A DNA stretch of 64,000 nucleotides, taken from NCBI RefSeq assembly GCF_023638035.1, contig NZ_JAKRVX010000009.1:1-64000 (forward strand), in the 5' to 3' direction. Source of the DNA: Natronocalculus amylovorans. GTDB taxonomy: Archaea; Halobacteriota; Halobacteria; Halobacteriales; Haloferacaceae. A program made the position numbers and the translations under genes. A model generated the notes under the pieces. It had not been told where the DNA came from. It did no database searches and saw nothing but the letters and a program-made list of their open reading frames with translations. Position 1 is the first letter of the stretch. Each line of letters begins with the position of its first letter. Below are positions 1 to 64,000 of the stretch, piece by piece.

Positions 1-105
1 ACTATGTCTCGTGGGCCAACCAGAACCTACGGTTCTGGTGACGACGATTAACTGGCATTCCCACCGTGTGGGAAGCCCCGTCGTTTACGACAGGGAGGAT
101 GTCAC
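1..105 (+). mobile_element. Right end of an IS1341-type (IS200/IS605) element, truncated by the window edge
   Basis: Bases 1-51 form an open frame ending in TAA, possibly the last 16 codons of a tnpB gene lying outside the window. After it comes a hairpin around 77-98 (GTCG/CGAC stem flanked by CCC/GGG) and the terminal motif GGGAGGATGTCAC ending at 105. The same hairpin-plus-motif recurs at 36727-36755, which supports 105 as the element boundary. The bases after 105 belong to the interrupted gene. The family assignment rests on the look of the end and the recurrence; that the short frame is tnpB is a guess. Confidence 0.5.
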
Positions 106-417
106 AGTGTCTAGTGATTCCACGATTTTGCGGTGTTGATACGCAGTAAATCCGCGAGCCACATGGATTCGATCGAGCATTCGTGGGTTCGGTGCAACAC
201 TCATGACTGCATCCGTTGTTGCATAGTTACACGCGTCGATCCAGTATAGTGGACCGTCATTGAGCAGTGCGTGGTCAACGACGAGTGCCGCTAATACCGA
301 TCTGGTATCCTCCGTCGCAATAAGTTGCGTATATTTTCCCCCGAGTGTCGGGAGTTCAGGAATACGTGTTGGTTGTGTGTTCGATCGCATGATAGTCCGA
401 TCGGATGCAGAATACAT
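85..417 (-). pseudogene. RecA/RadB-like P-loop protein fragment, 3' part removed by an element insertion
   Basis: The reading frame has Met codons at 417 and 387. It carries a stretch resembling archaeal RecA-like ATPases (LIATEDTRSVLAALVVDHAL, then LYWIDACNYATTDAV, then an ARGFTAYQH segment), which is where RadB-like proteins place the strand after Walker A and the ARAFT motif. No Walker A GK[ST] is visible, so it would be a degenerate paralogue. The native frame stops at the junction at 105/106. The final residues VTSSLS and the stop are read from the inserted element end. It is therefore a 5' gene fragment and probably non-functional. Family assignment is moderate to low. Confidence 0.4.
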
Positions 418-662
418 AACGCTCTGAGGGCTCTTTCCAGAATTTCCAGAAACGCCAGAATACAAGCAAAATCAAGTAGTAGTGTACACTTAGACACTGG
501 AAAATAATGGAATATGATAGCGATTAATGGTATGTCTGACATAATCAAGTCTTAGTATATCCGATTGGCATCCGTCCTGTCTTAGTATCTTTTTTGTTGC
601 TCTCTCACACCATCATTCTGATGCTAAAGGGCCGAACACTCTCCTTGCACTGTTATAATCCC

Positions 663-1163
663 TTACTTTGGGCCACCGTCAAGGAGTTGGCGAGCGTATC
701 GGTAGATTGGTGCACCAAGCCAATCACGTCCCTCGGCCATTGTTTCGAAAGCGGCTATTGCTTCCTTTTCGCTGAGAGCACCACGTTTGACCAACGCTCG
801 AAGAACGATTGGAGACAACGCAACTTCCGCATCCACTAACTCACGGAGTTCAGGAAGAGCTCTGTAGTCATCGGTAATCAAGAAATCTGCAGTCTCCTGA
901 CGGACGGCGGCCACACAGCTGGCCTCACCATGATCAATTCGACTCGTCACAAATTCGTCACTATCAACAGCAACAGCGCCAAAATTGTCCTCCATTTTGA
1001 GGACGCGGTTGGCAGCTTCACCATGGTTGTCATTGTACTCGGCAGTTTTTACCAGCTCATTAAGAACTGTCTCGGAAGTGGTAACTTCGAACTCATCAAT
1101 AGCGGGTTCGAGAGCACCGCCAACTGCGAGAGAAATAAATGCGCTTGTGTCTACAATGATCAT
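663..1163 (-). CDS. PIN-domain toxin (VapC-like ribonuclease)
   Basis: 166 aa. Begins with the PIN hallmark MIIVDTSAFISLAV, whose Asp5 is the first metal ligand. It continues with an internal Glu in the ETVLNELVK region and the distal acidic group DHGEASCVAA and FLITDDYRAL, matching the D/E quartet of PIN nucleases. The C-terminal third is longer than in minimal VapC proteins (about 130 aa). The start abuts the stop of the upstream ribbon-helix-helix gene with no gap, so the two are co-translated as a toxin-antitoxin module. PIN toxins cut RNA (tRNA or mRNA) when not bound by their antitoxin; the actual target here cannot be read from the sequence. Confidence 0.75.
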   Translation of the reverse strand: MIIVDTSAFISLAVGGALEPAIDEFEVTTSETVLNELVKTAEYNDNHGEAANRVLKMEDNFGAVAVDSDEFVTSRIDHGEASCVAAVRQETADFLITDDYRALPELRELVDAEVALSPIVLRALVKRGALSEKEAIAAFETMAEGRDWLGAPIYRYARQLLDGGPK

Positions 1164-1466
1164 TTAGCGATCAGCAAGTTTGTCTGCAAGCTCTTCGCCA
1201 CGATCGAGTACCTGTTTCGAGGCGCGAACGGCTTCAGCATCTTGTCGGCCGATAACCTCAGCAAGTTTCTTGAATTGGATATGATCCTCCAAATATAGCT
1301 CAACAACGGCTTCCCGAAAGTTTTCATCAGACTCTTTCTCTTCGAGATACTGTCTGAGTGCTTCAATAAGGATCTCTGTTCGGTTCTTGTGAGTCACTTC
1401 TGCTGCGATATCGGCATGTACCACCAATTCTTCAGGAAGGCGAAAATTGACTCTTTTTGTGCTCAT
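1164..1466 (-). CDS. Ribbon-helix-helix antitoxin partner of the PIN toxin
   Basis: 100 aa from the Met at 1466, chosen over the longer frame to 1493 because it starts directly with the RHH strand STKRVNFRLPEELV. The RHH DNA-binding unit is roughly residues 3-48 (strand, two helices, with NRTEILIEALRQYLEE as helix 2). The C-terminal half is acidic and helical and would wrap the toxin. The stop is immediately followed by the toxin ATG. A perfect palindrome overlaps the start codon, the usual position of the operator in autoregulated TA operons. Function as antitoxin is inferred from fold and pairing. Confidence 0.7.
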   Translation of the reverse strand: MSTKRVNFRLPEELVVHADIAAEVTHKNRTEILIEALRQYLEEKESDENFREAVVELYLEDHIQFKKLAEVIGRQDAEAVRASKQVLDRGEELADKLADR

Positions 1467-1486
1467 GTACATACAGTGTATGTACA
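1466..1486. promoter_or_regulatory. Palindromic operator of the TA operon
   Basis: TGTACATAC-AGT-GTATGTACA is a perfect 9-base inverted repeat with a 3-base centre. It lies at the start codon of the RHH gene, where binding by the RHH protein would block a leaderless transcript. Confidence 0.55.
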
Positions 1487-1683
1487 CAATCAAAAATGCA
1501 TCGCTAATTTAACAGCGGCTAGTTATTTGATTTTATAAAACCCGGTGGCAGAAATATGTGCTACTGGAGGTGCCCATTTGAAATCCTCTGATGCGAGCGC
1601 TGGACGCTGAATAGCTAACTTAAATTACGAACTACTCGCGTCCCAAACTGGCTTAGTTAGACCGTGCCGCGTGAGAAAATATG

Positions 1684-2139
1684 TCACGACTGATATGCTA
1701 ACTCTTTGGCTTCCATGTATCGAATCACAAAATATGCAATGACGAGCCCGACGAGAAGGAGGGCTAACGCGCCAGCAGCGTTCACTGCATCACCAGTTGT
1801 ATCGAATTCGTCAATCCGTAAGCTGATTATCTCACGGGTGATTGCAATGATCGCAGCACTGATCACGATCGGCACCACAGCTTCCTTGCGAGCGTATGCG
1901 ATCAGTGTTCGGTGAACTTCGACAATGATCAGTAACAAGAGTACCATATCTAGAAGTTCAACGACGGCGATTGGGTCGGTAAAGCGTCCAGTTGTAACGA
2001 GCTCCCATAGACCGAGCAAGAGATCAAATACGCCAATAATGAATAATACAAGGGTAAAGTAGGCTGTTGCAAGCACAAGCCATCTCATTGCGATTACCGA
2101 CGGCTCTGTCACCTGCGGTAAATCCAAAGATATTGCCAC
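1684..2139 (-). CDS. PsiE-family membrane protein (phosphate-starvation-inducible type)
   Basis: 151 aa with four hydrophobic segments at about residues 20-45, 62-75, 88-103 and 122-142. The order and the features VEVHRTLIAYARKEAVVP and AAIIAITREIISL match the PsiE family (Pfam PF06146). PsiE is induced by phosphate limitation in bacteria; its molecular role is unknown. The gene stands alone, with no pho-type site that I can identify. Length agrees with the family (about 130-160 aa). Confidence 0.7.
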   Translation of the reverse strand: MAISLDLPQVTEPSVIAMRWLVLATAYFTLVLFIIGVFDLLLGLWELVTTGRFTDPIAVVELLDMVLLLLIIVEVHRTLIAYARKEAVVPIVISAAIIAITREIISLRIDEFDTTGDAVNAAGALALLLVGLVIAYFVIRYMEAKELAYQS

Positions 2140-2177
2140 AAGATTATGTTGTACGCTAACATATTAAGTGTATCAAC

Positions 2178-2402
2178 CTAGTAAAAAATTGAAAGATAGG
2201 TGGGCACAGTTGAGTGCTCAAAAATAGTTCTCTCTTCGTCCTCAATTTGAACCATGAATTCGCGATCGTTCTCCCCGGTGATCATTTCGAACTTCCAAGC
2301 TAACAATCTCGGGGACTGGATCAGAGTTGTCTTCATCAAGACTGCGGCACTAATTCCACCAACGGAACCACAGCCAGCTGCGAGGAACTCCTGTCCCCTC
2401 AT
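2178..2402 (-). CDS. Small hypothetical protein
   Basis: 74 aa frame with no recognisable motif; the C-terminal half is acidic (QIEDEERTIFEHS). It fills the gap between psiE and mre11 and could be a chance frame or the remnant of a larger gene, since the sequence reads like an internal part of a folded protein. I have no functional suggestion. Confidence 0.25.
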   Translation of the reverse strand: MRGQEFLAAGCGSVGGISAAVLMKTTLIQSPRLLAWKFEMITGENDREFMVQIEDEERTIFEHSTVPTYLSIFY

Positions 2403-2576
2403 ATAATTTCAATTTTGTTTTACTTTCACCGCGCTTGGCCAGCCCTTATGTTATCACAAATAAACTTTGGAGATACGATGCTCCAACACAGTATATCGCC
2501 CTTATGTAAGCTGGTTTTAAAATATAGGCAACGTCATTCTCGGCCCATCACACTGCTGTCAGGGAGGTGTAATTGA

Positions 2577-4037
2577 ATGAGCGTATTTGGGCATCTTGCA
2601 GATACACATCTTGGCCATCGACAGTATGGACTGCGTCAGCGCGAAGACGATATGGCCTCAACTGCATATGCGACTGTCAAAGAGATGGTCACAGACCATG
2701 GTGTAGAAGCGATCGTTCTCCCCGGTGATCTATTCCATGCTCGTGATATTCGCCCAAAAATCCTTGCTGATGCTGAGCGGGTGCTTGATTCTGTTCCCGA
2801 AGACATTCCAGTTCTTGTTTCACGTGGGAACCACGACGAAAACCTCACACCAAGACAGGTGACATGGTTAAAATATCTCCATCAGAAAGGTAAAATCATT
2901 CTTTTGGAAGCTGATTTGGAGTCAAACAGTGAGGCAGCAGTATTCACTCCACATGATACAGAGAACCTTGGGAGCAGTTCGGGCTTCTACGACCTCGAAA
3001 CTGATGAAGGGCTCGTGCGCTTCTTTGGACTCCAATGGCGCGGTGCACGAGTTGACACTGCTTTGCAACAGGTTGCTGCAGGAATACAAGAAACAAACGA
3101 TTTTCATGGTCAGCCTGATTTCACAGTCTTATTAGCCCACTTTGGCATTGAAGACGAAGTCCCAACGCTTGGTGGTACCGTGACACATGCGGAGCTTCGG
3201 GAAGTCAAAGAGGTTGTTGATTATCTCGCACTTGGGCATATACACAAGCGATATGACTCCGCTGGCTGGATCTATAATCCGGGTTCACCAGAGGCACACA
3301 ACACACGCGAAGGAAGAACAGACTGGGAACACGGTTACTATACAGTTACACTGAGCGATAGTGAGGGTGGAACGAGCCTTTCGCACCGTGTCTCTCACTG
3401 TGAGTCAAAGCGTCGGCCATACTTCACAATCGATTTTGACGTGACGGGGTACAAATCACAAAGTGGACTTGAAGAGGCATTCCGATCGGAGCTCTCTGAA
3501 AGCCAGTATGCGCTCAACAACCATCTTCAAAAACCACTCTATCTGTCCGGTGGCTCGCCACGAGAGCCAATAGTTGATCTCCGTTTCACTGGCACGCTCC
3601 AATTTGATCGTGCTGATTTCCGTACCGGAAAGCTTGCCGAGTGGGCAGAAGAGGAATATGGTGCGTTGTACGTACAGACAAATACGGGGATTCGAACTGC
3701 GAACGTCCAAGCACTCCTTTCAGAGATGGAAGACGGTGATGTATTCGTTGATGGACGGCTGAATACGGCACTTTTGGAGCGACGCGTCTTTGAGACAATC
3801 GCCGAAGAATCCGTGTACAATACTGAGTCGGATGCTGTTGCAGATGTACTGGAGCGGGCACACCATATGGCACAGCGCAACGAGTCTCCAGAAGATATCC
3901 GAGTCTCCGTTACGGAGAAGCGAAGAGAGCTCTTTGAAACCATGGTTGATGATGTTGTGGTTGATCTTCCGGAGGACCCGTTCGTTCGTGATACAAGCGA
4001 ACAGGAAGAGCAAGAGATGGAGGTGCTGCAAGAATGA
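2577..4037 (+). CDS. mre11: Mre11 DNA double-strand break repair nuclease
   Basis: 486 aa. The calcineurin-like phosphoesterase core fills about residues 1-230. Visible metal-binding motifs in order are HLADTHLG (Asp9, His11), LPGDLFH, SRGNHDE, LLAHFG and ALGHIH, all intact. NPGSPEAHN follows, as in archaeal Mre11. The remaining 250 residues form the capping domain and the Rad50-binding C-terminus. A GGAGGTG ribosome-binding site at 2563-2569 sets the start. The stop overlaps the rad50 start by 4 bases. Mre11 is the Mn-dependent 3'-5' exo/endonuclease of the Mre11-Rad50 complex that processes DNA ends. First gene of the five-gene operon that runs to herA. Confidence 0.95.
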   Translation: MSVFGHLADTHLGHRQYGLRQREDDMASTAYATVKEMVTDHGVEAIVLPGDLFHARDIRPKILADAERVLDSVPEDIPVLVSRGNHDENLTPRQVTWLKYLHQKGKIILLEADLESNSEAAVFTPHDTENLGSSSGFYDLETDEGLVRFFGLQWRGARVDTALQQVAAGIQETNDFHGQPDFTVLLAHFGIEDEVPTLGGTVTHAELREVKEVVDYLALGHIHKRYDSAGWIYNPGSPEAHNTREGRTDWEHGYYTVTLSDSEGGTSLSHRVSHCESKRRPYFTIDFDVTGYKSQSGLEEAFRSELSESQYALNNHLQKPLYLSGGSPREPIVDLRFTGTLQFDRADFRTGKLAEWAEEEYGALYVQTNTGIRTANVQALLSEMEDGDVFVDGRLNTALLERRVFETIAEESVYNTESDAVADVLERAHHMAQRNESPEDIRVSVTEKRRELFETMVDDVVVDLPEDPFVRDTSEQEEQEMEVLQE

Positions 4038-6748
4038 AAATTACAGAAGTCACACTAACGAATGTTAAATCGTATTCCGATCGGACGACGGTGCCACTGC
4101 GTGGTGGAGTAACCGCAATTTTGGGAGAGAATGGTTCGGGGAAATCAACAATCCAAGAAGCAATTGGATTTGCACTGTTTGACTCGCTTCCATTCAATAA
4201 TAAGGAGTTGATCCGAGAAGGTGCTAAGTCTGGGCTTGTTGAAGTCACGTTTACAAAACAGAGTAGAGACAAACAACAGATATTCCGAGTCAAACGGGGT
4301 GTTGGCCGATCGACCTATGATGTCTATCGATATGACGAGGCTGCTGACGAGTGGATTGACTTGGATATCGGCTCAAAATCCGACCTTATCGACTGGTTGA
4401 CTTCGCAGTTCAGTGTGGCTGATGGAGATGAATTGTCGAGACTGTGGGAATCTTGTATCGGTGTTCCACAAACAAGTTTCCTCTCGGATTTTGGATCAAG
4501 CTTTAGAATACGGAAGGAAACATTCGACCCGCTATTGGGAGTAGATGCATACGAGGAGTCATGGGAGAACGCGCTCAAAGACGCTCCCGACACGATCAAG
4601 GCCGACAAAAATAACCTTCGGGACGAGATTCAAACCCTCACTGGAGAAGTCCAGAGTCTCCCCGATGAACGGAGACGTGCGGAAGATCTCCAAGCGAAGA
4701 TCACATCTCTCAAAGATGCGATCGACTCACTTAGCGACGAGATCACTAAACTTGAGGCGAAGCGCGATGAATTAGAGTCACAGCAAGGTCGGATCGAGGA
4801 GCTTGAAACACAGATCAACTCCAAGCAACAAGAGATTGATGCAAAAGAGGCTGCGCTGGAAACCGCAGAGGCTGAGTTGGAGTCTGCAGAAGAGGCAGTT
4901 AGCGTTTGCGAACAGGCAGAGAAAGGATATCTGGCACATGAGTCTGCTCGAGAGAAACGCGACACACTTCAGGATAAAGAGGCCGAACTCAACGATCTCA
5001 AAGATCAAAAAAGCCAGAAAGACCAAGAGGTTGCTCGGGCTGAGGCAGCTGTTGAACAGTGTCAAAAGGATGTGGTGCGGCTGGAGCAGGCCGAAAAAAC
5101 ACTTTCAGAAACTGCATCTGAAAAGGAGCGGTATGATGAACTTGAGACTCAAATATCGGCATTGAAGCAGCGTGCCGAATTGACTGAGACATTAGAGCAG
5201 GAGGTGTCGGAACTTTCTGAAAAGATCAAAGAAACCAAAACCAATATTGAACAGAGAGAATCGACGATTGAGTCCATTCAGAGAAAAGAAGAAGCAATAC
5301 GCCCTACATCTGAGATCCGCGAAGAGCTGAGTTCTGCGAAAGCAAATAAAAAAGCGCTTGAGTCAGAGGAAAAGAAGCTCAAGACCCAGATAGACCGCCT
5401 CAGAGACGCAGATGCAGATGCACCATGTCCAACCTGTGACCGACCACTTGATGAGACACACCGTTCAGAAACGATCGCTACAAAAGAGAGCAGGCTGGAG
5501 GAGATATCCGAGCGATACGTAGAGCTTGAAGCATCAATTGAAGCGCTCGAATCAGAGCATACTGAAGCACAAGAGATTGAACAGGAAGTTGCTTCGTTAC
5601 CGAATCACAACGAGATGCTGGAGTCGCTACAAGATAACCTTTCAGAGACAACCAATAAAAAAGAAGAGGCGGAATCAGAACTTCAGGAAGCAAAAGAAAA
5701 GGCCGCGGAATTGCCTGAGCGTGTCTCTGAAAAAGAATCATTACAAGATGTATACGATAACCACATTACTGCAAAGGCACGGGTTAATGAGTTCAGTGGC
5801 GCACATGCTGACTTAGAGGATGCAAAATCACGTCTTGAGGAGCACGTAGAAGCGCAGTCGTCGATCGAGGAGCAGATCAGTGAGTATGACCACGTTGAGC
5901 CAGAACTGAAAGCTGTCAAAGAGACGCTTTCTGAGACTCAGGAAGATTATAACAAGTATATTCAACACAAAAAACAGGCTGCAGAACTTGACGATCGAAA
6001 AGCGGCTGTGGAGTCGCTTCAATCTACGATTGAGTCGGTAACTGATGCGAAATCAGGTCTTCAGACAGACTTGGAAACGGAACAAGAGTCATTCGACAAA
6101 GAGACTCTCGAGAACCTGACAGCAGAGGTAGCAGAGAAAGAGCGTGCAAAAGCAGCAAAAGAGGGAAGCAAACGTACAACACAGGATACACTGACTGAGG
6201 TCAAAGAAACGACCGCTGAGTTAGAGTCCAAATTAGACAGTCGATCGGAGAAGCTCACCGAATACAAAGAACTCGAAGCAGACCTTCAATTTGCTAACTG
6301 GGTTCGGGAGAATGTTCGTGCCGCTGGGCCAAAGATGCGTGAAGTAATCACGGATCGTATTGGACAACGAGCAAACCAGATCTTCCGATCGATTCGTGGA
6401 CGATCTTCCGAGACACTCGAATGGCGTAGTGATTACGAGATTATTGTCCATGATGCGCGTCTCCAAAAGTCGTTCACAACACTGTCAGGCGGTGAAAAAA
6501 TGGCTGCGGCTCTTTCCGTCCGACTTGCAACCTTAGAACAGTTGTCAACGATTGGCATCGCATTCCTTGATGAGCCAACCGCTAATTTGGATGCTGAAAA
6601 GAGAGCAAATCTCGTTGAGCAACTGAATACATTGGATGCATTCACACAACTCACTGTGATCAGCCACGATGAAACGTTTGACTCCATGACTGACTACACA
6701 GTAACCGTCGAAAAGGACAAACAAACAACGGAGGTTGTCTCGCAGTAA
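4034..6748 (+). CDS. rad50: Rad50 ABC/SMC-type ATPase of DNA repair
   Basis: 904 aa. N-terminal ATPase lobe with Walker A GENGSGKST at about residues 33-41. Two long Glu/Lys/Gln-rich coiled coils flank the zinc hook CPTC (Cys465 and Cys468). The C-terminal lobe holds the signature LSGGEKMAAALS and Walker B IAFLDEPTANLD. All motifs needed for ATP-driven dimerisation and hook-mediated tethering are present. ATGA overlap with mre11; its stop overlaps the nurA start by one base (TAATG). Rad50 holds broken ends and gates Mre11 nuclease activity. Confidence 0.95.
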   Translation: MKITEVTLTNVKSYSDRTTVPLRGGVTAILGENGSGKSTIQEAIGFALFDSLPFNNKELIREGAKSGLVEVTFTKQSRDKQQIFRVKRGVGRSTYDVYRYDEAADEWIDLDIGSKSDLIDWLTSQFSVADGDELSRLWESCIGVPQTSFLSDFGSSFRIRKETFDPLLGVDAYEESWENALKDAPDTIKADKNNLRDEIQTLTGEVQSLPDERRRAEDLQAKITSLKDAIDSLSDEITKLEAKRDELESQQGRIEELETQINSKQQEIDAKEAALETAEAELESAEEAVSVCEQAEKGYLAHESAREKRDTLQDKEAELNDLKDQKSQKDQEVARAEAAVEQCQKDVVRLEQAEKTLSETASEKERYDELETQISALKQRAELTETLEQEVSELSEKIKETKTNIEQRESTIESIQRKEEAIRPTSEIREELSSAKANKKALESEEKKLKTQIDRLRDADADAPCPTCDRPLDETHRSETIATKESRLEEISERYVELEASIEALESEHTEAQEIEQEVASLPNHNEMLESLQDNLSETTNKKEEAESELQEAKEKAAELPERVSEKESLQDVYDNHITAKARVNEFSGAHADLEDAKSRLEEHVEAQSSIEEQISEYDHVEPELKAVKETLSETQEDYNKYIQHKKQAAELDDRKAAVESLQSTIESVTDAKSGLQTDLETEQESFDKETLENLTAEVAEKERAKAAKEGSKRTTQDTLTEVKETTAELESKLDSRSEKLTEYKELEADLQFANWVRENVRAAGPKMREVITDRIGQRANQIFRSIRGRSSETLEWRSDYEIIVHDARLQKSFTTLSGGEKMAAALSVRLATLEQLSTIGIAFLDEPTANLDAEKRANLVEQLNTLDAFTQLTVISHDETFDSMTDYTVTVEKDKQTTEVVSQ

Positions 6749-8013
6749 TGCCGATCGATAACTACAGCATCGCGACCGCACTGGACGATAACCGTGATGC
6801 AATCGAGGCATATCTGACAGACGATTACGATCTCATTGAACGGTATCGTAACGTGTTCGAGAGCCTGCCACGTGAGTGGTCAAGCGATAAAATTAAATCG
6901 GAGCTTGAATCAGCGTCGTATCCGGGAGCACTCCCGATAGATCTGTTTGACACTGCATCATCTCTCATTGAGACGCATGAAGAAAGCAATCACTGGGAGA
7001 GCCATGAGGCAGTCAATGACTGGGCGAGAGACATTCTTCGTGATGTCCCTGTGCTTGCAGTGGATGGCTCAGAACTTCCACCGACGACACAATACAACCT
7101 TCCCGTTGCATACATCCAGACTGCATGGTGTCTCAACTATCACCACCCGGATGGGAAAATTACTCGGGGACTGGACGGGAAGCTACTCACACCGGATCTA
7201 ATCTCTGCGGAGTCCGCGAACGGAGAGTATCGGTTTATTGATTCAAAGCTTGTTGGCCATCATCGGTTTGCACATGAAGGAAAAAAACTAATTACTGAGC
7301 TCCAATCAATCGCAAGTGCTTATGAAGAAGGTGAGTTGGATCACCGGCCCGTAGTGTTCTATGATGGTCCACTTATTGGTTCGTTTGCCACCCCGCTCAA
7401 ACCGGAAACACGTGATCGGTATCTTGAGACACTGAGCAACATTGTCGCAGCAAGCCAGCATCACAAGATCCCACTCGTTGGGTATGTCGCTGGATCGAAT
7501 GCGTCTGAACTTGTCAAAATGACACGGCTACTTCTACAAGAAGAATTCGGGGATAGCCCTGTGTTGGCGGACTCTAGAATCCTCACAGAGCTCATGAGTC
7601 CGTGGGGAGATACAACAATCCCGTTTGCGTCTCGTCGTGATGGGAGTGTTGATGCACTGGAAACGACGTACAAAGGAGAGTCATACTCGTTCAAAAATGA
7701 CTTGCTGTTCTCATATCTCAAAGTCCCACCCGGCACAGGCCTTGATCGAATTGAGTTCCCTGGGTGGCTGATAGATGCTGCGGGCCCTGATGGATACGAT
7801 TCAATGTATGACTATACCAAGGAGATCGTTCGAGCTGAAGCAGCGATCGGTCGCGGGTACCCAGAAATTCTTCAACAAGCAGACAGTGATGCAGTAATTT
7901 CTCAACAAGATCGAGATCGCTTCACGAGAATTCTCGGACGGTGGGCCGAAGAGAACAATGTCCCTCTCGAATGGAACGCAAAAGCATTGAGCAAGGAACG
8001 TCGACGTCGGTAA
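6748..8013 (+). CDS. nurA: NurA 5'-3' nuclease
   Basis: 421 aa. The NurA domain starts near residue 100 with LAVDGSELPPT, where the Asp is the first catalytic metal ligand. A second acidic patch VVFYDGPLIG and the late segment LLFSYLKVPPGTG fit the family's RNase H-like fold. Length matches haloarchaeal NurA. NurA works with the HerA translocase to resect 5' strands and give the 3' overhang used by RadA. The start overlaps the rad50 stop, so the pair is translationally coupled. Confidence 0.88.
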   Translation: MPIDNYSIATALDDNRDAIEAYLTDDYDLIERYRNVFESLPREWSSDKIKSELESASYPGALPIDLFDTASSLIETHEESNHWESHEAVNDWARDILRDVPVLAVDGSELPPTTQYNLPVAYIQTAWCLNYHHPDGKITRGLDGKLLTPDLISAESANGEYRFIDSKLVGHHRFAHEGKKLITELQSIASAYEEGELDHRPVVFYDGPLIGSFATPLKPETRDRYLETLSNIVAASQHHKIPLVGYVAGSNASELVKMTRLLLQEEFGDSPVLADSRILTELMSPWGDTTIPFASRRDGSVDALETTYKGESYSFKNDLLFSYLKVPPGTGLDRIEFPGWLIDAAGPDGYDSMYDYTKEIVRAEAAIGRGYPEILQQADSDAVISQQDRDRFTRILGRWAEENNVPLEWNAKALSKERRRR

Positions 8014-8078
8014 CCGGTGAATCAGACGTACAGCAATGGTATCGACAACTGACTATCTCACACAGACCTACAACACAA

Positions 8079-8747
8079 ATGACAATCGAAACACAACCAG
8101 AAGACACACACGTTGACAACTGCTTAGCACTTGGGAGTATTGTCAGCTCGAACAGCCACCTCGATTACACCGTCGAAATCTACAAAGAGACCGATCGGGA
8201 GCGTGCACCGCAAATTGATGAGCGGGAATTTGGACAACCAGTCTTCATTCAGAAAAGCGTTAGCGGAGAACCGTACCTCGTCATGGGCGTTATTTATAAT
8301 ACACAATTAGTTGATCCAGATCAGGGACGGACAGGGACACGCCTTGCACAGAGCGATCAAGGACAGTTCACCCCGGGGTATATTGAAGAACGAACTACTC
8401 TCGCAGGTGTTGCGCTTCTTGGAACCGCTAGAGTAACCGAAGATGGATTACTTACAGACCCATCACACGAACTTCCTCGGTGGACACTCGAAGTTGATGA
8501 CATTGTTTGTCAATGTCCAGATGAATTAACAAAAACGTTCCATATGAACGATGAGGGAGATCTTCAATTTGCGTATGCGGATCGGATCTTGAATGTTGGT
8601 GGCCCCCTTGGATCGGACGTTTTGCTATCTATTATCGGGCGACTCCGATCGATGATTGCAGATACGGATAAAAACCAGCGTGTGTTAGATGTTGTTGAGC
8701 AAAACATTACATGGCAAGCCCACACCGATCGGGGGGTGATTCGATGA
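8079..8747 (+). CDS. Conserved operon partner of NurA and HerA, function unknown
   Basis: 222 aa from the Met at 8079; a longer frame reaches into nurA from 7941 but its first 46 residues read like coding shadow. Beta-rich and acidic, no signal or membrane segment. Segments ALGSIVSSNSHLDYTVEIY and QPVFIQKSVSGEPYLVMGVI look like small beta-barrel strands of the kind found in HAS-barrel domains that cap HerA ATPases. That would make it an accessory barrel subunit, but this is inference. The stop overlaps the herA start by 4 bases, so it is made together with HerA. No catalytic motif seen. Confidence 0.7.
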   Translation: MTIETQPEDTHVDNCLALGSIVSSNSHLDYTVEIYKETDRERAPQIDEREFGQPVFIQKSVSGEPYLVMGVIYNTQLVDPDQGRTGTRLAQSDQGQFTPGYIEERTTLAGVALLGTARVTEDGLLTDPSHELPRWTLEVDDIVCQCPDELTKTFHMNDEGDLQFAYADRILNVGGPLGSDVLLSIIGRLRSMIADTDKNQRVLDVVEQNITWQAHTDRGVIR

Positions 8748-10384
8748 ACGATCGATCAGATGTAATAGGAGCAGTGTCCGGTCCGGGAGACAATCCAAAC
8801 GAATTCCTCTTTGTTACACCAGAAGATCAGGCAGTAAAGACTGGAGAGTTCATCACGTACACAGTCACTGTCGAAGGTGAGAGTCGGGATGTCTTCGCTC
8901 GTGTTACAAACCGTGAGCAGATTCGAGGCCTTCCGGATACGTTTCTCGCAGATCCTGCCGTTGCCCCCGAAACGATCGCAGCAACACTTGGCGTTCCACA
9001 CGATGACACTGATTTGTATCAGTTGACTGCAATGGTGATCGGCTACTACGATACCATGATGTCTACATTTGCGAATCCACGACAACTTCCACAAACAGGT
9101 ACCCCACTCCGAATTGCGCCTGCTGAACAACTAGAGGCAGTTCTCCCGAATCTTGGTGTTGCTTCAACAACAGCTGATGTGGCGCAGTTTGATGGCCTCG
9201 CACATACTGGATGGCTCCTCAATCGACCTGCTGGAGAGGTTGACATCCGAATGCCGATCGATGAATTTGCCTCAACACACCTTGCGATTCTCGCATCAAC
9301 AGGAAGTGGTAAATCCTACACTGGTGGTGTGCTAATCGAAGAGATGATGCTGCCGTCTTCGCGGGCTGCACTCTTGATTTTTGATCCACATGGTGAGTAT
9401 GATACACTCTCGGAAATGCAGACACACTCCGCTTTCGAAGGTGATGACGGATATCAACCGGATGTTGTATACTTCGACGAGGATCGGCTTCGAATCCGTA
9501 TCTCCGAACTTGAACTTGGAGATATCATGGCCATTCTTGACAACCCAAGCGATCGAATGCAGGAACGGCTTGCAGGTGGATGGCGAGCCATGCAGAATAA
9601 AGATAGCCGAACATGGGGCGTTGATGAACTTGTCGAGCAAATGTACACTATGTACGGCGAAGATGACTCCAGTGTTGGTGGTCTAGAGTGGCGGCTTCGC
9701 CGATCGATCCAGCGTAACGAACTGTTCCAGCCTGACGCTAATGTTCCACTTGATGAGATTGTTGCTGCTGGTCAGTGCACGGTCCTCAACATGGAGACAC
9801 TGGACTCGCGCAACCAACAGCTCATTGCGACAGTTCTTCTTCGACGGATCTATCGAGAGCGTTTAAACGCAATGCGAGGACGTGAGTCAGATATTGAATG
9901 TCCAGTGTTTGCACTGTTTGAAGAAGGTCATCGGTTTGCTCCTGGGTCTGGCAGTGCACCATCAATTGGAATTCTGCGAACAATCACATCTGAGGGGCGG
10001 AAGTTTGGGTTTGGTATCGGCATCATTAGTCAGCGACCCTCTAAGATCGACCAAGACGTCCTCTCACAATGTGGGACACAAATTACGATGAAAATCAGAA
10101 ACCCAACCGACCAAGAAGCAATTAAAAAATCGGTCGAAGCAGCAGGAGAAGATGTCCTCCGAGAGCTTCCGGGACTCACCCCCGGACAGGCAGTGCTGTC
10201 TGGAGATGCGATGAATACACCCGCACTGGTACAGATACGAAAGCGATTGACAGATCACGGAGCAGGCAGTCTCTCCGCAACAGAGCAATGGTCGGAAACG
10301 TACGATCGGCAGCAATCACAACCAGTCCGATCGGAGCCTGCTGATTTTGGTGGTGGTGAGTCAACCGGATTTGAAGAGTTGTAA
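8744..10384 (+). CDS. herA: HerA-type hexameric DNA translocase/helicase
   Basis: 546 aa from the Met at 8744 (ATGA overlap with the preceding gene). N-terminal HAS-barrel region about residues 10-90, then Walker A ASTGSGKSYT near residue 185, LLIFDPHGEYD, Walker B region VFALFEEGHRFAPG, and the arginine-finger/sensor part IISQRPSKIDQDVLSQC. These are the features of HerA/FtsK-like ATPases. It partners NurA in 5'-end resection. The last 45 residues are low-complexity and probably disordered. Last gene of the mre11-rad50-nurA-X-herA operon. Confidence 0.92.
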   Translation: MNDRSDVIGAVSGPGDNPNEFLFVTPEDQAVKTGEFITYTVTVEGESRDVFARVTNREQIRGLPDTFLADPAVAPETIAATLGVPHDDTDLYQLTAMVIGYYDTMMSTFANPRQLPQTGTPLRIAPAEQLEAVLPNLGVASTTADVAQFDGLAHTGWLLNRPAGEVDIRMPIDEFASTHLAILASTGSGKSYTGGVLIEEMMLPSSRAALLIFDPHGEYDTLSEMQTHSAFEGDDGYQPDVVYFDEDRLRIRISELELGDIMAILDNPSDRMQERLAGGWRAMQNKDSRTWGVDELVEQMYTMYGEDDSSVGGLEWRLRRSIQRNELFQPDANVPLDEIVAAGQCTVLNMETLDSRNQQLIATVLLRRIYRERLNAMRGRESDIECPVFALFEEGHRFAPGSGSAPSIGILRTITSEGRKFGFGIGIISQRPSKIDQDVLSQCGTQITMKIRNPTDQEAIKKSVEAAGEDVLRELPGLTPGQAVLSGDAMNTPALVQIRKRLTDHGAGSLSATEQWSETYDRQQSQPVRSEPADFGGGESTGFEEL

Positions 10385-10398
10385 GCCGGGTCAGTTAC

Positions 10399-10419
10399 CA
10401 CAACTAAAGTCGTGGGCTT
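10399..10419. repeat. 21-base repeat shared with 30271-30291
   Basis: CACAACTAA-nn-TCGTGGGCTT type sequence, 19 of 21 positions identical to the copy at 30271. Both copies follow a CGGGTC string and lie just after the 3' end of a gene. I read them as short relics of an IS200/IS605-type element end. Confidence 0.4.
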
Positions 10420-10968
10420 TCGCCCTCAAAATCAATGTGGGAATCTTTGCGAAGCGGCCGAACGTCAACCGGAGAGGCCGTTAACTATGTTATATCTAAA
10501 ATCGAAGTATAATATGAATATATAAATATATTATTTGACAGTTGTCGTAATAAATTCTTTTTAAAAAGACAGCACGAGCGATCATGATCGATATCCCAGC
10601 TACTAGTTATCGGACGTTCGTCTCACATTCCACCTCGATTTTTTGCACAATTTGATTAATTTTTGTCATTAGATTTGTGTAACGCTGCTGATGGAAGGCG
10701 TTCTCCATAAAGATGATATCGTGACTTGAAGCCCTTGTCTACCGCTCAAACTCGATACGTTTCTCAAGATACATCAGTATACCTCGATCGTAATCCATTT
10801 TATCCGCTGTGAACTCATGTAGAGAAATATTATTTACTAGACACGTGTACATAAGTGTTTTAACTTTTATACTTCATCTATTCGACTGGCGATCCGTTCA
10901 ACTGTTTTTTGAGGAGTGAACAAACGCTGGAAGGGTATTACAAACATAACGTTGTAATTTATACAATC
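10420..10968. other. Intergenic region between herA and iclR with a decayed reading frame
   Basis: AT-rich stretch. On the minus strand a frame from about 10815 down to a TAA at 10607-10609 reads as a charged helical protein (for example MYLEKRIEFER, then MTKINQIVQKIEVE) but is broken by one in-frame TAG. It may be the remnant of a small coiled-coil gene. Nothing else recognisable. Confidence 0.25.
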
Positions 10969-11739
10969 TTATGAATAGGTTGTTCTTAGCTCAATAACTC
11001 GGGCTGTTTGCAGTATTTTTTCCGGAATGACTTTCTCGAGCTGTTCTCCCTGGAGTCGGGTTGTTGGAGCCGATAGGCTGATCGCTGCAATTGCGTCCCC
11101 ATCCGAATCACGTATTGGCGCACCAACTGCGCGCATACCTGCAATACGCTCTTCCATATTTGTTGCATATCCTTGTTCTCTTACCACCCTCAGCTCATCA
11201 AGAAGCGCCGATCGATCGGTAATCGTCTTGTCAGTAACTGCACTGAGTTCTGTGCGATCGAGTATTTTTTTGACCTGATCATCAGGCAAAAATGCGAGAT
11301 ATGCTTTCCCAACTGCGGTTGCATGTAACGCCACAGTAGTCCCAACATGAGAGTCAGTCTGCACTGCTTTGTTTCCCTGTGTCTGATAGATATACACACC
11401 GATAGTACCCTCTTGAACCATCAGCTGCACCCGTTCGCCTGTTGTTGCAGCTAGCTCATCAATCTCTGATTTTGCAGACATGTATAATCCGTGATGCCGA
11501 CGGGCGTAGTCTCCTAAACTAAGAAACTGCAGCGATAGACGGTATTTCTTTTTTTCACGTACGACATACCCACGTGTTTCAAGCGATGAGAGATATGCAT
11601 GAACGGTGCTTTTTGCCATCTCCAGCGCATCTGCGATTGATGTGACAGATGATGTCCCATTCTCCCCAAGATATTCAACAATGTCGAACACCTTTCCAAC
11701 AGATTTGATTTCCAGCGCTGTATTTTCATCATTTTTCAT
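10969..11739 (-). CDS. IclR-family transcriptional regulator
   Basis: 256 aa. Residues 8-75 form the winged HTH (KSVGKVFDIVEYL, then SVTSIADALEMAKSTVHAYL as the recognition helix-turn-helix, then GYVVREKKKYRLS wing). Residues 85-250 form the IclR effector-binding GAF-like domain, with ALHATAVGKAYLAFL and the closing motif AAISLSAP. IclR proteins control catabolic genes in response to a small aromatic or organic acid. Sits at the edge of the catabolic island, in the same direction as the PrpD/flavoprotein pair, and is its likely local regulator. A 10-base palindrome lies 6 bases upstream of its start. Confidence 0.9.
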   Translation of the reverse strand: MKNDENTALEIKSVGKVFDIVEYLGENGTSSVTSIADALEMAKSTVHAYLSSLETRGYVVREKKKYRLSLQFLSLGDYARRHHGLYMSAKSEIDELAATTGERVQLMVQEGTIGVYIYQTQGNKAVQTDSHVGTTVALHATAVGKAYLAFLPDDQVKKILDRTELSAVTDKTITDRSALLDELRVVREQGYATNMEERIAGMRAVGAPIRDSDGDAIAAISLSAPTTRLQGEQLEKVIPEKILQTARVIELRTTYS

Positions 11740-11744
11740 ACTAA

Positions 11745-11754
11745 TAACCGGTTA
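11745..11754. promoter_or_regulatory. Short palindrome upstream of the IclR gene
   Basis: TAACCGGTTA, a perfect 10-base palindrome just before the start codon. Position suggests autoregulation. The same motif was not seen at the other promoters of the island, so the assignment is weak. Confidence 0.3.
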
Positions 11755-11832
11755 CGCAGTTTAAAAACCCTTTCTATTTTCCGACGATACCGAACAAAGT
11801 TTCTACATTGTTGAACAATTGGCCCACCAATT

Positions 11833-13236
11833 TCATTTTGGTGACAGTAGCTCTATGAGTGACCTGATCTCTGTATTCATAATTTCTGACCACCCATCAA
11901 CAGCGCTCTGGGCTGTTTCATCTCCCACTGCTGTTGCGAACAGGTCCTTGCATAGCGATCGAAATGCTGTCTCTGAGAGTGGGTTTCGATAATCTCCCTT
12001 TGGATATGGACACGTTTTGTGTAGCGTCTCTCCAGAGGTGAGCGTAATTTCGACGCTCGCGCCCCACTCATCAGGAAACGCCGCTTCAAATGCATCGTCA
12101 TGATGGACATTCACCCGATCGGCTAGCTGTTGTGTCGCTGTATCGGCAACCGCCGCTGACATAAAATCAGCAAGTTCAAGCGGCCCAGCAACGAGCCGTC
12201 GTGCTAGGACGTATGGAATAGAGAACTTCGCGCCGGTCATTGTTTTCGGATGTTTCTGACCCATTGCAACTGCATTGGCATACGTGTAGACATCGATCGA
12301 TTCGATTTCGGACGGACAAATTGCTTCGATATCCATCTGCTCAAGTGCATCAAGCGGGGGATGTGTATATCGGCACGAAGGTGCCCACTTGAAATATGCA
12401 TTTTCGATCTCCCATACTGTTCCTAGCTCGCTGAAAAGCCGGTCAAATTCACCCTCCTCAAGCATCGATTGGAATGGATCGTACACATCTGCGATCGCGG
12501 TTGCTGAGCCTTTGACACCGGACATTGCCAGAACGGCTGCGGACACACCCGCTTGTGCAGAGTATCCCGCTGTGAAGTTCCGAGCCGGAGCACCCTCCTC
12601 ATATGGATCGTGCATTGAAATTACTGCGAGATTCGCCGCAGTTCGGAACACCTCTCGCAACTGCTCTCCGGTTGCACCCATACACTGTGCTGCAGTGAGC
12701 GCCGGGCCGATCGTTGTCCACGTTGCATGTGGATCACGGAGGAGCCATGGCACCGCCTCGTTCAACTTCGCCTTCATTGCGAAAATCGCATACTCAATCC
12801 GTACGCAGAGTTCGTAGCTCCGTACACACGCCTTGACAAACTCCTCACCTGAGCAGTTTTCGGCTTCGGCGACGCCGATTGCACCAGCAACGATACTTGC
12901 TCCAACATGTCCACCCCAATTGTGTCCCTCTTCTATTTCGGGAGTGATTGCTGCGGCCGTGTTCAACAATGCCGAATGTGTGGGGTGGTATGATTTGTCA
13001 GTACCGAGAACGGTTGCATTTCCGTCTGCCAGCGGAGCAGCCTGGGCATGTTGGTGTGCAGACACTGTTGAACCCGCAACTGTTGCAGCAACTACATTCA
13101 GCACCACGTTGCTTCCTGCGTTCATCGCAGACTCCGGTATGTCCGCTGTTAGAAACTCGTATACGTTCGCTTCCCACTCTCGAACCGGTTCTTCTGACAT
13201 CGGTGTTATCTCCGTGTCTATCTTTTGATCTGTCAT
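11833..13236 (-). CDS. MmgE/PrpD family protein (copy 1)
   Basis: 467 aa from the Met at 13236, chosen because it lies 7 bases after the flavoprotein stop; the longer frame to 13290 overlaps that gene. All-alpha N-terminal domain with the family segments LNTAAAITPEIEEGHNWGGH and EFVKACVRSYELCVRIEY, then the alpha/beta domain with YFKWAPSCRYTHPPLDALE. The family includes 2-methylcitrate dehydratase, cis-aconitate decarboxylase and iminodisuccinate epimerase, that is, enzymes acting on C4-C7 di- and tricarboxylates. Which activity applies cannot be read from the sequence. Operon with the flavoprotein gene; a second MmgE/PrpD copy ends the island at 27493-28836. Confidence 0.85.
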   Translation of the reverse strand: MTDQKIDTEITPMSEEPVREWEANVYEFLTADIPESAMNAGSNVVLNVVAATVAGSTVSAHQHAQAAPLADGNATVLGTDKSYHPTHSALLNTAAAITPEIEEGHNWGGHVGASIVAGAIGVAEAENCSGEEFVKACVRSYELCVRIEYAIFAMKAKLNEAVPWLLRDPHATWTTIGPALTAAQCMGATGEQLREVFRTAANLAVISMHDPYEEGAPARNFTAGYSAQAGVSAAVLAMSGVKGSATAIADVYDPFQSMLEEGEFDRLFSELGTVWEIENAYFKWAPSCRYTHPPLDALEQMDIEAICPSEIESIDVYTYANAVAMGQKHPKTMTGAKFSIPYVLARRLVAGPLELADFMSAAVADTATQQLADRVNVHHDDAFEAAFPDEWGASVEITLTSGETLHKTCPYPKGDYRNPLSETAFRSLCKDLFATAVGDETAQSAVDGWSEIMNTEIRSLIELLSPK

Positions 13237-13243
13237 AATGTTC

Positions 13244-14713
13244 TTAGAGCGTTTTTCTCGCATCAATCCCGGCAAGCCGACCCAGTCCACAGGCTGCAGT
13301 CAGTCCATTTCCACTTAAATATCCGCCTGCCCCATTGCCGCTGATTCCCACTGCGACACCGCCGCCCGCATAGAGATTTTCGATTGCAGAGCCATCCTCT
13401 CTGAGCACACGGCCGTTCTTATCCACGACCAGCCCACCTTGGGTGTGAAATAGGGCGCCAGTAACCTTTGCAGCAACAAACGGCGCTGAGAGGACCGACC
13501 GTCCATCAACCCGGCCTGTGTCATCCGGTTCACCAGCAGCAACAGCGTCATTGTACGTGGCGACGGTCTCATTTACTTGCTCAACTGGGAGATCCAGTTT
13601 CTCAGCGATCTCTGACAGTGTCTCACCGTGGATGTAACTTCCCAACTCGATCGCTTTCTCAAAATCCTCAAATTCGCCTCGAAGCGAATCAAAAATTGAC
13701 TTATCGAATATTTCGTACGCAATATTACCCGGCTGCTGGACGACTGAGACCGCGAACTTCGAGTAGCCTGCAGATTCGTTTCCAAATCGCTCTCCGTCAC
13801 TGTTCACCATAATCCCGCCGTTCATTATCACCGCGTACGTTGAGAGCGTCTCCGTGTCCGCTGCAACGGTTGCGTGGCCCTGATACGCATCCATACAGGC
13901 AAGGGTTCCTCCAAGCTCTTTTCCGAGCCTGATTCCATCCCCTGTATTGCCCGGAGAGCCATAATAGAGCGCATCCACCATCTCGTCGCAGTACTCTGTC
14001 ACCATCTCCGTATTTCCAGCAAATCCATCCGTCGCGAGTATCACCTTCTCTGCGGCTACTGCTGTTGGATCGTTCTCTAACTCACCATCTTCCGTGATTG
14101 AATCAACGAGCACACCACAGACTGCACCATCCTCAGCAACGAGCCCTGTCACTGGACGCTGCGTATGGAATGCAATATTTGGCTGCTCTCTAATCCGTTC
14201 AACGAACTCCGCGACGAGATTTTCACCATTGCGCCCATCGGGGGCATGCATCCGATACTCGGAGTGTTTTGGATATTTGAAATCAGCAACTAGATGGAGT
14301 GTAATATCCCACTCATCTACCATCCAATGTATGAGATCTATGTTCGTTTGACAGAGGTGTTCGACCATCGCCCGATCGGCGTTCCCACCGTTTTTTGCCA
14401 TCACATCAGCAACAAAATCTGCGGGTGTTTCTTCAATCCCAGCGTCCTGTTGCAGCCGTGTCCCCGCAGCAGGTATCATTCCTGTAGAAAGTGCTGCGTT
14501 CCCACCTGCTTTGTCTGCCTTTTCGTACAGGTGGACTGAAATATCCGGATCCTCACACGCTGCAAGAGCCGCAACAAGTCCGGTTCCACCAGCACCTGCA
14601 ACTACGATATCTGCCTGTTCGTCGAATGAAACGTCTGTGGCTGACTGCACACGTGTTTCCAACGGTGTACTACTGCCTTGCGTACCCATACCATGACCTT
14701 GTGTGTTTTTCAC
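13244..14713 (-). CDS. FAD-dependent fumarate reductase/ketosteroid dehydrogenase-type oxidoreductase
   Basis: 489 aa with a GTG start at 14713; an ATG at 14689 is an alternative. Rossmann FAD motif VVAGAGGTGLVAALAA at about residues 36-51, followed by KAGGNAALSTG, the hallmark after the first FAD strand in flavocytochrome c and FrdA-like proteins. ILATDGFAGN and the C-terminal NLYAGGGVAVGISGNGAGGY close the FAD site. The family adds or removes hydrogen across C-C double bonds of acids or ring ketones. No Tat or secretion signal, so cytoplasmic. Divergent from the SnoaL/LLM genes with a 20-base inverted repeat between them. Probable role: reduction or desaturation of a catabolic intermediate (inference). 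Confidence 0.85.
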   Translation of the reverse strand: MKNTQGHGMGTQGSSTPLETRVQSATDVSFDEQADIVVAGAGGTGLVAALAACEDPDISVHLYEKADKAGGNAALSTGMIPAAGTRLQQDAGIEETPADFVADVMAKNGGNADRAMVEHLCQTNIDLIHWMVDEWDITLHLVADFKYPKHSEYRMHAPDGRNGENLVAEFVERIREQPNIAFHTQRPVTGLVAEDGAVCGVLVDSITEDGELENDPTAVAAEKVILATDGFAGNTEMVTEYCDEMVDALYYGSPGNTGDGIRLGKELGGTLACMDAYQGHATVAADTETLSTYAVIMNGGIMVNSDGERFGNESAGYSKFAVSVVQQPGNIAYEIFDKSIFDSLRGEFEDFEKAIELGSYIHGETLSEIAEKLDLPVEQVNETVATYNDAVAAGEPDDTGRVDGRSVLSAPFVAAKVTGALFHTQGGLVVDKNGRVLREDGSAIENLYAGGGVAVGISGNGAGGYLSGNGLTAACGLGRLAGIDARKTL

Positions 14714-14735
14714 CTAAGTCTATCGGCTGATATCT

Positions 14736-14755
14736 CACCACAGAATCATGTGGTG
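14736..14755. promoter_or_regulatory. Inverted repeat in the divergent promoter of the island
   Basis: CACCACA-GAATCA-TGTGGTG, perfect 7-base arms with a 6-base spacer, in the 77-base gap between the divergent flavoprotein and SnoaL genes. This is the best operator candidate for a dimeric regulator such as the local IclR protein. Confidence 0.5.
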
Positions 14756-14790
14756 CGTACGCTTAACATGGATGAGGACTCTTATCTGAT

Positions 14791-15192
14791 ATGGGTGACA
14801 CTCCACGAGACGTCGTCGAATCATTTTTTGCCAAAATGTCTGAAGGCGGGACTGCGCGGGAATCTGTGGGTGAACTGTTTCGGGATGATGCAACAATATC
14901 GCTCCCTGGAGCAACGTTTTCAGGTTCGTCTGCAGCGAACGATTTTCTTCAGTTCCTTGCCCCACGGTATGAGTGGGCTGACAAATCGTTTGATCGCTGG
15001 ATCGAAACAGGAAACGAGGTCATCAGCATCGGGACACTCTACGGTGAAACAAATGCTGGGACCGAGTTTGCGGACGTTCGCTACATCGATGTGTATACAA
15101 TCGATCCTGACACCGGATTGATCGCTCGATTAGATATCTGGAACGATCTCGCAGTCGATGGCGTCGTGAGCGTCGCTGAGGCCGGCCAATGA
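14791..15192 (+). CDS. SnoaL/NTF2-like protein
   Basis: 133 aa. One cone-shaped NTF2-like domain: helix RDVVESFFAKMSEG, LFRDDATISLPGATFSGS, then strands with TLYGETNAGTEFADVRYIDV and the ending GLIARLDIWND. SnoaL-like proteins act as small isomerases, hydratases or ring-chemistry helpers on polar substrates. A TATA-like CGCTTAAC lies about 27 bases upstream of the ATG, consistent with a leaderless message. The last 4 bases overlap the LLM gene, so the two are co-translated and probably work in the same step. Confidence 0.75.
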   Translation: MGDTPRDVVESFFAKMSEGGTARESVGELFRDDATISLPGATFSGSSAANDFLQFLAPRYEWADKSFDRWIETGNEVISIGTLYGETNAGTEFADVRYIDVYTIDPDTGLIARLDIWNDLAVDGVVSVAEAGQ

Positions 15193-16172
15193 CCCCCCGA
15201 ACCGGATTTCTGCTGGCACTTGAAGATGATCTAGACACCGTCAAAACCGCGGAAGCGTTGGGCTATGAAAGCCTCTGGGCTGCTGAGGGACAAGGAAAAT
15301 CCGCCTTTGGCAAACTTGAGCGCTGGGCGACAGTCACCGAATCAATCGGCCTTGCGACAGGAATCGTCAATATTTTCGCGAGAACACCTGCAACGACCGC
15401 ATCAGCGATCGCAACGCTTGATGATCATTCGGATGGTCGTGCAATCTTAGGTCTTGGCGTTGCACATCCGGGAGTTGTCGAGGGATTTCATGGTGCGAAG
15501 TTTGAGAAGCCGCTCCCACGAATGCACGAATATATTGAACTGATCCGTCGGTACCTCAATGGTGACGTGTCCGGTTACGATGGACGATTCTTTTCACCTA
15601 CTCGGACGGCGTTTTGGGATGCGTTTGAGCCACTCCGATCTGATATTCCGATCTACAATGGCGCACTTGGCCCAGGAAACGTCCGTTTGACGGGGGAGTT
15701 TGCCGATGGGTGGGTCCCAAATCTGTATCCGATCGATCGATTTGAGACGGCCCTCGAGTGGCTCGAAACCGGACTCGATCGTGGCGGTCGCACGCGTGAC
15801 GACATTGACGTTGCAATGTACATTCTCACCGCGGTCGATGAGGATTCAACTGTTGCACACCAAGCCGCAGCTCACCATATTGCATACTATATGCGCGTGA
15901 TCCCCGGCTACTACGAGCGTGTTGCACGGAAGGCAGGTCTTGATGAGACCGTTGATGACATCTTAGCTGCACCAACGTTTGATGCGGCAGTCACTGCCGT
16001 TTCTCAGGAATTCATTGATCTCGTCGCAATCACGGGGACGCCTGAAACAGCCGTCGAACAGCTCAACCAGTATCGGCGCGCAGGTGTTGACTTACCGATT
16101 GTGCGGGCCCCATCTGGCTGCAGTGACGAAATGAGAGACACCGTTCTGCAGACGTTCGCTCCAGAGAGCTGA
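15189..16172 (+). CDS. Luciferase-like (LLM class) F420- or flavin-dependent oxidoreductase
   Basis: 327 aa TIM-barrel protein. N-terminal TGFLLALEDDLDTVKTAEAL and ESLWAAEGQGKSAF match the first strands of LLM-class F420 enzymes. Further marks are TGIVNIFARTPATTASAIATL, AILGLGVAHP and the late GEFADGWVPNLY. Members include methylene-H4MPT reductase-like F420 enzymes and flavin monooxygenases; haloarchaea have F420, so that cofactor is plausible. In bacteria an LLM monooxygenase (RutA) next to an isochorismatase-fold amidase (RutB) opens pyrimidine rings, a useful parallel for this neighbourhood, though RutA itself is not specifically resembled. Confidence 0.82.
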   Translation: MTPRTGFLLALEDDLDTVKTAEALGYESLWAAEGQGKSAFGKLERWATVTESIGLATGIVNIFARTPATTASAIATLDDHSDGRAILGLGVAHPGVVEGFHGAKFEKPLPRMHEYIELIRRYLNGDVSGYDGRFFSPTRTAFWDAFEPLRSDIPIYNGALGPGNVRLTGEFADGWVPNLYPIDRFETALEWLETGLDRGGRTRDDIDVAMYILTAVDEDSTVAHQAAAHHIAYYMRVIPGYYERVARKAGLDETVDDILAAPTFDAAVTAVSQEFIDLVAITGTPETAVEQLNQYRRAGVDLPIVRAPSGCSDEMRDTVLQTFAPES

Positions 16173-16193
16173 ACTCCGCAGTGGCCATAGCTT

Positions 16194-16207
16194 TATAATC
16201 AATCCGT
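16194..16207 (+). promoter_or_regulatory. TATA box with shared downstream motif, promoter of the amidase operon
   Basis: TATAAT followed directly by CAATCCGT. The same pair, with 2 extra bases between, occurs at 22454-22469 before the ABC ATPase gene. The ATG is 36 bases after the TATA box, with an AGAGGT ribosome-binding site at 16221-16226, so this message has a short leader. Confidence 0.5.
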
Positions 16208-16234
16208 ACCGATTCATGCTAGAGGTCAACACGA

Positions 16235-16900
16235 ATGACAGAACGAATCTGGGAGGACTTACTGTCCGAACAAGATAAACAAGTTATTACAAAAGCAGGA
16301 TATGACAAAGAGGGTGCTTCTTCGTGGGAGTCACGAGGACTTGGAACCAATCCAATGGTTCTTGTCATTGATATGCAACGGCTCATTGTTGGAGAAAACG
16401 AACATATCCTTGATGCAGTCGAAGAGTACCGGACAGCAATGGGACATATTGCATGGGAGGCGATCGAGGAGATCCAACCGTTCCTTTCGTTTGTTAGAGA
16501 GCATGAGATTCCGATCACGTATACTCGAGTTGTTCCATCAAGCTACGATGACCCGACTCATCCGGATTTAGATATTGTTGATGCGGTCGGTCCCGAGCCA
16601 GGGGATACCGTTATTGACAAATCATACGCATCTGCGTTTTATGGGACAGACTTGCTCTCTCGGTTGGTTCGTGGTGGGCATGATTCGGTCATTATCGTTG
16701 GCAACTCAACAAGCGGCTGTGTCCGTGCAACGGCAGTGGATGCGAAACAGAACGGATTCAGCGTCTTGTTGCCACAGGAGTGTATTTTTGATCGTATTGA
16801 GGCATCACACAAAATTGGGTTGCTTGATTTGTGGATGAAATATGCGGAGGTGCTTGAGCGATCGGAAGTACAAGCATACATCGAGGAGTCAATCGCATGA
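16235..16900 (+). CDS. Isochorismatase-fold amidohydrolase (N-carbamoylsarcosine/maleamate amidase type)
   Basis: 221 aa. The Asp-Lys-Cys triad is intact: Asp46 in VLVIDMQR, Lys129 in VIDKSYASAFYGT and Cys162 in STSGCVRATAVDA. The N-terminal extension ending in ESRGLGTNP is typical of the N-carbamoylsarcosine amidase/maleamate amidase branch rather than nicotinamidase. Such enzymes release ammonia (and CO2 from carbamoyl groups) from acyclic half-amides or ureido acids. Overlaps the next gene, a hydantoinase-type cyclic amidohydrolase, by 4 bases. The pair would open a cyclic imide or ureide and then hydrolyse the open product. The substrate is an inference. Confidence 0.88.
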   Translation: MTERIWEDLLSEQDKQVITKAGYDKEGASSWESRGLGTNPMVLVIDMQRLIVGENEHILDAVEEYRTAMGHIAWEAIEEIQPFLSFVREHEIPITYTRVVPSSYDDPTHPDLDIVDAVGPEPGDTVIDKSYASAFYGTDLLSRLVRGGHDSVIIVGNSTSGCVRATAVDAKQNGFSVLLPQECIFDRIEASHKIGLLDLWMKYAEVLERSEVQAYIEESIA

Positions 16901-18300
16901 GCAGCTACGATCTTGTGATCGAGCATGGGCAGGTCGTCATCCCAGAACAGGGTGTCTTCTCGGCTGATGTTGGTGTCCGTGGAGAGACGATTGCGGCGAT
17001 TGCAGAACCGGGCTCACTTGGTGTCGATGGAGAGACGGTCATTGATGCGGCAGGGAAACACGTTCTTCCCGGTGCGATCGATCCACACACCCACCACAGT
17101 ATCTACCGTGGAATGGCTGCAGATGCAGAGAGTGAATCTAGAGGGGATCTTGTTGGCGGCGTCACGACGATTGGGAACTACTTCCGGCGAGCGGGATCCT
17201 ACAAGGAGATTATGGGTGAGTATACTGCCGATGCGGAGGCAAACTACTACCATGACTACTTCTTTTCGCTTGGACTGTTGTCGTTCGAACATATCGACGA
17301 AATTCCGTATATCATTGACGAGCTCGGCATCACCTCGTTCAAATGGTATATGAACTACAAGTATGCTGCCGCGGAGAAGTTTGGCGTCGATTGCGAAATG
17401 AAAGATGATTTTGGCGATGCTTTCATTGCGAAACTCGCCGCACAAGATGTCCCGACAACGCTTGGATACCACTCGGAAAATGTTGAGATCACCAATGCGC
17501 TTGCAGGTGGCAACGTCTACATTGAGGAGGAGGCCGATGAAAACAAAGCGTATGAAGGGTACGAGGTCATGGTTGAGGAGTTCCCTGCACATGCTGAAGC
17601 ACAAGATATGATTTCAGGTGCTGCGATGGCAAAAGTTCACGACTATGATGATCACTTTTACGCAGTTCATATCAGTGCAGGCCAGACTGCAGATGAGCTT
17701 GCTGCACTTCATACTGCAGGATATAATGTCACTGGCGAAACCTGTATTCATTATCTGGCACTCACTGCCGAGGAGTGCGACGAACGAATGAAAGTAAACC
17801 CACCGGTACGAAGCCAAGCCGATCAGGATACGCTTTGGAAGCGCATTGCTGATGGAACCATCAGCTGTATTGGGACCGATCACTGTGCAAATATGCGTGC
17901 CGAAAAGGTGGGAACCGATATTCGAGATTCCAAACTTGGATTCCCAAGTACACCGGTAATGCTTCCGCTCATTCTCTCAGAGGGTGTCAACAACGATCGA
18001 ATCTCGCTCACGCGTGCTGTAGAAATCACAAGCACAAACACGGCAAAAGCCTGGAACCTCTTCCCGAAAAAAGGCGCTATCCGTGTCGGCAGCGACGCAG
18101 ACCTCGTTGTGGTTGATCTGGAGGAAACAAAGACTGTCACTCCTGAACTGCTCCAAGGCGGTCCGGACTATTCACCATATGAGGGCAGAGACGTCACTGG
18201 ATGGCCAACCCAAACGATCGTCCGCGGACAGCTTGCATATGATGATGGTGAAATCGTCGGCGAGCGTGGATTCGGTACACACATCGATCGACCGATCTAA
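16897..18300 (+). CDS. Cyclic amidohydrolase (dihydropyrimidinase/hydantoinase/imidase family)
   Basis: 467 aa. Binuclear metal site complete: His64 and His66 in DPHTHHS, the lysine to be carbamylated Lys149 in SFKWYM, His192 in GYHSEN, His258 in YAVHIS and Asp328 in GTDHC. Small beta-sandwich from N- and C-terminal strands, ending DADLVVVDLEETKTV. Length matches D-hydantoinase and dihydropyrimidinase. The family opens cyclic ureides and cyclic imides such as maleimide and succinimide. Start overlaps the amidase stop (ATGA). The first step of ring opening in the island is its natural role. Confidence 0.88.
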   Translation: MSSYDLVIEHGQVVIPEQGVFSADVGVRGETIAAIAEPGSLGVDGETVIDAAGKHVLPGAIDPHTHHSIYRGMAADAESESRGDLVGGVTTIGNYFRRAGSYKEIMGEYTADAEANYYHDYFFSLGLLSFEHIDEIPYIIDELGITSFKWYMNYKYAAAEKFGVDCEMKDDFGDAFIAKLAAQDVPTTLGYHSENVEITNALAGGNVYIEEEADENKAYEGYEVMVEEFPAHAEAQDMISGAAMAKVHDYDDHFYAVHISAGQTADELAALHTAGYNVTGETCIHYLALTAEECDERMKVNPPVRSQADQDTLWKRIADGTISCIGTDHCANMRAEKVGTDIRDSKLGFPSTPVMLPLILSEGVNNDRISLTRAVEITSTNTAKAWNLFPKKGAIRVGSDADLVVVDLEETKTVTPELLQGGPDYSPYEGRDVTGWPTQTIVRGQLAYDDGEIVGERGFGTHIDRPI

Positions 18301-18368
18301 ACCTGTTACTTATCTGTACTTACACATACAATTTAAGACCAATTGCGACAATGAAACACATACTACCT

Positions 18369-18391
18369 GTTGCCTTCATGCAGATGGCAAC
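18369..18391. promoter_or_regulatory. Inverted repeat upstream of the CoA-transferase gene
   Basis: GTTGCC - 11 bases - GGCAAC, ending 15 bases before the ATG of the CoA-transferase. It could be a regulator site or a weak hairpin at the end of the preceding transcript. Confidence 0.3.
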
Positions 18392-18406
18392 TGCTGATCA
18401 CTGACT

Positions 18407-19612
18407 ATGACTGACACACAACAAGGGCCACTAGACGGCGTGACTGTCGTCGAAGCGGGGACGATGATCTCTGGAAACACGGTCGGCCGACTGCTGGCGG
18501 ACTTTGGAGCGGATGTAATCAAAGTCGAACATCCTGCAAACGGCGACCATCTCCGCCATTTTGGCCCACAAAAAGCGGGCGTTGGACTATGGTGGAAGTA
18601 TCTTGCTAGAAACAAGCGATCGATCACACTCAACTTGAGCACCGAAGATGGAAAAATCGTGTTTGAGGACCTTATCTCAGAAGCAGATGTACTGGTCGAA
18701 AACTTCCGCCCAGGAACGCTTGAGCGTTGGGGCGTTGGGTGGGAGTCGCTTTCGGAACGCAATCCTGGACTGATTATGCTCCGAATCTCCGGCTTCGGGC
18801 AAACAGGGCCGTACGCTGGCAGGCCCGGGTTTGGCACACTTGCGGAGGCGATGAGTGGATTCGCATATCTTAATGGCTATCCGGATCGAGCACCGCTTTT
18901 GCCACCAACGGGGCTCGCTGATGGGATTGCGGCGTTGTTCTCGACGTTCTCGATCGCATTTGCGCTCTATCATCGGGATGCAAATGGGGGGAGCGGCCAG
19001 TATATTGATACGAGCTTGATTGAGCCGATTTTTTCGCTCGTTGGTCCACAGTCGCTTCGGTACCAACAATTAGACGACATTGAAGAACGATCGGGCAACC
19101 GCTCAACCTCATCTGCGCCACGCAATGTATACCGGACAAAAGACGATCGATACGTTGCCATCTCTGCGAGCGCCCAACCGATTGCAATGCGTGTTTTTGA
19201 TGCGATCGAACGCCCAGAGCTGAAAGATGATCCACGATTCGAGACAAACGAGAAACGGCTTGAAAACGTCGAGGCGCTCGACGACGCCATCCAAGCATGG
19301 ATGGATGAGAACGATCGCGAAACGGTGATCTCGGTCTTCGAAGATGCAGAAGCGACCGTTGCCCCAATCTACAATATTGCGGATATTCTCGACGATGAAC
19401 ACTATAATGCGCGCGAGGCTGTCGTCTCAGTTCCCGATCCCGAACTTGGTGAAGGGCTGGTTCAAAACGCATTCCCTGTGTTTAGCGAGACACCCGGACA
19501 TGTGAGCCACCTCGGACCACAGCTTGGCGAACATAATGACGAAATTTACGGTGAGTTGCTTGCATATGATGCGACAGAGCGTACTCGGCTTGCTGAAGAG
19601 GGGGTGATCTAA
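18407..19612 (+). CDS. Class III (CaiB/BaiF) CoA-transferase
   Basis: 401 aa. Hallmarks: LDGVTVVEAGTMISG at the N-terminus, GADVIKVEHPANGD, the nucleotide-binding RNKRSITLNL, ENFRPGTLERWG, and the catalytic aspartate Asp172 in PPTGLADGIAAL. The family moves CoA between carboxylic acids without free CoA. Followed by an HMG-CoA-lyase-like gene with one-base overlap. In Chloroflexus the same pairing is succinyl-CoA:D-citramalate CoA-transferase plus (R)-citramalyl-CoA lyase, which is the best-supported analogy. Here it would activate the hydroxy acid made by the LeuCD-type hydratase encoded just downstream. Confidence 0.9.
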   Translation: MTDTQQGPLDGVTVVEAGTMISGNTVGRLLADFGADVIKVEHPANGDHLRHFGPQKAGVGLWWKYLARNKRSITLNLSTEDGKIVFEDLISEADVLVENFRPGTLERWGVGWESLSERNPGLIMLRISGFGQTGPYAGRPGFGTLAEAMSGFAYLNGYPDRAPLLPPTGLADGIAALFSTFSIAFALYHRDANGGSGQYIDTSLIEPIFSLVGPQSLRYQQLDDIEERSGNRSTSSAPRNVYRTKDDRYVAISASAQPIAMRVFDAIERPELKDDPRFETNEKRLENVEALDDAIQAWMDENDRETVISVFEDAEATVAPIYNIADILDDEHYNAREAVVSVPDPELGEGLVQNAFPVFSETPGHVSHLGPQLGEHNDEIYGELLAYDATERTRLAEEGVI

Positions 19613-20589
19613 TGGAGATTCCACTGCCTGCTGGCTCTCTGTCAACGCCTGAGGCGGTTTCGATCGTAGAGATGCTCCCTCGGGATGGATTCCAGCGGCT
19701 TGATAGGTTTGTCCCGACCGAAAAAAAGGTCGAACTAATCAATCAGCTTTCCCAGACTGGTGTCGATGAGATCGAATTTACCTCATTTACGCATCCGAAA
19801 GCGGTGCCAACGCTCAAAGATGCGGATGCGGTTGCCCAACAGATCGATCGAAATCCCGATGTCTGCTACCGGGCGCTTGTTCCAAACCTTCGTGGAATGG
19901 AACGAGCGGTTGAAGCGGAGGTAGACAAAGTCAATGCGCTCGTCACTGTGAGCGAAACGTACAGCCAGAACAACCAGCGAATGAGCACTGATGAAATTGT
20001 TGCTGGCATTCATGATATCGTTGAGCTTGCACACGATCATGACATTCTGGTTGAGGCAGGGATGGGTACCAGCTTCTACTGTCCGTATGAGGGACGAATC
20101 CCGATGGAGCAGACCCTTGCCGTTGTCGATGGGGTTGTTGCTGCTGGAGTTGATGAAGTTACCCTTGCCACAACAATGGGGTTAGCGAACCCACTCCAGA
20201 TCGCAGAGACGTTCACAGCGGTGTTTGAGCGCTATCCAGACCTTGACGTCGGGCTTCATCTTCATGACACGAACGGGATGAGCCTTGCAAATACACTCAC
20301 TGCAATGCAGTGTGGGGTCGATCGATTTGATTCCTCTGTCTGTGGGCTTGGCGGTGGGGTCGTCCTCCCTGATGGTATGGGCGGCGTTGGCAACACACCA
20401 ACTGAAGATCTTGTGCACATGCTTACCGCAATGGGAATTGCAGTCACTGCTGACTTCGATCGGGTTGAAGAAACTGCACACATAGTCAAAGATGAGCTTG
20501 ACCTCGGCCCAACGAGCCACGTCTTAATGGGTGGCACTCCGGAACGTGTGCTTGAACATGTTCGAGCGGATAAGGAGGGATCACAATGA
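19612..20589 (+). CDS. HMG-CoA lyase-like aldolase (DRE-TIM family), probable citramalyl-CoA-type lyase
   Basis: 325 aa TIM barrel. Metal and base residues are present: Arg24-Asp25 in LPRDGFQ, Glu55 and Thr57 in DEIEFTSF, and His216/His218 in HLHDTNG. The C-terminal signature is altered: where HMG-CoA lyases read GLGGCP, this protein reads GLGGGV (Gly249), so the flexible-loop cysteine that aids catalysis is missing, although Cys244 lies five residues earlier. It probably cleaves a different 3-hydroxyacyl-CoA, such as citramalyl-CoA to pyruvate and acetyl-CoA. Overlaps the CoA-transferase stop by one base and the LeuC-like start by four. Confidence 0.8.
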   Translation: MEIPLPAGSLSTPEAVSIVEMLPRDGFQRLDRFVPTEKKVELINQLSQTGVDEIEFTSFTHPKAVPTLKDADAVAQQIDRNPDVCYRALVPNLRGMERAVEAEVDKVNALVTVSETYSQNNQRMSTDEIVAGIHDIVELAHDHDILVEAGMGTSFYCPYEGRIPMEQTLAVVDGVVAAGVDEVTLATTMGLANPLQIAETFTAVFERYPDLDVGLHLHDTNGMSLANTLTAMQCGVDRFDSSVCGLGGGVVLPDGMGGVGNTPTEDLVHMLTAMGIAVTADFDRVEETAHIVKDELDLGPTSHVLMGGTPERVLEHVRADKEGSQ

Positions 20590-21905
20590 GTGGAAAAACG
20601 CTTGCTGAAAAAATTCTCTCGGACAAATCGGGCGACGATGTTCGTGCGGGTGACTACGTTGAAGCAACGGTTGACACAATGTTGACGCATGATATCACCG
20701 GACCACTGAGTTTTCAAACGTTCTATGAGGTTGCTGGTGAGGATGCTTCCCCACAGAATCCCGAGTCGATTCTGTTGGCAATCGACCATCATGCACCTGC
20801 TGATGGCGTCCAAGCAGCGAATAATCACAATATCCTTCGTGAGTTTGGTGAGAAACACGGTGTCGCACAGTTTGAAGTCGGCGATGGCATCTGTCATCAG
20901 CTTGTCGTTGAAGAAGGGTTCGTGAAACCGGGCGACCTCGTGATCGGTGCTGATTCGCACTCGACAACCTTCGGTGGACTTGGTGCATTCGGAACCGGTG
21001 TTGGCTCTTCCGACCTCGGAACCGCAATGGCAACGGGTGAGCTCTGGTTTCGGGTCCCAGAAACGCGCCGTTTTGAGGTAACCGGTGAGCTCTCACCAGG
21101 TGTGTATGCAAAAGACCTCATCCTCAAATTTATCGGTGACGTTGGATTTGCGGGTGCAACGTACATGGCGGCAGAGTACACTGGCTCGGCGATCGAATCG
21201 CTCCCGATTCATGAGCGGATCGTGCTTTCAAACATGGCCATTGAGATGGGTGGCAAAGCAGGGCTTGTTGAACCGGATCAACGAACGGTTGCATTCCTTG
21301 AAGCACAAACAGGTGAATCCGTCGAACTCGATCCGAACCTCTATTCGGACGACGATGCAGAGTTTGCATCGGTCGAACGGTATATCGGCGAAGAGATCGA
21401 ACCGCAGGTGTCGAAACCATCGAACCCGGAGAATGCGGTCTCCGTATCGGAGGTTGCAGGGACATCGATAGATCAGCTGTTTGTTGGGACGTGTACCAAT
21501 GGCCGATACGAAGATATCAAAATTGTTGCTGACATTCTTGCAGGTGAAACGCTTGCACAAGGCACTCGGATGGTTGTTGTCCCTGCCTCACGGCGTGTGT
21601 ACCAGAAGGCACTCGAGACCGGTGTGTTCCAGACACTCATTGATGCCGGTGCGATCATTCAGAGCGCAGGCTGTGGCCCATGTGCAGGCTATCACCAAGG
21701 CGTTCTTGGTGATGATGATGTCTGTCTTGCAACCGCAAATCGAAACTTCCCTGGCCGGGAGGGATCAATGCAGAGCCAGGTATACCTCGCAAGCCCAGCC
21801 ACAGTTGGTGCATCCGCCTTGTATGGTGAGATAACCGATCCACGATCAGTCGAATCAAAGCTCAATCGCCATGACGATTACATTCTTTCGGAGGTACAGC
21901 GATGA
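20586..21905 (+). CDS. Aconitase-family hydratase, large (LeuC/HacA-like) subunit
   Basis: 439 aa. [4Fe-4S] ligands: one Cys in FVGTCTNGR and two in SAGCGPCAGYH. Other family motifs: VIGADSHSTTFGGLGAFGTG, ELSPGVYAKDLIL, NRNFPGREG. The length and separate small subunit fit the isopropylmalate/homoaconitate/dimethylmaleate hydratase group rather than aconitase. Because leucine synthesis genes are absent around it and it sits in a catabolic operon, a role such as hydration of citraconate or an alkyl-maleate is more likely than LeuC. The assignment is by context; specificity lies in the small subunit. Confidence 0.88.
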   Translation: MSGKTLAEKILSDKSGDDVRAGDYVEATVDTMLTHDITGPLSFQTFYEVAGEDASPQNPESILLAIDHHAPADGVQAANNHNILREFGEKHGVAQFEVGDGICHQLVVEEGFVKPGDLVIGADSHSTTFGGLGAFGTGVGSSDLGTAMATGELWFRVPETRRFEVTGELSPGVYAKDLILKFIGDVGFAGATYMAAEYTGSAIESLPIHERIVLSNMAIEMGGKAGLVEPDQRTVAFLEAQTGESVELDPNLYSDDDAEFASVERYIGEEIEPQVSKPSNPENAVSVSEVAGTSIDQLFVGTCTNGRYEDIKIVADILAGETLAQGTRMVVVPASRRVYQKALETGVFQTLIDAGAIIQSAGCGPCAGYHQGVLGDDDVCLATANRNFPGREGSMQSQVYLASPATVGASALYGEITDPRSVESKLNRHDDYILSEVQR

Positions 21906-22408
21906 GTGATCGCGACCCAGACACTGCCGGACAAGCGTGGGTATTCGGTGCTGATATTGATACCGATCAGATTACGCCATCGAGATTTATTGTCTCGTCG
22001 GATCCTAAAGAGCTTGCAACGCATGCGTTCAACGATCTTCGACCGGAGTTTTCAGCGAACGTTTCTCCAGGTGATTTTGTTGTTGCTGGTGAAAACTTCG
22101 GCAGCGGCTCCTCACGAGAGCATGCACCGCTCTCGTTGATTGGTGCCGGTGTCTCAGGTGTCGTTGCACAGTCGTTTGCACGAATCTTCTTCAGAAACGG
22201 CATCAACCTCGGGCTTCCACTGTTGATCTGCCCAGACGCCGATCGGATCGACGACGGTGATGAAATTAGTATGGATGTTGCTGATGGCGTTGTCCATAAC
22301 CACACAAAAGATGAGTCATACGAGGCGGAGGCACTCCCACCGTTTTTGCAATCGCTTGTTGAATCCGGGGGACTCAAAGAGTACACGAAATCAAAACTCG
22401 AATCATAG
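21902..22408 (+). CDS. Aconitase-family hydratase, small (LeuD/HacB-like) subunit
   Basis: 168 aa swivel-domain protein: WVFGADIDTDQITPSRF, then ENFGSGSSREHAPL with the substrate-binding Ser/Arg, then VAQSFARIFFRNGINLGLP. In LeuD and HacB proteins the four residues after the DTD...P-x-R segment (YLxx loop) tune specificity. Here the loop reads FIVS, unlike the YLRT-type loop of homoaconitases and the usual YLVY/YLNT-type of isopropylmalate isomerases. That supports a different substrate. ATGA overlap with the large subunit; last gene of the CoA-transferase/lyase/hydratase operon. Confidence 0.87.
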   Translation: MSDRDPDTAGQAWVFGADIDTDQITPSRFIVSSDPKELATHAFNDLRPEFSANVSPGDFVVAGENFGSGSSREHAPLSLIGAGVSGVVAQSFARIFFRNGINLGLPLLICPDADRIDDGDEISMDVADGVVHNHTKDESYEAEALPPFLQSLVESGGLKEYTKSKLES

Positions 22409-22453
22409 TTGCTTTTATTTGTTTGTGGATTGTTGGTCTGTGACAGGGAAACG

Positions 22454-22469
22454 TATAATATCAATCCGT
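22454..22469 (+). promoter_or_regulatory. TATA box with shared CAATCCGT motif, promoter of the ABC genes
   Basis: TATAAT, two bases, then CAATCCGT, matching the arrangement at 16194-16207. The distance to the GTG at 22484 (about 27 bases) is that of a leaderless haloarchaeal transcript, which is why 22484 is preferred as the start of the ABC gene. Confidence 0.5.
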
Positions 22470-22483
22470 GTCTCAGTGTGAAT

Positions 22484-24064
22484 GTGAATGACACGATTCT
22501 AGAGACGAGCGAGCTGAAGAAGTCTTTCGGCGCGCTCGTCGCAAACGACGGTATTTCGCTTTCTGTGGAAGCGGGCGAGGTACATGCAATAATCGGGCCA
22601 AACGGGAGCGGTAAGTCCACGTTTTTTAATACGATAACTGGATTCTATAAGCCAGATTCCGGCTCCGTCCGGTTTGATGGTGAGGAAATAACTGGGTGGC
22701 GATCCGATCGAATTGCACGCCGCGGATTGGGTCGAACATTTCAAATCGCATCGCCGTTTGAGGACTTAACGGTCAGAGAGAATCTCCTTGGTGTGTATAC
22801 TGAAGGTCTTGGATCCGGCATCAGGATCTCAAAAGAAAAGCGGAAACGGGCGGACGAGATCCTTGAACTACTGGAGATTCCACATATCGCTGATCATGAG
22901 GCCAGTGACATTAGTGGTGGGCAGCAACAACTCTTGGAGCTTGGGCGTATACTAATGCTTGAGCCCGAGTGCATTCTGCTTGACGAACCAACAGCAGGAG
23001 TAAATCCCGCGCTACAGAACCGAATCCTCAAACATCTGCGAACGATCAATGAACAGGGGACAACGTTTGTACTGATTGAACACGACATGAGCGTTATTTC
23101 AAACATTGCCGATCGTGTTACCGTGTTTGATCAGGGGCAAATCGTCACACAAGGATCGTTTGAAGAAGTCACGGCGGACCACAGAGTCCGAGAGGCATAC
23201 TTAGGGCAAAGCGATGATCCAAACGCTGGTGTTGCAGATGTACTCTCAGATGTTGAGGAACAGAGCTCTTCAGTGGCCGACACGTCCGATCCTGTTGACG
23301 TCCCTACTGGCGGTGGTGCTACAGCTGTTCAACAAAACATAAAAACGCCCAAATCAGAAGGCCGCCTTGTTGGAACAGATATTGTTACCGGGTACGGCAA
23401 TCACAAAGTCATCAAGGGTATCTCCGTTGAGAGTCGAGATGGTATCACGTGTATTTTTGGGCCGAACGGAAGCGGTAAATCAACCCTCCTGAAATCGCTT
23501 GCGGGTGTGGTCCCTGCGTGGTCTGGTACACTTACATACAACGGACAAGATATTACGGCAAATGGTCCACATGAAAATGTTCGTCTTGGGGTCGCAATGC
23601 TGCCACAAGATGGCGGTATTTTTGGAAATTTGAGTGTTCGAGAGAACTTGTTGTTAGGCGGTTTTACCGTTGATGATCCTGATGTGATGAAAGAACGGAT
23701 GGAGACTGCATTGGACGCCTTTCCTGCGCTTCGAGATAAAATGGCAGATGACGGAAAATCACTCTCTGGCGGACAACAGATGATGCTTAGCTTCGCTCGG
23801 GCGATGATGACTGGGGCTGATGTATACCTCCTTGATGAACCAAGTGCAGGACTTGCACCATCTCTTGTTGATGATGCATTCGAAATGGCAACACGGCTCG
23901 TTGATCATGGTGCACAGGTTATTCTGATTGAGCAGAATGTTCGCGAGGCCCTTCGTATTGCAGATTATGTATATATTCTTGCACAGGGAGAACTGCAGTT
24001 TGAAGGTGATCCTACGACGCTTACAGACGAGGACGACCTTGTTGAATTGTATCTCGGTATCTGA
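22484..24064 (+). CDS. Branched-chain-type ABC transporter ATPase, LivG and LivF fused in one chain
   Basis: 526 aa from the GTG at 22484. First NBD (LivG-like, about 1-250): Walker A IIGPNGSGKST, signature ISGGQQQLLELG, Walker B CILLDEPTAGVNP, and LivG-type extra segment TFQIASPFEDLTVRENL. A 60-residue acidic linker follows. Second NBD (LivF-like, about 290-526): Walker A IFGPNGSGKST, MLPQDGGIFGNLSVRENLL, signature LSGGQQMMLSFAR and YLLDEPSAGLAP. In most genomes LivG and LivF are separate genes; the fusion forces a 1:1 heterodimer. Energises import by the adjacent binding protein and the two permeases. Confidence 0.9.
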   Translation: MNDTILETSELKKSFGALVANDGISLSVEAGEVHAIIGPNGSGKSTFFNTITGFYKPDSGSVRFDGEEITGWRSDRIARRGLGRTFQIASPFEDLTVRENLLGVYTEGLGSGIRISKEKRKRADEILELLEIPHIADHEASDISGGQQQLLELGRILMLEPECILLDEPTAGVNPALQNRILKHLRTINEQGTTFVLIEHDMSVISNIADRVTVFDQGQIVTQGSFEEVTADHRVREAYLGQSDDPNAGVADVLSDVEEQSSSVADTSDPVDVPTGGGATAVQQNIKTPKSEGRLVGTDIVTGYGNHKVIKGISVESRDGITCIFGPNGSGKSTLLKSLAGVVPAWSGTLTYNGQDITANGPHENVRLGVAMLPQDGGIFGNLSVRENLLLGGFTVDDPDVMKERMETALDAFPALRDKMADDGKSLSGGQQMMLSFARAMMTGADVYLLDEPSAGLAPSLVDDAFEMATRLVDHGAQVILIEQNVREALRIADYVYILAQGELQFEGDPTTLTDEDDLVELYLGI

Positions 24065-24124
24065 CCTATAGTGTAAATTTGATTAAAATTTTGCAAAGAT
24101 ATATGTTGTATGAGTACACATACC

Positions 24125-25417
24125 ATGAATATGGATCCGACAGTGACAAATCCGTCTAGTAGAAGATCGTTTATCAAGTACGGAGGGGCAGCGGGTATCG
24201 TTGGACTGGCTGGCTGTTTGACTGATGACGGTAATGGAAATGGGAACGGGAACGGAGATGGGAACGGGAATGGTGCGACCGTCGGGGATAGCGATGATTC
24301 GGTCGATACCGTTGTTATTGGGTCAAACCACCCACTCACGGGTGACCTCTCGTTTACAGGGACACGGATGGATAATGCAATTAAACTGGCTGCAATGCTC
24401 AAAAATGAGCAGGGAGGCATTGAGTCCCTCGATGGTGCTGAGGTCGAAGTTATCAGCGAAGACAATCAGGGGGAACAGGAACTTGGCAGTGAAGTTGCAC
24501 AGGAACTTGTAAACGACGGAGCAGACGTACTCACCGGGTGTTTCTCATCACCGGTCACTAACGCTGCAACACGTGTTGCAGAGCGTGAACAGATACCATT
24601 CGTTATCTCGGTTTCGATCGATGACGATATTCTGCAAGAGACACCACTTGATTACGTGTACCGTCCACAGCCAAGTGCAGATCGTATGTCTCGCGATCAC
24701 GCGGAAATCATGCCACAAGTGGCACGCGACGCTGGTATTGAGGTAGAGACTGCAGGGTTATTTTACATTGACATCAGCTTTGGACAGTCTGTTAGAGATA
24801 CGCTTCGTGACGCGCTTCCAGAGAACGGTGTGGAGATTGTTCAAGAAACGTCCATTGACTTTGGTGGAACCGCAGATACGCAAGTAACAAGCCTCCGTGA
24901 GGCTGATCCGGACGTTATCATTGCAACCACGTACGAAGCAGGGACTGTTGAACTGCTTCGAGCAATGGATAATCAGGACTACCGACCACCAGTGCTTGCT
25001 GGCTGTGCAAATGCGGCACTCAATGATACCGGTGAGCTTGCTGAAATAGGTGAGATCGCGAACGGTGCACTCGCTACAAACTTTGGACTGAATCCAACGC
25101 TGGATGAGACCGCCGAGGTACGAGAGCGCTTCAGTGAAGAGTTCGACCAGACAATGGATGCTAACGTTGGAATGTCATATGCTTCAGCGCAAGTGATTAT
25201 CGCAGCGATCGAAGAAGCAGGTAGCGGAGACCCAGAAGATATCAATAACACGCTCAAAGAGATCGAAGTAACTGACCACATCGCTGCAATGCCGCCAGTC
25301 ACGTTTAGAGACGACGGCGAGAATGAAAATGCACTTGGTGTGCTGTTCCAAGTTCAGGACCTCGTCGATCGTGTTATCTCCCCTGAGGAGTTTGCCGAGG
25401 CTGAACCGACGTTCTAA
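24125..25417 (+). CDS. ABC transporter substrate-binding lipoprotein (Leu/Ile/Val or amide-binding type)
   Basis: 430 aa. The start at 24125 follows a TATA-like GATATAT at 24099-24105; an ATG at 24110 is also possible. Tat motif SSRRSFIKYGG, lipobox GLAGC, then a Gly-Asn repeat linker and the periplasmic-binding domain beginning VVIGSNHPLTGDLSFTG. Later segments FVISVSIDDDI and LFYIDISFGQSVRDTL match the type I fold of LivJ/amide-urea binding proteins. Exported folded by Tat and anchored at the outer membrane face. Ligand unknown; by context an N-heterocycle, amide or carboxylate fed into the island's enzymes. Confidence 0.88.
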   Translation: MNMDPTVTNPSSRRSFIKYGGAAGIVGLAGCLTDDGNGNGNGNGDGNGNGATVGDSDDSVDTVVIGSNHPLTGDLSFTGTRMDNAIKLAAMLKNEQGGIESLDGAEVEVISEDNQGEQELGSEVAQELVNDGADVLTGCFSSPVTNAATRVAEREQIPFVISVSIDDDILQETPLDYVYRPQPSADRMSRDHAEIMPQVARDAGIEVETAGLFYIDISFGQSVRDTLRDALPENGVEIVQETSIDFGGTADTQVTSLREADPDVIIATTYEAGTVELLRAMDNQDYRPPVLAGCANAALNDTGELAEIGEIANGALATNFGLNPTLDETAEVRERFSEEFDQTMDANVGMSYASAQVIIAAIEEAGSGDPEDINNTLKEIEVTDHIAAMPPVTFRDDGENENALGVLFQVQDLVDRVISPEEFAEAEPTF

Positions 25418-25438
25418 CAAAAGATATACAATTTACAA

Positions 25439-26383
25439 ATGGTATCTACTTCGATCTTGGCAGTATCTTCCCACCTATCACCGGGTATTGTTGCAACTGC
25501 CGTTGGTGTTCCGCTCCAATCCGGGACGACGATTGTACAACTACTCGTTTTTGCACTGTTGTTGGGCGGAATCTATGGGCTTGTTGCCCTTGGGCTTACC
25601 ATGATCTTTGGTGTCATGGATGTGATTAATTTCGCCCATGGTGCACTGATGGTACTTGCAATGTACATCGTCTGGTCGCTCTCAAGCGCAAGCGGGCTGA
25701 CACCGTTGGTCTTCATCCCGATCGCTGTCGTCGCTCTATTCGGGGTTGGCATCTTGATACACCACTTTACGATCGCACCCATTATGGAGGCACCCCAAGA
25801 AAATCAGCTGATCGTAACGTTTGGTGTGATGTTGATCCTTATTAGCTCGATTGAGATTGCATTCTCACCGAACCCACGAAGCTACAATATTGACCTCGGC
25901 TCTGTTGGGGCTGCGGGCGTGTTCATTCCGGAAGGGCAACTGTATGCACTTGTAATCTCCATCACTGCAGTGATTGGAATGTGGCTATTCCTGCAACGAA
26001 CACAGTTGGGCCGTGCAATTCGTGGAACTGCAGACAACCGATCGGGCGCAAAGTTTGTTGGAATTAATATCAAACGCATTGATTACCTGACGTTCGGACT
26101 TGGTGCGGCACTCGCAGGACTTGCCGGTGCAGCGATTCCGCTTATCCAACGGTTTGACCCATACATTGGTGATGTGTACCTAATTAATGCATTCGTCATT
26201 GTTGTGCTCGGTGGGTTAGGGTCGTTCCCTGGGGCGCTCCTTGGCGGTATGATTATTGGATTTGTACAGGTGTTTGGGCAGTTTTACCTACCAGGGTCAG
26301 TCTACCAAGTGATGATATTTATGATCTTCATTCTGGTTCTGTTGCTTCGACCTGAGGGGCTTCTTGGAGGGAAACGTACATGA
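25439..26383 (+). CDS. Branched-chain-type ABC permease (LivH-like)
   Basis: 314 aa with about eight hydrophobic helices. LivH features: GGIYGLVALGLTMIFGVMDV followed by NFAHGAL, and GRAIRGTADN followed by an IKRIDYLTF segment (coupling loop). The closing AFVIVVLGGLGSFPGALLGG motif is standard for this permease type. Twenty-one bases after the binding-protein stop and overlapping the LivM-like gene by four bases. Confidence 0.9.
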   Translation: MVSTSILAVSSHLSPGIVATAVGVPLQSGTTIVQLLVFALLLGGIYGLVALGLTMIFGVMDVINFAHGALMVLAMYIVWSLSSASGLTPLVFIPIAVVALFGVGILIHHFTIAPIMEAPQENQLIVTFGVMLILISSIEIAFSPNPRSYNIDLGSVGAAGVFIPEGQLYALVISITAVIGMWLFLQRTQLGRAIRGTADNRSGAKFVGINIKRIDYLTFGLGAALAGLAGAAIPLIQRFDPYIGDVYLINAFVIVVLGGLGSFPGALLGGMIIGFVQVFGQFYLPGSVYQVMIFMIFILVLLLRPEGLLGGKRT

Positions 26384-27486
26384 GTTCAGAAACTGGTTCT
26401 TCACTTTCTACTGTGTGGCATCGATACAAACAGTTCCGTAATGAATCATATGCAACACCGTTACTGCTTGGGATCATTTTTGGCATTCTGATTGTGCTTC
26501 CTGCACTGCTTGAAGTATCAATTGCCGGATACTCGCTTGGGACTCGAGTCAGCCTTGGGATGCTGATTGTCACGCTTGTGTGGGCATACACTGCCCAATC
26601 GTGGAACATTATGTCCGGGTTCACCGGGCAGTTCTCTTTTGGACATGCTGCATTCTTTGGACTTGGTGCATACGGTACAATCCTACTTGTTTCAAACTAC
26701 TCCATCAACCCGTGGATCGGGATGCTGGTCGGTGCAGTGTTAGCTGCACTCTATGGATTGCTCATTGGTGTGCTTTGTTTCCGATACGACCTTCGAGGCC
26801 ACTATTTTGCGCTTGCGACACTTGCGTTCGCAGAACTGCTTCGATTCATTATCAACAATATTGGCGCACTAGGTGGGGCAAGCGGGTTCATTAAACCGCT
26901 TCCGCGCGAGTATGCGGATGGGCCGGGACTGCTTGCGTTCCAGTTCAGCACCGACCTGCCGTACTACTATGTGATTTTGGCATTCCTGTTGATTGTCACA
27001 ACTGTCGCATTCGTTATTCGAAACTCGCGGTTCGGTTTGTATCTGTTTGCGATTCGTGAGGACGAGAATGCAGCCGCAGCAGTTGGGATTCCAACATTCA
27101 AATACAAACTGTCTGCTGTCGCTATTAGTGCATTCTTTACCGCATGGGCAGGCGCATTCTGGGCGATGTACTTCGACACAATCCGCCCAGACACGGTATT
27201 TGACCTGCTGATTAATGTTGAGATCCTCTTGCCAGCGATTGTTGGTGGCCTTGGAACCGTTATCGGACCAATTCTTGGCTCGTTTATTGTCACTCCGCTC
27301 AGTGAGATCGCACGACAGTCGCTTGATCTGCCCGGGACCGATCGAATCGTCTACGGACTCCTGCTCGTGCTGATTGTGCTATACAGTCCCAAAGGGGTTG
27401 TATCGTGGCCGAAGCGTCTTGCCGACCTTCTTGGATGGCAGGACTCACCAACAGACGAGGACGCAGTAGATGAGACGCACAACTAA
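26380..27486 (+). CDS. Branched-chain-type ABC permease (LivM-like)
   Basis: 368 aa, about ten hydrophobic helices after a hydrophilic N-terminus of about 27 residues. LivM marks are GFTGQFSFGHAAFFGLGAYG, GHYFALATLAFAELLRF, the coupling loop RNSRFGLYLFAIREDENAAA and the closing LPAIVGGLGTVIGPILGS. Partner of the LivH-like permease encoded upstream (ATGA overlap). The acidic C-terminal tail is cytoplasmic. Confidence 0.9.
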   Translation: MSSETGSSLSTVWHRYKQFRNESYATPLLLGIIFGILIVLPALLEVSIAGYSLGTRVSLGMLIVTLVWAYTAQSWNIMSGFTGQFSFGHAAFFGLGAYGTILLVSNYSINPWIGMLVGAVLAALYGLLIGVLCFRYDLRGHYFALATLAFAELLRFIINNIGALGGASGFIKPLPREYADGPGLLAFQFSTDLPYYYVILAFLLIVTTVAFVIRNSRFGLYLFAIREDENAAAAVGIPTFKYKLSAVAISAFFTAWAGAFWAMYFDTIRPDTVFDLLINVEILLPAIVGGLGTVIGPILGSFIVTPLSEIARQSLDLPGTDRIVYGLLLVLIVLYSPKGVVSWPKRLADLLGWQDSPTDEDAVDETHN

Positions 27487-27492
27487 CAGACT

Positions 27493-28836
27493 ATGACCAA
27501 TCGAAATTCCATTGAAACCGATCTTGCGACGCTAGTTGTCGGTTTTTCGATCGAGTCCGTGGATCAGGCAATCCTCGAACGGGCAGCACTCACTGCTGCA
27601 GATACCATCGGCGCAATCATTGGTGGGCTCGATGATCCAACAGTTCAGGGACTCCTTACAGAGTTCGAACAGTCTACAGGAACGAGCAACCCTATCGGGA
27701 CAAACATACCAATGGCACCCGAGCACAGTGCGTTTGTACAAGGTACTGCTGGGACGTCGTTGGAACTCGATGAGGGTCACCAGTTTGCCGGTGGCCACCC
27801 AGCGATTCATGTTTTGCCTGCACTTATTGCTGCAATCCAACAGAACAGCTACACAAGTACAGAGATACAGACTGCGTTTATTATTGGTTATGAGGTTGCT
27901 GCGAGAGTTGGACAAGCATGCGCTCCATTAGCAGATGGGTACCATCCACATGGTGTTTGGGGTGGTGTCGGGGCAGCCGCAGCAATCTCGAAACTCAGAC
28001 AGTTTGACGTTGCGACCACCCGTGCTGCGATGCAGATTGCAGCAAATAATGCACAGCATACACACTTTGCGGCGGCAACAGAGGGTGCAACTGTAAGAAA
28101 TACGTATGCCGGTATGAGTAACCTCACCGGCTATCTTGCTGCTCGCGTTGCAGCCGCGGGTGTTACTGGGACCGTTGCGGGGATCGAACGCCATCTTTCA
28201 TTAGCCACTGCAGATGGATTTGATACCACCGCCCTCACCCGATCGATTGGTGATCCATTCGAGATTGAACGCGGATATTTCAAACAGTATCCTGCGTGCC
28301 GGTTCACTCACGCTGCGATTGATGCGATGGCTGCGATCCAAGCATCAAATACCGTCTCTATAGATTCAATCGAAGACATTACGATCGAAACATACGATGC
28401 CGCGGCAGCGCTTGATTCGACGACTCCGTCCTCTGCACTTGCGGCTCGGTTTTCGCTTCCATTCACCGTTGCTTTGCAGTGTGTCCATGGGACTGTTGAA
28501 AAGAAGGCATTTTACTTTGATACAGTACCTGACTCACTTACTAGTGTGATGAACATTATGACACTTGCTGCGACTGATGAGTTTGAAGACCGTGCACCTG
28601 CGGAACGCGGATGCCGGATTACGGTTACGCTTACAGATGGACAAAAACTGAGCGAAACAGTCAGTGAGGCAAAAGGAGGTCACAGTAATCCATTCACAGC
28701 TGCAGAACTTCAGACAAAATTTACAAACCTTGTTTCACCACTGCTTGATGAGGGGACCTCAGCTAGACTTTGGGAAGTCATTGCTGTTGATTTTGACCTA
28801 CATCGTGGTCTGACAGTTATGAGTTCTAAATTGTGA
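27493..28836 (+). CDS. MmgE/PrpD family protein (copy 2)
   Basis: 447 aa. Family segments: AALTAADTIGAIIGGLDDP, LDEGHQFAGGHPAIHVLPAL, YHPHGVWGGVGAAAAISKL and YFKQYPACRFTHAAIDAM. Shorter than the copy at 11833 and clearly diverged, so not a recent duplication. It lies 6 bases after the LivM-like gene, so it belongs to the transporter transcript. Two MmgE/PrpD proteins at the two ends of the island suggest two different hydratase, isomerase or decarboxylase steps. The specific reaction cannot be read. Confidence 0.85.
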   Translation: MTNRNSIETDLATLVVGFSIESVDQAILERAALTAADTIGAIIGGLDDPTVQGLLTEFEQSTGTSNPIGTNIPMAPEHSAFVQGTAGTSLELDEGHQFAGGHPAIHVLPALIAAIQQNSYTSTEIQTAFIIGYEVAARVGQACAPLADGYHPHGVWGGVGAAAAISKLRQFDVATTRAAMQIAANNAQHTHFAAATEGATVRNTYAGMSNLTGYLAARVAAAGVTGTVAGIERHLSLATADGFDTTALTRSIGDPFEIERGYFKQYPACRFTHAAIDAMAAIQASNTVSIDSIEDITIETYDAAAALDSTTPSSALAARFSLPFTVALQCVHGTVEKKAFYFDTVPDSLTSVMNIMTLAATDEFEDRAPAERGCRITVTLTDGQKLSETVSEAKGGHSNPFTAAELQTKFTNLVSPLLDEGTSARLWEVIAVDFDLHRGLTVMSSKL

Positions 28837-29360
28837 GGTGTATAAATAATTGATACTTTCGCGCCCTGAAGGACAGGATATCACCCTCGGAACTTCCATA
28901 ATACATTTTTTGTCGCCTGATTCAGGGCTTGAACAGGTTGCTATTGTCGAAATCACTGGCAGAATTATTGACAGATTGTTTTGTTTGTGTGTTACAATAT
29001 ACTGCAAGTCAAAATTACTTCTTAACGCTGAATTTTTCGGATGGTATAGTACCAATATAACGGCTTCAACTATTAGACCAAGCTTGCTCCACTAGGACTT
29101 CGCTATCGGCCATATTATGCTGACCGTAGCTTCGTATAAAATGGTCTCAGGCCCTCAAAAGAGATACCTATTGCCTCCATCACTTGTGGGTGGAAATTTA
29201 GAGAAATGTCCACTAGAGAATTGGCTATCTTGAACACTATTGTAAGGTACTGTTTAGATTTTGTCAAAAAAGAAATAAATCACCCTGAAGTCTGGCTTGC
29301 CGCGGTAATCATCAGCTGCTCACCACCAGAGGTAACTGGTTCCAGAATGTAAACAATCCT
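28837..29360. other. Gene-free stretch after the catabolic island
   Basis: 524 bases, AT-rich, with no frame that looks coding. No tRNA or clear hairpin found. It marks the right edge of the island. Confidence 0.4.
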
Positions 29361-30218
29361 GTGAACCTCACAAACGAGAGTGGTACATTCGATCTTGATG
29401 GAGAATTAACAATAAATCGACTGGGATTCGGTGCGATGCGCCTCTGTGGCGAGGGTATCATCGGACCGCCAGAGAATGAGCAGGATGCCAAAGAAGTCGT
29501 CCAACACGCTGTCGACCTTGGTGTTGATTTCATCGACACCGCAGACTCCTATGGACCGGGTGTTAGCGAACGCTTGCTGCGCGATGCAGTCGATACGGGC
29601 GAGGTAACGATCGCTACGAAAGCTGGGCTACTCCGAAACAGTGAGGGTCAATGGCTCAACCATGCAGATCCCGACTACATCCGCAATCAGGTGCTAGTCA
29701 GCCGTGACCGCCTCGGAGTAGATTCGATCGATCTGTACCAGCTGCACAGCCCTGACCCAGACACACCGTTCGAGAGCAGTATCACAGCCTTCGCAGAGCT
29801 CAAAGACGACGGATTCATCGATCACGTAGGCCTCTCAAATGTGAGCGTCGACCAGCTCGAAGCAGCCAGAGAGCACGTTGAGATTGCGTCGGTTCAGAAC
29901 CAGTACAACGTATTACATCGTGATCAGGAGGATGTTCTTCAGGCCTGTGAAGACTATGGCATCGGCTTCATTCCATACTTCCCGATCGCTGCAGGGTCGA
30001 TCTCTGGTATCGATACCATCAATACTGTTGCCGATGCACACGACGCCACAGTCTACCAAATTGCGATCGCGTGGCTGTTAGAACACTCGGATGTGATGCT
30101 GCCAATTCCCGGTACCGGAAGCCTTGAACACCTCGAAGAAAACGTCGCTGCCTCCACAATCTCGCTCTCGGACGAGGAGTACACCCGGTTAGCAGAGATT
30201 GAGTCGATCAACCGGTAG
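29361..30218 (+). CDS. Aldo/keto reductase
   Basis: 285 aa with a GTG start. AKR tetrad is visible: Asp in DTADSYG, Tyr in the same segment, Lys in TIATKAG and His in DLYQLHSPD. Other marks: INRLGFGAMRLCGEG at the N-terminus and IAWLLEHSDVMLPIPGTGS near the C-terminus, where NADP(H) binds. These proteins reduce aldehydes and ketones. No operon partner; about 520 bases from the catabolic island, so a link to it is not supported. Confidence 0.85.
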   Translation: MNLTNESGTFDLDGELTINRLGFGAMRLCGEGIIGPPENEQDAKEVVQHAVDLGVDFIDTADSYGPGVSERLLRDAVDTGEVTIATKAGLLRNSEGQWLNHADPDYIRNQVLVSRDRLGVDSIDLYQLHSPDPDTPFESSITAFAELKDDGFIDHVGLSNVSVDQLEAAREHVEIASVQNQYNVLHRDQEDVLQACEDYGIGFIPYFPIAAGSISGIDTINTVADAHDATVYQIAIAWLLEHSDVMLPIPGTGSLEHLEENVAASTISLSDEEYTRLAEIESINR

Positions 30219-30270
30219 AAGTCAGTTTGACTGCATACTAACTGGATAGCTACTCGGGTCGGATTCCTCT

Positions 30271-30291
30271 CACAACTAAGATCGTGGGCTT
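30271..30291. repeat. 21-base repeat shared with 10399-10419
   Basis: Second copy of the CACAACTAA...TCGTGGGCTT sequence (19 of 21 identical). Here it lies about 45 bases from the right end of a tnpB element, which favours an IS200/IS605 origin for the repeat. Confidence 0.4.
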
Positions 30292-30335
30292 CTTCCTTGC
30301 ATTTCTATGAAACGCAGACCACCTCCACAGAAAGC

Positions 30336-31742
30336 GTCAACTGCCTCGGGGTCAAGCCCCGAGGCTTGTCAGTGGACTCCCGCTCTAACTGCGAAGGGCA
30401 GTAGGTCGAAATCGACCATTCGCGTTCAACGTCCCTGACTTGAGAGCCAGTTGACTCGTGGCTCGTCCAGCACCAGACTTGAGCCAATGCTGGATAAGAC
30501 GCCACCCAATATTCCGAGCGGCGTTGTAATCGCTGTGCAACTGCTTCCCGCATTTCAGACACTCGAACTCGTCACCATCACGGTTGTCTTCGTGCGTGAA
30601 CCCACACTCACCGTGGCTGCACCGCTGACTCGTATATGCAGGCGCAACATCGTCCACGTCAATTCCGTACTCTTCGGCTTTGTATTCGACGTGGCGTTGG
30701 AGTTCTCGGAACGCCCACTGCTGGAACTTTGAAGCGTTCGAGATACGCTTCCGGATGTGTTTCAGGTTCTCGAACGCTATTGCCGTACAGTCGTTCTCCA
30801 CGGCTTCCTGAACGATGGCCTTTGACACGCGGTGGAGATAATCGGCACTCCACCGAGCGAATCGACTACCGATGCTCTTGAGAGTAAGGTGAGATGAGCG
30901 AGTGCCTGTCTGTTGGAGGTTGCCGCGCCGACGCTCGTACTCGTCGCGGCGGTGGTTGAGGTAATCTGCATTGCCGAAGAACGCCCCCGTGCTGGTGACA
31001 GCGACGTATCCGTCCACGTTCAAGTCCACACCGAGAACCACTCCGTTCTCGGATTCTTCCTCGCAAGAGGGTTCGACTTCTTTCTTCACGGCGACGTGGA
31101 GGTAGTACGTACCATCACGCTTGTGGAGCGTGGCTTCGGATTTCTTCCACTCGTCCGTCCAGTAGTCCTCGAACGGCGTGCCTTCTTCGTTGACGGGCGT
31201 GACGTACTCTGCGGTCACGCGCTTGTCGGTGGTGGCGAGGGATACGTGGTCGTCGTTGTACGTAATGGTGCGACCGTTGTAGACGACAACCGTTCCTCGA
31301 AACTCGGGTTTGCTTGCCTTGTCACCGTCTTCGATGATTCTGTCTTTGCAGTTGCCGAGTGCTGTCGCCGCGAGGTTTCGGGCACTTTGGACGAGGCTGG
31401 ATTGCAGGGAGAGTTCTTCACGAACATCGGAATACGTCTCGTCGTGGAGTGTATTCTTCGTATCCGTGATATTGTAGGGGTTGTCTTCCCATCCGTGGTC
31501 AGCGACGTGTTGCGCCGCTTGTCGGAACTGCTCGAACGTCTCATCAAGGACTTCGTAGTCCTCTTTGGAAACGTCGAGTTTGACTTGGATGTTCCGAACA
31601 ACCTCCATACTTCATTAGTATGCTCGGGAATACCTAATAGTATTTATTGAGGTGTGGGGAGTCAGTCTGCTATCGCGCGTGGGTTGTAGAAAGGAGTGTC
31701 GGCTTCCTCCCCGAGGTCAAGCCTCGGGGTATCCGCCTTGTA
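30336..31742 (-). mobile_element. IS1341-type tnpB-only element A
   Basis: About 1.4 kb with one gene, tnpB, and no tnpA. Right end (low coordinates): hairpin GCCTCGGGG-TCAAG-CCCCGAGGC next to GTCAA. Left end (high coordinates): hairpin CCCCGAGG-TCAAG-CCTCGGGG followed by ATCCGCCTTGTA. Element B (52319-53742) has the same architecture and near-identical end motifs, which fixes the boundaries to within a few bases. Transposition would need a TnpA supplied elsewhere. Confidence 0.75.
30385..31608 (-). CDS. tnpB: RNA-guided endonuclease TnpB (IS1341 type)
   Basis: 407 aa, apparently intact. RuvC-like catalytic residues: Asp in GVDLNVDGYVAV, Glu in AIAFENLKHIRKR and Asp in HSDYNAARN. Zn ribbon with Cys pairs in CSHGECGFT and ECLKCGKQ; the first knuckle is CxxxxC rather than the CxxC of copy B. 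N-terminal HTH/OrfB region with QVKLDVSKEDYEVLDETF. TnpB cuts DNA guided by an RNA from the element's right end and helps the element persist at its site. Diverged clearly from copy B, so the two elements are not recent duplicates. Confidence 0.9.
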   Translation of the reverse strand: MEVVRNIQVKLDVSKEDYEVLDETFEQFRQAAQHVADHGWEDNPYNITDTKNTLHDETYSDVREELSLQSSLVQSARNLAATALGNCKDRIIEDGDKASKPEFRGTVVVYNGRTITYNDDHVSLATTDKRVTAEYVTPVNEEGTPFEDYWTDEWKKSEATLHKRDGTYYLHVAVKKEVEPSCEEESENGVVLGVDLNVDGYVAVTSTGAFFGNADYLNHRRDEYERRRGNLQQTGTRSSHLTLKSIGSRFARWSADYLHRVSKAIVQEAVENDCTAIAFENLKHIRKRISNASKFQQWAFRELQRHVEYKAEEYGIDVDDVAPAYTSQRCSHGECGFTHEDNRDGDEFECLKCGKQLHSDYNAARNIGWRLIQHWLKSGAGRATSQLALKSGTLNANGRFRPTALRS

Positions 31743-31858
31743 CCCTGATGAAAAACAGGGATGCAGTACATCTCCAAAACAAACATACAATATATCTGAT
31801 ACTATTTAACTGTAATTAGGGAAATAAATTCATGTAGGATGACAACTATCATCGTGGT

Positions 31859-32254
31859 ATGGGTGGATCCGATAACAGTATCAATCGAAGGAGGCACAGT
31901 GTAGAGGATGATTTCCCACCACAACTATCCGATGATCAATTCTACCGAGCACTCTCTTCATATCATCGCCGATGTGTTCTCTCTTATTTGCTTGAAGAAA
32001 ACGAAACTACCGTCGATGAACTTGCTACCGTTCTCTGTGGCTGGGAAACCACTACCACTGGGACGATGCAAACATCAACAGACCATTCAAAAATCTACGT
32101 CGCACTGGTACACGTCCATCTACCGAAACTTGTCGATGCGGGCCTGATAGAGTATGAACCAAACACCGGTTCTGTCCAAATTAACACACTCCATCCTCAA
32201 GTTGCAGACATCATCCGTCAAAGTGTAGGAGTCAGACAGTCAGATGATTCGTAG
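31859..32254 (+). CDS. DUF7344-type winged-helix protein
   Basis: 131 aa. N-terminal segment LSDDQFYRALSSYHRRCVLS followed by ETTVDELATVL and VHVHLPKLVDAGLIEYEPNTG is the haloarchaeal DUF7344 winged-helix pattern. Two bases separate it from the downstream DICT-domain gene, so the pair likely forms a regulator and sensor unit. Target unknown. The upstream region is the left end of tnpB element A. Confidence 0.75.
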   Translation: MGGSDNSINRRRHSVEDDFPPQLSDDQFYRALSSYHRRCVLSYLLEENETTVDELATVLCGWETTTTGTMQTSTDHSKIYVALVHVHLPKLVDAGLIEYEPNTGSVQINTLHPQVADIIRQSVGVRQSDDS

Positions 32255-32256
32255 CC

Positions 32257-32958
32257 ATGTTTGATTCGCTGATTGCCGAGGTACAGAATAAAGATCGACA
32301 GTTTACAGTGTATCGGAGTGGTGAGCCAACTGAAATTGAACAGTGGCTTGCTACCCACGGTGTGACCATACGGTCCCGGTCACTTCCACCACATTGGCCA
32401 AAACCATTCATCGAAATCAAGGCTAATGACGAGGTCGTCGGTGTGATCGGAGTCGAAGCAATTGAAGCACTGATTGAGCCTCCGCTCGTCACCCCTGGTG
32501 AAAGAGACGGGATTTCTGAAGGGTATCGAGTGCTTTTTGATATTCTTGAAAAGACGATGTTTTCCGGGATGAACAGACACGATTTACTCGCGATTAGTCG
32601 GGAAATCGAAGACCGTGCCTTTCGTGTTGGGAACGGAATACTCAAAGTTAGTTTTCAGACTTTTTCAACGTTCAAATCACAGATCGAACTGTATCGGACT
32701 CTCGCAACTGAAACAGATCTCGATATCCATATTTATGCCATCGAGGACTGGACGCCTCCACCAATCTCTGGAATCACGTATCATGCTAATGCAGCCGAAC
32801 AATTCGGAGCATACTGGGTCTTAGCTTACGACGGTGGGACGGATGAAACACAATCCTGTAGCTTAGTTGGCAAAGAGCGATCGGGAGAGTTCACAGGGTT
32901 CTGGACAAACAATTCAGCGATTACTGAAGAAATTTCGAAGACGTTGGAGAACGCCTGA
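32257..32958 (+). CDS. DICT sensory domain protein
   Basis: 233 aa. Matches the haloarchaeal DICT (diguanylate cyclase/two-component) family: SLIAEVQNKDRQFTVYRSGE, IEQWLATHGV, ISREIEDRAFRVGNG, YHANAAEQFGAYWVLAYDGG and FTGFWTNNSAI. DICT domains are thought to sense light or redox signals and often sit beside regulators. Here the neighbour is a winged-helix protein in the same operon. No output domain on this chain. Confidence 0.8.
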   Translation: MFDSLIAEVQNKDRQFTVYRSGEPTEIEQWLATHGVTIRSRSLPPHWPKPFIEIKANDEVVGVIGVEAIEALIEPPLVTPGERDGISEGYRVLFDILEKTMFSGMNRHDLLAISREIEDRAFRVGNGILKVSFQTFSTFKSQIELYRTLATETDLDIHIYAIEDWTPPPISGITYHANAAEQFGAYWVLAYDGGTDETQSCSLVGKERSGEFTGFWTNNSAITEEISKTLENA

Positions 32959-33154
32959 TTCAATTCACAGATGCCACGAGCCACTGTGCCCGTGGTACTT
33001 CAGTCCAGTAAATCAGCGATGATTGTCGTTGGTACCTGACTCGTCGCTTGAAGATGTATCTAAAAACGCGGATATTAGCCGATGGTCATTATTTGCTCAT
33101 CAAGAGTACAGCACCGGTCAGTGCCGTCAGTATTGGTTATGACACTTTGTGATG

Positions 33155-34372
33155 TTACTCATCCACGTGTGAGGTAGATTTATCGGTTGAATTACCATCT
33201 GTGATCATCGAGTCTGCAGACACTGTTCGAATTGTCTCGTGAATACCTAAAACAAGCGCCGGCACAACGATCATAAATAGATGCTCCTCGATCGGGATGC
33301 CGAACAAGTCATACCCCGTCCGCATTGTAATCTCGAACACGCCCACTTCCAGGGTATACCAGTCCCAGATGTACGCCACAGGGTACAGAGCAGCAATGGT
33401 GTACGCCGCACTGCGAAGCGCATCAGCATGGTACAGCAGGCCAAGCGCAATGGCGCCAAAGAAAATCTCCGTTGCGAGATAGGTGTACGGTCCGAGTACT
33501 GTAATATCTGGGAGCGCGGTCCCGGACAAAGGACGGAACCAGACAGCCACGAACAGGAGCGCCAAAAAAACGTACGCCCCCCGAATCAATAGCATTGTTG
33601 CGATCGTCGGTTCCGCCCGGATTGCGATCAGCACAATCGTTGCAAATGCGAGTGCGGCAAGTGGGGAAGATGGTGGAAAAAACCCACCGATCGTCCCCCA
33701 GAGCACACCCACAAGACCGAGAAACATGAGCGCGCTAGCCAGTCGCCGTGCCGGCGAGGGGCCAAGTAACACGGAGACTGTCTGCTTGTCAATCGATCGA
33801 TCATAGTCGTAATCCTGCTCGTCGTCGATGATTTTGACACCGGCTAATGTAACCAGAAAGACGAGCGCAAATCCGATCGCTGTCGGAGTGAGAGTCGTCG
33901 TCTGGACGTAGAATCCACCGAGGATTGCGAGCATGATTCCGGTCGGATAGCCGAGGGTCGTCGTAATTGGATTCGTATCTAATTGTGGCGCGTGGAGATA
34001 GCCGATGAACCAAGTTGGAAGTGTGATGAGTGCTGCTCCTGGCCCCACGATCACCCCAAGTAAGAGCGTACAGACGGCGAAACTGAGAGTTGCACCAATA
34101 AGTGCAAATCGACAGCCGCGGATCGACATCGGGTGATCGTCGTCTTCTCCTCGCTGATAGAAGTCGATGTAACCGTCTTTGACGTGGGCAGTGTACACGG
34201 CAAAGAACATCGCAAGCATGTGGAGTGCGCCGATGGTAATCGTGAACTCCCCGGAGATAGCAGCACCGAGCCAGGAGGCAGCAAGCGGAGGCAGCATGAA
34301 TACGGGGTGTATTTGCGAGAGCAGCGCCCCGATGTCCGCTTTTATACCGCTTTTGTGTCTCGCGATAGCCAT
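33155..34372 (-). CDS. UbiA prenyltransferase fused to a lycopene cyclase domain
   Basis: 405 aa membrane protein. Residues about 1-290 are UbiA-like with two Asp-rich regions, HVKDGYIDFYQRGEDDD and IIDDEQDYDYDRSID, that bind the Mg-diphosphate of a prenyl donor. Residues about 300-390 form a single lycopene-cyclase-type domain (CrtYc/d class), seen in YIWDWYTLEVGVFEI and FGIPIEEHLFMIVVPALVLG. Haloarchaeal lycopene elongase is UbiA-like, and bacteria that make cyclic C50 carotenoids use UbiA plus such cyclase domains, so a C50 or C45 carotenoid role is plausible. Standard haloarchaeal CrtY has two cyclase domains and no UbiA part. No crt genes adjoin. Confidence 0.8.
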   Translation of the reverse strand: MAIARHKSGIKADIGALLSQIHPVFMLPPLAASWLGAAISGEFTITIGALHMLAMFFAVYTAHVKDGYIDFYQRGEDDDHPMSIRGCRFALIGATLSFAVCTLLLGVIVGPGAALITLPTWFIGYLHAPQLDTNPITTTLGYPTGIMLAILGGFYVQTTTLTPTAIGFALVFLVTLAGVKIIDDEQDYDYDRSIDKQTVSVLLGPSPARRLASALMFLGLVGVLWGTIGGFFPPSSPLAALAFATIVLIAIRAEPTIATMLLIRGAYVFLALLFVAVWFRPLSGTALPDITVLGPYTYLATEIFFGAIALGLLYHADALRSAAYTIAALYPVAYIWDWYTLEVGVFEITMRTGYDLFGIPIEEHLFMIVVPALVLGIHETIRTVSADSMITDGNSTDKSTSHVDE

Positions 34373-34488
34373 GTCTACATGACGGGATGATGCTCATTAA
34401 TACCACTGAGGAATAAATGGATGGGAATTGCATAATAAAGGTGAATACCTGGCTCTTTAACGTTAAAATAATCTGTTGAGATTCAAAG

Positions 34489-34632
34489 CTAACTGTCAAG
34501 CTGTGCGGCGAGAAACACCCAGTGTTCGTTTTCATCAATGTTCCACTCCTCGAAGATCGTGAAGCCAGTATCTTGGAGATGGCCTCGTGTTGTTTCTGTA
34601 CCAGGGATACTCCAACGCGATATTAGTGGGAG
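34489..34632 (-). pseudogene. C-terminal remnant of a gene, possibly a SAM methyltransferase
   Basis: The minus frame ending in TAG at 34489-34491 reads as a plausible protein tail (for example GHLQDTGFTIFEEWNIDENE), resembling the last strand-helix unit of class I methyltransferases, but no upstream part exists. The break near 34632 is followed by unrelated sequence. Confidence 0.35.
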
Positions 34633-34886
34633 CGTGTTTTCGTAGCGGTATTGTTACATATGCTTATTTAATTTGTACTCACCCATCGAAAGGGTGCTCT
34701 GGTATGTGCTGACAGGAACAGGCGGCGGAAAGAGCCTAAACGGTTCGTCACCGCATCGATGTGCTGTGTGACAACAATGTGGCCAAGGGCAGGGGTGACT
34801 TTCGGGGTGGATTTGGGTGAGAGTATGGTTGCAGTTCGGTAAATCTTCAATTACTGTAGTGCCATCCGTGCTGATGGAGCAATAGT
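34633..34886. other. Gene-free stretch before the duplicated lipoprotein
   Basis: A short Cys/His-rich minus frame (34654-34962) is visible but overlaps the lipoprotein start and has no recognisable family. It may be a mobile-element relic. No confident feature. Confidence 0.25.
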
Positions 34887-36203
34887 ATGAGTCAAAAAAG
34901 ATCCGACCGATTTGACCGGCGCACAGTTTTGAAAATGAGCGGAGCAACTGCGATCGTAGCACTGGCGGGCTGTACTGGCGATGGTGAGGCGGACATGGAG
35001 GATAATACGGACGACAACATGGATGACAACACGGCTGCCGACATGGACGACAACATGGACGATGAGGAGGTGGAATTTGTCCTCGAAACCATCAGCACTG
35101 GCGATCCTTTCGCCGACGCAAAGACCGCTGCAGATCACGTCGAAGGGTCCGCGAAGACGCTGGCCGGTGGGTTCGCCGCCGCGCTGGGCCTCGACGGTGA
35201 TTCTGACAGCGAAGCCGCCGAGCTACGCGCCACCCTGTCCGGGCTGCTGCAGGAGCACGTCTACCTCGCCGGCTACACAGTCGACGCCGCCTACAGTTTC
35301 GGCCCCGAGAGCGGTGAGTTCGAACTCGCCGCCGAGGCGCTCGACACTAACTCCGTTGCGCTCGCCGACGTGATCGGCGAACTGGCTGGCGACGACAACC
35401 GCGATGCGTTCCTAAGTTTGTGGCGCGACCACATCGGCTTCTTCGTCGACTACGCGCTCGCGGCCGCCGAAGACGACGACGATGGCCGCAAGGCTGCCTT
35501 GGACGATCTCGACGACTACACCGACGCAGCCGGCGGGTTCTTCGAGAATATTACTGACGGCGAGTTGCCGGCCGAGACCGTCACCGACCACCTTGACGGC
35601 CACATCGACACGCTCGCGGCCGCAATCGACTCCCTCGCTGCCGGCGACGCTAGCGCGTTCGACGACCTGAAGACTGCTGCAGACCACGTCGTGGGAGGTG
35701 GCGGCGTGCTGGCCAGCGGATTCGCCGCCGCGCTTGACCTCGACGGCGACACCGGGTCGGAAGCATCGGAGCTCCGCACGAATCTCGCCACCGGGCTGCA
35801 AGAGCACGTATACCTGGCCGGTATCGCGGTCAAAAACGCCTATGCGGAGGGTCTTGACAGCGGCGAGTTTGAGGCGGCGGCGGGAACGTTGGACAGCAAC
35901 TCTGTACAGCTCGCTGACGCCATCGGCGAACTGGCTGGCGACGACAACCGCGATACGTTCCTGAGCCTGTGGCGCGACCACATCGGCTTCTTCGTCGACT
36001 ACGCCGTCGCCACTGCCGAGAACGACGAGCAGGGTCAGGCGGATGCGATCCGGGATCTCGACGGCTACACCGAAAGCGCCGGCGGGTTTTTCGAGGATAT
36101 CTCCGCCGGCGAGCTGCCTGCCGACGCTGTCACCGACAGCCTACGCGATCACATCACCACGCTGGGCGGTGCCATCGACTCGCTGGACGCGGCCATCAAC
36201 TAG
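34887..36203 (+). CDS. Tat-exported lipoprotein with two copies of an uncharacterised helical domain
   Basis: 438 aa. Tat motif DRRTVLKMSG, lipobox VALAGC and a 35-residue Asp/Met/Asn-rich linker. Then two similar modules, about residues 70-235 and 262-435. Each contains ADHV-EGS/VGG, GFAAAL-LDGD, LQEHVYLAG, LD-NSV-LAD, IGELAGDDNRD and LSLWRDHIGFFVDY in the same order. Similar all-helical LWxxHI-FFVDY repeats occur in bacterial secreted proteins without known function. Base composition is clearly GC-richer than in flanking genes, suggesting recent acquisition. A short hairpin follows the gene. Confidence 0.75.
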   Translation: MSQKRSDRFDRRTVLKMSGATAIVALAGCTGDGEADMEDNTDDNMDDNTAADMDDNMDDEEVEFVLETISTGDPFADAKTAADHVEGSAKTLAGGFAAALGLDGDSDSEAAELRATLSGLLQEHVYLAGYTVDAAYSFGPESGEFELAAEALDTNSVALADVIGELAGDDNRDAFLSLWRDHIGFFVDYALAAAEDDDDGRKAALDDLDDYTDAAGGFFENITDGELPAETVTDHLDGHIDTLAAAIDSLAAGDASAFDDLKTAADHVVGGGGVLASGFAAALDLDGDTGSEASELRTNLATGLQEHVYLAGIAVKNAYAEGLDSGEFEAAAGTLDSNSVQLADAIGELAGDDNRDTFLSLWRDHIGFFVDYAVATAENDEQGQADAIRDLDGYTESAGGFFEDISAGELPADAVTDSLRDHITTLGGAIDSLDAAIN

Positions 36204-36257
36204 CGCCATGCGGCTGGAACGCACACGACGTGACCGATCGAGACCCTGAATAAAACC

Positions 36258-36275
36258 AGCCCCTAACGGGCTTTC
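36258..36275 (+). terminator. Hairpin with T run after the lipoprotein gene
   Basis: AGCCC-CTAAC-GGGCT followed by TTT, 55 bases after the stop. A short stem, but the only feature in the gap and suited to transcription termination. Confidence 0.45.
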
Positions 36276-36715
36276 CAAACGCCGATTCTATTTTACACAG
36301 AGAAATCCTGCCCTTACATAGGGGAAGACGTTGCGTAATAGTGTATAATGTGCACACAGTAGGTGCGAGCTCGCAACCCTACTCGCTGATTGATTATAGA
36401 TACTCTTACTCCACATTTTTCATATCTAAAACGACGTATCGATCAGATGTTATTCTATGCAATCACGTTACGTCTACAGGTATGATCGAGTGACAACGGT
36501 ATGGTGATTGATATTGATAATAAAATGTGTCCGCGGAGAGGCTGGGTTTCTTGCAGAGCATATACAGAAACACAGCAGTTCAAATGGTATCGTGGGTTCC
36601 GAACAGACTGATATGCAGGGTCAATTAAGCGTTGATCTTTGTTGTGGTAATTAAACAATACTAACCAGTGGTAGTTTTGACAACGATTTCGTCTAGACGG
36701 CAGCTATCTTTAAAG
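36276..36715. other. Gene-free AT-rich stretch
   Basis: About 440 bases with only short, non-coding-looking frames. It ends at an IS1341-type right end, so it may hold the eroded body of that element, but no tnpB sequence is recognisable. Confidence 0.35.
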
Positions 36716-36755
36716 AGAGAGAGAATCCCGGCGTTTACGCCGGGGAGGATGTCAC
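36716..36755 (+). mobile_element. Solo right end of an IS1341-type element
   Basis: Perfect hairpin CCCGGCG-TTTA-CGCCGGG at 36727-36744 followed by AGGATGTCAC ending at 36755. Same layout and terminal string as the end at 105. No tnpB lies upstream, so this is a MITE-like or eroded copy. It abuts the 3' end of the Bat-type regulator and supplies its stop codon. Confidence 0.55.
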
Positions 36756-37423
36756 GGATGATGTCTTATCGAAATTGGGGATTGGCAGAGTGTTTTCTCA
36801 ATAAGGGTCTGGTGGCCACGTCGAAGCCGCTCCGAGAGTGCCTGATGAGATACGTCAAAGTTGGTCGCGAGGTCGTGTAGTGTAATACCCCGGGGAATAT
36901 CATAATATCCCATCCGAAACGCTTCGGTGATAACCTCGTACTGACACTCCGAAAGCCCCATTCCGTTGTGATGAATCGTGTTTGAGAGCCCGCCAATTTG
37001 TCGAATCGATGGATCTAGACTGTGATTGCACCAGTTGTCGTATGCTGTTGATACTGCCGCCTGATCAGGGAACAGTATCCGAAACTCCCAGAAATTGTTT
37101 GTACCCTGCACATCGAGCAACGCCCCATTAGATTCCACGAAAATATTCATAGCAGCCTGGGTTTTCGCAGACCAGTTGATGTGATAGAGGGTGTGTTTAC
37201 AATCTATCGACAGTCGTGTGGCTACGGTTGTCGTATTATCTTCTTGGAGCGCTCTGTCAAGTCGCTCAGAATCGGATGACGATGCCCAAAGAAACTGCAT
37301 CGCTCCCCCAGGCTCGTGTGCAGTAACTCGGAGTGGTTCGAACGTTACATCGGGCACGGCGTTGAACGTCTCAGACAGCGCGAACTCCTTGGACGAAATA
37401 CCTACGTCTACGATGGTACCCAT
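36752..37423 (-). CDS. Bat-type (HTH_10) transcriptional regulator
   Basis: 223 aa. N-terminal Bat-associated GAF-like region (about 1-150) and C-terminal HTH_10: GLSECQYEVITEAFRMGYYD, IPRGITLHDLATNFDVSHQA and LSERLRRGHQTLIEKTL. This is the haloarchaeal bacterio-opsin-activator pattern, used for light, oxygen or metabolite control. The HTH domain is complete, but the last residues and the TGA come from an inserted element end (gene/element junction at 36755/36756), so the protein has a slightly replaced tail yet may still function. Confidence 0.82.
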   Translation of the reverse strand: MGTIVDVGISSKEFALSETFNAVPDVTFEPLRVTAHEPGGAMQFLWASSSDSERLDRALQEDNTTTVATRLSIDCKHTLYHINWSAKTQAAMNIFVESNGALLDVQGTNNFWEFRILFPDQAAVSTAYDNWCNHSLDPSIRQIGGLSNTIHHNGMGLSECQYEVITEAFRMGYYDIPRGITLHDLATNFDVSHQALSERLRRGHQTLIEKTLCQSPISIRHHP

Positions 37424-37797
37424 CCCTTCTAGTTACGGAGACCACAAATGAATATACTCTACATATTAGTATCTGAAATGTTGTATAATAGATCCATGAG
37501 TACTAGTTAGAGATTACTCCGATCGACGTATCGTGGACACAACTCTATTCTTGGTTTGTGGCGCGGTGATTCAAGGGGAATGCAACCGCTCAATACTCTT
37601 CGAAGGGCTCGTCGAACCGAACATCGCGATCGGGTGCTGTCGATCGCCGGACAGAATGTAACGGGAAACACGATCGATCTCTCACCACAATGAACTAGTT
37701 AGTAGCGATGGTTCCTGCTGGAGACCTCCCTGTTGAATATTAGTACCTTGCACATGCCAGCAAAAGCGATTACTTGTTACGTAGTCGAGGGACAGAT
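37424..37797. other. Gene-free stretch between the Bat-type and DUF5789 genes
   Basis: 374 bases. Divergent promoter space for the two flanking genes. No frame, repeat or RNA recognised. Confidence 0.35.
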
Positions 37798-38121
37798 ATG
37801 TCGGAAGATTCCGTTAATTCCCGTGAACAAGGCATTGAATTCGGCTCGCTTGCTGAGGAACTCGAGGACGAATCGTATCCGCTCTCTCATGACGACCTTC
37901 TCAGCCGACACGGCGATCGCGAACTCGAACTTGCCGATAGTAGCACGTCACTGCGTGATATACTTGGACCGGAGAACGAGCAGGAGTACGAGGATGCTGA
38001 GAGCGTTCGTCAGGCCATCTTCAGTATGGTCGGTGACGACGCTGTAGGGCGCAAAGGATACAGCGATCGGGGCGGGACAGCCACCGAAACTGATGAGGAG
38101 AAAACGGACGAATCGTTCTGA
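37798..38121 (+). CDS. DUF5789 family protein (copy 1)
   Basis: 107 aa from the ATG at 37798. The core LEDESYPLSHDDLLSRHGDR, then LRDILGP and DAESVRQAIFSMVGDDAVGR, is the haloarchaeal DUF5789 domain. Very acidic with a charged tail, cytoplasmic. A paralogue is at 46679-47011. Function unknown. Confidence 0.75.
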   Translation: MSEDSVNSREQGIEFGSLAEELEDESYPLSHDDLLSRHGDRELELADSSTSLRDILGPENEQEYEDAESVRQAIFSMVGDDAVGRKGYSDRGGTATETDEEKTDESF

Positions 38122-38457
38122 GACTCGTTAGGTCGGGAGACCCTTTGCTTGTTGTACCGTGGGTGCCTGCGAGTTTGCGGTACCGATCGATGACCGTTGC
38201 TACTGGAGTGGATCCGCTCCGCGTTGGGTAGGGAGCAGGGATGAAAAATAGGATACGAACGAACCAACAGTGTCGACGCCCGGAGCGTAATTGAATTACA
38301 TGTGCGAGAAGAGAACTGTGACGTGTATTGGTGAACAAAACGAGAGCGACTGGTCCCTGCACCGTTTGATGGCTACAAAAAATTCACTCGAACCACGCGT
38401 CTGAGTTAGCTACTCGAGGAACCGTGGTTCTCAGCCATATTTCACCGGCCAGTCGTC
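38122..38457. other. Gene-free stretch
   Basis: 336 bases between convergent genes. Only overlapping shadow frames; nothing supported. Confidence 0.35.
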
Positions 38458-39033
38458 CTAATTGCCGGCTCCCTCAGTCTTTTCGGCGTAAGTCTTAGAC
38501 GACCTGTTGTTTTCATCTGTTTTTTCTGAGAGCGACTCACCTGCGTCTTCAACTTTTTCGGCTGTGTCGTCACCTGCATCTTCTACTTGGTCAGCAACTT
38601 CGTCTGACTTTTTTTCTACTTGATCAGCAACTTGCTTGCCACTGTCACTAACCGTCTCAGCAGCTTGATTGGTCATCTGCTGGGCTTTTTTTGACTGTTC
38701 TTCGAGCTGGATCGCGACTTTATCGCCACCGCTCCGGATCGTTTCAGCAGCCTGGTCGGTCGCCTGTTGGGTCAGGTCCGAGGTTTTGTCTGCCACGGTT
38801 TGAACGAAATCAGTGTCTTCTTGTGCTATTCGCTGCCAGAGGAGCGCTCCAACTGCGCTACCAATAAGTAACAACACCAAGGCTCTTCCCCAGCCGCTCG
38901 ACTGTTTTGTCGGCCGGATCTCGATGACCTTGTCGTTCGAACCCTCAATAGCATCTACGACTGCTTGTATCATCTGATCGTTTGCGCTGGACGCTGACGA
39001 CCCAGATTGCGCTGCGAACAATGGGACTTTCAT
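38458..39033 (-). CDS. Single-span membrane protein with a long Asp/Glu/Lys helix
   Basis: 191 aa. One transmembrane helix at about residues 49-66 (ALVLLLIGSAVGALLW), preceded by a 45-residue cytoplasmic part. The remainder repeats an amphipathic 11-residue-like pattern (QATDQAAETI, QMTNQAAETV, KQVADQVEKK, DEVADQVEDA). This is like LEA or YtxH-type stress proteins, which protect or organise the envelope. No enzyme motif. Confidence 0.6.
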   Translation of the reverse strand: MKVPLFAAQSGSSASSANDQMIQAVVDAIEGSNDKVIEIRPTKQSSGWGRALVLLLIGSAVGALLWQRIAQEDTDFVQTVADKTSDLTQQATDQAAETIRSGGDKVAIQLEEQSKKAQQMTNQAAETVSDSGKQVADQVEKKSDEVADQVEDAGDDTAEKVEDAGESLSEKTDENNRSSKTYAEKTEGAGN

Positions 39034-39235
39034 TATAACTCAATTCTTATAACGCAACCCACGGCTAAAATAATTGTCCTGTTAAAATATTATATTAAAA
39101 TGATTATACTGAGATCTGCTACTCGCGATATTATAAAAGAGAATGTTTTGAAAGAGACAGTAGTGGGTTCCTCCCTAAGATCGACAAATAGCATCGGCAG
39201 TATGTGATATGAACCGAGCGAGGACAAATAGCAAT

Positions 39236-39745
39236 TCAATCGTATACCTCGCCAGTCCGTTCGCGTGAACTCATCCACGTACCGAGCGCGAGGCCGTAAA
39301 TGGCATGTCCCACGTGGAAGACAGCACCCTCATCCGGCTCAAGGGTTTCATCGAGAAATCGCTTAAACACGATGCGCGTTCCGAAAATAGAAAGTGCCAG
39401 GCCGTACCCCAACGAGAGGCCGATCGCCCCGAGACGCTGATTGCGCTCGCTCCGGAATGGTATCCGGCTAAACACCACCCCAAATAGACCTCCGGCGATA
39501 CCACCATACAGGAAATGTAGCACGAGGCCCTCCAACACATACTCTTCGGGTTCGCCACTACCAACGTATGTTGACCAAAACTCCGCTGTCGGCGGGAGTG
39601 CCCGAAAGAGCGGAAATCGATATAGCGTCATCAATGCAGTAGCGACTACTCCCCCAATGATGCCACGAACGGTCCCACGGACAGCACTCATCTCTTTCAT
39701 CTCTCTTGGCTCTCTTGGCTCTCGATCGGCAGAAGTCATGAACAT
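39236..39745 (-). CDS. Four-helix membrane protein of unknown function
   Basis: 169 aa from the Met at 39745; a longer frame to 39826 is less likely because its start region is not protein-like. Hydrophobic segments lie near VRGIIGGVVATALMTLYRF, LVLHFLYGGIAGGLFGVVF, IGLSLGYGLALSIFGTRIVF and HAIYGLALGTWM. Glycine-rich helices with a conserved-looking HFLYGG pattern occur in small haloarchaeal membrane proteins. No function can be assigned. Confidence 0.6.
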   Translation of the reverse strand: MFMTSADREPREPREMKEMSAVRGTVRGIIGGVVATALMTLYRFPLFRALPPTAEFWSTYVGSGEPEEYVLEGLVLHFLYGGIAGGLFGVVFSRIPFRSERNQRLGAIGLSLGYGLALSIFGTRIVFKRFLDETLEPDEGAVFHVGHAIYGLALGTWMSSRERTGEVYD

Positions 39746-39870
39746 ACTCTCGTCCGCAACGAAAATAACTGTACCGCCGGCATATTCACGCTGTGTGGGC
39801 TGAATCCGGCAACGTAGCGTATGCAATGGCAGAGGATCATTCAGTCCTCCGGCTGAAACACCGGACTAGG

Positions 39871-40623
39871 TCACAGGTAGCTCTCGTCCCACTCGTCCGG
39901 ATTGTGAACGTTCCCACAACTCTCGCAAACGACCTTTCCATCCGTGTCGACCAAGTTGGATATCGATCCACAGTTCGTACAGTAGAACCCCAAGCGCTCC
40001 TCTTCGTCTTTCCCCGCAAAGACAAGAAGAAACTCCCCTTCATCGCCCGCGATCGCTTCCGCCGGGTCAATAAATCGAGTCTCTCCACCGACAGCTACCT
40101 CTCCGGACTCGGTAATCATATGCTCATCATCGATACGATCGGACTCGACAGTGCTGTACACTTCCGTTCGGAACTGTTCCCCGCCGAACGTGCGTTCTTC
40201 TTGACCGCTCTGCTGGAATCCGAAGCGATCGAGAAACTCTCCCCCCTCTTGATTCTGTGCAAGGATCGTCGCCTGTACCCCCTCAACTGCGCGCTCGCGA
40301 AGTGCTGCGAGGACGCGATCGATCAGTTCCGTTCCAACACCTTGGCCCCGCACTGTCGGGTCGACGTGAAGCCAGACAATCTCCCCGCGCTGGTCGTCTG
40401 TGATCCGCGCTTGTGTAAATCCAAGAAGGCTATCCTCGGACTCCGCGACAAACAAGAGTCGATCGTCGTCGTCGACCCACTCCGTGATGGCGTCGGTGTC
40501 GAAATCCGTTTCAATAATTGACTCGATATCCAGCGGGCTGAGAGCGTATGACGCCTCAAACGACTGCTCCGCGATTTTACGAATTTGGTGGCTATCAGTT
40601 GCTGTTGCTGCACGCGTCTTCAT
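39871..40623 (-). CDS. GNAT acetyltransferase with a C-terminal zinc ribbon
   Basis: 250 aa. GNAT domain about residues 1-155 with the acetyl-CoA loop VRGQGVGTELIDRVL and the downstream FLDRFGFQQSGQEE motif. The extra C-terminal part has a CTNCGS...CESCGN zinc ribbon. The ribbon may bind nucleic acid or a protein partner. Acetyl acceptor unknown. Confidence 0.8.
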   Translation of the reverse strand: MKTRAATATDSHQIRKIAEQSFEASYALSPLDIESIIETDFDTDAITEWVDDDDRLLFVAESEDSLLGFTQARITDDQRGEIVWLHVDPTVRGQGVGTELIDRVLAALRERAVEGVQATILAQNQEGGEFLDRFGFQQSGQEERTFGGEQFRTEVYSTVESDRIDDEHMITESGEVAVGGETRFIDPAEAIAGDEGEFLLVFAGKDEEERLGFYCTNCGSISNLVDTDGKVVCESCGNVHNPDEWDESYL

Positions 40624-40726
40624 ACGGTAATTTCTCTTTTCGTCGTCATAAGAACTGCGGTGGAAACCGTCGTCCGCTCAAATCGTGTGAGGTACCTCAC
40701 CGTCCACGTCGTCGAAGTATACTCGC

Positions 40727-41716
40727 TCACCTGTTCTGCGGAGGAATGAACGGTCCGACCGAGATGGTTTTTCGGGCAACGGTTGCTGCCCGGAGAATGT
40801 ACGCAGCAAACAGCGCCAGTGGAGAGATGATAATGCCGATCCCGAGACTGATGACGATGGGCAGTGTCGAGAGTGGGATCGTAACGGTATTCATCCGATA
40901 AATAAGCGTCAGGGATATGACGCAGACAAGAGCAAGTAGACCGGAGTAGACAAGCTGTCGGGAGAGGGCTGCGAAGTCTTGCTGGAGGACCATCGTTTTG
41001 AAGAACTGGCGGCTGACGGCGATCGACTCAAGCAGTTCTTCGATGGCACGAAGGTCGACCCGAGCATCTCCGGGGAGCGTCGAACTGTAATCGTTCCGAA
41101 GCCGGTGTACTGTGGCCATGTTTAGCGCGTACTCGGGCCCTAGCACGACGCCAAGGGTATCCGAGAGGGGCGCGTTCTCCCCGAGTGAGTCATCGATGTT
41201 CCGACCATATGCTACGAGGTCCTCCATCGCGGCTGTGAGTTCGTCCGGCGCTTGCCACCCGGGAGAGTCGCTCACGGTGAGGATATCGGCGGCGCGGTCG
41301 CTCAATGTTGTTGCGATCAACGAAAGGAACGCAGCTGGATCTGTAGGGCTTGACGGTCGGTTGGCGAGTTCCTCGACCTTGTGGCGGAGGCTGCGTGAGC
41401 CGTCAAGTCGGGCGGTTAGCGTGTCCGGCGTCCCGAACACCCAGGAGAGGATGAGCTGATTAATTGAGAGTGCGATCGTCACGATCGTGAAGACTCCGGA
41501 GGTGAGTCCGCTTCCAAATATTGTCGCTGCGAAACTGTCCGGTCCGACAGCGAGGATATCGACCGAGATCAGCACGGCAATGGTTGCGACAAACGCGGTA
41601 ACGATTCCGGCCGCGACGATTGGACGATTGCCCTCAAGAAGGATCCACGTCACGATACGGTCCCGGATAGTGTCTCCCTCCTGTACGGAACGCTCCGTGC
41701 GGGTCTCGGTTGTCAT
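40727..41716 (-). CDS. Haloarchaeal membrane protein with four hydrophobic segments
   Basis: 329 aa from the Met at 41716, whose sequence MTTETRTERS reads as a typical N-terminus; the longer frame to 41833 does not. Two segments near the N-terminus (IVAAGIVTAFVATIAVLISV and FTIVTIALSINQLILSWVFG) and two near the C-terminus (LVYSGLLALVCVISLTLIYR and LPIVISLGIGIIISPLALFA) bracket a 150-residue soluble middle. No known catalytic motif. Present as an isolated gene. Confidence 0.65.
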   Translation of the reverse strand: MTTETRTERSVQEGDTIRDRIVTWILLEGNRPIVAAGIVTAFVATIAVLISVDILAVGPDSFAATIFGSGLTSGVFTIVTIALSINQLILSWVFGTPDTLTARLDGSRSLRHKVEELANRPSSPTDPAAFLSLIATTLSDRAADILTVSDSPGWQAPDELTAAMEDLVAYGRNIDDSLGENAPLSDTLGVVLGPEYALNMATVHRLRNDYSSTLPGDARVDLRAIEELLESIAVSRQFFKTMVLQQDFAALSRQLVYSGLLALVCVISLTLIYRMNTVTIPLSTLPIVISLGIGIIISPLALFAAYILRAATVARKTISVGPFIPPQNR

Positions 41717-41883
41717 GCACAGAGTATGGAACGCACGCAAATAAATAGCAACAGCGTGAACACTTTGTGAGCGTTTCGTAGTTGTTCCCGGATGACTCCT
41801 GAGAGCAACGAGTGCGTCCTCACGATTACGCATCAGCCTGCAGGAGACTATTAGTGGGTAGCGGTCGAAGAGTATGCTGAATC

Positions 41884-42111
41884 ATGTCCACAGTATCCAA
41901 CATCCCAGACATGTTGAAAGACCTGAGTATCATTTCGACCCTCGTCGACGCCGCACTGGAGTTTGCGAGAGGTCGGCCGAAGAGCGGGCTTCTCCTGCTT
42001 GGGGCCGCTGCCGTGTCCAACCGATTCCCCGGCATTGGAACCGCCGCTTCGGTCCTCCTCAGACTGTACCGCCGTTTTTTCCCAAACCGGGGCGGACATC
42101 ACGTACTGTGA
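41884..42111 (+). CDS. Small hypothetical protein
   Basis: 75 aa, basic C-terminus. Hydrophobic helix SGLLLLGAAAVSNRF followed by GIGTAASVLLRLYRRFFPN, likely membrane-associated. No family recognised. Confidence 0.5.
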   Translation: MSTVSNIPDMLKDLSIISTLVDAALEFARGRPKSGLLLLGAAAVSNRFPGIGTAASVLLRLYRRFFPNRGGHHVL

Positions 42112-42818
42112 TCGCGACAGTCACAGCGGTCATTGACTGATCCGACACGTCATCACATTGGTCGTCCAATTCGGGCGGCCGTATGACTCATTGCACATTT
42201 TGATAGCCCATATGAGTAACTCGATGCAGACCGCGCCGACAACTCGTCTGATATATCGGAACACCGTGAGCTTACCGAGTTCACCGACGATTGGTATGGC
42301 AGGGTCGAGGTTGGGGTACAAGAGCCCCCAGAGATGCGGATGTACTCGTCGAAGATGCCGACCATTACCGGCTCAGTACTTACGACCACAAATCCAATAA
42401 TACCGTGACTGTAGGCCCTCTTGAGACTTTAAACGAATCTCCAGGAACTGGAGGAGAACACAACCATTATGCTCCGAGGACGAACTGAATGAGTACAAAA
42501 GGACTGGAATCGTTGCCTTATTTTGCCCGTGTATATCCCGATCGTCGTGAGTAACGTGCAAGATGCTGTAACCTTGGCTTATCTTATAGTATTGTGTTAC
42601 AAAGCTACCCATGTAATGGAAGTGGTGTCAAAAGCTACATGTACAACCTCACGAAGGAGACAGTATCATTTCCCATGCTTTGCGTGCTACTTGTCGCCCG
42701 TCCAACTGCTGCTTGGAGGGCATTTGTTCCGAAGCGGTACCGATCGGCGTTGGGCTCTGATATGAGCGTATGCGGATTAGACGAAGAGGCGCATCGGGGC
42801 GTTCCAACGTTTTTGATG
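42112..42818. other. Gene-poor stretch with a possible gene fragment
   Basis: 707 bases. A plus frame from about 42220 to the TGA near 42408 reads like an internal protein piece (ELTEFTDDWYGRVEVGV, then EPPEMRMYSSKMPTITG), without start or upstream part. Probably an eroded gene; nothing else supported. Confidence 0.3.
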
Positions 42819-44338
42819 CTACGGCGTGTTCTGGAACTCCACTGTGTTCTGAATCGCAAGGCCAGCGTCAAGGACAATACCATCAGCAAATTGCGGTCCG
42901 GCGATCATGAGTCCAACCGGAAGCTCATCAACGGTTCCGACTGGCACCGTTATCGCTGGGTGGCCGGTCAGATTGAACGGGGCAGTGTTCGACGGCTGGC
43001 CGTCCGCCCGAATGCGATCGAACTCGTCCAGTTCAGGTTCGTATTTAGGAGCCGTTGTTGCGACGGTTGGCATCGCGAGAAGGTCGGCTTCGTCGAACGC
43101 GGCGTCATACATGTCTTGGAGATCCAAGACCATGTTCATCCCCCGTCCGTAATATCGTGAATGGTAGTATCTGCTCGTGTACGCACCCATGAGGAGAGGA
43201 AGCTTCAGCGTCGCCGGAAACTCATCACTGTGTGCCCGACGGAACTTGCCGAACGCGTCGACCCATGCCGTATCGTACCAGCTCTTTGGTCCGTGTCCGA
43301 GCCCCTCTCCGGACACCGCCGCAACCAACCCCTCGGAGCTCGTTACCGTATGGATCGCACCGACGTCCGCGTGCATTGGGACTGAAACGACCTCGGTCGA
43401 CGCACCGCATGCGTCGAAGTGAGCAATGGCGTCACGGACCACGTCGAGGACGCGTTCGTCGCTGTTCGACTGTTCAAATCCTTCTTGCAGGATGCCAACG
43501 GCGCAGTCTTGAACATCTCCAGTGAGGTCGGAGGCATACGATTCGGCAGCGATCGATCTGGGTTGTCTCGAATCGATGGCCGACTTACCGGCGATTGCGG
43601 ACAGAAGGCTTGCCACAGTCTCTACGTCCGTGGCCATTGGTCCGGGATGATCGACGGCATATTCGAGCCCGATACACCCGGTGTACGGAACCAACCCGTA
43701 GGTTGGCTTCAGTCCAACGATGCCACAGTGTGCCGCAGGGATGCGGACGCTTCCCCCTTGATCGGTTCCCAGCGCTGCATCAACATCCCCGTTTGCAACA
43801 ACAACAGCACTTCCCCCGCTCGATCCCCGGCCAGTCGATCCGCAACGGTTGGGTGGTGTATCGGCCCGAAGGCGCTGTGTCCCGTCGTGCTCGTTCCCAT
43901 CGCGTCCATATTTGTCTTTCCGACGATATCGGCCCCAGCGTCGAGCAACCGGGTAATAACAACTGCATCGACGTCCGGAACGTATCCCTCCACGACCGAC
44001 GACCCGCACGTCATTTCAACGCCAGCGACGGAGATATTGTCCTTGACTGCGACCTCCATCCCCGAGAGAGGGCCGTTTTCCGCTCCCAAGACCCGGCAGG
44101 ACGAAACCCATGCATTGTGTGGATCGTCGCTACGAGATACACGTGTGCCGGCGTTGCGCGACCGCACCTCCGCACCGCCGAGGCGTTGCTCGGGTGTGTA
44201 TGTTCGAACAGTCTCATACGCTTCCATTTCTGACTCAATAAGCTCAAGAAAAGTCGACACTTCATTGTCGGTGAGATTGAGCCAGAGTCGATCGGCAAGT
44301 TCGAGTAGGTCCTCCTCTGTCGGCGGACGAAGCGGCAT
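42819..44338 (-). pseudogene. Amidase-signature enzyme broken by a one-base frameshift
   Basis: Two frames join into one amidase of about 505 aa. The first (44338 down) gives the N-terminus with catalytic Lys in VAVKDNIS and reaches VADRLAG. The second continues GSSGGSAVVVANG and GTDQGGSVRIPAAHCG (Ser of the Ser-cisSer-Lys triad) to the end. A single base is missing in the CCCC run near 43825-43828. All triad residues survive, so this is either a very young pseudogene or a sequencing error. Amidase-signature enzymes hydrolyse amides to acids and ammonia; substrate unknown. Confidence 0.8.
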
Positions 44339-44471
44339 GCGCGGATCTACGGTTCAGATGGATAAATACGTACGCACGGTCGAAAAGCGCCACCGATTTT
44401 CATTCATCACGTGTCAGTAGATCTTGATCAAGTCGGTTCATTCCCGCGAGCAAAGCCGCAGGAGAGAGCAG

Positions 44472-44705
44472 TTAGAGGATGAGGGAGATGACGGCGAGCA
44501 CAATGAAGATGATAACGAACCACTTCGCGATCGACATACTAATACCTGCCACGCCGCTCGCACCGACAACACCTGCGATAATCGCCAAGATGAAAAATAC
44601 GATCGCGAGTTGGATGAATCCTCCAGAGAACTGTAATGGCAATAGCTGGAAGAGTTCGAAGCTGAGCGCTGAGCTGTTAGATACTGCGGATTCAATTAGT
44701 GTCAT
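44472..44705 (-). CDS. DUF1328-type small membrane protein
   Basis: 77 aa, two hydrophobic helices: [20 protein letters not shown] and [18 protein letters not shown], with the [12 protein letters not shown] link between them. This matches the YtjA/DUF1328 family of small stress-linked membrane proteins. Standalone gene. Confidence 0.75.
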
Positions 44706-45094
44706 ACTGAAATAAGTACTCGCAGCTATTTTGTTATACGCTGATTGTTAACATTCGAAGAAGTGCTTCAAAATCGGGCCATATTCACGCGGAAGTAAGC
44801 GTATCTGACGGATGGTTCGAAACATGAAATACCCAGTAATGTATATAAATAGGCACCGTCCCACACTCGCCAGAGACTATCGTGTGCGACCACGGCTATC
44901 GGTTTGTTCGGTCGGAAATCAATAGACGCGGTATATTTTTCGCTCATGTTCGTTAAGAGACATTCAGTCTTTGTGGAACACTCGACGACACACGTGAGTA
45001 ACGGCGATAGGTGATCGAGAGGGAATGGCTCTCTTACTGACGTACTCGACACCGTTGCGTTCGAGACACCGCGCGGGCAGTTCTGAAACCGTTA
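44706..45094. other. Gene-free stretch
   Basis: 389 bases. A 94-codon minus frame exists at 44768-45052 but has no family resemblance. Not called. Confidence 0.3.
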
Positions 45095-46456
45095 TTACTC
45101 TATCCAGACCGTCTTTCGGTTGACAAACTCCTTGATTCCGATTTCGGAGAGTTCACGACCATATCCGGACTCACCGACGCCGCCGAACGGAACCCGCGGA
45201 TCGGACTTGACGAGCTGATTAATGTAGACGCACCCCGCATCGATCTGTTTAGCAACGTGTTCGCCGCGTTCTCTGTCCGCAGTCCAGACGCTAGCGCCCA
45301 GACCGAACTCGGTGTTGTTCGCAAGAGTGATCGCTTCTCTCTCATCGGCGACCTCATAGACTGCTGCGACAGGTCCGAACGTCTCCTCGCTGTCGACCGG
45401 GCACCCGTCGGGAACGTCGGTCAAGATCGTTGGTGGATAGAACGCACCCTCCCGATCGAGCGGCTCCCCTCCAGTGACGAGTGTGGCCCCCGCCTCAATA
45501 CTTGCCTCAACCTGTTCGTGGAGCTCCGTTAGGAGATCAACTCGGGCCTGTGGGCCGACGTCCGTGTTCTCGTCGGTTGGATCGCCGACGACAAGCGACT
45601 CGAAACTGTCGATCAAGGCTTCAATAAATTTGTCGTATATTTCCGTGTGGACGACGAAGCGCTTAGCGGCGATACATGACTGGCCACCATTCTGATTACG
45701 CGCTTGGGTGCCAGTTTCGGCAGCGGATTCGATATCAGCGTCGTCAAGAACGACGAAGGGATCGCTGCCACCGAGTTCGAGGACCGTCTTTTTGATTTTC
45801 TCGCCGGCGGCTGCAGCGACGGCACGCCCAGCTGGGCCGCTCCCTGTCAGGGTCGCGGCACGAATGCGATCGTCAGCAATGATATCGGCGACGAGATCGG
45901 AGGAGACCAGTAGTGACTGGAAGACACCCTCGGGATAGCCAGCCTCACGGAATATGTCTTCGATGGCGATGGCACATCCCGGGACATTCGAGGCGTGCTT
46001 GAGCACGCCAACATTGCCAGCTGTGAGATACGGCGCGGCGAACCGGAAGACCTGCCAGAACGGAAAATTCCATGGCATGACCGCCAGTACCGGGCCGAGC
46101 GGCTGATGAACAGTTTTGACTGTCGTACCTGGTGGGCTAGGGTGATGTCTATCTTCAAGATAGGTGCTTCCGTATTCAGCGTAGTGATCACAGACCCACG
46201 CACACTTCTCGACTTCAGCCCGAGCTTGAGTTATCGGCTTGCCCATCTCAAGTGTTATGATCTCAGCGTACTCATTTTTGTTGTTTCGGAGAACTCTACC
46301 CGCAGTTTCGAGCAGACGCTCGCGCTCGCGTATCGACTGTTTTCGCCACTCCTCGAAGGCCTCACTCGCTCGTTCAAGTGCGCTGTCGACATCGCTCCAT
46401 GTCTGTTCATCGTAGCTATCGAGCTGTTCGCCGGTTGCAGGATTAATTACGTTCAC
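45095..46456 (-). CDS. Aldehyde dehydrogenase (succinate-semialdehyde dehydrogenase type)
   Basis: 453 aa from the GTG at 46456, which starts VNVINPATGEQLDSY like other haloarchaeal members; the longer frame carries 37 non-homologous-looking residues. Key parts: MPWNFPFWQVFRF (catalytic Asn), LELGGSDPFVV (Glu) and GGQSCIAAKRF (Cys). Ends in GYGRELSEIGIKEFVNRKTV. Oxidises a small aldehyde, commonly succinate semialdehyde or glycolaldehyde, with NAD(P). A TATA box about 30 bases upstream supports a leaderless message. Confidence 0.87.
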   Translation of the reverse strand: MNVINPATGEQLDSYDEQTWSDVDSALERASEAFEEWRKQSIRERERLLETAGRVLRNNKNEYAEIITLEMGKPITQARAEVEKCAWVCDHYAEYGSTYLEDRHHPSPPGTTVKTVHQPLGPVLAVMPWNFPFWQVFRFAAPYLTAGNVGVLKHASNVPGCAIAIEDIFREAGYPEGVFQSLLVSSDLVADIIADDRIRAATLTGSGPAGRAVAAAAGEKIKKTVLELGGSDPFVVLDDADIESAAETGTQARNQNGGQSCIAAKRFVVHTEIYDKFIEALIDSFESLVVGDPTDENTDVGPQARVDLLTELHEQVEASIEAGATLVTGGEPLDREGAFYPPTILTDVPDGCPVDSEETFGPVAAVYEVADEREAITLANNTEFGLGASVWTADRERGEHVAKQIDAGCVYINQLVKSDPRVPFGGVGESGYGRELSEIGIKEFVNRKTVWIE

Positions 46457-46483
46457 GAATCCCGTGATACGTGGTATCAAGAT

Positions 46484-46494
46484 ATAGTTATAGA
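46484..46494 (-). promoter_or_regulatory. TATA box of the aldehyde dehydrogenase gene
   Basis: Minus-strand CTATAACTATA about 28-38 bases before the GTG at 46456, the spacing of leaderless haloarchaeal promoters. It is what decides that start codon. Confidence 0.45.
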
Positions 46495-46556
46495 GCGTCG
46501 TGGAAAACCACCACGTGTGTAATAATGTACTAAATCTAAAAGAAACAGCGAGAGTT

Positions 46557-46578
46557 CCACAGGTCACCCAACCTGTGG
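46557..46578. repeat. Hairpin repeat, copy 1
   Basis: CCACAGGT-CACCCA-ACCTGTGG, perfect 8-base arms, followed by TCGTTTAC. A sister hairpin with the same loop core and the same GTGGTCGTTTAC tail lies at 61537-61558. Confidence 0.5.
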
Positions 46579-46678
46579 TCGTTTACCGTTCTATAATGGG
46601 AACGTGAATGGCAGGCTGGAGGACAGTATACTAATATGCAACCACACTTTTATCCGATCCAGCCATCTATGAGAATAG

Positions 46679-47011
46679 ATGGCAGACAACAAACGATCTC
46701 GAGACAAGAAAGCAGACGACAAGGACCGACGACAACGAGAGCGCGAACTAGACGAAGCTCGTCATCGTGCCGATGAAGCAGAACCAATACAAGACAACGC
46801 TACCGAGCAGCTGGGTGACCTTGATGAGGTCCTCGAAGCCCATAGCTATCCCACTACCACGAACGAACTGACTGAACGCTATGGAGACTACGAAGTTGAA
46901 ACTCAGAACGGGTGGAAAACCATCGATGAAGTGCTTGCCTCAACCGGAAACCAAACCTATACGTCCGCTACTGACGTTCGGAAACGAATACTGGGACTCA
47001 TACATCGCTGA
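46679..47011 (+). CDS. DUF5789 family protein (copy 2)
   Basis: 110 aa. Charged N-terminal 45 residues (KKADDKDRRQRERELDEARH), then the DUF5789 core LEAHSYPTTTNELTERYGDY, KTIDEVLAST and SATDVRKRILGLIHR. Paralogous to the gene at 37798. The extended basic/acidic N-terminus is specific to this copy. Function unknown. Confidence 0.75.
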   Translation: MADNKRSRDKKADDKDRRQRERELDEARHRADEAEPIQDNATEQLGDLDEVLEAHSYPTTTNELTERYGDYEVETQNGWKTIDEVLASTGNQTYTSATDVRKRILGLIHR

Positions 47012-47121
47012 GGAATACGATCGACCATGCAAAGACAGCGGTAGACGTTCCAAATCATACCCCGGACTGTTCTGTGCACACCACGATACTGTCAGCGGTG
47101 TTCACTGGCGTGACAGTACAG

Positions 47122-47742
47122 CTATCGACGCAGGGTAGCGGAAATCCGTTGAAAGAGCCCTGATTTCCCCTCTGTCAATCCTCCTTTAAATCGGTCAGAG
47201 ACATCCGCAACTCTGCGAGCGAGGGGCTCTGAAACGGTTCGAAGGAGACTAATGTACCAAGTATATCGGCGATACGAAGCAGTGATGTTCCAAGAGATTC
47301 CAGATCGATTCTCCGATCGCTCCAGTACCGATCGCATCATCCGGACACCAGTTTCGGCGCTATACTCCCGCGCAAGGTAGTGACGATATGGGTGGCGGAT
47401 AGAGGAGTACTCCCAGTGGGCATAGGTCTGAATTCCGGACTCTGCCCGATGAATGGTAACATGTAGTTGGTAATCTGCAAACAGTGATTCACGATACACC
47501 CACGAGCCATCGGAGACGTTTCCGTCGACTCGAACTTTTAACGAGGCGACAACATTCCGTGAGAATCCGAGGGTGGCAAGCAGTTCTTCAGCTTCAGACG
47601 TAGAACACTCGAGCGTGCCAACGTACTCCTCGGGTGGTGTGTCGCTAAGTGCGTACCCACCTATTAAAACATCTAATACACCATGTACCCCCGGAAGAAG
47701 TCGTCTGCGAACGGAATTATATATGTCAGTCGATCGTTCCAT
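47122..47742 (-). CDS. Conserved haloarchaeal-looking protein, function unknown
   Basis: 206 aa, soluble. Starts MERSTDIYNSVRRRLLPGVH and has a middle with many aromatic residues (TYAHWEYSSIRHPYRHYLAR). No catalytic motif or membrane segment. Divergent from the DUF2270 gene, with 171 bases between. Confidence 0.6.
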   Translation of the reverse strand: MERSTDIYNSVRRRLLPGVHGVLDVLIGGYALSDTPPEEYVGTLECSTSEAEELLATLGFSRNVVASLKVRVDGNVSDGSWVYRESLFADYQLHVTIHRAESGIQTYAHWEYSSIRHPYRHYLAREYSAETGVRMMRSVLERSENRSGISWNITASYRRYTWYISLLRTVSEPLARRVADVSDRFKGGLTEGKSGLFQRISATLRR

Positions 47743-47913
47743 TCTTCACAATACGGGCTGAAGCCAGATATTACTGTTCCCGGCCTCACTCCAGAACGGG
47801 ACACTCAGTGCATGCAAATTAAAGACTACAGCACACAGAAAACGGTCCATGTTAGCTGTACATTCCACGATACTGTCGTACCTACTTATCGAACAAGAAG
47901 ACGTCTCTTTATT

Positions 47914-48633
47914 ATGGGCGATTCGGAGAGTGATGAGTTTGACCCCACAACGCCAGACCAACGAGAGATCGGTGGCGAAATGGTCAACGACAGTGGAGGG
48001 CTTGGCTCAGTGATGGCCCACGCGTACCGTGGGGAGATCGATCGAGTGAGTACGTGGCGCCAGCGCCTGGACCAGACGACGACATGGGCGGTCACTGTAC
48101 TGGCTGCGATCTTGACGTGGGCATTTTCGAGCCCCGATAACCCCCACTACATCTTGCTGGTCGGAATCGTCGTTGTCACCGTCTTTCTGGGTATCGAAGC
48201 GCGGCGCTATCGAGACTACGATGTCTTTCGCTCGCGAGTTCGACTTCTCCAGGAGAACCTGTTTGCGAACGCTCTCGATCCTTCGGAGGGTGTTGAAAAC
48301 AACGCGTGGCGGGTTGAATTGAGTGAGGACTATCGTAGACCGATGTTAAAAGTCTCGTTCGCCGAAGCGCTCGCAAACCGGCTAAAACGTGTATACCTCG
48401 CGTTGCTTGGTGTGTTACTCGCTGCGTGGGTCTTCCGTATTTCAGCATTCGAATCGCAACAAAACTGGCTGACGACGGCTGAAATCGCTCGTATTCCAGG
48501 TATTGTCGTGATCGCAGTCATTGGGATATTTTATATTGTACTGTTGAGCGTTGCCTTCTGGCCCCGAAAGCGCCAGGCTAAGGGCGAATTTCACGAAGGT
48601 GACCCCGAAGAGTGGAAAGAGACAACAAAGTGA
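47914..48633 (+). CDS. DUF2270 membrane protein
   Basis: 239 aa from the ATG at 47914 (an upstream in-frame extension reaches 47683 but is not protein-like). Four hydrophobic helices: TWAVTVLAAILTWAF, YILLVGIVVVTVFLGIEA, VYLALLGVLLAAWVF and IPGIVVIAVIGIFYIVLLSV. Middle RRYRDYDVFRSRVRLLQENL is the DUF2270 signature. Integral membrane protein of unknown role, common in haloarchaea and some bacteria. Confidence 0.82.
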   Translation: MGDSESDEFDPTTPDQREIGGEMVNDSGGLGSVMAHAYRGEIDRVSTWRQRLDQTTTWAVTVLAAILTWAFSSPDNPHYILLVGIVVVTVFLGIEARRYRDYDVFRSRVRLLQENLFANALDPSEGVENNAWRVELSEDYRRPMLKVSFAEALANRLKRVYLALLGVLLAAWVFRISAFESQQNWLTTAEIARIPGIVVIAVIGIFYIVLLSVAFWPRKRQAKGEFHEGDPEEWKETTK

Positions 48634-48775
48634 GATTCTCTTATCATTTAAGCATGAAATTGTAGTTTTGAATGTTCTATAATTTGTTGTTATTATCCGA
48701 TCGCGTGCTGGATAATCAGTCATATATCAGTCTGAGAGGCAGAAATTTAACATCAGTGGAATATATCTCTTTGAC

Positions 48776-49159
48776 GTGGCGAAAAAGTTGAAAGGTGGAA
48801 TTAATCTATTTGATGTGACCATCCGAAGTCCGAGAGAGCCAGCAGTGATGGCTGTCAGTGGCGTCTACGACGGCAAGACAGGCAGCGGACCTGCGGTATC
48901 TCGCTTGCGGAAGGCATATCCAGATCGTAAATGGGTTGGTGCGTACATCGTCGCCAATCCAACTGCAATTAATCAGCTCCCAGTGGGAACGGACTATGCA
49001 AGCGTCGATGAGCAGGAGCTAATCGCATCTGAACCGATCGTACTAAACGTGATGTCAGAGCACTCAAACGCCAATGGGCATACGTGGACCAAATATCAAA
49101 ATCAGCTGAGAGGGTCCAAGAGACATTGCGTAAATAAAAACATGGAGAAGATACTATGA
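48776..49159 (+). CDS. Hypothetical protein co-translated with glutamate-cysteine ligase
   Basis: 127 aa with a GTG start at 48776; a TATA-like AATTTAACA lies about 27 bases upstream. Soluble, slightly basic at both ends. Segments AVMAVSGVYDGKTGSGPAVS and RKWVGAYIVANPTAINQLP are compact and strand-like; I do not recognise the fold. The stop overlaps the gshA start by 4 bases, which suggests a role in thiol metabolism or in controlling GshA, but there is no direct evidence. Confidence 0.55.
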   Translation: MAKKLKGGINLFDVTIRSPREPAVMAVSGVYDGKTGSGPAVSRLRKAYPDRKWVGAYIVANPTAINQLPVGTDYASVDEQELIASEPIVLNVMSEHSNANGHTWTKYQNQLRGSKRHCVNKNMEKIL

Positions 49160-50259
49160 ACCACTCAAAAGAAGATAATAAATTAATGCAGAGAGCTATC
49201 GAAGTCGAGTACTGGGTTGTCGATCAGGATGGCGCACTCACCACACCCGACACACTTACCGAGTATTCAGAGTACGTAGAAGAAGAGTTTGTGTATCCGC
49301 AAGTTGAACTCAAAACCCCTCCATGTGAGACGTATTCAGAACTTAAATCCACGTTCATCAACCAACTATATGAGTTACTCTCCAAGGCTGATGAACTCGA
49401 TAAAACGCTCGTTCCGCTTGGAACCCCAATCAACAGTCGATCAATTGAAATTCGCCCCAGCGATCGAACTCGGATACAACAACGTATGCTTGGAGATAAT
49501 TTTGACTACGCAAAACACTGTGCTGGGACCCATCTACATTTTGAACAGCAAAACGTCACAGACCAACTCAACGTGCTCGCAAGCCTTGACCCAGCATTAG
49601 GCCTACTAAATTCCTCTCCATACTTCCAAGGGAATCGAATTGCAAACGGTGCTCGTACCTATATTTATCGTAATAAATGCTATGAGTACTTTCCGCTGCA
49701 CGGTCAGCTTTGGGAGTATGTCAACACCGTCGGACAGTGGGAGAGGCAACTTGATCGGCTTTTTGAGTCATTTAAAAAGGAATCCATGAAAAGGGGGATC
49801 GATGAAGAGACGATAGATGCCAGTTTTTCCCCAATTGATGTTGTTTGGACACCAATTAGGTTACGTGACGAGATGCCGACCATCGAGTGGCGATCGGCCG
49901 ATACATCGCTTCCAAGCCAAATCCTCCGCCTAGCCAAGGATGTTGGTGCCATTATGTGGCAGGTCAATCACACAGAAGTTCGAATCGAGGGTAACCGCGG
50001 TGAAGTAACAGATGATAGAATCACGATTCCTGAATTTGATGCTGTACTAGACTATGTTGAGAGTGCGATACACGACGGGGTGGAATCACCGGATCTAACA
50101 GATTACCTCAAGCGAATGGGATTCAACGTTCAAGAGTACGAACCACTAACACAGAAAATCGACGGTCGAGAGTACATCGATCGGAATGAGGCCCGTGAAA
50201 TACGTCTTCAATATGGGGAGCTACTGAAGCGAGATGTAGATCAACTGGTTCAAAACTGA
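49156..50259 (+). CDS. gshA: Glutamate-cysteine ligase (haloarchaeal GshA)
   Basis: 367 aa. GCS2-type motifs: RAIEVEYWVVDQDG, FVYPQVELKTPPCETYSEL, GTHLHFEQQN, VDVVWTPIRLRDEMPTIEWR-like core with TIEWRSADTSL, and the QVNHTEVRI region. Joins glutamate and cysteine with ATP to give gamma-glutamylcysteine, the main low-molecular thiol of haloarchaea. No glutathione synthetase is nearby, as expected, because these organisms stop at the dipeptide. Co-transcribed with the small gene at 48776. Confidence 0.85.
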   Translation: MNHSKEDNKLMQRAIEVEYWVVDQDGALTTPDTLTEYSEYVEEEFVYPQVELKTPPCETYSELKSTFINQLYELLSKADELDKTLVPLGTPINSRSIEIRPSDRTRIQQRMLGDNFDYAKHCAGTHLHFEQQNVTDQLNVLASLDPALGLLNSSPYFQGNRIANGARTYIYRNKCYEYFPLHGQLWEYVNTVGQWERQLDRLFESFKKESMKRGIDEETIDASFSPIDVVWTPIRLRDEMPTIEWRSADTSLPSQILRLAKDVGAIMWQVNHTEVRIEGNRGEVTDDRITIPEFDAVLDYVESAIHDGVESPDLTDYLKRMGFNVQEYEPLTQKIDGREYIDRNEAREIRLQYGELLKRDVDQLVQN

Positions 50260-50343
50260 GGGCATTTGAACTGATCCCTCAGTATTGATACTACCTTCGT
50301 ACTTTGCAAGGGGATTTATATTTATGTGTGTGGATTGTAGCGT

Positions 50344-50583
50344 GTGAGCAACTCACAAGAAAGTTCGGCAGGAGGAATAGCACAAGAAATTAATGAGAGC
50401 GGGCTTGACCCGGCTGCGCTAGCCTCAATTGGGTCAGTTGCTTTAGCCCTGTACTACTACTATGTGCGTGGCGAGGAGCAGCGGGGACAGTTTGTCGGCC
50501 TATGGCCAGTGACAATTATCGGAATGGCTACGTATCTCAAACTGGAGCAGGTGAGACGGAAACTAGAAGAAAATGGCAACTGA
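50344..50583 (+). CDS. Small membrane protein
   Basis: 79 aa, GTG start. TATA TTTATATTTA at 50315-50324 is about 25 bases upstream, so the message is leaderless. One hydrophobic segment PAALASIGSVALALYYYYV and a second weaker one at GLWPVTIIGMATYL. Function unknown. Confidence 0.55.
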   Translation: MSNSQESSAGGIAQEINESGLDPAALASIGSVALALYYYYVRGEEQRGQFVGLWPVTIIGMATYLKLEQVRRKLEENGN

Positions 50584-51247
50584 TCGGAATGGCCTCGTAT
50601 CGGTTATCAACGACACTCGACAGGGTGTTCACTCAGAGAGACTCAGAAGTCCTTCTATTATGTGATCAACGATTAGCAAGTAAATGATCAACAAATACAT
50701 AGCGTTGCCGACTGCGTTGTTGGTCGGTTTATAAATTCTCCATCAAAATCCACGGTGAGTTAAATTCGATATTTGACACAATACACTTTGTATCAAAATA
50801 CATTCGTGTCCCCGAATTGCTCGGATACGGTGATATTAATCTGGCGGCAACATTACTTATCACCTTGTTAAAAAGCAAATCATTTCATAGCCCACAAACG
50901 CGATATACTGTTTTGAAGGCTGTTGAGTCCTGTTCAGATCCTGTAAGTGGCGGGAAATATCGACTAAGAGTACATTAAAAATGGTTTCATACATACAGAA
51001 ATGCAGCTACCGTTTCTATCATTTGTAGGTGATAAGTCGGTGAGACAACTCAATTGTGTTGGATTGTTAATACAATATTATAGCTACTGGTACCCAAATT
51101 AATTACTCAGCGCGTGGTTCTTAACAAAACTACCATTTCAAGCAATTTTAACAACAATTTGTATTACATTTTGATATTGTTGCCAACATCCATCTACAGG
51201 ACAGGTGTCCACCGTCCGAACGTGATTGACCCTCAATCACGTCTGAT
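50584..51247. other. Gene-free AT-rich stretch
   Basis: 664 bases with no convincing frame. No structured RNA or repeat recognised by eye. Confidence 0.35.
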
Positions 51248-52279
51248 TCAGACAGATTTAGACCCTTCCATCTCACCGGGAAGGTTGAGTTCTGCAACGA
51301 GCCGAGCAGTGATGACCTGCTCGACCATACTGAGTAGCTGTTCGTCATTAGAAGTGTAATCGGCAAAGATACCCAGCGTGATTTCACCACCTGCTGAATC
51401 GTGATGACCACCGCCGCTTCCAACATCTTTGAACGCTTCATGCAGGATATCCCCAGCGTGAACTCGTGGATCGGGCGATCGAGCACAGATGTGAATCGAG
51501 TCGTCAACGAGTCCGAAGACGATCGCTGTTTCAACGCCCTCTAATCGGACAAGATAATCGACAGCCTGCGGAAGCGAATCTCGCTCAGTTGTCCGGCCAA
51601 CATGAGAAATAAGAACCGACCCACTCGTCCACCGATTATTTATTGCAGTTGAGATTGCATCAATAGTTCCACCGGTGACCGATGGGCTTGATATTTGTCG
51701 GACCATATCCTGATCTGCGTGGTCGTGAAGGTATCCTGCTGCATCATACTCTGCAGAGGTCGCCCCACGGAGAAAATCAAGGGTATCCGAACGAATAGCA
51801 AACAGGAGCGCTGTTGCAAGTTCCGCATCGATATCAATATCTAGAACACGAACGTATTCCGTCAAAATTGTCGCTGCAGCTCCAACTTCAATACGGTGAT
51901 CAACGAACCGGGCATTAATATCTTCAGCAGGGTGATGATCGATTACGATATCTACTGGGGTATCTGGGGGAACCTGATTGTTCCTGCCAGGAACCGAATG
52001 ATCAACAAAGGCCAGTAACGACCCTGGTTGCAGGTCTGTAACCATTGTCACTTCGAACGGTTTGAGATCGATATCAAGAAGATTGACAAAGGTTCGGTTT
52101 TGCTGGTGAGAAATATCGCCACTGTAATAAATATGGTGTTCATCGATGTCAGCGGCAGCCGAAATTCGGCCTAAGGCGAGCGCACTTGCAAGACAGTCTG
52201 GATCGGGATTGTTGTGACAGACGATATTTATTTCACTGTTTTCACCGAGCAGTTCTAAGAGTTGATGTGGGCGACTCAT
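51248..52279 (-). CDS. DHH/DHHA1 phosphoesterase (NrnA/RecJ-like family)
   Basis: 343 aa from the Met at 52279. Motifs in order: NNPDPDCLASALAL (motif I), FVDHSVPG, DIVIDHHPAED (the DHH motif) and the C-terminal DHHA1 site GSGGGHHDSAGG. Such Mn-dependent enzymes cleave oligoribonucleotides, pAp or cyclic dinucleotide products. Length and order match the NrnA-like branch. Standalone gene. Confidence 0.85.
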   Translation of the reverse strand: MSRPHQLLELLGENSEINIVCHNNPDPDCLASALALGRISAAADIDEHHIYYSGDISHQQNRTFVNLLDIDLKPFEVTMVTDLQPGSLLAFVDHSVPGRNNQVPPDTPVDIVIDHHPAEDINARFVDHRIEVGAAATILTEYVRVLDIDIDAELATALLFAIRSDTLDFLRGATSAEYDAAGYLHDHADQDMVRQISSPSVTGGTIDAISTAINNRWTSGSVLISHVGRTTERDSLPQAVDYLVRLEGVETAIVFGLVDDSIHICARSPDPRVHAGDILHEAFKDVGSGGGHHDSAGGEITLGIFADYTSNDEQLLSMVEQVITARLVAELNLPGEMEGSKSV

Positions 52280-52318
52280 ATTCTCCAACTACGACCGTTA
52301 TATAATTAGCAATACAGG

Positions 52319-53742
52319 GTCAACAGCCTCGGGGTCAAGCCCCGAGGCTTGTCAGTGAACTCCGGTTCTACCCCTCGATATGAGGGGAGGCGTTGAAATC
52401 GCCATTCACGTTCAACGTTCCTGACTTCAGGGCCAGTTGACTGCTGGCCCATCCATCGCGAGACTTCTGCCCGCGATGGATATACGCACAGTATCGGTTT
52501 GCGACGTTCTTCGCGGCGTTGTAATCCGCGTTCACCTCATATTCACACTTCAGACACTCGAATTCCTTATCCGAGCGATTATCTTCATGTACGAACCCAC
52601 AATGGGAGCATCGCTGGCTGGTGTAAGCAGGATTCACAGTATCCACAAACAGGTCTGTGTCCTCGACTTTGTACGTCACCAGTTCGATAAACTTGGCAAC
52701 CGCCCATTGTTGGAACTTCGCCCCGTTCGAGATGCGCTTGCGGATGTGCTTCAGGTTCTCAAAAATTATCCCGTTAACGCCGTTGCGCTCGGCCTCGGCG
52801 ATTAGCTCGTTCGCTCGGTTATGAAGCCAATCCAGTGACCACTCCGAGAACCGATCCCCGATTGACTGAATCGTGAGATGCGCCGAGCGCGTGCCGACTT
52901 GCTGAAGCCGTCCGCGACGCTTCTCGAACTCATTGCGGCGGTGCGTGAGGTGATCTGCGGAGCCGATAAACGCTCCTGTCGAGGTGACTGCGAACGCACC
53001 GTTCACGTTTAGGTCAACGCCGAGAACCACTCCGTTCTCGGGGCCGTCATCATCGTGTTCGACTTCTTGGATTTCACAGTCATCCTCGCCACCGACGTAC
53101 TTCGCGGTGACGTGGAGGTAGAACTCATCGGCAATCTCGTCATATTGCAACGTGGCGTGAGAGGCGTCCCACTCGTCGGGATCATAGTACCTTCCGAACG
53201 GAGTATCTTCGCGCTCGGATTTTGGCGGGATGACGTACTCGGCGTCGATCCGCCCATCTACCGTCGAGAGTGTGGCGTGATCGTCGCTGAACGTCGCAGA
53301 CCGCTTATCATACACCACACTCCATGACTGGAAGTGTGGTTGGCTGGTCTTCTTACCGTTCTTGAGCCGGTTAACGCCGTGCGTCACCGCTCCAATGGCA
53401 CGCCGGATTCCTTTCTGGACAAGATTTGCGGTGAGATCTGTTTCCTCTTTTAACTCGCCGTAGAGGGCTTTCTCCGCTTTGTTTTTGCTCGTGATGCAGT
53501 ATTCATCACGTCGCCACGCCCAGTCGCTCGTCCGGTTTGCACAGGCGAGGAACTGGTCTTTCGTCTGATGGAGAGCGTCAGCGTCATCACTCGACACATC
53601 GAGTTTGATGATGACGGTGCGACGCGGCGGGTTCTCCATCGCTACTTCACATTGCTCAGGCTTGTCTTATAAATGTAGGTGAACGTGCAGCACTCATGTC
53701 GGCTTCCTCCACGGGGTCAAGCCCCGTGGCATCCGCCTTGTA
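52319..53742 (-). mobile_element. IS1341-type tnpB-only element B
   Basis: About 1.4 kb, tnpB only. Right end hairpin GCCTCGGGG-TCAAG-CCCCGAGGC is identical to that of element A. Left end hairpin CCACGGGG-TCAAG-CCCCGTGG is followed by ATCCGCCTTGTA, as in element A. The identical ends with diverged tnpB genes show two separate members of one element family. Confidence 0.75.
52368..53639 (-). CDS. tnpB: RNA-guided endonuclease TnpB (IS1341 type), copy B
   Basis: 423 aa, intact. RuvC residues: GVDLNVNGAFAV (Asp), GIIFENLKHIRKR (Glu) and NADYNAAKN (Asp). Zn ribbon CSHCGFVHEDNRS with FECLKCEYE. N-terminal SSDDADALHQTKDQFLACAN. It differs from copy A at many positions, mainly in the N-terminal half and the linker around the ribbon. 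Ends of the element suggest the guide RNA is made from its low-coordinate end. Confidence 0.9.
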   Translation of the reverse strand: MENPPRRTVIIKLDVSSDDADALHQTKDQFLACANRTSDWAWRRDEYCITSKNKAEKALYGELKEETDLTANLVQKGIRRAIGAVTHGVNRLKNGKKTSQPHFQSWSVVYDKRSATFSDDHATLSTVDGRIDAEYVIPPKSEREDTPFGRYYDPDEWDASHATLQYDEIADEFYLHVTAKYVGGEDDCEIQEVEHDDDGPENGVVLGVDLNVNGAFAVTSTGAFIGSADHLTHRRNEFEKRRGRLQQVGTRSAHLTIQSIGDRFSEWSLDWLHNRANELIAEAERNGVNGIIFENLKHIRKRISNGAKFQQWAVAKFIELVTYKVEDTDLFVDTVNPAYTSQRCSHCGFVHEDNRSDKEFECLKCEYEVNADYNAAKNVANRYCAYIHRGQKSRDGWASSQLALKSGTLNVNGDFNASPHIEG

Positions 53743-53913
53743 TCTATGTGAACTGAATCCCCTGTTACCCTGTCATAGCCTACTCGACCGCGATATTCCT
53801 CACCAGATCGTTGCCGTCCACATTGTCCATCTTGAATAATTAATAAGTTCTATTTTCTCCACGTTTGTTTGAGGCGATCGATAACCGTGGAAAACATTAG
53901 TGTAAGTTATCAG

Positions 53914-54741
53914 CTATGTATCTGCAGTGACGACGTATGATTCCATTGGCGAGACGATTCCTTCGTCGTCAATGTACGCGTGTAACGCATCCTCGACCTC
54001 GTGTATCAGTTCATCTCGTACCGCTTGCTCGATAGCTGCGATCGGTTCAGCCAGCGGCGAGCTAGCCATCTCGCGTCTAACGAATTCAGTGACCGACGGA
54101 TACCGTACAGAGCCGATATGGATGGTAACTAGCACTTCACTGAACCCTGTATCTGTGAGGAGTGCCTGGAGATATTCTCCGTCCCACTCCGGGAATGGAG
54201 ATCGCATCACGCCTCCGGCTTCATCGCCGATGTACCGTTCTAAGGCGTCAGCTAACACGACGTATGCTGGCTGATAGTCGATCGGTCGCCAAACGCTCAG
54301 TGCCACACGGCCGTGCTGTCTAAGAACCCGGCGCATCTCCTCAACTGCCGCGGCAGAATCTTCAAAGAACTGTAACGCCTGTTGGCAGTAGACGACGTCG
54401 AATCTCTCGTCGGCGAACTGGAGATCGGTCGCGTCGCCCTGTTCCCACTCGATCGAGGGAAGTATCTCAGCAGCAGTTTCCTCCGCCACTGCAAGCATCC
54501 CTTCGTTAATGTCAACTCCAACGGTCGACCCCTCTGTACCAACCCGAGATGCGGCACGACGCGTCACAATGCCGGTCCCACAGGCAATATCTAGGACTCG
54601 ATCTCCCTCTCGTATTTCAACAGTTTCGACCAGCCGATCGGCCCACGGTGCGAATAGAGGCGGCACAAGATACTGTTCGTAGGCCTTGGAAGCGCTCTGC
54701 TCGACCTGCCAGCCTGACGATTGGCGCATTTGATCACTCAT
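53914..54741 (-). CDS. Class I SAM-dependent methyltransferase
   Basis: 275 aa. Motif I VLDIACGTGIVTRRAA, motif II TVGVDINEGMLAVA, QGDATDLQFADERFDVVYC and LRQHGRVALSVW. UbiE/Coq5-like core with a C-terminal substrate cap of about 100 residues. Acceptor unknown. First of a group of minus-strand genes that runs to 61434. Confidence 0.82.
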   Translation of the reverse strand: MSDQMRQSSGWQVEQSASKAYEQYLVPPLFAPWADRLVETVEIREGDRVLDIACGTGIVTRRAASRVGTEGSTVGVDINEGMLAVAEETAAEILPSIEWEQGDATDLQFADERFDVVYCQQALQFFEDSAAAVEEMRRVLRQHGRVALSVWRPIDYQPAYVVLADALERYIGDEAGGVMRSPFPEWDGEYLQALLTDTGFSEVLVTIHIGSVRYPSVTEFVRREMASSPLAEPIAAIEQAVRDELIHEVEDALHAYIDDEGIVSPMESYVVTADT

Positions 54742-55008
54742 GGTCTTCCCCTCGTTTGGTCATCGGGCCGATTACGCCGAGCTGCTGGAAGAGACTCTGC
54801 GTATCGACGGTTCCCCAATTTCGATCAATCGGTGATACAGCGCCTCTATCTCTCCGATTAAGCTGAAGCGCCTCGTGGTTAGTCTCAGTTTTTCGGTTTT
54901 GTGATCTCATCGTACCACCACGCGATCGAGTACGCCACGAGCAAATGTATAAATGCCTAGTGAAATCTTTCACACTATGAAAAACAGGATGCAAGCCATT
55001 GGCGTCGG

Positions 55009-55827
55009 TTACGGAGATGAATCATCCAGAACGACGCTATCAACGTCTCCGAGCGGTCGAGCCTCCGCTTGGAACTGACTATAGTACGACTCAGCCCACC
55101 TACGTATGTCCTCGCTTCCGGTATCAACGAGTGTCTGTAATGTCCCTGTCTCGTGATCATAACAACAGAGACTGACACGATCATCAAAGAGACAAATCCC
55201 ACACTGATCGGCCAATGGAAGGTTATCGTGCAGCCAGACCGTGTAGTTAGCTCGATCGACAGCCCCTACGACCGTGTCCCTGTCCCAAGCGATGAGCTTT
55301 TCAAATATAGAAGGAGGATAGATGTATTCACACTCCAACTCGTCCAGAGCGTGGTCGAAAAAAGGCTCTAGATTACTTGACTTCAGGATTACCATGCCGA
55401 ACCCACGCATTGTCGTCGTATCTGTTAATAAATGTGTGAAACGCTCGACGGGTTGGTATGGATAACCTGGACCGGGACGAGAGACCACCACGTCAGTGAA
55501 TGGCCCGAGGTCGAATCCCTCAATCTCGTGTGGCAGCCACGGCCAGACCTCGCGGATCCGCCGTTCAATCGTCATCGCATCCACGAATTCCTCCAGCCGA
55601 TCGGCAACAAACTCACCCAAGCGAGTTAGCTGGTACGTACGGCCCTCGCGTTCGATCCAGTGGCGATCCTCGAAATCAGAAAGGATTCGGCTCATGGTTG
55701 GCGAGGAAGCCCCTGTCGCGGCGCGTAAGCCGTCACGGTCACTCGAACTCGCGGCCAGCGTGTCTAGCACGGCGACCCGGTGGTCTGACGTGACGAGAAA
55801 TTCGATGTCATCAGGTGTTTCATTCAT
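55009..55827 (-). CDS. HTH transcriptional regulator (paralogue of the one at 60610)
   Basis: 272 aa from the Met at 55827. It has its own TATA (CTATACGATTTTT, about 30 bases upstream), so the long frame from 56436 is not one protein. HTH about residues 10-60 (EFLVTSDHRVAVLDTLAAS, then LRAATGASSPTMSRILSDFE), a wing, then a C-terminal sensor part with a conserved-looking WPWLPHEIEGF, and near the end ADQCGICLFDD...VSLCCYDHETG. The paralogue at 60610 has the same order. The two regulators bracket the methyltransferase/oxidase group. Confidence 0.72.
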   Translation of the reverse strand: MNETPDDIEFLVTSDHRVAVLDTLAASSSDRDGLRAATGASSPTMSRILSDFEDRHWIEREGRTYQLTRLGEFVADRLEEFVDAMTIERRIREVWPWLPHEIEGFDLGPFTDVVVSRPGPGYPYQPVERFTHLLTDTTTMRGFGMVILKSSNLEPFFDHALDELECEYIYPPSIFEKLIAWDRDTVVGAVDRANYTVWLHDNLPLADQCGICLFDDRVSLCCYDHETGTLQTLVDTGSEDIRRWAESYYSQFQAEARPLGDVDSVVLDDSSP

Positions 55828-55830
55828 ACA

Positions 55831-56653
55831 TTTGGTACGCACTGACACACAAAAATCGTATAGATGAATTCCGTGCAGGTTCACCAACCAGCGATCGTCC
55901 TCGACGGGTAACACTGCCCCACCACGGGTACGCGGTGCTTCCGCAAGCACACCAATCATTCGGCGGTCGTCAACGGGGCGATCGATGAGGATGGCGCTGT
56001 AGGCTAAGTCAACGTGCACTTCCTCGATCTCGGGGGGCGTGTAACCGTGCTTCTGTAGCCAGTTAGGCGTCCGACTTGTTCGACCGGTGGCATCGATGAC
56101 CATGTCGGCGGCGAGTTCCTGCACAGAGCCATCATCCCGAATCACCACGCCGTTTACCCTGGTTGCACCGTCGTCAGTGAGATAGTTGAGAAATGCACAG
56201 TTCCCCCGCAGTTGGACTCCATCAAGTTTGGAGACACGTCGTCGAAGCAACTGCTCATATAGCGGCCGCGTCGCTGCGTAAATTGGAAACGGTTCCGATC
56301 CCGCGGCAAGGAAACCACCTTGACTATACATGTAAAAGTCGCGTCGTCCATTGATTTTCACCCCGCCAGCGCTACGAAGTTCCTCGCTATACCCCGGGAA
56401 GAGACTCTCCAGTGTTGCTCGTCCGGCCTCCCACAAAATATGGATTTGGCGGGCTTAGGGGACTCCGGAGCGTGCAACCCGTTCGTCGGGAAGCGGGTCT
56501 CGGTCGAGCACCGTGACCTCGTCAAAAGCGTCTGAAAGGACACGGGCAGCCACCAGACCGGCGATGCCAGCACCGGCTACTACTGCATGTTGATCTCTGT
56601 TAGGGATCTGTTTACGGTCGTACTCTTGAATTGCTGCTACGGTGATATATTTT
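55831..56653 (-). pseudogene. FAD-dependent oxidoreductase fragment (lost start, in-frame stop, missing 3' part)
   Basis: The minus frame from about 56650 has the FAD motif VVAGAGIAGLVAARVLSDAF, then TVLDRDPLPDERVARSGVP and a TAA at 56455-56457 where relatives would read Gln, and resumes ARQIHILWEAGRATLESL through VIDATGRTSRTPNWLQKHG. No ATG/GTG starts the 5' part in frame. At its 3' side it is joined by chance in frame to the regulator's promoter region. A geranylgeranyl-reductase/monooxygenase-type enzyme that has decayed. Confidence 0.7.
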
Positions 56654-58063
56654 CTACTCGGCTGGCTTTGCGTTTTGATTTAGCCGGAAGACGTTCTCCG
56701 GATCGTACTCGGTTTTCAGTGCGACGATTCGGTCGTACGCATCACCGAACGTCGTTTCCATCATCTCATTGCTGTCCTCGAAGAACCCCGGGAAATTGAG
56801 GTATACCGAACCGTCGGAAAACTGTCGCATGTCGTCCAAACACTCGCGTGCCCACGTTATGTTAGCCTCGTCTTGATCTGGATCAATCCAGTTTGCCTCT
56901 ACACCGAGAAGACATGGTGCCTCCCGGCCGGGGAAGGCGCTTTCGTCGAGTCCGATATCGGTTATTGCACCGCCTAGCGGCCAGACGTCGACCGTCGACA
57001 GCGGCGATGGGCTCGCTTTTGCCCACTCGAGACTGCGATCGATGACGTCGTCGGAGAGCGATTCGAGATACAATGATTTCCAGTAGTATCGCATCCCATC
57101 AGGATAATCTTCGTCGAACAGTTGTTGGAATTCAGTGTATAGCATCCTGCCGCTGAAGTCTGCTAGTGGTTCATCCAACGCTCGTAGCGGTTCGATAGCC
57201 GTCTCTCCTTCCGCTGGTGAGTCTGCGTATAGCCCCAAAATAGCGATTTTTAACGCATCGACAACGTCTGCCGAAAAGAGTTCCTCCTCGGGAAACACCC
57301 CGATAGAAACGAGCGTGGTGAGCTCTTGCGGTGCCGATTCCTCGATATCTCGGAACGCACGCAACACTTCTCCAGCACGGTTCCCAGAGTAGAATACTAA
57401 TCCGGTCGCAACCTCGGGCCCAACTGGATGTAGGTCGAATTCGAATCCTGTGACTATCCCGAACGCGTCACCGCTTCCACGAATGCCCCAGAAGAGTTCC
57501 TCGTTCTCGTTCTCGCTAGCGGTGAGATACTCGCCATCCGCGGTAACGACGTCAACGGATGTGATGTTGTCGCAACTCAATCCGTATTTGTTTCGAAGGT
57601 GACCGATCCCCCCACCGAGAGTGAGCCCCGCGACTCCAGTATCGGAGACGACACCGAGGGGTGTTGCCAGCCCGAACGCCTGCGTTTCGTGGTCGACATC
57701 ACCCAACGTTGCGCCTGCTTGCACCCACGCCGTTTGTTCCTCCGGATCCACCCAGACACCGTTCATCTCTGAGAGATCGATGACGATCCCGTTGTCGCAA
57801 ACTGCGCTTCCAGCTACGTTGTGACTGCCGCTCCGAACCGCCACTGGGAGTTCGTTTTCCCGGGCAAAATTCACCGCGTTGATCACATCTGCTGTTCCTG
57901 AGCAATAGGCGATGATGGAGGGATACTTGTCAATCATCCCGTTCCAGACCGCTCTGGCGTCGTCGTAGCCCTCATCCTCAGGAAGAACTATTTCGCCGTG
58001 GAATCGATCGATCAGATTCTGGATAGCATCCTCTGAAAGTGTTATTGATGTTGCTTCGGACAT
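56654..58063 (-). CDS. Berberine-bridge/FAD-linked oxidase family protein
   Basis: 469 aa from the Met at 58063 (MSEATSITLSED), with the extension to 58177 rejected. FAD-binding domain: VAVRSGSHNVAG, where the His is the covalent FAD attachment, GATLGDVDHETQAFGLATPL, TGVAGLTLGGGIGHLRNKYG and LSCDNITSVDVVTADGEYL. C-terminal BBE motif YLNFPGFFEDSNEM followed by LKTEYDPENVFRLNQN. Oxidises C-OH, C-N or C-S bonds using O2; substrate unknown. Near-contiguous with the FAD fragment. Confidence 0.85.
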   Translation of the reverse strand: MSEATSITLSEDAIQNLIDRFHGEIVLPEDEGYDDARAVWNGMIDKYPSIIAYCSGTADVINAVNFARENELPVAVRSGSHNVAGSAVCDNGIVIDLSEMNGVWVDPEEQTAWVQAGATLGDVDHETQAFGLATPLGVVSDTGVAGLTLGGGIGHLRNKYGLSCDNITSVDVVTADGEYLTASENENEELFWGIRGSGDAFGIVTGFEFDLHPVGPEVATGLVFYSGNRAGEVLRAFRDIEESAPQELTTLVSIGVFPEEELFSADVVDALKIAILGLYADSPAEGETAIEPLRALDEPLADFSGRMLYTEFQQLFDEDYPDGMRYYWKSLYLESLSDDVIDRSLEWAKASPSPLSTVDVWPLGGAITDIGLDESAFPGREAPCLLGVEANWIDPDQDEANITWARECLDDMRQFSDGSVYLNFPGFFEDSNEMMETTFGDAYDRIVALKTEYDPENVFRLNQNAKPAE

Positions 58064-58301
58064 ATGGTGATCACCTATGTTGCACAGTCGCATAACGTCA
58101 TTCCGTGACGGCTTTGCAGGAGTTGGGTCAGAGTCAGTCGATGCACGATCTGTAACCGTTCGGCGGCAGCAAGTCAAGAAACTACTATGAGGGCATTGAG
58201 TTATTAAAGGGCTGGAGCGACCCTTTCAGAGACGAACTCACCGCGTTCGAGAAACGGGTTCCCAATGAGATCTACGAAAATCTGGAGATTCGGACGGAGC
58301 G

Positions 58302-59012
58302 TTACTCCTGCGGATCGAAAATAGCGGTCCACCAAATGTCGGGCGGACCGGTCCTGGTCGTGAGGATCTCGGGCATCATGTCGGGATTGAATGCGCCGTG
58401 TGGGGCTATCGCAAGGTGGACTTCCGCCTCTTGCGGCCGTTCCATCGGCATACCGAACGTTTCACCATTCTCCTCGTAGACATCGGTATCCGTCGAGACG
58501 GAGCCGTGAAGCGTGAGTTCTGCAACGCGACTTTGTTCGACGGCACGACCCGCTACAGCGAACGCACCGCCGCTTGCTGGATCTCCAAGATCTTCGGCAC
58601 CGCAGCTGTTCTCACACTCGTCGGGATAATCAAAGATGAATGCCCACAGAGTGAACGCTTCGAGATCCCCCTCCTCGTCGGTCCAGCCGACATCTTCCAA
58701 ATCCGGGGGGCCGCTAGGATAGGTGTACGTCCCTGGTACCGGCGTGGGCATCCTAAAATCGATCAGAATGTCGTTTTCTGTTCGGTGGATTGTCGCACCG
58801 TCTCTCGCAACGAGTCGATTGTCAGGCTCTTGTCCGTAAACGTCTGCAGTCTCCGTAATGACGTCCTCTTGGTCATTGTCGTCGTTGTTATCGTCCGCAT
58901 TGTCGGAGGCTGCGGTAGCTCCGGCCATACCGAGGGCGCCTACACCTACTGCGCTCGCCTGTAATACTGTTCTGCGGAAGATTCCGTCATTTGTTTCGTA
59001 ATTGTTACTCAT
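58302..59012 (-). CDS. Tat-exported protein of unknown function
   Basis: 236 aa from the Met at 59012 (11 bases after the methyltransferase stop). Tat signal RRTVLQASAVGVGALGMAGA with an A-S-D type cleavage region, then a Asp/Asn-rich linker and a compact beta-rich domain (RLVARDGATIHRTENDILID, FTLWAFIFDYP, then TLHGSVSTDTDVYEENGETF). Two cysteines in ECENSCGAEDL could form a disulfide or metal site. Co-directional with the methyltransferase and OsmC genes. Confidence 0.65.
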   Translation of the reverse strand: MSNNYETNDGIFRRTVLQASAVGVGALGMAGATAASDNADDNNDDNDQEDVITETADVYGQEPDNRLVARDGATIHRTENDILIDFRMPTPVPGTYTYPSGPPDLEDVGWTDEEGDLEAFTLWAFIFDYPDECENSCGAEDLGDPASGGAFAVAGRAVEQSRVAELTLHGSVSTDTDVYEENGETFGMPMERPQEAEVHLAIAPHGAFNPDMMPEILTTRTGPPDIWWTAIFDPQE

Positions 59013-59022
59013 GTTGTTGCAC

Positions 59023-59793
59023 TCACTGTTTGCGTGCGGCGATCGAGATGCTCTTGACCCCGTATTTATCGCAGGCACTCGCTGCTTGGTCCGAGATGAA
59101 CTCGTACTCCGTGTTCTCTCTGACCTCGATATCAACGAACCCAACCGCCTCGACTACGTCGGTATAGCTGTCGATCTGTTCGGCTCCGCCGATGCAAGCC
59201 GCCCAGAGATCTGCATCGCTTTTGATGCTCTCGGGTAACTGCTGTTCGCTGATAATATCCGACAGTGCGAGCCGTCCATCCGGTCGCAACACTCGGTGTG
59301 CCTCCTCGAACACTCGCTCTTTCTCTGGCGAGAGATTGATCACACCATTCGAGAGTACGGCGTCGAACGATTCATCCTCAAACGGTAGGTCTTCAATATA
59401 TCCTCGGTGGAAGCTGACGTTATGGAAGCCGTTATCCGCGGCAAGATTATTCGCTTTTTCGACCTGCTCGGTTGTCATGTCGATACCAGTGACGGAGCCG
59501 GTTTCGGTGACGTTCATTGCGGCGTAGAAAGCGTCCATCCCGGAACCGCTACCCAGGTCGAGTACCTTGTCCTGTGGTTTGAGAGACGCCATTTCGAAGT
59601 AGTAACCAACGCCTGCGAACGAGTCGATCGCCTCGCTGGGTACGTAGCTTAGAATGTCAGGCTCGTAGCCGAGACGCTTGGCTAGCTCCTGACCCGTCTC
59701 GAAGTGGAACTCGGAGTTGGCCGACTCCGCGACAGCAGCGTACATTGATTTAACCTCGCGTTCGAGTTTGTCCGTGTCGAGTGATTCACTCAT
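59023..59793 (-). CDS. ArsM-like SAM methyltransferase lacking the N-terminal cysteines
   Basis: 256 aa. Motif I VLDLGSGSGMDAFYAA, then GIDMTTEQVEKAN, GYIEDLPFEDESFDAVLSNG followed by VINLSPEK, and WAACIGGAEQ. The order and the VINLSP..CIGGA pattern are those of arsenite methyltransferases, but the first arsenic-binding Cys pair (CCG and GLGCG regions) is missing. Only the Cys in ACIGGA and one in SACDKYG remain. It may methylate a different soft or organic substrate. Lies 12 bases after the OsmC-like gene. Confidence 0.78.
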   Translation of the reverse strand: MSESLDTDKLEREVKSMYAAVAESANSEFHFETGQELAKRLGYEPDILSYVPSEAIDSFAGVGYYFEMASLKPQDKVLDLGSGSGMDAFYAAMNVTETGSVTGIDMTTEQVEKANNLAADNGFHNVSFHRGYIEDLPFEDESFDAVLSNGVINLSPEKERVFEEAHRVLRPDGRLALSDIISEQQLPESIKSDADLWAACIGGAEQIDSYTDVVEAVGFVDIEVRENTEYEFISDQAASACDKYGVKSISIAARKQ

Positions 59794-59805
59794 TGTTGGT
59801 CACCG

Positions 59806-60411
59806 TTAGTCGTCGCCCGCCACCGCTGCGGGCGTGTTGATGGTCATATCGACGTCTTGAGCGAGCGAGACAAGCGTGTAAACGGGTGCTCGACGTGCCC
59901 ATTCATCGATCATATCCTGATCGAGGTCATCACCGTCGATCTCGATCTCCGCCGTCAGATTCTCGTACACTGAGTCGGCTTCCTTGAGTTCTTTGAGGCT
60001 GAAAAGAACTGCAGGATCAAAATCAATCCGGACACGTGTTTGGAGATGGTCGATCTCCACGCCGTTGGCGGCGGCGTTGATAGAAATGCCGACGTTGATA
60101 CAGGCGGCCAGCGCTGATAGCGCCGCTTCGATCGGTTCGATTCGGTCGACCGGACCGAGCCATCCACCAGCGTCCAATACTTCCTTCCAAGCACCGTAAG
60201 GGACCGTGAACTCGCGCGTGTTCCGAGCAATTGTCTTCCCGCCAAGTTCGTAACTGTCGATCTTCGCCAGACTGTGTGCGGCCGTTCCCTCATAGGTTGC
60301 AGATGCTCCCAGCCCGAGCTGGACGGCATCTGGATTATCGGCTGCGTGTTGGGCGAACCCTTCGAGTGTTTCGAGGTCGATACCGTGTGCGGTTTGTTGG
60401 TCTTTAGTCAT
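59806..60411 (-). CDS. OsmC-family protein with only one of the two redox cysteines
   Basis: 201 aa. OsmC fold: FTVPYGAWKEV, EPIEAALSALAACINVGIS with the first Cys, then the strand ADSVYENLTAEIEIDGDDLD and RRAPVYTLVSLAQ. In peroxide-reducing OsmC/Ohr proteins the last motif carries the second Cys (CPV); here it reads APV. So thiol peroxidase activity is doubtful; a binding or non-redox role is more likely. Immediately upstream of the ArsM-like gene in one transcript. Confidence 0.75.
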   Translation of the reverse strand: MTKDQQTAHGIDLETLEGFAQHAADNPDAVQLGLGASATYEGTAAHSLAKIDSYELGGKTIARNTREFTVPYGAWKEVLDAGGWLGPVDRIEPIEAALSALAACINVGISINAAANGVEIDHLQTRVRIDFDPAVLFSLKELKEADSVYENLTAEIEIDGDDLDQDMIDEWARRAPVYTLVSLAQDVDMTINTPAAVAGDD

Positions 60412-60609
60412 GGTGTGGTGTCACCTTGCCAGAGACACTACGAAGCCGATGATTGTGTAGTTATTTTCTGCTATTCCGGCGGCCCCTGGCGATCCTGCAC
60501 CTTCTGAAAACAAGGCACCTACAGGAATTGCCCTCTGGAGATGGCCACCTCTGTATCGGTTTCAATCCGACACTTCACAACAAAATAAGTCAAGTGTCCC
60601 GCTGGGAGA

Positions 60610-61434
60610 TCACTCGGCTATCTGTCGGGATTCGATCGGTCGGGCATCAGAACGGTAGCGTTCGTAGACCGATTTCGCCCACTTATTGACCACCGCTACG
60701 TCTGTATCGATTACTCCCTGAACGGTTCCGCTGTCCTGCTCGTAACAACTAATGACGACACGCTCATCGAGCAGGCCAGTTCCATGTGGTGGCAACTCGT
60801 CATGCTCTAGTACCGTGAAATTATCCTGTTGTAGTAATTCGGAACACCGCTTCGGATACGTTGAGAGGAAATATGTATGGCAGTTTGGGCGATCGATTAG
60901 CGTTACGTCTACGCCATCATCAACCAGTTGACAGAGAACGTCAAAACACGGATCCATCAGCGCAACCTCAGGGCGGAGATATCGTACCGTCGTCGTCTCC
61001 TTGAGAAGCGACTCAAATCGTGTTACTGGCCGATACGGGACATCGGGATCAGCAATAGTAATCGTCAGTTCAGACCAAGTCTCGATCGGAAATTTGCTGA
61101 CCTCATCGGGGAGCCAGTGCCAGACGTCACGCAGTTTTCGTTCGGTTTCGAACCAGTCGAGCAGGTCATCCATCTCGGTGGCGATCGCTTCTCCCAACCG
61201 AGTTGCTACATACTGGTAGCCGTCTTTCTGGATCCAGAGCCGCTCTCCGAATTCGTTCAACGTCCGCCGGATCGTGGACGAGGAAACGCCAGTTTCCTCA
61301 CAGAGTTCGGACCGACTTCGGGGACGCTCTGCCAGCGCAACGAGTGCTGGGATGCGGTGTTCCGATCGCGAGAGGTAGGCGATGTCGCCGATCGGCGAGT
61401 CTGGTGTTTGGTGATGTATGTTATTCAGCCCCAT
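60610..61434 (-). CDS. HTH transcriptional regulator (paralogue of the one at 55009)
   Basis: 274 aa from the Met at 61434 (MGLNNIHHQTPD). HTH residues about 22-70: YLSRSEHRIPALVALAERPR then CEETGVSSSTIRRTLNEFGE. Then a wing, the conserved LRDVWHWLPDEVSKF and the sensor half, ending with DERVVISCYEQDSGTVQGVI. Same architecture and similar motifs as the protein at 55009-55827. Upstream of, and codirectional with, the OsmC/ArsM-like genes, so a likely regulator of that group. Confidence 0.75.
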   Translation of the reverse strand: MGLNNIHHQTPDSPIGDIAYLSRSEHRIPALVALAERPRSRSELCEETGVSSSTIRRTLNEFGERLWIQKDGYQYVATRLGEAIATEMDDLLDWFETERKLRDVWHWLPDEVSKFPIETWSELTITIADPDVPYRPVTRFESLLKETTTVRYLRPEVALMDPCFDVLCQLVDDGVDVTLIDRPNCHTYFLSTYPKRCSELLQQDNFTVLEHDELPPHGTGLLDERVVISCYEQDSGTVQGVIDTDVAVVNKWAKSVYERYRSDARPIESRQIAE

Positions 61435-61768
61435 GATTTGAGTACGCAAACAACCATTAAAATCATTTGGCTCAGATAAATCGCTGTAAGGCACCGGAAG
61501 CATCCGTATACGATGTAGGCTGAGGGAACTACAAAGCCACGGCTCACCCGACCCGTGGTCGTTTACTTGAGAGAATTTCAATACAGCAAATAAAATATAG
61601 TTATTTTGTACTATGGGTGCAATACCTCTGTTCGAAAACGCGACACGTTTTTGTTGCAACGAGATGAATGCGTCTCGTCATGCTACTTTGGGGAGGGAGA
61701 ATGTCAATTAAACAATGGTCTGTTACCAACTTCAGAAAACTTATAACATACAAAGATTGGCTATAGTT
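61435..61768. other. Intergenic region with a promoter for the plus-strand gene
   Basis: Contains the hairpin repeat at 61537-61558 and a TATA box TATAAC at 61742-61747, about 25 bases before the ATG at 61769 (leaderless). No frame looks coding. Confidence 0.4.
61537..61558. repeat. Hairpin repeat, copy 2
   Basis: CCACGG-CTCACCCGAC-CCGTGG followed by TCGTTTAC. Related to the hairpin at 46557-46578 (CACCC core loop and the same GTGGTCGTTTAC tail). Origin unclear; perhaps the end of a MITE-like element. Confidence 0.45.
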
Positions 61769-62350
61769 ATGAGTTATTCCGGGCAAGAGCAACGGGCATC
61801 AGAGAACGAACAGAAAGAACAATTGCCTGAAACCAGTGGACAGCATCATCATCATCATCAGAAAGATGGTGTCGCTGATTCAACCGACGGCAGCGTTACA
61901 TTGCAGCGACGAGGTTTCTTGGCGGTGGTTGGTTCAGCTGCCGTCCTCCCTGGAGTTGTGAGCGGTACAACAGACGCTACAGAACAAGAGGGGTACGGTC
62001 TCAATGGTTACGGTGAGGGTGGCTATGGACACACCATCGAAGACAGCAGTGACGATGAGGTTGAAGATGTAGACGAGGCCGAAATTGACGATACGCGGAG
62101 TAGTGTCGATAGTGAAACTGACGATAGCGATCCAGACACAGATGATGACTCATCTGCGCAAGGTGACGACACGGGCGAAGACAGCTCATCGGGATCTGAG
62201 ACGCCAAGCTCGGACACAGGCATAGAAAATGAAACATCAGATCTCGCACCAGGCTTCGGGTTGCTTGCAGCCGGCAGTGGGTTGGGCGCTACCGCTGCCT
62301 ATCTACTCGCCAAAGAGCACTTCTCGTCCGATGGTGACAACGAGGAATAA
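61769..62350 (+). CDS. Tat-exported Asp/Ser-rich protein with a sortase-like C-terminal tail
   Basis: 193 aa. A His run follows residue 24. The Tat motif is LQRRGFLAVVGSAAVLPG, well inside the chain. The middle is Asp/Ser/Glu-rich and disordered. The C-terminus has APGFGLLAAGSGLGATAAYLLA, a PGF-motif plus hydrophobic helix, like PGF-CTERM proteins processed by archaeosortase A, though the tail is acidic and longer than usual. Start at the ATG at 61769, leaderless. Probably a cell-surface protein. Confidence 0.55.
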   Translation: MSYSGQEQRASENEQKEQLPETSGQHHHHHQKDGVADSTDGSVTLQRRGFLAVVGSAAVLPGVVSGTTDATEQEGYGLNGYGEGGYGHTIEDSSDDEVEDVDEAEIDDTRSSVDSETDDSDPDTDDDSSAQGDDTGEDSSSGSETPSSDTGIENETSDLAPGFGLLAAGSGLGATAAYLLAKEHFSSDGDNEE

Positions 62351-62655
62351 GAATAGATATAAAACAAAAAATCAGTAGGGAACGGTTGTCTCGATCGAAT
62401 AATACGACGTGAGCCTCGAACGACCGAATCGATGGGCCTCGGAAAAGTAGTGGTTTGCGTCCCAAATTTTTCAATTCCAATTGGGAATCGTTTCTGTTGA
62501 CATATTGTAACTATTTTATTCTTGTTTAGCCTAAAACCAGCAATGGTGATCGATGTCCGTTTGACCAGTCGCCGGTGTAACCGTTTTGGGAATGTGGATC
62601 TCGGCTGTGAGTATGTTGATGCACAACGGACGATTTTGGGAGGCTTCTAGTTCAC
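62351..62655. other. Gene-free stretch
   Basis: 305 bases between two plus-strand genes. Nothing recognised. Confidence 0.35.
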
Positions 62656-63267
62656 ATGATGCCATGGGAGCACGCCGTTATTGGATACATTGGTTATTCG
62701 CTGTTCATCCATGCATTCTACCGTGATTCACCTACCGCCAGCGAAACCATTGTCGTGGTCTTCGCGTCAATACTACCGGATCTCATTGATAAACCGCTCG
62801 CGTGGGAGTTTGGTATCTTCGCATCAGGATACGCAATCGGTCACTCGATCTTCTTCGCCGTGCCGCTCTCTCTCGCTGTTGGACTGCTGGCCTATCGACG
62901 GGGGAGCCCGCGTCTCGGCTGGGCGTTCGGGATCGGCTATCTGCTTCACACGCCGTTCGATATCATTCCATCGTACGTTCGAGATGGTGAGGTACCGATC
63001 GACCGTGCACTGTGGCCGCTCCACAGATCCGGGTCCGGCGAAGGTGGCGAGTTTCGTGGCGAATTTATAGGGAACATGGTCCCGTACGCACAGTGGGCCC
63101 TAGAAGAAGCCACGTCTGGAGAGCCCTCACCGTACTTCCTCTTTCTGCTCGGACTCTTCGGTTTCACCTTTCTGCTCTGGCTTTACGACGGAGCGCCCGT
63201 CGCCAGGGAAGCGGTCCAAATCGCCACAAACAGAGAGTCACACGCGGATGACGATCGAAGTCGGTGA
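62656..63267 (+). CDS. DUF457/YdjM-type metal-dependent membrane hydrolase
   Basis: 203 aa. Begins MMPWEHAVIGYIGYSLF. Metal-site candidates: His6, His19, the Asp pair in SILPDLIDKP, His in GYAIGHSIFF and HTPFDIIPSY. Three to four hydrophobic helices. Matches the YdjM/LexA-binding membrane hydrolase family (PF04307). Substrate unknown. Standalone gene. Confidence 0.75.
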   Translation: MMPWEHAVIGYIGYSLFIHAFYRDSPTASETIVVVFASILPDLIDKPLAWEFGIFASGYAIGHSIFFAVPLSLAVGLLAYRRGSPRLGWAFGIGYLLHTPFDIIPSYVRDGEVPIDRALWPLHRSGSGEGGEFRGEFIGNMVPYAQWALEEATSGEPSPYFLFLLGLFGFTFLLWLYDGAPVAREAVQIATNRESHADDDRSR

Positions 63268-63655
63268 ATCAGAACTGTGATTCGGAAAACTGCCTCAGTC
63301 TTTGAGTGCAGCGAGTGCCGTTTTCGATTCAGGAAAAGACATACAACGAGTGTGAACCCACAAGCTCAAATAATCACTTCTCATGATTGTCTGAACAAAT
63401 GTGTGTGGACGATCGGCTATTGAAACAATCGCCATACGATCGGGATTTGATACAAAGCCAGTCAGATGGCTTATGAAGAAGCGAATGTGCGGATCGTATA
63501 TCTGGGGTTGCTCGAAAAGAGTAGTTGACTTACAAATGGTAATAACGTTAATTCGTGTCGATGGAGTGTCTCGAAAGGCAATCTAGAAACTCAACCGATC
63601 CCCAAATTTAAACAGCCTGCTGATCAGATTCGCTTGGAGATTACGAATTTGAACC
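63268..63655. other. Gene-free stretch before the AAC(3)-like gene
   Basis: 388 bases. A 61-codon frame at 63401-63586 is present but lacks any resemblance and is not called. Confidence 0.3.
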
Positions 63656-64000
63656 ATGAAAGTAACACGTTGGCCAAATACAATCCTTCACAAATCCCTC
63701 GAAAAAATACCCCACAGAGTGTGGAGTACCGACCCTCAATCATTTGAAGCTATCTTCGAAAGGTACGACAAGTACGACCTCGTCTGGGTACACATTGGCC
63801 TGAGTGACGTGAACCGCGCGTTGCCCGGAAACCCGTACGAAAACGTAATGAACGCGCTGAGGGCTAATTTCGAGAACATACTGGCGACAGGATTCACCCA
63901 CTATTTCAGAAAATCACGGGTCTACGACAAACAACATTCGAGGCCGGGACACGGAACGTTCGTTCGATTATTTTTTAATGACGCGGATTATCGAACTAAT
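63656..64000 (+). CDS. AAC(3)-family N-acetyltransferase, 5' part (cut by window end)
   Basis: The first 115 codons from the ATG at 63656 are open to the window edge. Segments DLVWVHIGLSDV, NVMNALRANFENIL, FTHYFRKSRVYDKQ and RPGHGTFVRLFFNDADYRT fit the N-terminal half of AAC(3)-like (aminoglycoside 3-N-acetyltransferase family) proteins, where the HxGLSD region precedes the catalytic site. Archaeal members need not confer drug resistance. The rest of the gene lies outside. Confidence 0.65.
   Translation, partial: MKVTRWPNTILHKSLEKIPHRVWSTDPQSFEAIFERYDKYDLVWVHIGLSDVNRALPGNPYENVMNALRANFENILATGFTHYFRKSRVYDKQHSRPGHGTFVRLFFNDADYRTN

Follow-up and report, generated by a model that had tools for sequence, protein, structure and literature searches.

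Gene content and organization of the island

A 64,000-nucleotide stretch of Natronocalculus amylovorans DNA (contig NZ_JAKRVX010000009.1, positions 1 to 64,000; the window) contains a run of genes in which a cyclic amidohydrolase and an amidase are followed by a CoA-transferase, a lyase, a LeuCD-type hydratase and an importer, raising the question of whether these families make up one pathway and, if so, for what substrate. The answer proposed here, to which we assign a probability of about one half, is that the island is a dedicated catabolic operon for an imported small N-heterocycle that is, or becomes, an alkyl-substituted cyclic imide. The gene families named in a preliminary description of the window were all found by Pfam and NCBIfam analysis (Table 1); the order given there differs from the true order along the island, and the inventory was incomplete, as the flavoprotein was missed and the MmgE/PrpD genes are two. 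No gap between plus-strand genes exceeds 106 bases, and several of these genes overlap by 1–4 bases. The IclR-family gene probably encodes the regulator of the island; IclR genes flank the same cluster at loci L018, L023 and L024 and in Haloferax (L036).

Table 1. Genes of the N. amylovorans island, with positions in the window.
Gene product	Position	Strand	Basis
IclR-family regulator	10969..11739	-	Pfam IclR_C, 1.5e-44
MmgE/PrpD protein 1 (PrpD1)	11833..13290	-	Pfam MmgE_PrpD N and C domains
FAD_binding_2 flavoprotein	13244..14713	-	Pfam
SnoaL-like protein	14791..15192	+	SnoaL_2, 1.8e-07; adjoins LLM in most loci
LLM-class oxidoreductase, F420-dependent type (LLM)	15189..16172	+	Pfam Bac_luciferase
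Isochorismatase-fold cysteine amidase (Isoch)	16235..16900	+	Pfam, 1e-26
Dihydropyrimidinase/hydantoinase-fold cyclic amidohydrolase (Hyd)	16897..18300	+	NCBIfam models, metal-site residues
Class III CoA-transferase (CaiB)	18407..19612	+	Pfam, 4.6e-117
HMGL-like lyase without G-loop Cys (HMGL)	19612..20589	+	NCBIfam, alignment
LeuC-type large hydratase subunit	20586..21905	+	Orthologue identities, NCBIfam
LeuD-type small hydratase subunit	21902..22408	+	TIGR02087, above cut-off
Fused LivF/LivG importer ATPase	22409..24064	+	Two ABC_tran stretches; TTG start doubtful
LivK-type binding protein	24110..25417	+	Peripla_BP_6, 6.8e-50
LivH-type permease	25439..26383	+	BPD_transp_2
LivM-type permease	26380..27486	+	BPD_transp_2
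MmgE/PrpD protein 2 (PrpD2)	27493..28836	+	Pfam MmgE_PrpD N and C domains

Conservation and co-inheritance

The gene order that the preliminary description suggested seeking in other haloarchaea was found: the core Isoch-Hyd-CaiB-HMGL-LeuC-LeuD is contiguous and identically ordered in 18 other haloarchaeal genomes, where LeuC is 69–77% identical to that of the island (next group, ≤48%). Among 295 genomes, orthologues of LeuC, HMGL and Isoch co-occur in an identical set of 19, representing 11 genera (hypergeometric probability ~1e-28, genomes taken as independent), which indicates a functional unit; PrpD1 orthologues are present at five loci (L018, L023, L024, L122 and L126). Conserved order and co-occurrence together bear out the earlier proposal of a single co-inherited catabolic unit. 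Judged from its genes, the island is probably a conserved haloarchaeal operon that imports and degrades a small N-containing ring compound; no prior description of this operon was found in the literature searched.

Proposed ring opening by Hyd and Isoch

Hyd has the binuclear metal site of the dihydropyrimidinase/hydantoinase fold (HxH, carbamylated Lys, two His and Asp), and the metal-site residues H64, H66, K149, H192, H258 and D328 are invariant (alignment A2); its score lies below the cut-off of the D-hydantoinase/dihydropyrimidinase equivalog TIGR02033 (247 vs 393 bits). In Isoch the cysteine-amidase triad D41, K143 and C176 (first-row numbering) is invariant in alignment A1. Both families and their conservation in the core are in keeping with the front end of ring-opening hydrolase and amidase postulated earlier. 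In a tree, Isoch is 32–34% related to, but falls outside, the context-assigned NicF group, and nic context is absent at the island. The proteins of L133 and L134 labelled N-carbamoylsarcosine amidohydrolase and the isochorismatase of L137 all lie in nicotinate-type clusters (with nicD in that of L134 and a maleate isomerase in that of L137); given this context, probable maleamate amidases are among the outside proteins closely related to Isoch.

The conserved core contains no aminotransferase or ammonia-lyase, which is what one would expect were the nitrogen of an imide lost as ammonia, and since no deaminating enzyme is conserved an alkyl-substituted cyclic imide would fit best. Less probable, yet with several observations in its favor, is a cyclic ureide: Hyd would open a 5-substituted hydantoin or dihydropyrimidine, Isoch would remove the carbamoyl group, and deamination would occur elsewhere before LeuCD, CaiB and HMGL act. 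The best NCBIfam models of Hyd are dihydropyrimidinase/hydantoinase, and its nearest outside relative (haloarchaeal, 59% identical) lies within a hutU/ammonia-lyase/ErtE-like cluster of ergothioneine/histidine or hydantoin type; this relative keeps the hydantoin alternative alive, and the surrounding genes suggest hydantoin-5-propionate-type chemistry, which would count against an imide. The PDB relatives of Isoch include N-carbamoylsarcosine amidohydrolase (26st), its top match, as well as 4l07 and 3uao; it is about equally similar to 26st (87 bits) and 4l07 (83 bits), a near-equality that would likewise count against an imide. However, besides the missing deaminating enzyme, the carbamoylase of the ergothioneine-like cluster L037 is Zn-dependent and ErtE-like rather than an isochorismatase, and a diacid product would be the better match for hydratase and lyase. 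Pyrimidine opening of the RutA/RutB type is disfavored, as LLM is F420/Mer-like (its best NCBIfam models are F420 LLM families, and among solved structures it is closest to F420-dependent Mer) and RutB is a remote match.

Proposed hydration, CoA activation and C–C cleavage

The island LeuC scores far below TIGR00170; a second LeuC, above the cut-off, is encoded at C14:327107, with a PF00682 (LeuA-family) gene 5 kb away. With this separate leucine leuC in the genome, a role of LeuCD as isopropylmalate isomerase in leucine synthesis was rejected, which agrees with the earlier assignment of LeuCD as a hydratase apart from that pathway. Jeyakanthan is said to have reported in 2010 that the loop Arg of homoaconitase serves the extra carboxylate. 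The recognition loop of LeuD, PSRF(I/L)V, is kept in all orthologues and has a hydrophobic residue (Val) at the position of this Arg; the role of the small-subunit loop is cited in PMC7308503. Homoaconitase identity was rejected, there being no loop Arg and a HacB_Meth score of 134 vs 230.

These features bear on a further alternative, which we consider quite unlikely, in which a six-membered, pyridine-derived imide (e.g. a substituted 2,6-dihydroxyisonicotinate) would, on ring opening and deamidation, yield an aconitate-like tricarboxylate as substrate for the aconitase-family hydratase and a lyase. Dihydropyrimidinase relatives favor six-membered rings, and in bacterial clusters Hyd-Isoch is accompanied by true AcnA (1163 bits) and by enzymes resembling methylisocitrate lyase; but the LeuD loop has Val where Arg would bind the extra carboxylate, and unsubstituted aconitate needs no dedicated lyase.

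CaiB is related to succinate-glutarate and succinyl-CoA:mesaconate CoA-transferases, with scores below their cut-offs. The HMGL protein keeps the PRDG, HxHD and GN motifs; its G-loop Cys is replaced by Gly with a three-residue insertion, a change constant in all orthologues compared, so that the HMG-CoA lyase set of catalytic Arg, Asp, His and Asn plus G-loop Cys is incomplete. Ordinary activation and cleavage of 3-hydroxy-3-methylglutarate to acetoacetate and acetyl-CoA by CaiB and HMGL is very unlikely: HMGL does score 285 bits against a cut-off of 246 for the hydroxymethylglutaryl-CoA lyase subfamily in NCBIfam, and SUGCT is a CaiB relative, but the altered G-loop argues against this route, as do the lack of leucine-degradation genes in the island and the fact that aconitase-family enzymes form 2-hydroxyacids, of which HMG is not one. 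That a leucine-type LeuCD, a pyrimidine hydrolase and a CoA lyase are mere chance neighbors is hardly credible, for although every family is common by itself, the identical order in 19 genomes, the co-occurrence and the separate leucine leuC contradict it. The LeuCD and CaiB families in the core fit the hydration and CoA activation envisaged in the preliminary description; citramalyl-CoA, the intermediate named there, is one candidate, and any 2/3-alkylmalyl-CoA would fit.

The nearest solved relatives of the flavoprotein are flavocytochrome c fumarate reductases, from which it differs in having Tyr at the catalytic Arg position and no Arg at the carboxylate-binding one, with both His kept. 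Its signature GYS / LFHTQGG / GYxSGN recurs at 15 cluster loci in haloarchaea and at about 20 in bacteria, and is missing from unrelated flavoproteins in cluster loci. PrpD2 is closest among solved structures to IRG1/cis-aconitate decarboxylase and iminodisuccinate epimerase; the substrates of MmgE/PrpD proteins are C4-dicarboxylates, one such protein being a methylsuccinate isomerase encoded beside a CoA-transferase and a citramalyl-CoA lyase (PMC12290011).

Replacement of the lyase in related clusters

The C–C lyase beside related Isoch-Hyd pairs is not constant. It is HMGL in the N. amylovorans island; in Halomarina a RipC-like CitE lyase with CaiB adjoins a paralogous Isoch-Hyd pair; in haloarchaeon G015, which retains orthologous Isoch (72%) and Hyd (69%), its place is taken by an isocitrate-lyase/PEP-mutase (ICL) enzyme with a KRCGH motif; and a lyase of this last type also occurs in bacteria, where related clusters are present in Pseudomonadota, Actinomycetota and Bacillota. 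Such replacement is the strongest support for ring opening followed by malate-type cleavage, the latter as proposed at the outset. The Halomarina core is split on one plasmid into Isoch, Hyd and flavoprotein on the one hand and CaiB, HMGL, LeuC, LeuD and PrpD on the other, which we read as an N-release half and a C–C-cleavage half.

Among bacterial Isoch-Hyd loci, an aconitase-family hydratase occurs in 29 of 53 and an ICL-type lyase also in 29 of 53, whereas at the 18 loci where Isoch stands without Hyd the hydratase is never present and the lyase only twice; the bacterial clusters also contain the unusual flavoprotein subfamily of the island, MmgE/PrpD genes and aconitase-family hydratases. 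As to the earlier claim that the full chain in an archaeon was undescribed, no prior description was found, and the archaeal restriction has to be revised in view of these related bacterial clusters. AcnA is present in many of them, and the acid they process could therefore be a tricarboxylate instead of an alkylmaleate; bacterial Hyd is only ~35% identical, so its substrate may differ. Both points count against the imide reading. Genes resembling hemC and hemL lie near some bacterial clusters.

Proposed pathway and its significance

In the proposed imide pathway Hyd, given its fold and metal site, would open the ring, and Isoch would free ammonia from the half-amide to leave a branched C4-dicarboxylate, whose saturation and stereochemistry may be adjusted by the flavoprotein (as ring or C4-unit dehydrogenase/reductase) and by PrpD1 and PrpD2 (as putative epimerases/isomerases). 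LeuCD would then hydrate alkylmaleate to alkylmalate, consistent with the conserved LeuD loop; CaiB, a putative alkylmalate CoA-transferase, would form the CoA thioester; and HMGL, a candidate alkylmalyl-CoA lyase of citramalyl-CoA type, would release an acyl-CoA and a 2-oxoacid, as lyase replacement suggests (acetyl-CoA and pyruvate if the acid is citramalate). Upstream, LLM-SnoaL might conceivably be an F420-linked dehydrogenase converting a hydroxylactam to the imide. The scheme as a whole is a variant assembled from known enzyme families.

A broader claim appears doubtful, namely that an undescribed pathway of haloarchaea and bacteria, with HMGL, CitE and ICL interchangeable and the hemC/hemL-like genes included, mineralizes tetrapyrrole-derived alkylated maleimides/succinimides or pyrroles; pigment-derived maleimides as substrate are speculation, hinted at only indirectly by those bacterial genes. 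The island is a complete candidate pathway with transporter, regulator and about ten enzymes. If alkyl imides are degraded, these compounds, chlorophyll-derived maleimides among them, would gain a biological sink; no gene cluster for the degradation of this class was found in the literature on citrazinate, hematinic acid, imidase and 2-ethyl-3-methylmalate. One degradation scheme would then end in three unrelated C–C lyases, and functions would be assigned to MmgE/PrpD and flavoprotein subfamilies that are now mere family names.

Comparison with known systems

In the maleamate branch of nicotinate/nicotine degradation (NicF, NicE) an isochorismatase-fold amidase also frees ammonia to give a maleate-type acid, and the probable NicF proteins of L133, L134 and L137 are the nearest context-assigned relatives of Isoch; unlike that branch, the island would open its ring by an amidohydrolase and cleave the acid after hydration, and no NicX dioxygenase or NicD deformylase family occurs in 10969–28836. 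In Chloroflexus, D-citramalate CoA-transferase and R-citramalyl-CoA lyase pair a class III CoA-transferase with an HMGL-family lyase. The island has the same pairing; for the Chloroflexus enzymes we know of no amidohydrolase/amidase front end. Ergothioneine utilization (ErtD/ErtE) has a cyclic amidohydrolase related to Hyd; its carbamoylase, however, is Zn-dependent, and its hutU-like hydratase and ammonia-lyase are absent from the island cluster. HxnM and HxnN of the fungal nicotinate pathway open a cyclic imide and then hydrolyze the half-amide, as proposed here, but HxnM is of polysaccharide-deacetylase type, unlike Hyd, and the route leads to 2-hydroxyglutarate with no CoA lyase (PMC9304392). 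Like the island, the itaconate/methylsuccinate cluster (PMC12290011) combines a CaiB-type CoA-transferase, an MmgE/PrpD isomerase and a lyase yielding acetyl-CoA and pyruvate; in the island, which has neither a CoA-ester hydratase nor a CitE-type lyase, LeuCD would replace the former so that hydration precedes CoA activation, the lyase is of the HMGL family, and an N-removing front end is added.

Organization and conservation of the island

Gene calling and Pfam/NCBIfam scans of the window delimit a compact island in which several adjacent genes overlap by 1-4 bases and the largest gap is 106 bases. The preliminary description had its range and gene families right but not the listed gene order, and it omitted the minus-strand flavoprotein. 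The adjoining Mre11-like/Rad50/NurA/HerA row suggests a chromosomal location.

Coordinates of the island, its surroundings and features of compared loci (L numbers, loci from other genomes)
Feature	Location	Strand
Mre11-like phosphoesterase, Rad50/SMC-like ATPase, NurA, HerA, consecutive, immediately upstream of island	window 2577-10384	
Island	window 10969-28836	
IclR, MmgE/PrpD-1, FAD_binding_2 flavoprotein	within 10969-28836	-
In order: SnoaL, F420-type LLM oxidoreductase, isochorismatase-fold amidase (Isoch), dihydropyrimidinase-like amidohydrolase (Hyd), class III CoA-transferase (CaiB), HMG-CoA-lyase-like enzyme (HMGL)	within 10969-28836	+
In order: LeuC, LeuD, fused LivFG, LivK, LivH, LivM, MmgE/PrpD-2	after HMGL	+
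Two TnpB/OrfB genes (IS605-type, Cas12f-like), downstream	window 30385-31608 and 52368-53639 (-)	
Amidase-family and aldehyde dehydrogenase genes, ~14-16 kb downstream	window 42819-44009 and 45095-46567 (-)	
hutUGIH operon, ~3 kb downstream of the Haloferax lucentense island	L036:24033-29586	
Halomarina sp. BND7, first half (flavoprotein, Isoch, Hyd)	~260-264 kb	
Halomarina sp. BND7, second half (PrpD, CaiB, HMGL, LeuC, LeuD)	~289-298 kb	
Two PuuE-type polysaccharide-deacetylase-family hydrolases	L105:4880-6690	
Annotated N-carbamoylsarcosine amidohydrolases (plasmids)	L133:2974-3612; L134:3959-4600	
Haloarchaeal clusters with second hutU-like gene, ammonia-lyase and Hyd relative (ErtE-like carbamoylase also in L037)	L037:8675-19112; L041:6680-15614	
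hemC (PBG-deaminase), near Shinella cluster	L038:23417-24349	
hemC, inside Azospirillum cluster	L048:17498-18427	
hemL-like class III aminotransferase, Shinella	L038:22069-23358	

The core Isoch-Hyd-CaiB-HMGL-LeuC-LeuD is contiguous and identically ordered in 18 of 18 other loci, with LLM, SnoaL, flavoprotein, Liv importer, IclR and PrpD at variable positions around it. LeuC orthologues (69-77% identity; the next group reaches no more than 48%) were found in 19 of the 295 Halobacteriales genomes, against 21 for HMGL and 20 for Isoch; the same 19 have all three and by our count represent 11 genera (hypergeometric value for co-occurrence ~1e-28, ignoring the genomes' relatedness). Carriers include Haloferax lucentense, H. 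alexandrinus, H. gibbonsii, Halorubrum ezzemoulense, and Halomarina and Natrinema plasmids. The core of Halomarina sp. BND7 lies in two halves on a single plasmid, a split that matches the expectation for a nitrogen-removing and a carbon-cleaving half. Three haloarchaeal loci (L123, L124, L125) carry CaiB and HMGL without Isoch or Hyd, adjoined in L123 by a UGSC-family protein, and may represent a second pathway with the same lyase.

A genome scan with Isoch alone returned 80 bacterial loci. Among those of at least 12 kb, with relatedness not controlled, loci with Hyd contain an aconitase-family hydratase in 29/53, an ICL-type lyase in 29/53 (both in 23/53), the flavoprotein in 21/53 and MmgE/PrpD in 15/53; for loci without Hyd the corresponding counts are 0/18 (hydratase), 2/18 (lyase), 1/18 and 0/18. 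In L105 the PuuE-type proteins, whose superfamily is that of cyclic imide hydrolases, lie beside DUF4387-AtuA, isochorismatases and a PrpD-flavoprotein-PrpD triplet.

Residues of the encoded enzymes

Of the catalytic residues HMGL retains Arg, Asp, Asn and the two His, but it lacks the G-loop Cys and has three inserted residues; because this G-loop change is invariant across all orthologues compared, the protein is probably not an HMG-CoA lyase. Homoaconitase has Arg at the recognition-loop position where LeuD reads PSRF(I/L)V in all orthologues, a difference that makes it likely that the side chain of the LeuCD substrate is alkyl and not a carboxylate. The role of this small-subunit loop is cited in PMC7308503. 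LeuCD stands apart from leucine synthesis, the genome carrying its own leucine LeuC separately. In the flavoprotein Tyr replaces the Arg acid of fumarate reductase, the second Arg is absent and both His are kept; its signature (GYS / LFHTQGG / GYxSGN) is common to haloarchaeal and bacterial cluster members and absent from other flavoproteins of the same loci. The Hyd metal site and the Isoch Asp-Lys-Cys set are complete.

Proposed carbon-carbon cleavage and nitrogen release

Related Isoch-Hyd pairs are accompanied by three unrelated lyase families, HMGL being the window's version. Near such a pair Halomarina has a RipC-like CitE enzyme (citramalyl-CoA lyase family; its 153 bits do not reach the RipC cut-off, 375) with its own CaiB. 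In the haloarchaeal genome G015 the enzyme beside Isoch and Hyd (72% and 69% identical to the window proteins) is of the isocitrate-lyase/PEP-mutase family and carries a KRCGH motif; a LeuCD different from the window's also occurs there, along with an ADP-forming CoA ligase and an acyl-CoA dehydrogenase. The HMGL search gave no match in this genome, which is only 76% complete. All three families cleave malate-type 3-hydroxyacids or their CoA esters, and this common reaction is the best evidence that the pathway would end in malate-type cleavage.

With two serial hydrolases nitrogen could be released from either of two ring types: a cyclic imide would yield a diacid, a cyclic ureide an amino acid. 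We favor the imide (probability about 0.5), because a diacid needs no further deaminating enzyme and the conserved core contains none. C4-dicarboxylates, the substrates of MmgE/PrpD proteins, fit the same reading; one such protein, a methylsuccinate isomerase, adjoins a CoA-transferase and citramalyl-CoA lyase (PMC12290011). Amidase context counts for the imide too: the plasmid-borne L133 and L134 proteins adjoin an FAD monooxygenase, a deformylase/hydrolase and an Asp/Glu racemase, and these nicotinate-type neighbors suggest that their annotations are probably mistaken and that they are maleamate amidases. The Isoch tree unites the haloarchaeal proteins in a group that has support; their closest neighbors are the Isoch of bacterial clusters, a placement with weak support, and the nicotinate-type amidases fall outside. 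Against this, an amidohydrolase sharing 59% identity with Hyd belongs to a haloarchaeal cluster whose other members, among them an ammonia-lyase, a second hutU-like gene and an ErtE-like carbamoylase, suggest hydantoin chemistry; scores against the ErtD and ErtE models fall below the respective cut-offs. We consider the hydantoin reading the less likely of the two. The L037 and L041 clusters are themselves candidates for ergothioneine or methylhistidine degradation in archaea.

Possible substrate and relation to known pathways

If the front end opens an imide, five-membered alkyl imides would be the best match for LeuCD, since their opening leads straight to a vicinal cis-dicarboxylate; for six-membered rings an additional ring carboxylate would be required. 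The hemC genes of two bacterial Isoch-Hyd-ICL clusters and the hemL-like gene (relatives in L053, L054, L057, L058 and L064), neither present in the haloarchaeal core, hint indirectly at a possible pyrrole link and a pigment-derived substrate; we treat them as a lead and not as evidence. The preliminary description regarded the full chain in an archaeon as undescribed. Within the journals covered by the literature search, no account turned up of these half-pathways in combination, nor of their forming a conserved island with bacterial counterparts; the related clusters in bacteria amend the claim. Each enzyme family is already known, and so are the half-pathways taken singly: nicotinate, itaconate/methylsuccinate and fungal imide opening (PMC9304392).

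Follow-up and report, generated by a model that had tools for sequence, protein, structure and literature searches.

A UbiA prenyltransferase fused to a single lycopene-cyclase domain belongs to a co-inherited two-part system of haloarchaea

A gene of Natronocalculus amylovorans encodes a UbiA-family membrane prenyltransferase, here called UbiA-X, and a single lycopene-cyclase domain in one chain. Across haloarchaea, UbiA-X and the single cyclase are an obligate two-part system that is strictly co-inherited, and this pair is independent of crtY and of the bacterioruberin cluster. On sequence comparisons, we give about an even chance to the reading that the two parts are an ancient, haloarchaea-wide enzyme acting in one pathway, in which UbiA-X and a half-size cyclase would make a ring-bearing prenyl lipid other than a carotenoid. 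The pair is annotated merely as a 'UbiA family prenyltransferase' and a 'lycopene cyclase domain-containing protein', and it points to an unrecognised membrane-lipid pathway. Our literature searches for a UbiA-cyclase fusion or a half-cyclase in haloarchaea found nothing.

The fusion gene and its predicted fold

The fusion gene occupies 33155..34372 on the minus strand of the window (the whole 64,000-nucleotide stretch of DNA analysed) and encodes 405 amino acids from ATG to TAA, as defined by its open reading frame and by Pfam and NCBIfam matches. UbiA-X spans residues 1–283 (33524..34372, minus strand) with nine transmembrane helices, as delimited by PF01040, split homologues and Foldseek. 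It is followed by a single CarR/lycopene-cyclase domain of the CrtY C-half/CrtYe type with three transmembrane helices (residues 288–381; 33230..33511, minus strand; TIGR03462/PF18916 and tree) and by a variable hydrophilic C-terminal tail (residues 382–405; 33158..33229, minus strand), in which pLDDT falls and homologues align poorly. Pfam UbiA (PF01040) matches residues 30–251 (E 4.2e-9, 36.5 bits against a cut-off of 34.2), and Pfam Lycopene_cyc matches residues 296–380 slightly below its cut-off (E 1.5e-5, 26.0 bits, cut-off 27). NCBIfam TIGR03462 scored 39.3 against a cut-off of 39.4 on residues 296–376 (E 6.8e-10) and 43.8 bits, above the cut-off, in a whole-genome search; a standalone homologue of the cyclase part reached 52.4 bits on the cyclase profile. 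The first-pass annotation had read UbiA and a single cyclase domain in one chain, and both this reading and the cyclase identity of the C-terminal segment are borne out by these profile matches and by 45 fused sequences. The 44 aligned homologues are 57–76% identical to the fusion protein, and a domain search of the full alignment detected UbiA in 45/45 and Lycopene_cyc in 43/45 sequences. Since both domains recur in this way, the fusion is neither a frameshift nor an assembly artefact; the open reading frame is a genuine fusion of a UbiA prenyltransferase with one lycopene-cyclase domain, a new combination of known domains.

AlphaFold2 modelled the fusion from the alignment of 45 sequences with a mean pLDDT of 88.5 and a pTM of 0.75, placing nine long helices in residues 23–278 and three in 290–393. 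In the PDB, the best Foldseek matches of the UbiA part are UbiA-fold enzymes (6m31, 8djk UBIAD1, 7bpu and 4tq5), and 4od4 was matched as well; UBIAD1 and UbiA homologues of Archaeoglobus and Aeropyrum are among the matches, and the archaeal DGGGP synthase 6m31 is the closest solved fold; a PDB sequence search with the fusion protein returned no match. With PF01040 above its cut-off and a nine-helix fold, the UbiA part belongs to the UbiA superfamily of membrane prenyltransferases.

Conserved acidic residues mark both domains. Aligned against MenA, LyeJ and DGGGP synthase, the first Asp-rich motif, D66-GYI-D70-x6-D77 (34142..34177, minus strand), is an altered N-D-x-x-D-x-x-x-D that reads D-G-x-x-D...G-E-D and departs from the canonical N-D-x-x-D; D66, G67, D70, E76 and D77 are invariant across the 45 fused sequences. 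The second motif is conserved: D183-D184-x-x-D187-x-x-Y-D191 (33800..33826, minus strand), then K196, is invariant in the same sequences and aligns with MenA NNvRDxExD...GKxTLAV. Within the cyclase domain, D337 of WDWY (33362..33364, minus strand) is invariant and aligns to an Asp that is conserved in the CrtY C-half. Consensus comparison with the CrtY halves and CrtYe/Yf revealed a P360-I-E-E363 motif (33284..33295, minus strand), a PxEE common to the CrtY C-half, whose P360, E362 and E363 are likewise invariant.

Other genes in the window include one for a DICT sensory-domain protein (PF10069; 32257-32958, plus strand), convergent to the fusion gene and ~200 bp from its stop, one for a TnpB/Cas12f-like transposon protein (PF07282; 30385-31608, minus strand) and one for a lipoprotein-like protein of 438 amino acids with two similar halves and no Pfam match (34887-36203, plus strand). 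Elsewhere in the genome, a DICT look-alike protein (L094, 2-661, minus strand) is encoded ~4.5 kb from a UbiA gene linked to sdh.

Pairing, splitting and fusion across haloarchaea

Searches of GTDB genomes recovered 79 haloarchaeal loci, many of them fused, and across haloarchaea the pair was found fused in several lineages and split in others. Haloarcula, Halococcus and others carry the UbiA part alone at that locus, and some contigs bear a standalone protein of ~100 amino acids equivalent to the cyclase part. Among the species with UbiA-X is Haloarcula japonica DSM 6131 (L068), a laboratory strain in which the pair is split. We scored UbiA-X by strong match in 394 Halobacteria genomes and counted cyclase domains per genome. 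Because a CrtY contributes a pair of domains and the partner of UbiA-X a single one, an odd number signals one unpaired domain. UbiA-X was found in 311/394 genomes (~80%), and the domain number was odd in 308/311; the 83 genomes without it had an even number in 82/83 and an odd one in 1/83 (Fisher p 5e-80, a descriptive value that treats genomes as independent). Nearly all of the 47 genomes examined closely have both parts, mostly split and far apart, some adjacent. Two small genomes (G018 and G222) carry neither part, and their genus mates carry unlinked copies; as the pair is mostly unlinked, a single deletion cannot account for this joint absence. Among the exceptions to pairing, one genome (G388) carries the fusion gene twice, with one copy seemingly frameshifted, another (G379) is an assembly of 360 contigs, and two (G183 and G231) look like genuine orphans of one part. 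Sampled non-Halobacteria of the same phylum yielded no clear match. Overall, the evidence for a functional linkage of the two parts is unusually strong.

None of the pair's conserved neighbours is tied to carotenoid or quinone metabolism. In several families a class I/II aminotransferase gene precedes split UbiA-X, 64-1951 bp away, and the cyclase adjoins a CBS-domain gene; both arrangements look like vertical synteny and were rejected as functional guides. Acyl-CoA ligases encoded next to certain UbiA genes were set aside too, because their family is large and uninformative. In Haloferax mediterranei, a haloarchaeon in common laboratory use, the megaplasmid pHME505 encodes a UbiA-X without a fused cyclase (3111-3977, L205), followed by a DUF998 protein.

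The pair has been fused or split several times: mapped on a quick tree of 93 UbiA-X domains, the fused and split states require 4 changes, and supported branches force no fewer than 3 of these. Split UbiA-X homologues terminate at about residue 283-285, and standalone haloarchaeal cyclases, ~70% identical to the fused domain, start with M-x-P-D-I at the fusion point. The fusion gene occupies the ancestral UbiA-X place in some species, after the aminotransferase and before YchF. Halosimplex and relatives (L074, L075, L076 and L082) have a gene divergent from a complete UbiA-X in which a remnant of the final helices of UbiA (approximately query residues 208-283) is fused to a cyclase domain, as would be expected from duplication followed by partial loss of the fused copy.

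Strict pairing, repeated fusion and a domain just half of a canonical cyclase could also indicate that the cyclase-like domain is a non-catalytic, obligatory membrane subunit of UbiA-X, providing stability, a substrate channel or lipid binding. We consider this unlikely, since D337, E362 and E363, common to active cyclase halves, are invariant in the 45 sequences and dN/dS is very low.

Relatives of the two parts and the carotenoid question

To place the cyclase domain, we built a tree of both halves of 21 CrtY proteins, bacterial CrtYe and CrtYf, and the single domains. The single domains are monophyletic (100/100) and lie on the C-half/CrtYe side (100/97), and the N-halves of CrtY group with CrtYf. 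No spare partner of the N-half/CrtYf type was found in UbiA-X genomes, which have one cyclase domain besides those of crtY, even if they lack crtY, as 125/311 of them do. Known C40/C50 CarR cyclases use both halves, and the fusion has the C/Ye-type half only. The Dietzia LbtB half has been described as the heterodimer partner of LbtA, and the known C50 cyclases are heterodimers (PMC6393565).

The genome has six UbiA genes, with identities assigned from neighbours and similarity: a heme O synthase of the fused CtaA-CtaB type, a DGGGP-synthase-like gene, a MenA-like gene, the bacterioruberin elongase LyeJ, one adjoining succinate dehydrogenase, and the fusion. Its sole further cyclase domains are both halves of one CrtY adjoining brp. 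The first-pass annotation had raised the question of a separate elongase and crtY; both are present, with LyeJ a gene of its own in a crtD-lyeJ-cruF-crtB cluster, so the annotation's contrast with the usual CrtY and LyeJ holds for this genome and the fusion comes on top of them.

LyeJ scores 430 bits on NF009516, the lycopene elongase family, which the fusion protein failed to match in the NCBIfam search; the matches of UbiA-X were weak MenA and generic ones, those to MenA profiles being far under the cut-offs (27.6 versus 264 and 22 versus 102 bits). The hhalign probability of UbiA-X was 1.7% to LyeJ and 13% to CrtEb, 88.5% to MenA, 89.4% to the sdh-linked UbiA and 89.4% to DGGGP synthase. 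Judged by these profiles, the UbiA part is placed outside the lycopene-elongase family. A first UbiA tree joined UbiA-X with MenA at 98/91, but support fell to 67/6 without long branches and placement with LyeJ/CrtEb was not rejected (p-AU 0.19), so we draw no MenA kinship from trees. A sister UbiA group, 35-43% identical and matched with an hhalign probability of 100%, is often found on haloarchaeal plasmids (L207-L211, L131, L132 and L204). Its conserved gene cluster, with an AMP-binding ligase, cupin, fumarylacetoacetate hydrolase, thioesterase, ADP-forming CoA ligase and IclR regulator, resembles, from its gene content, one for aromatic-acid breakdown.

These relationships bear on the first-pass annotation's proposal of a cyclic C45/C50 carotenoid enzyme, in which UbiA-X would extend lycopene by C5 units and the cyclase would close the ends, as in LbtABC or CrtEb/Ye/Yf. 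The same two kinds of domain are indeed fused in Dietzia LbtBC and in an Arthrobacter locus (L213), and phytoene synthase is present in 389/394 haloarchaeal genomes, so the substrate is nearly always available. However, LyeJ already elongates, UbiA-X fails to match its family, the second half present in the known heterodimeric C50 cyclases (PMC6393565) is absent, and conserved carotenoid-gene (crt) neighbours are missing around the pair.

A natural deletion also bears on this question. In one species without phytoene synthase (G232, compared with its congener G353), a single 3.95-kb deletion has taken crtD, lyeJ, cruF and all of crtB except its start; the flanks, within one contig, are 92-94% identical to G353 (L216, G232:C13:184000-200000, versus L217), and the species is presumably colourless. 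UbiA-X and the cyclase are both retained there as intact reading frames on separate contigs, with dN/dS between the two congeners of 0.11 for UbiA-X and 0.06 for the cyclase. Both parts are thus under purifying selection in this comparison, in which most divergence may predate the deletion; the deletion may be young, too recent for the pair to decay. That the pair is intact and constrained in a carotenoid-deleted genome argues against a C40/C50 carotenoid substrate. The opposite case, a genome (G183) that retains a diverged UbiA-X and has neither crtB, CruF and squalene synthase nor the cyclase, would fit a carotenoid link. On balance, the carotenoid proposal is weakened to the point that we regard it as unlikely, and the annotation's other suggestion, an unrelated lipid-modifying enzyme, fits better, given the 125 genomes without crtY and the deletion.

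Proposed activity and comparison with known systems

Under the preferred reading of a two-part enzyme for a non-carotenoid lipid, UbiA-X would move a polyprenyl chain from its diphosphate onto a non-carotenoid acceptor. This acceptor would most likely be MenA-like, that is, aromatic or a quinol, a best guess drawn from weak profile matches and the surroundings of the sister group. The CarR domain, probably homodimeric because no N-half exists, would then cyclise the polyene end through proton attack by the conserved D/PxEE acids, yielding a ring-bearing prenyl lipid. We infer catalysis by both parts, the acceptor, the homodimer and the product. That the pair instead acts on the isoprenoid chains of ether lipids in the membrane, by DGGGP-synthase-like transfer and then ring closure in the chain, is quite improbable: the closest solved fold is 6m31 and the hhalign probability for the DGGGP group about equals that for MenA, but no tree groups UbiA-X specifically with DGGGP synthase and archaeol with a ring is not known as an established lipid of haloarchaea.

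A more specific and rather doubtful possibility is that the pair represents a new class of prenyl-lipid cyclase, whose product in most haloarchaea would be a prenylated quinone with a terminal ring or another meroterpenoid. As ring closure is an isomerisation, it would leave the mass of the linear precursor unchanged, and mass-based lipidomics would be expected to miss the product. According to PMC13386864, the enzymes that build omega-cyclic menaquinone are unknown, and our search found no literature source showing such a quinone in haloarchaea; if true, the ring-ended quinone reading would supply a first candidate gene for an enzyme of that kind. A half-cyclase obliged to work without its other half would be a mechanistic novelty. 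Counting the pair among carotenoid genes would be a mistake, as it would credit 125 genomes with a lycopene cyclase that is absent there. With fused and split versions in nature, and a natural loss of carotenoid genes, the system lends itself to direct tests.

Within CrtY, the fusion's cyclase domain is closest to the C-half, with which it has Y-x-W-D and G-[LI]-P-I-E-E in common; CrtY, however, has two domains and lies near brp/blh, whereas the single half lies away from brp/blh and also occurs in genomes without crtY. LyeJ resembles UbiA-X in its Asp-rich motifs and as a member of the UbiA superfamily, but differs in NCBIfam family and in the low profile-profile probability given above. The UbiA part has MenA and UBIAD1 among its best, though weak, matches in curated profiles and folds; the first Asp motif of MenA differs from that of UbiA-X, and a MenA-like gene is present separately in the genome.

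Like the haloarchaeal fusion, the actinobacterial LbtBC and CrtYf-CrtEb fusions, whose partner is LbtA/CrtYe, combine one cyclase half and one UbiA-family enzyme per chain (PMC6669644, PMC6393565); in Dietzia CQ4 LbtBC, the cyclase comprises residues 1-134 and the elongase 135-432 (PMC6669644). We also observed a second fusion of the LbtBC type in a C50 carotenoid cluster, not annotated as such, on a 1-Mb plasmid of Arthrobacter sp. StoSoilB13 (NZ_AP024649.1, 282953-291660), with the order crtE-crtB-crtI-crtYe-(crtYf::crtEb). The order of cyclase, then elongase, in LbtBC is reversed relative to the haloarchaeal fusion. The Arthrobacter cyclase half is of the Yf/N-half type, whereas the haloarchaeal one is of the Ye/C-half type, and the Arthrobacter UbiA belongs to the LyeJ/CrtEb group (hhalign 99.8% to LyeJ), outside which UbiA-X falls. 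The Arthrobacter fusion is accompanied by its partner half and a crt operon, and the haloarchaeal fusion by neither. As it departs from the LbtBC design in domain order, in cyclase half and in UbiA subfamily, the haloarchaeal fusion looks convergent.
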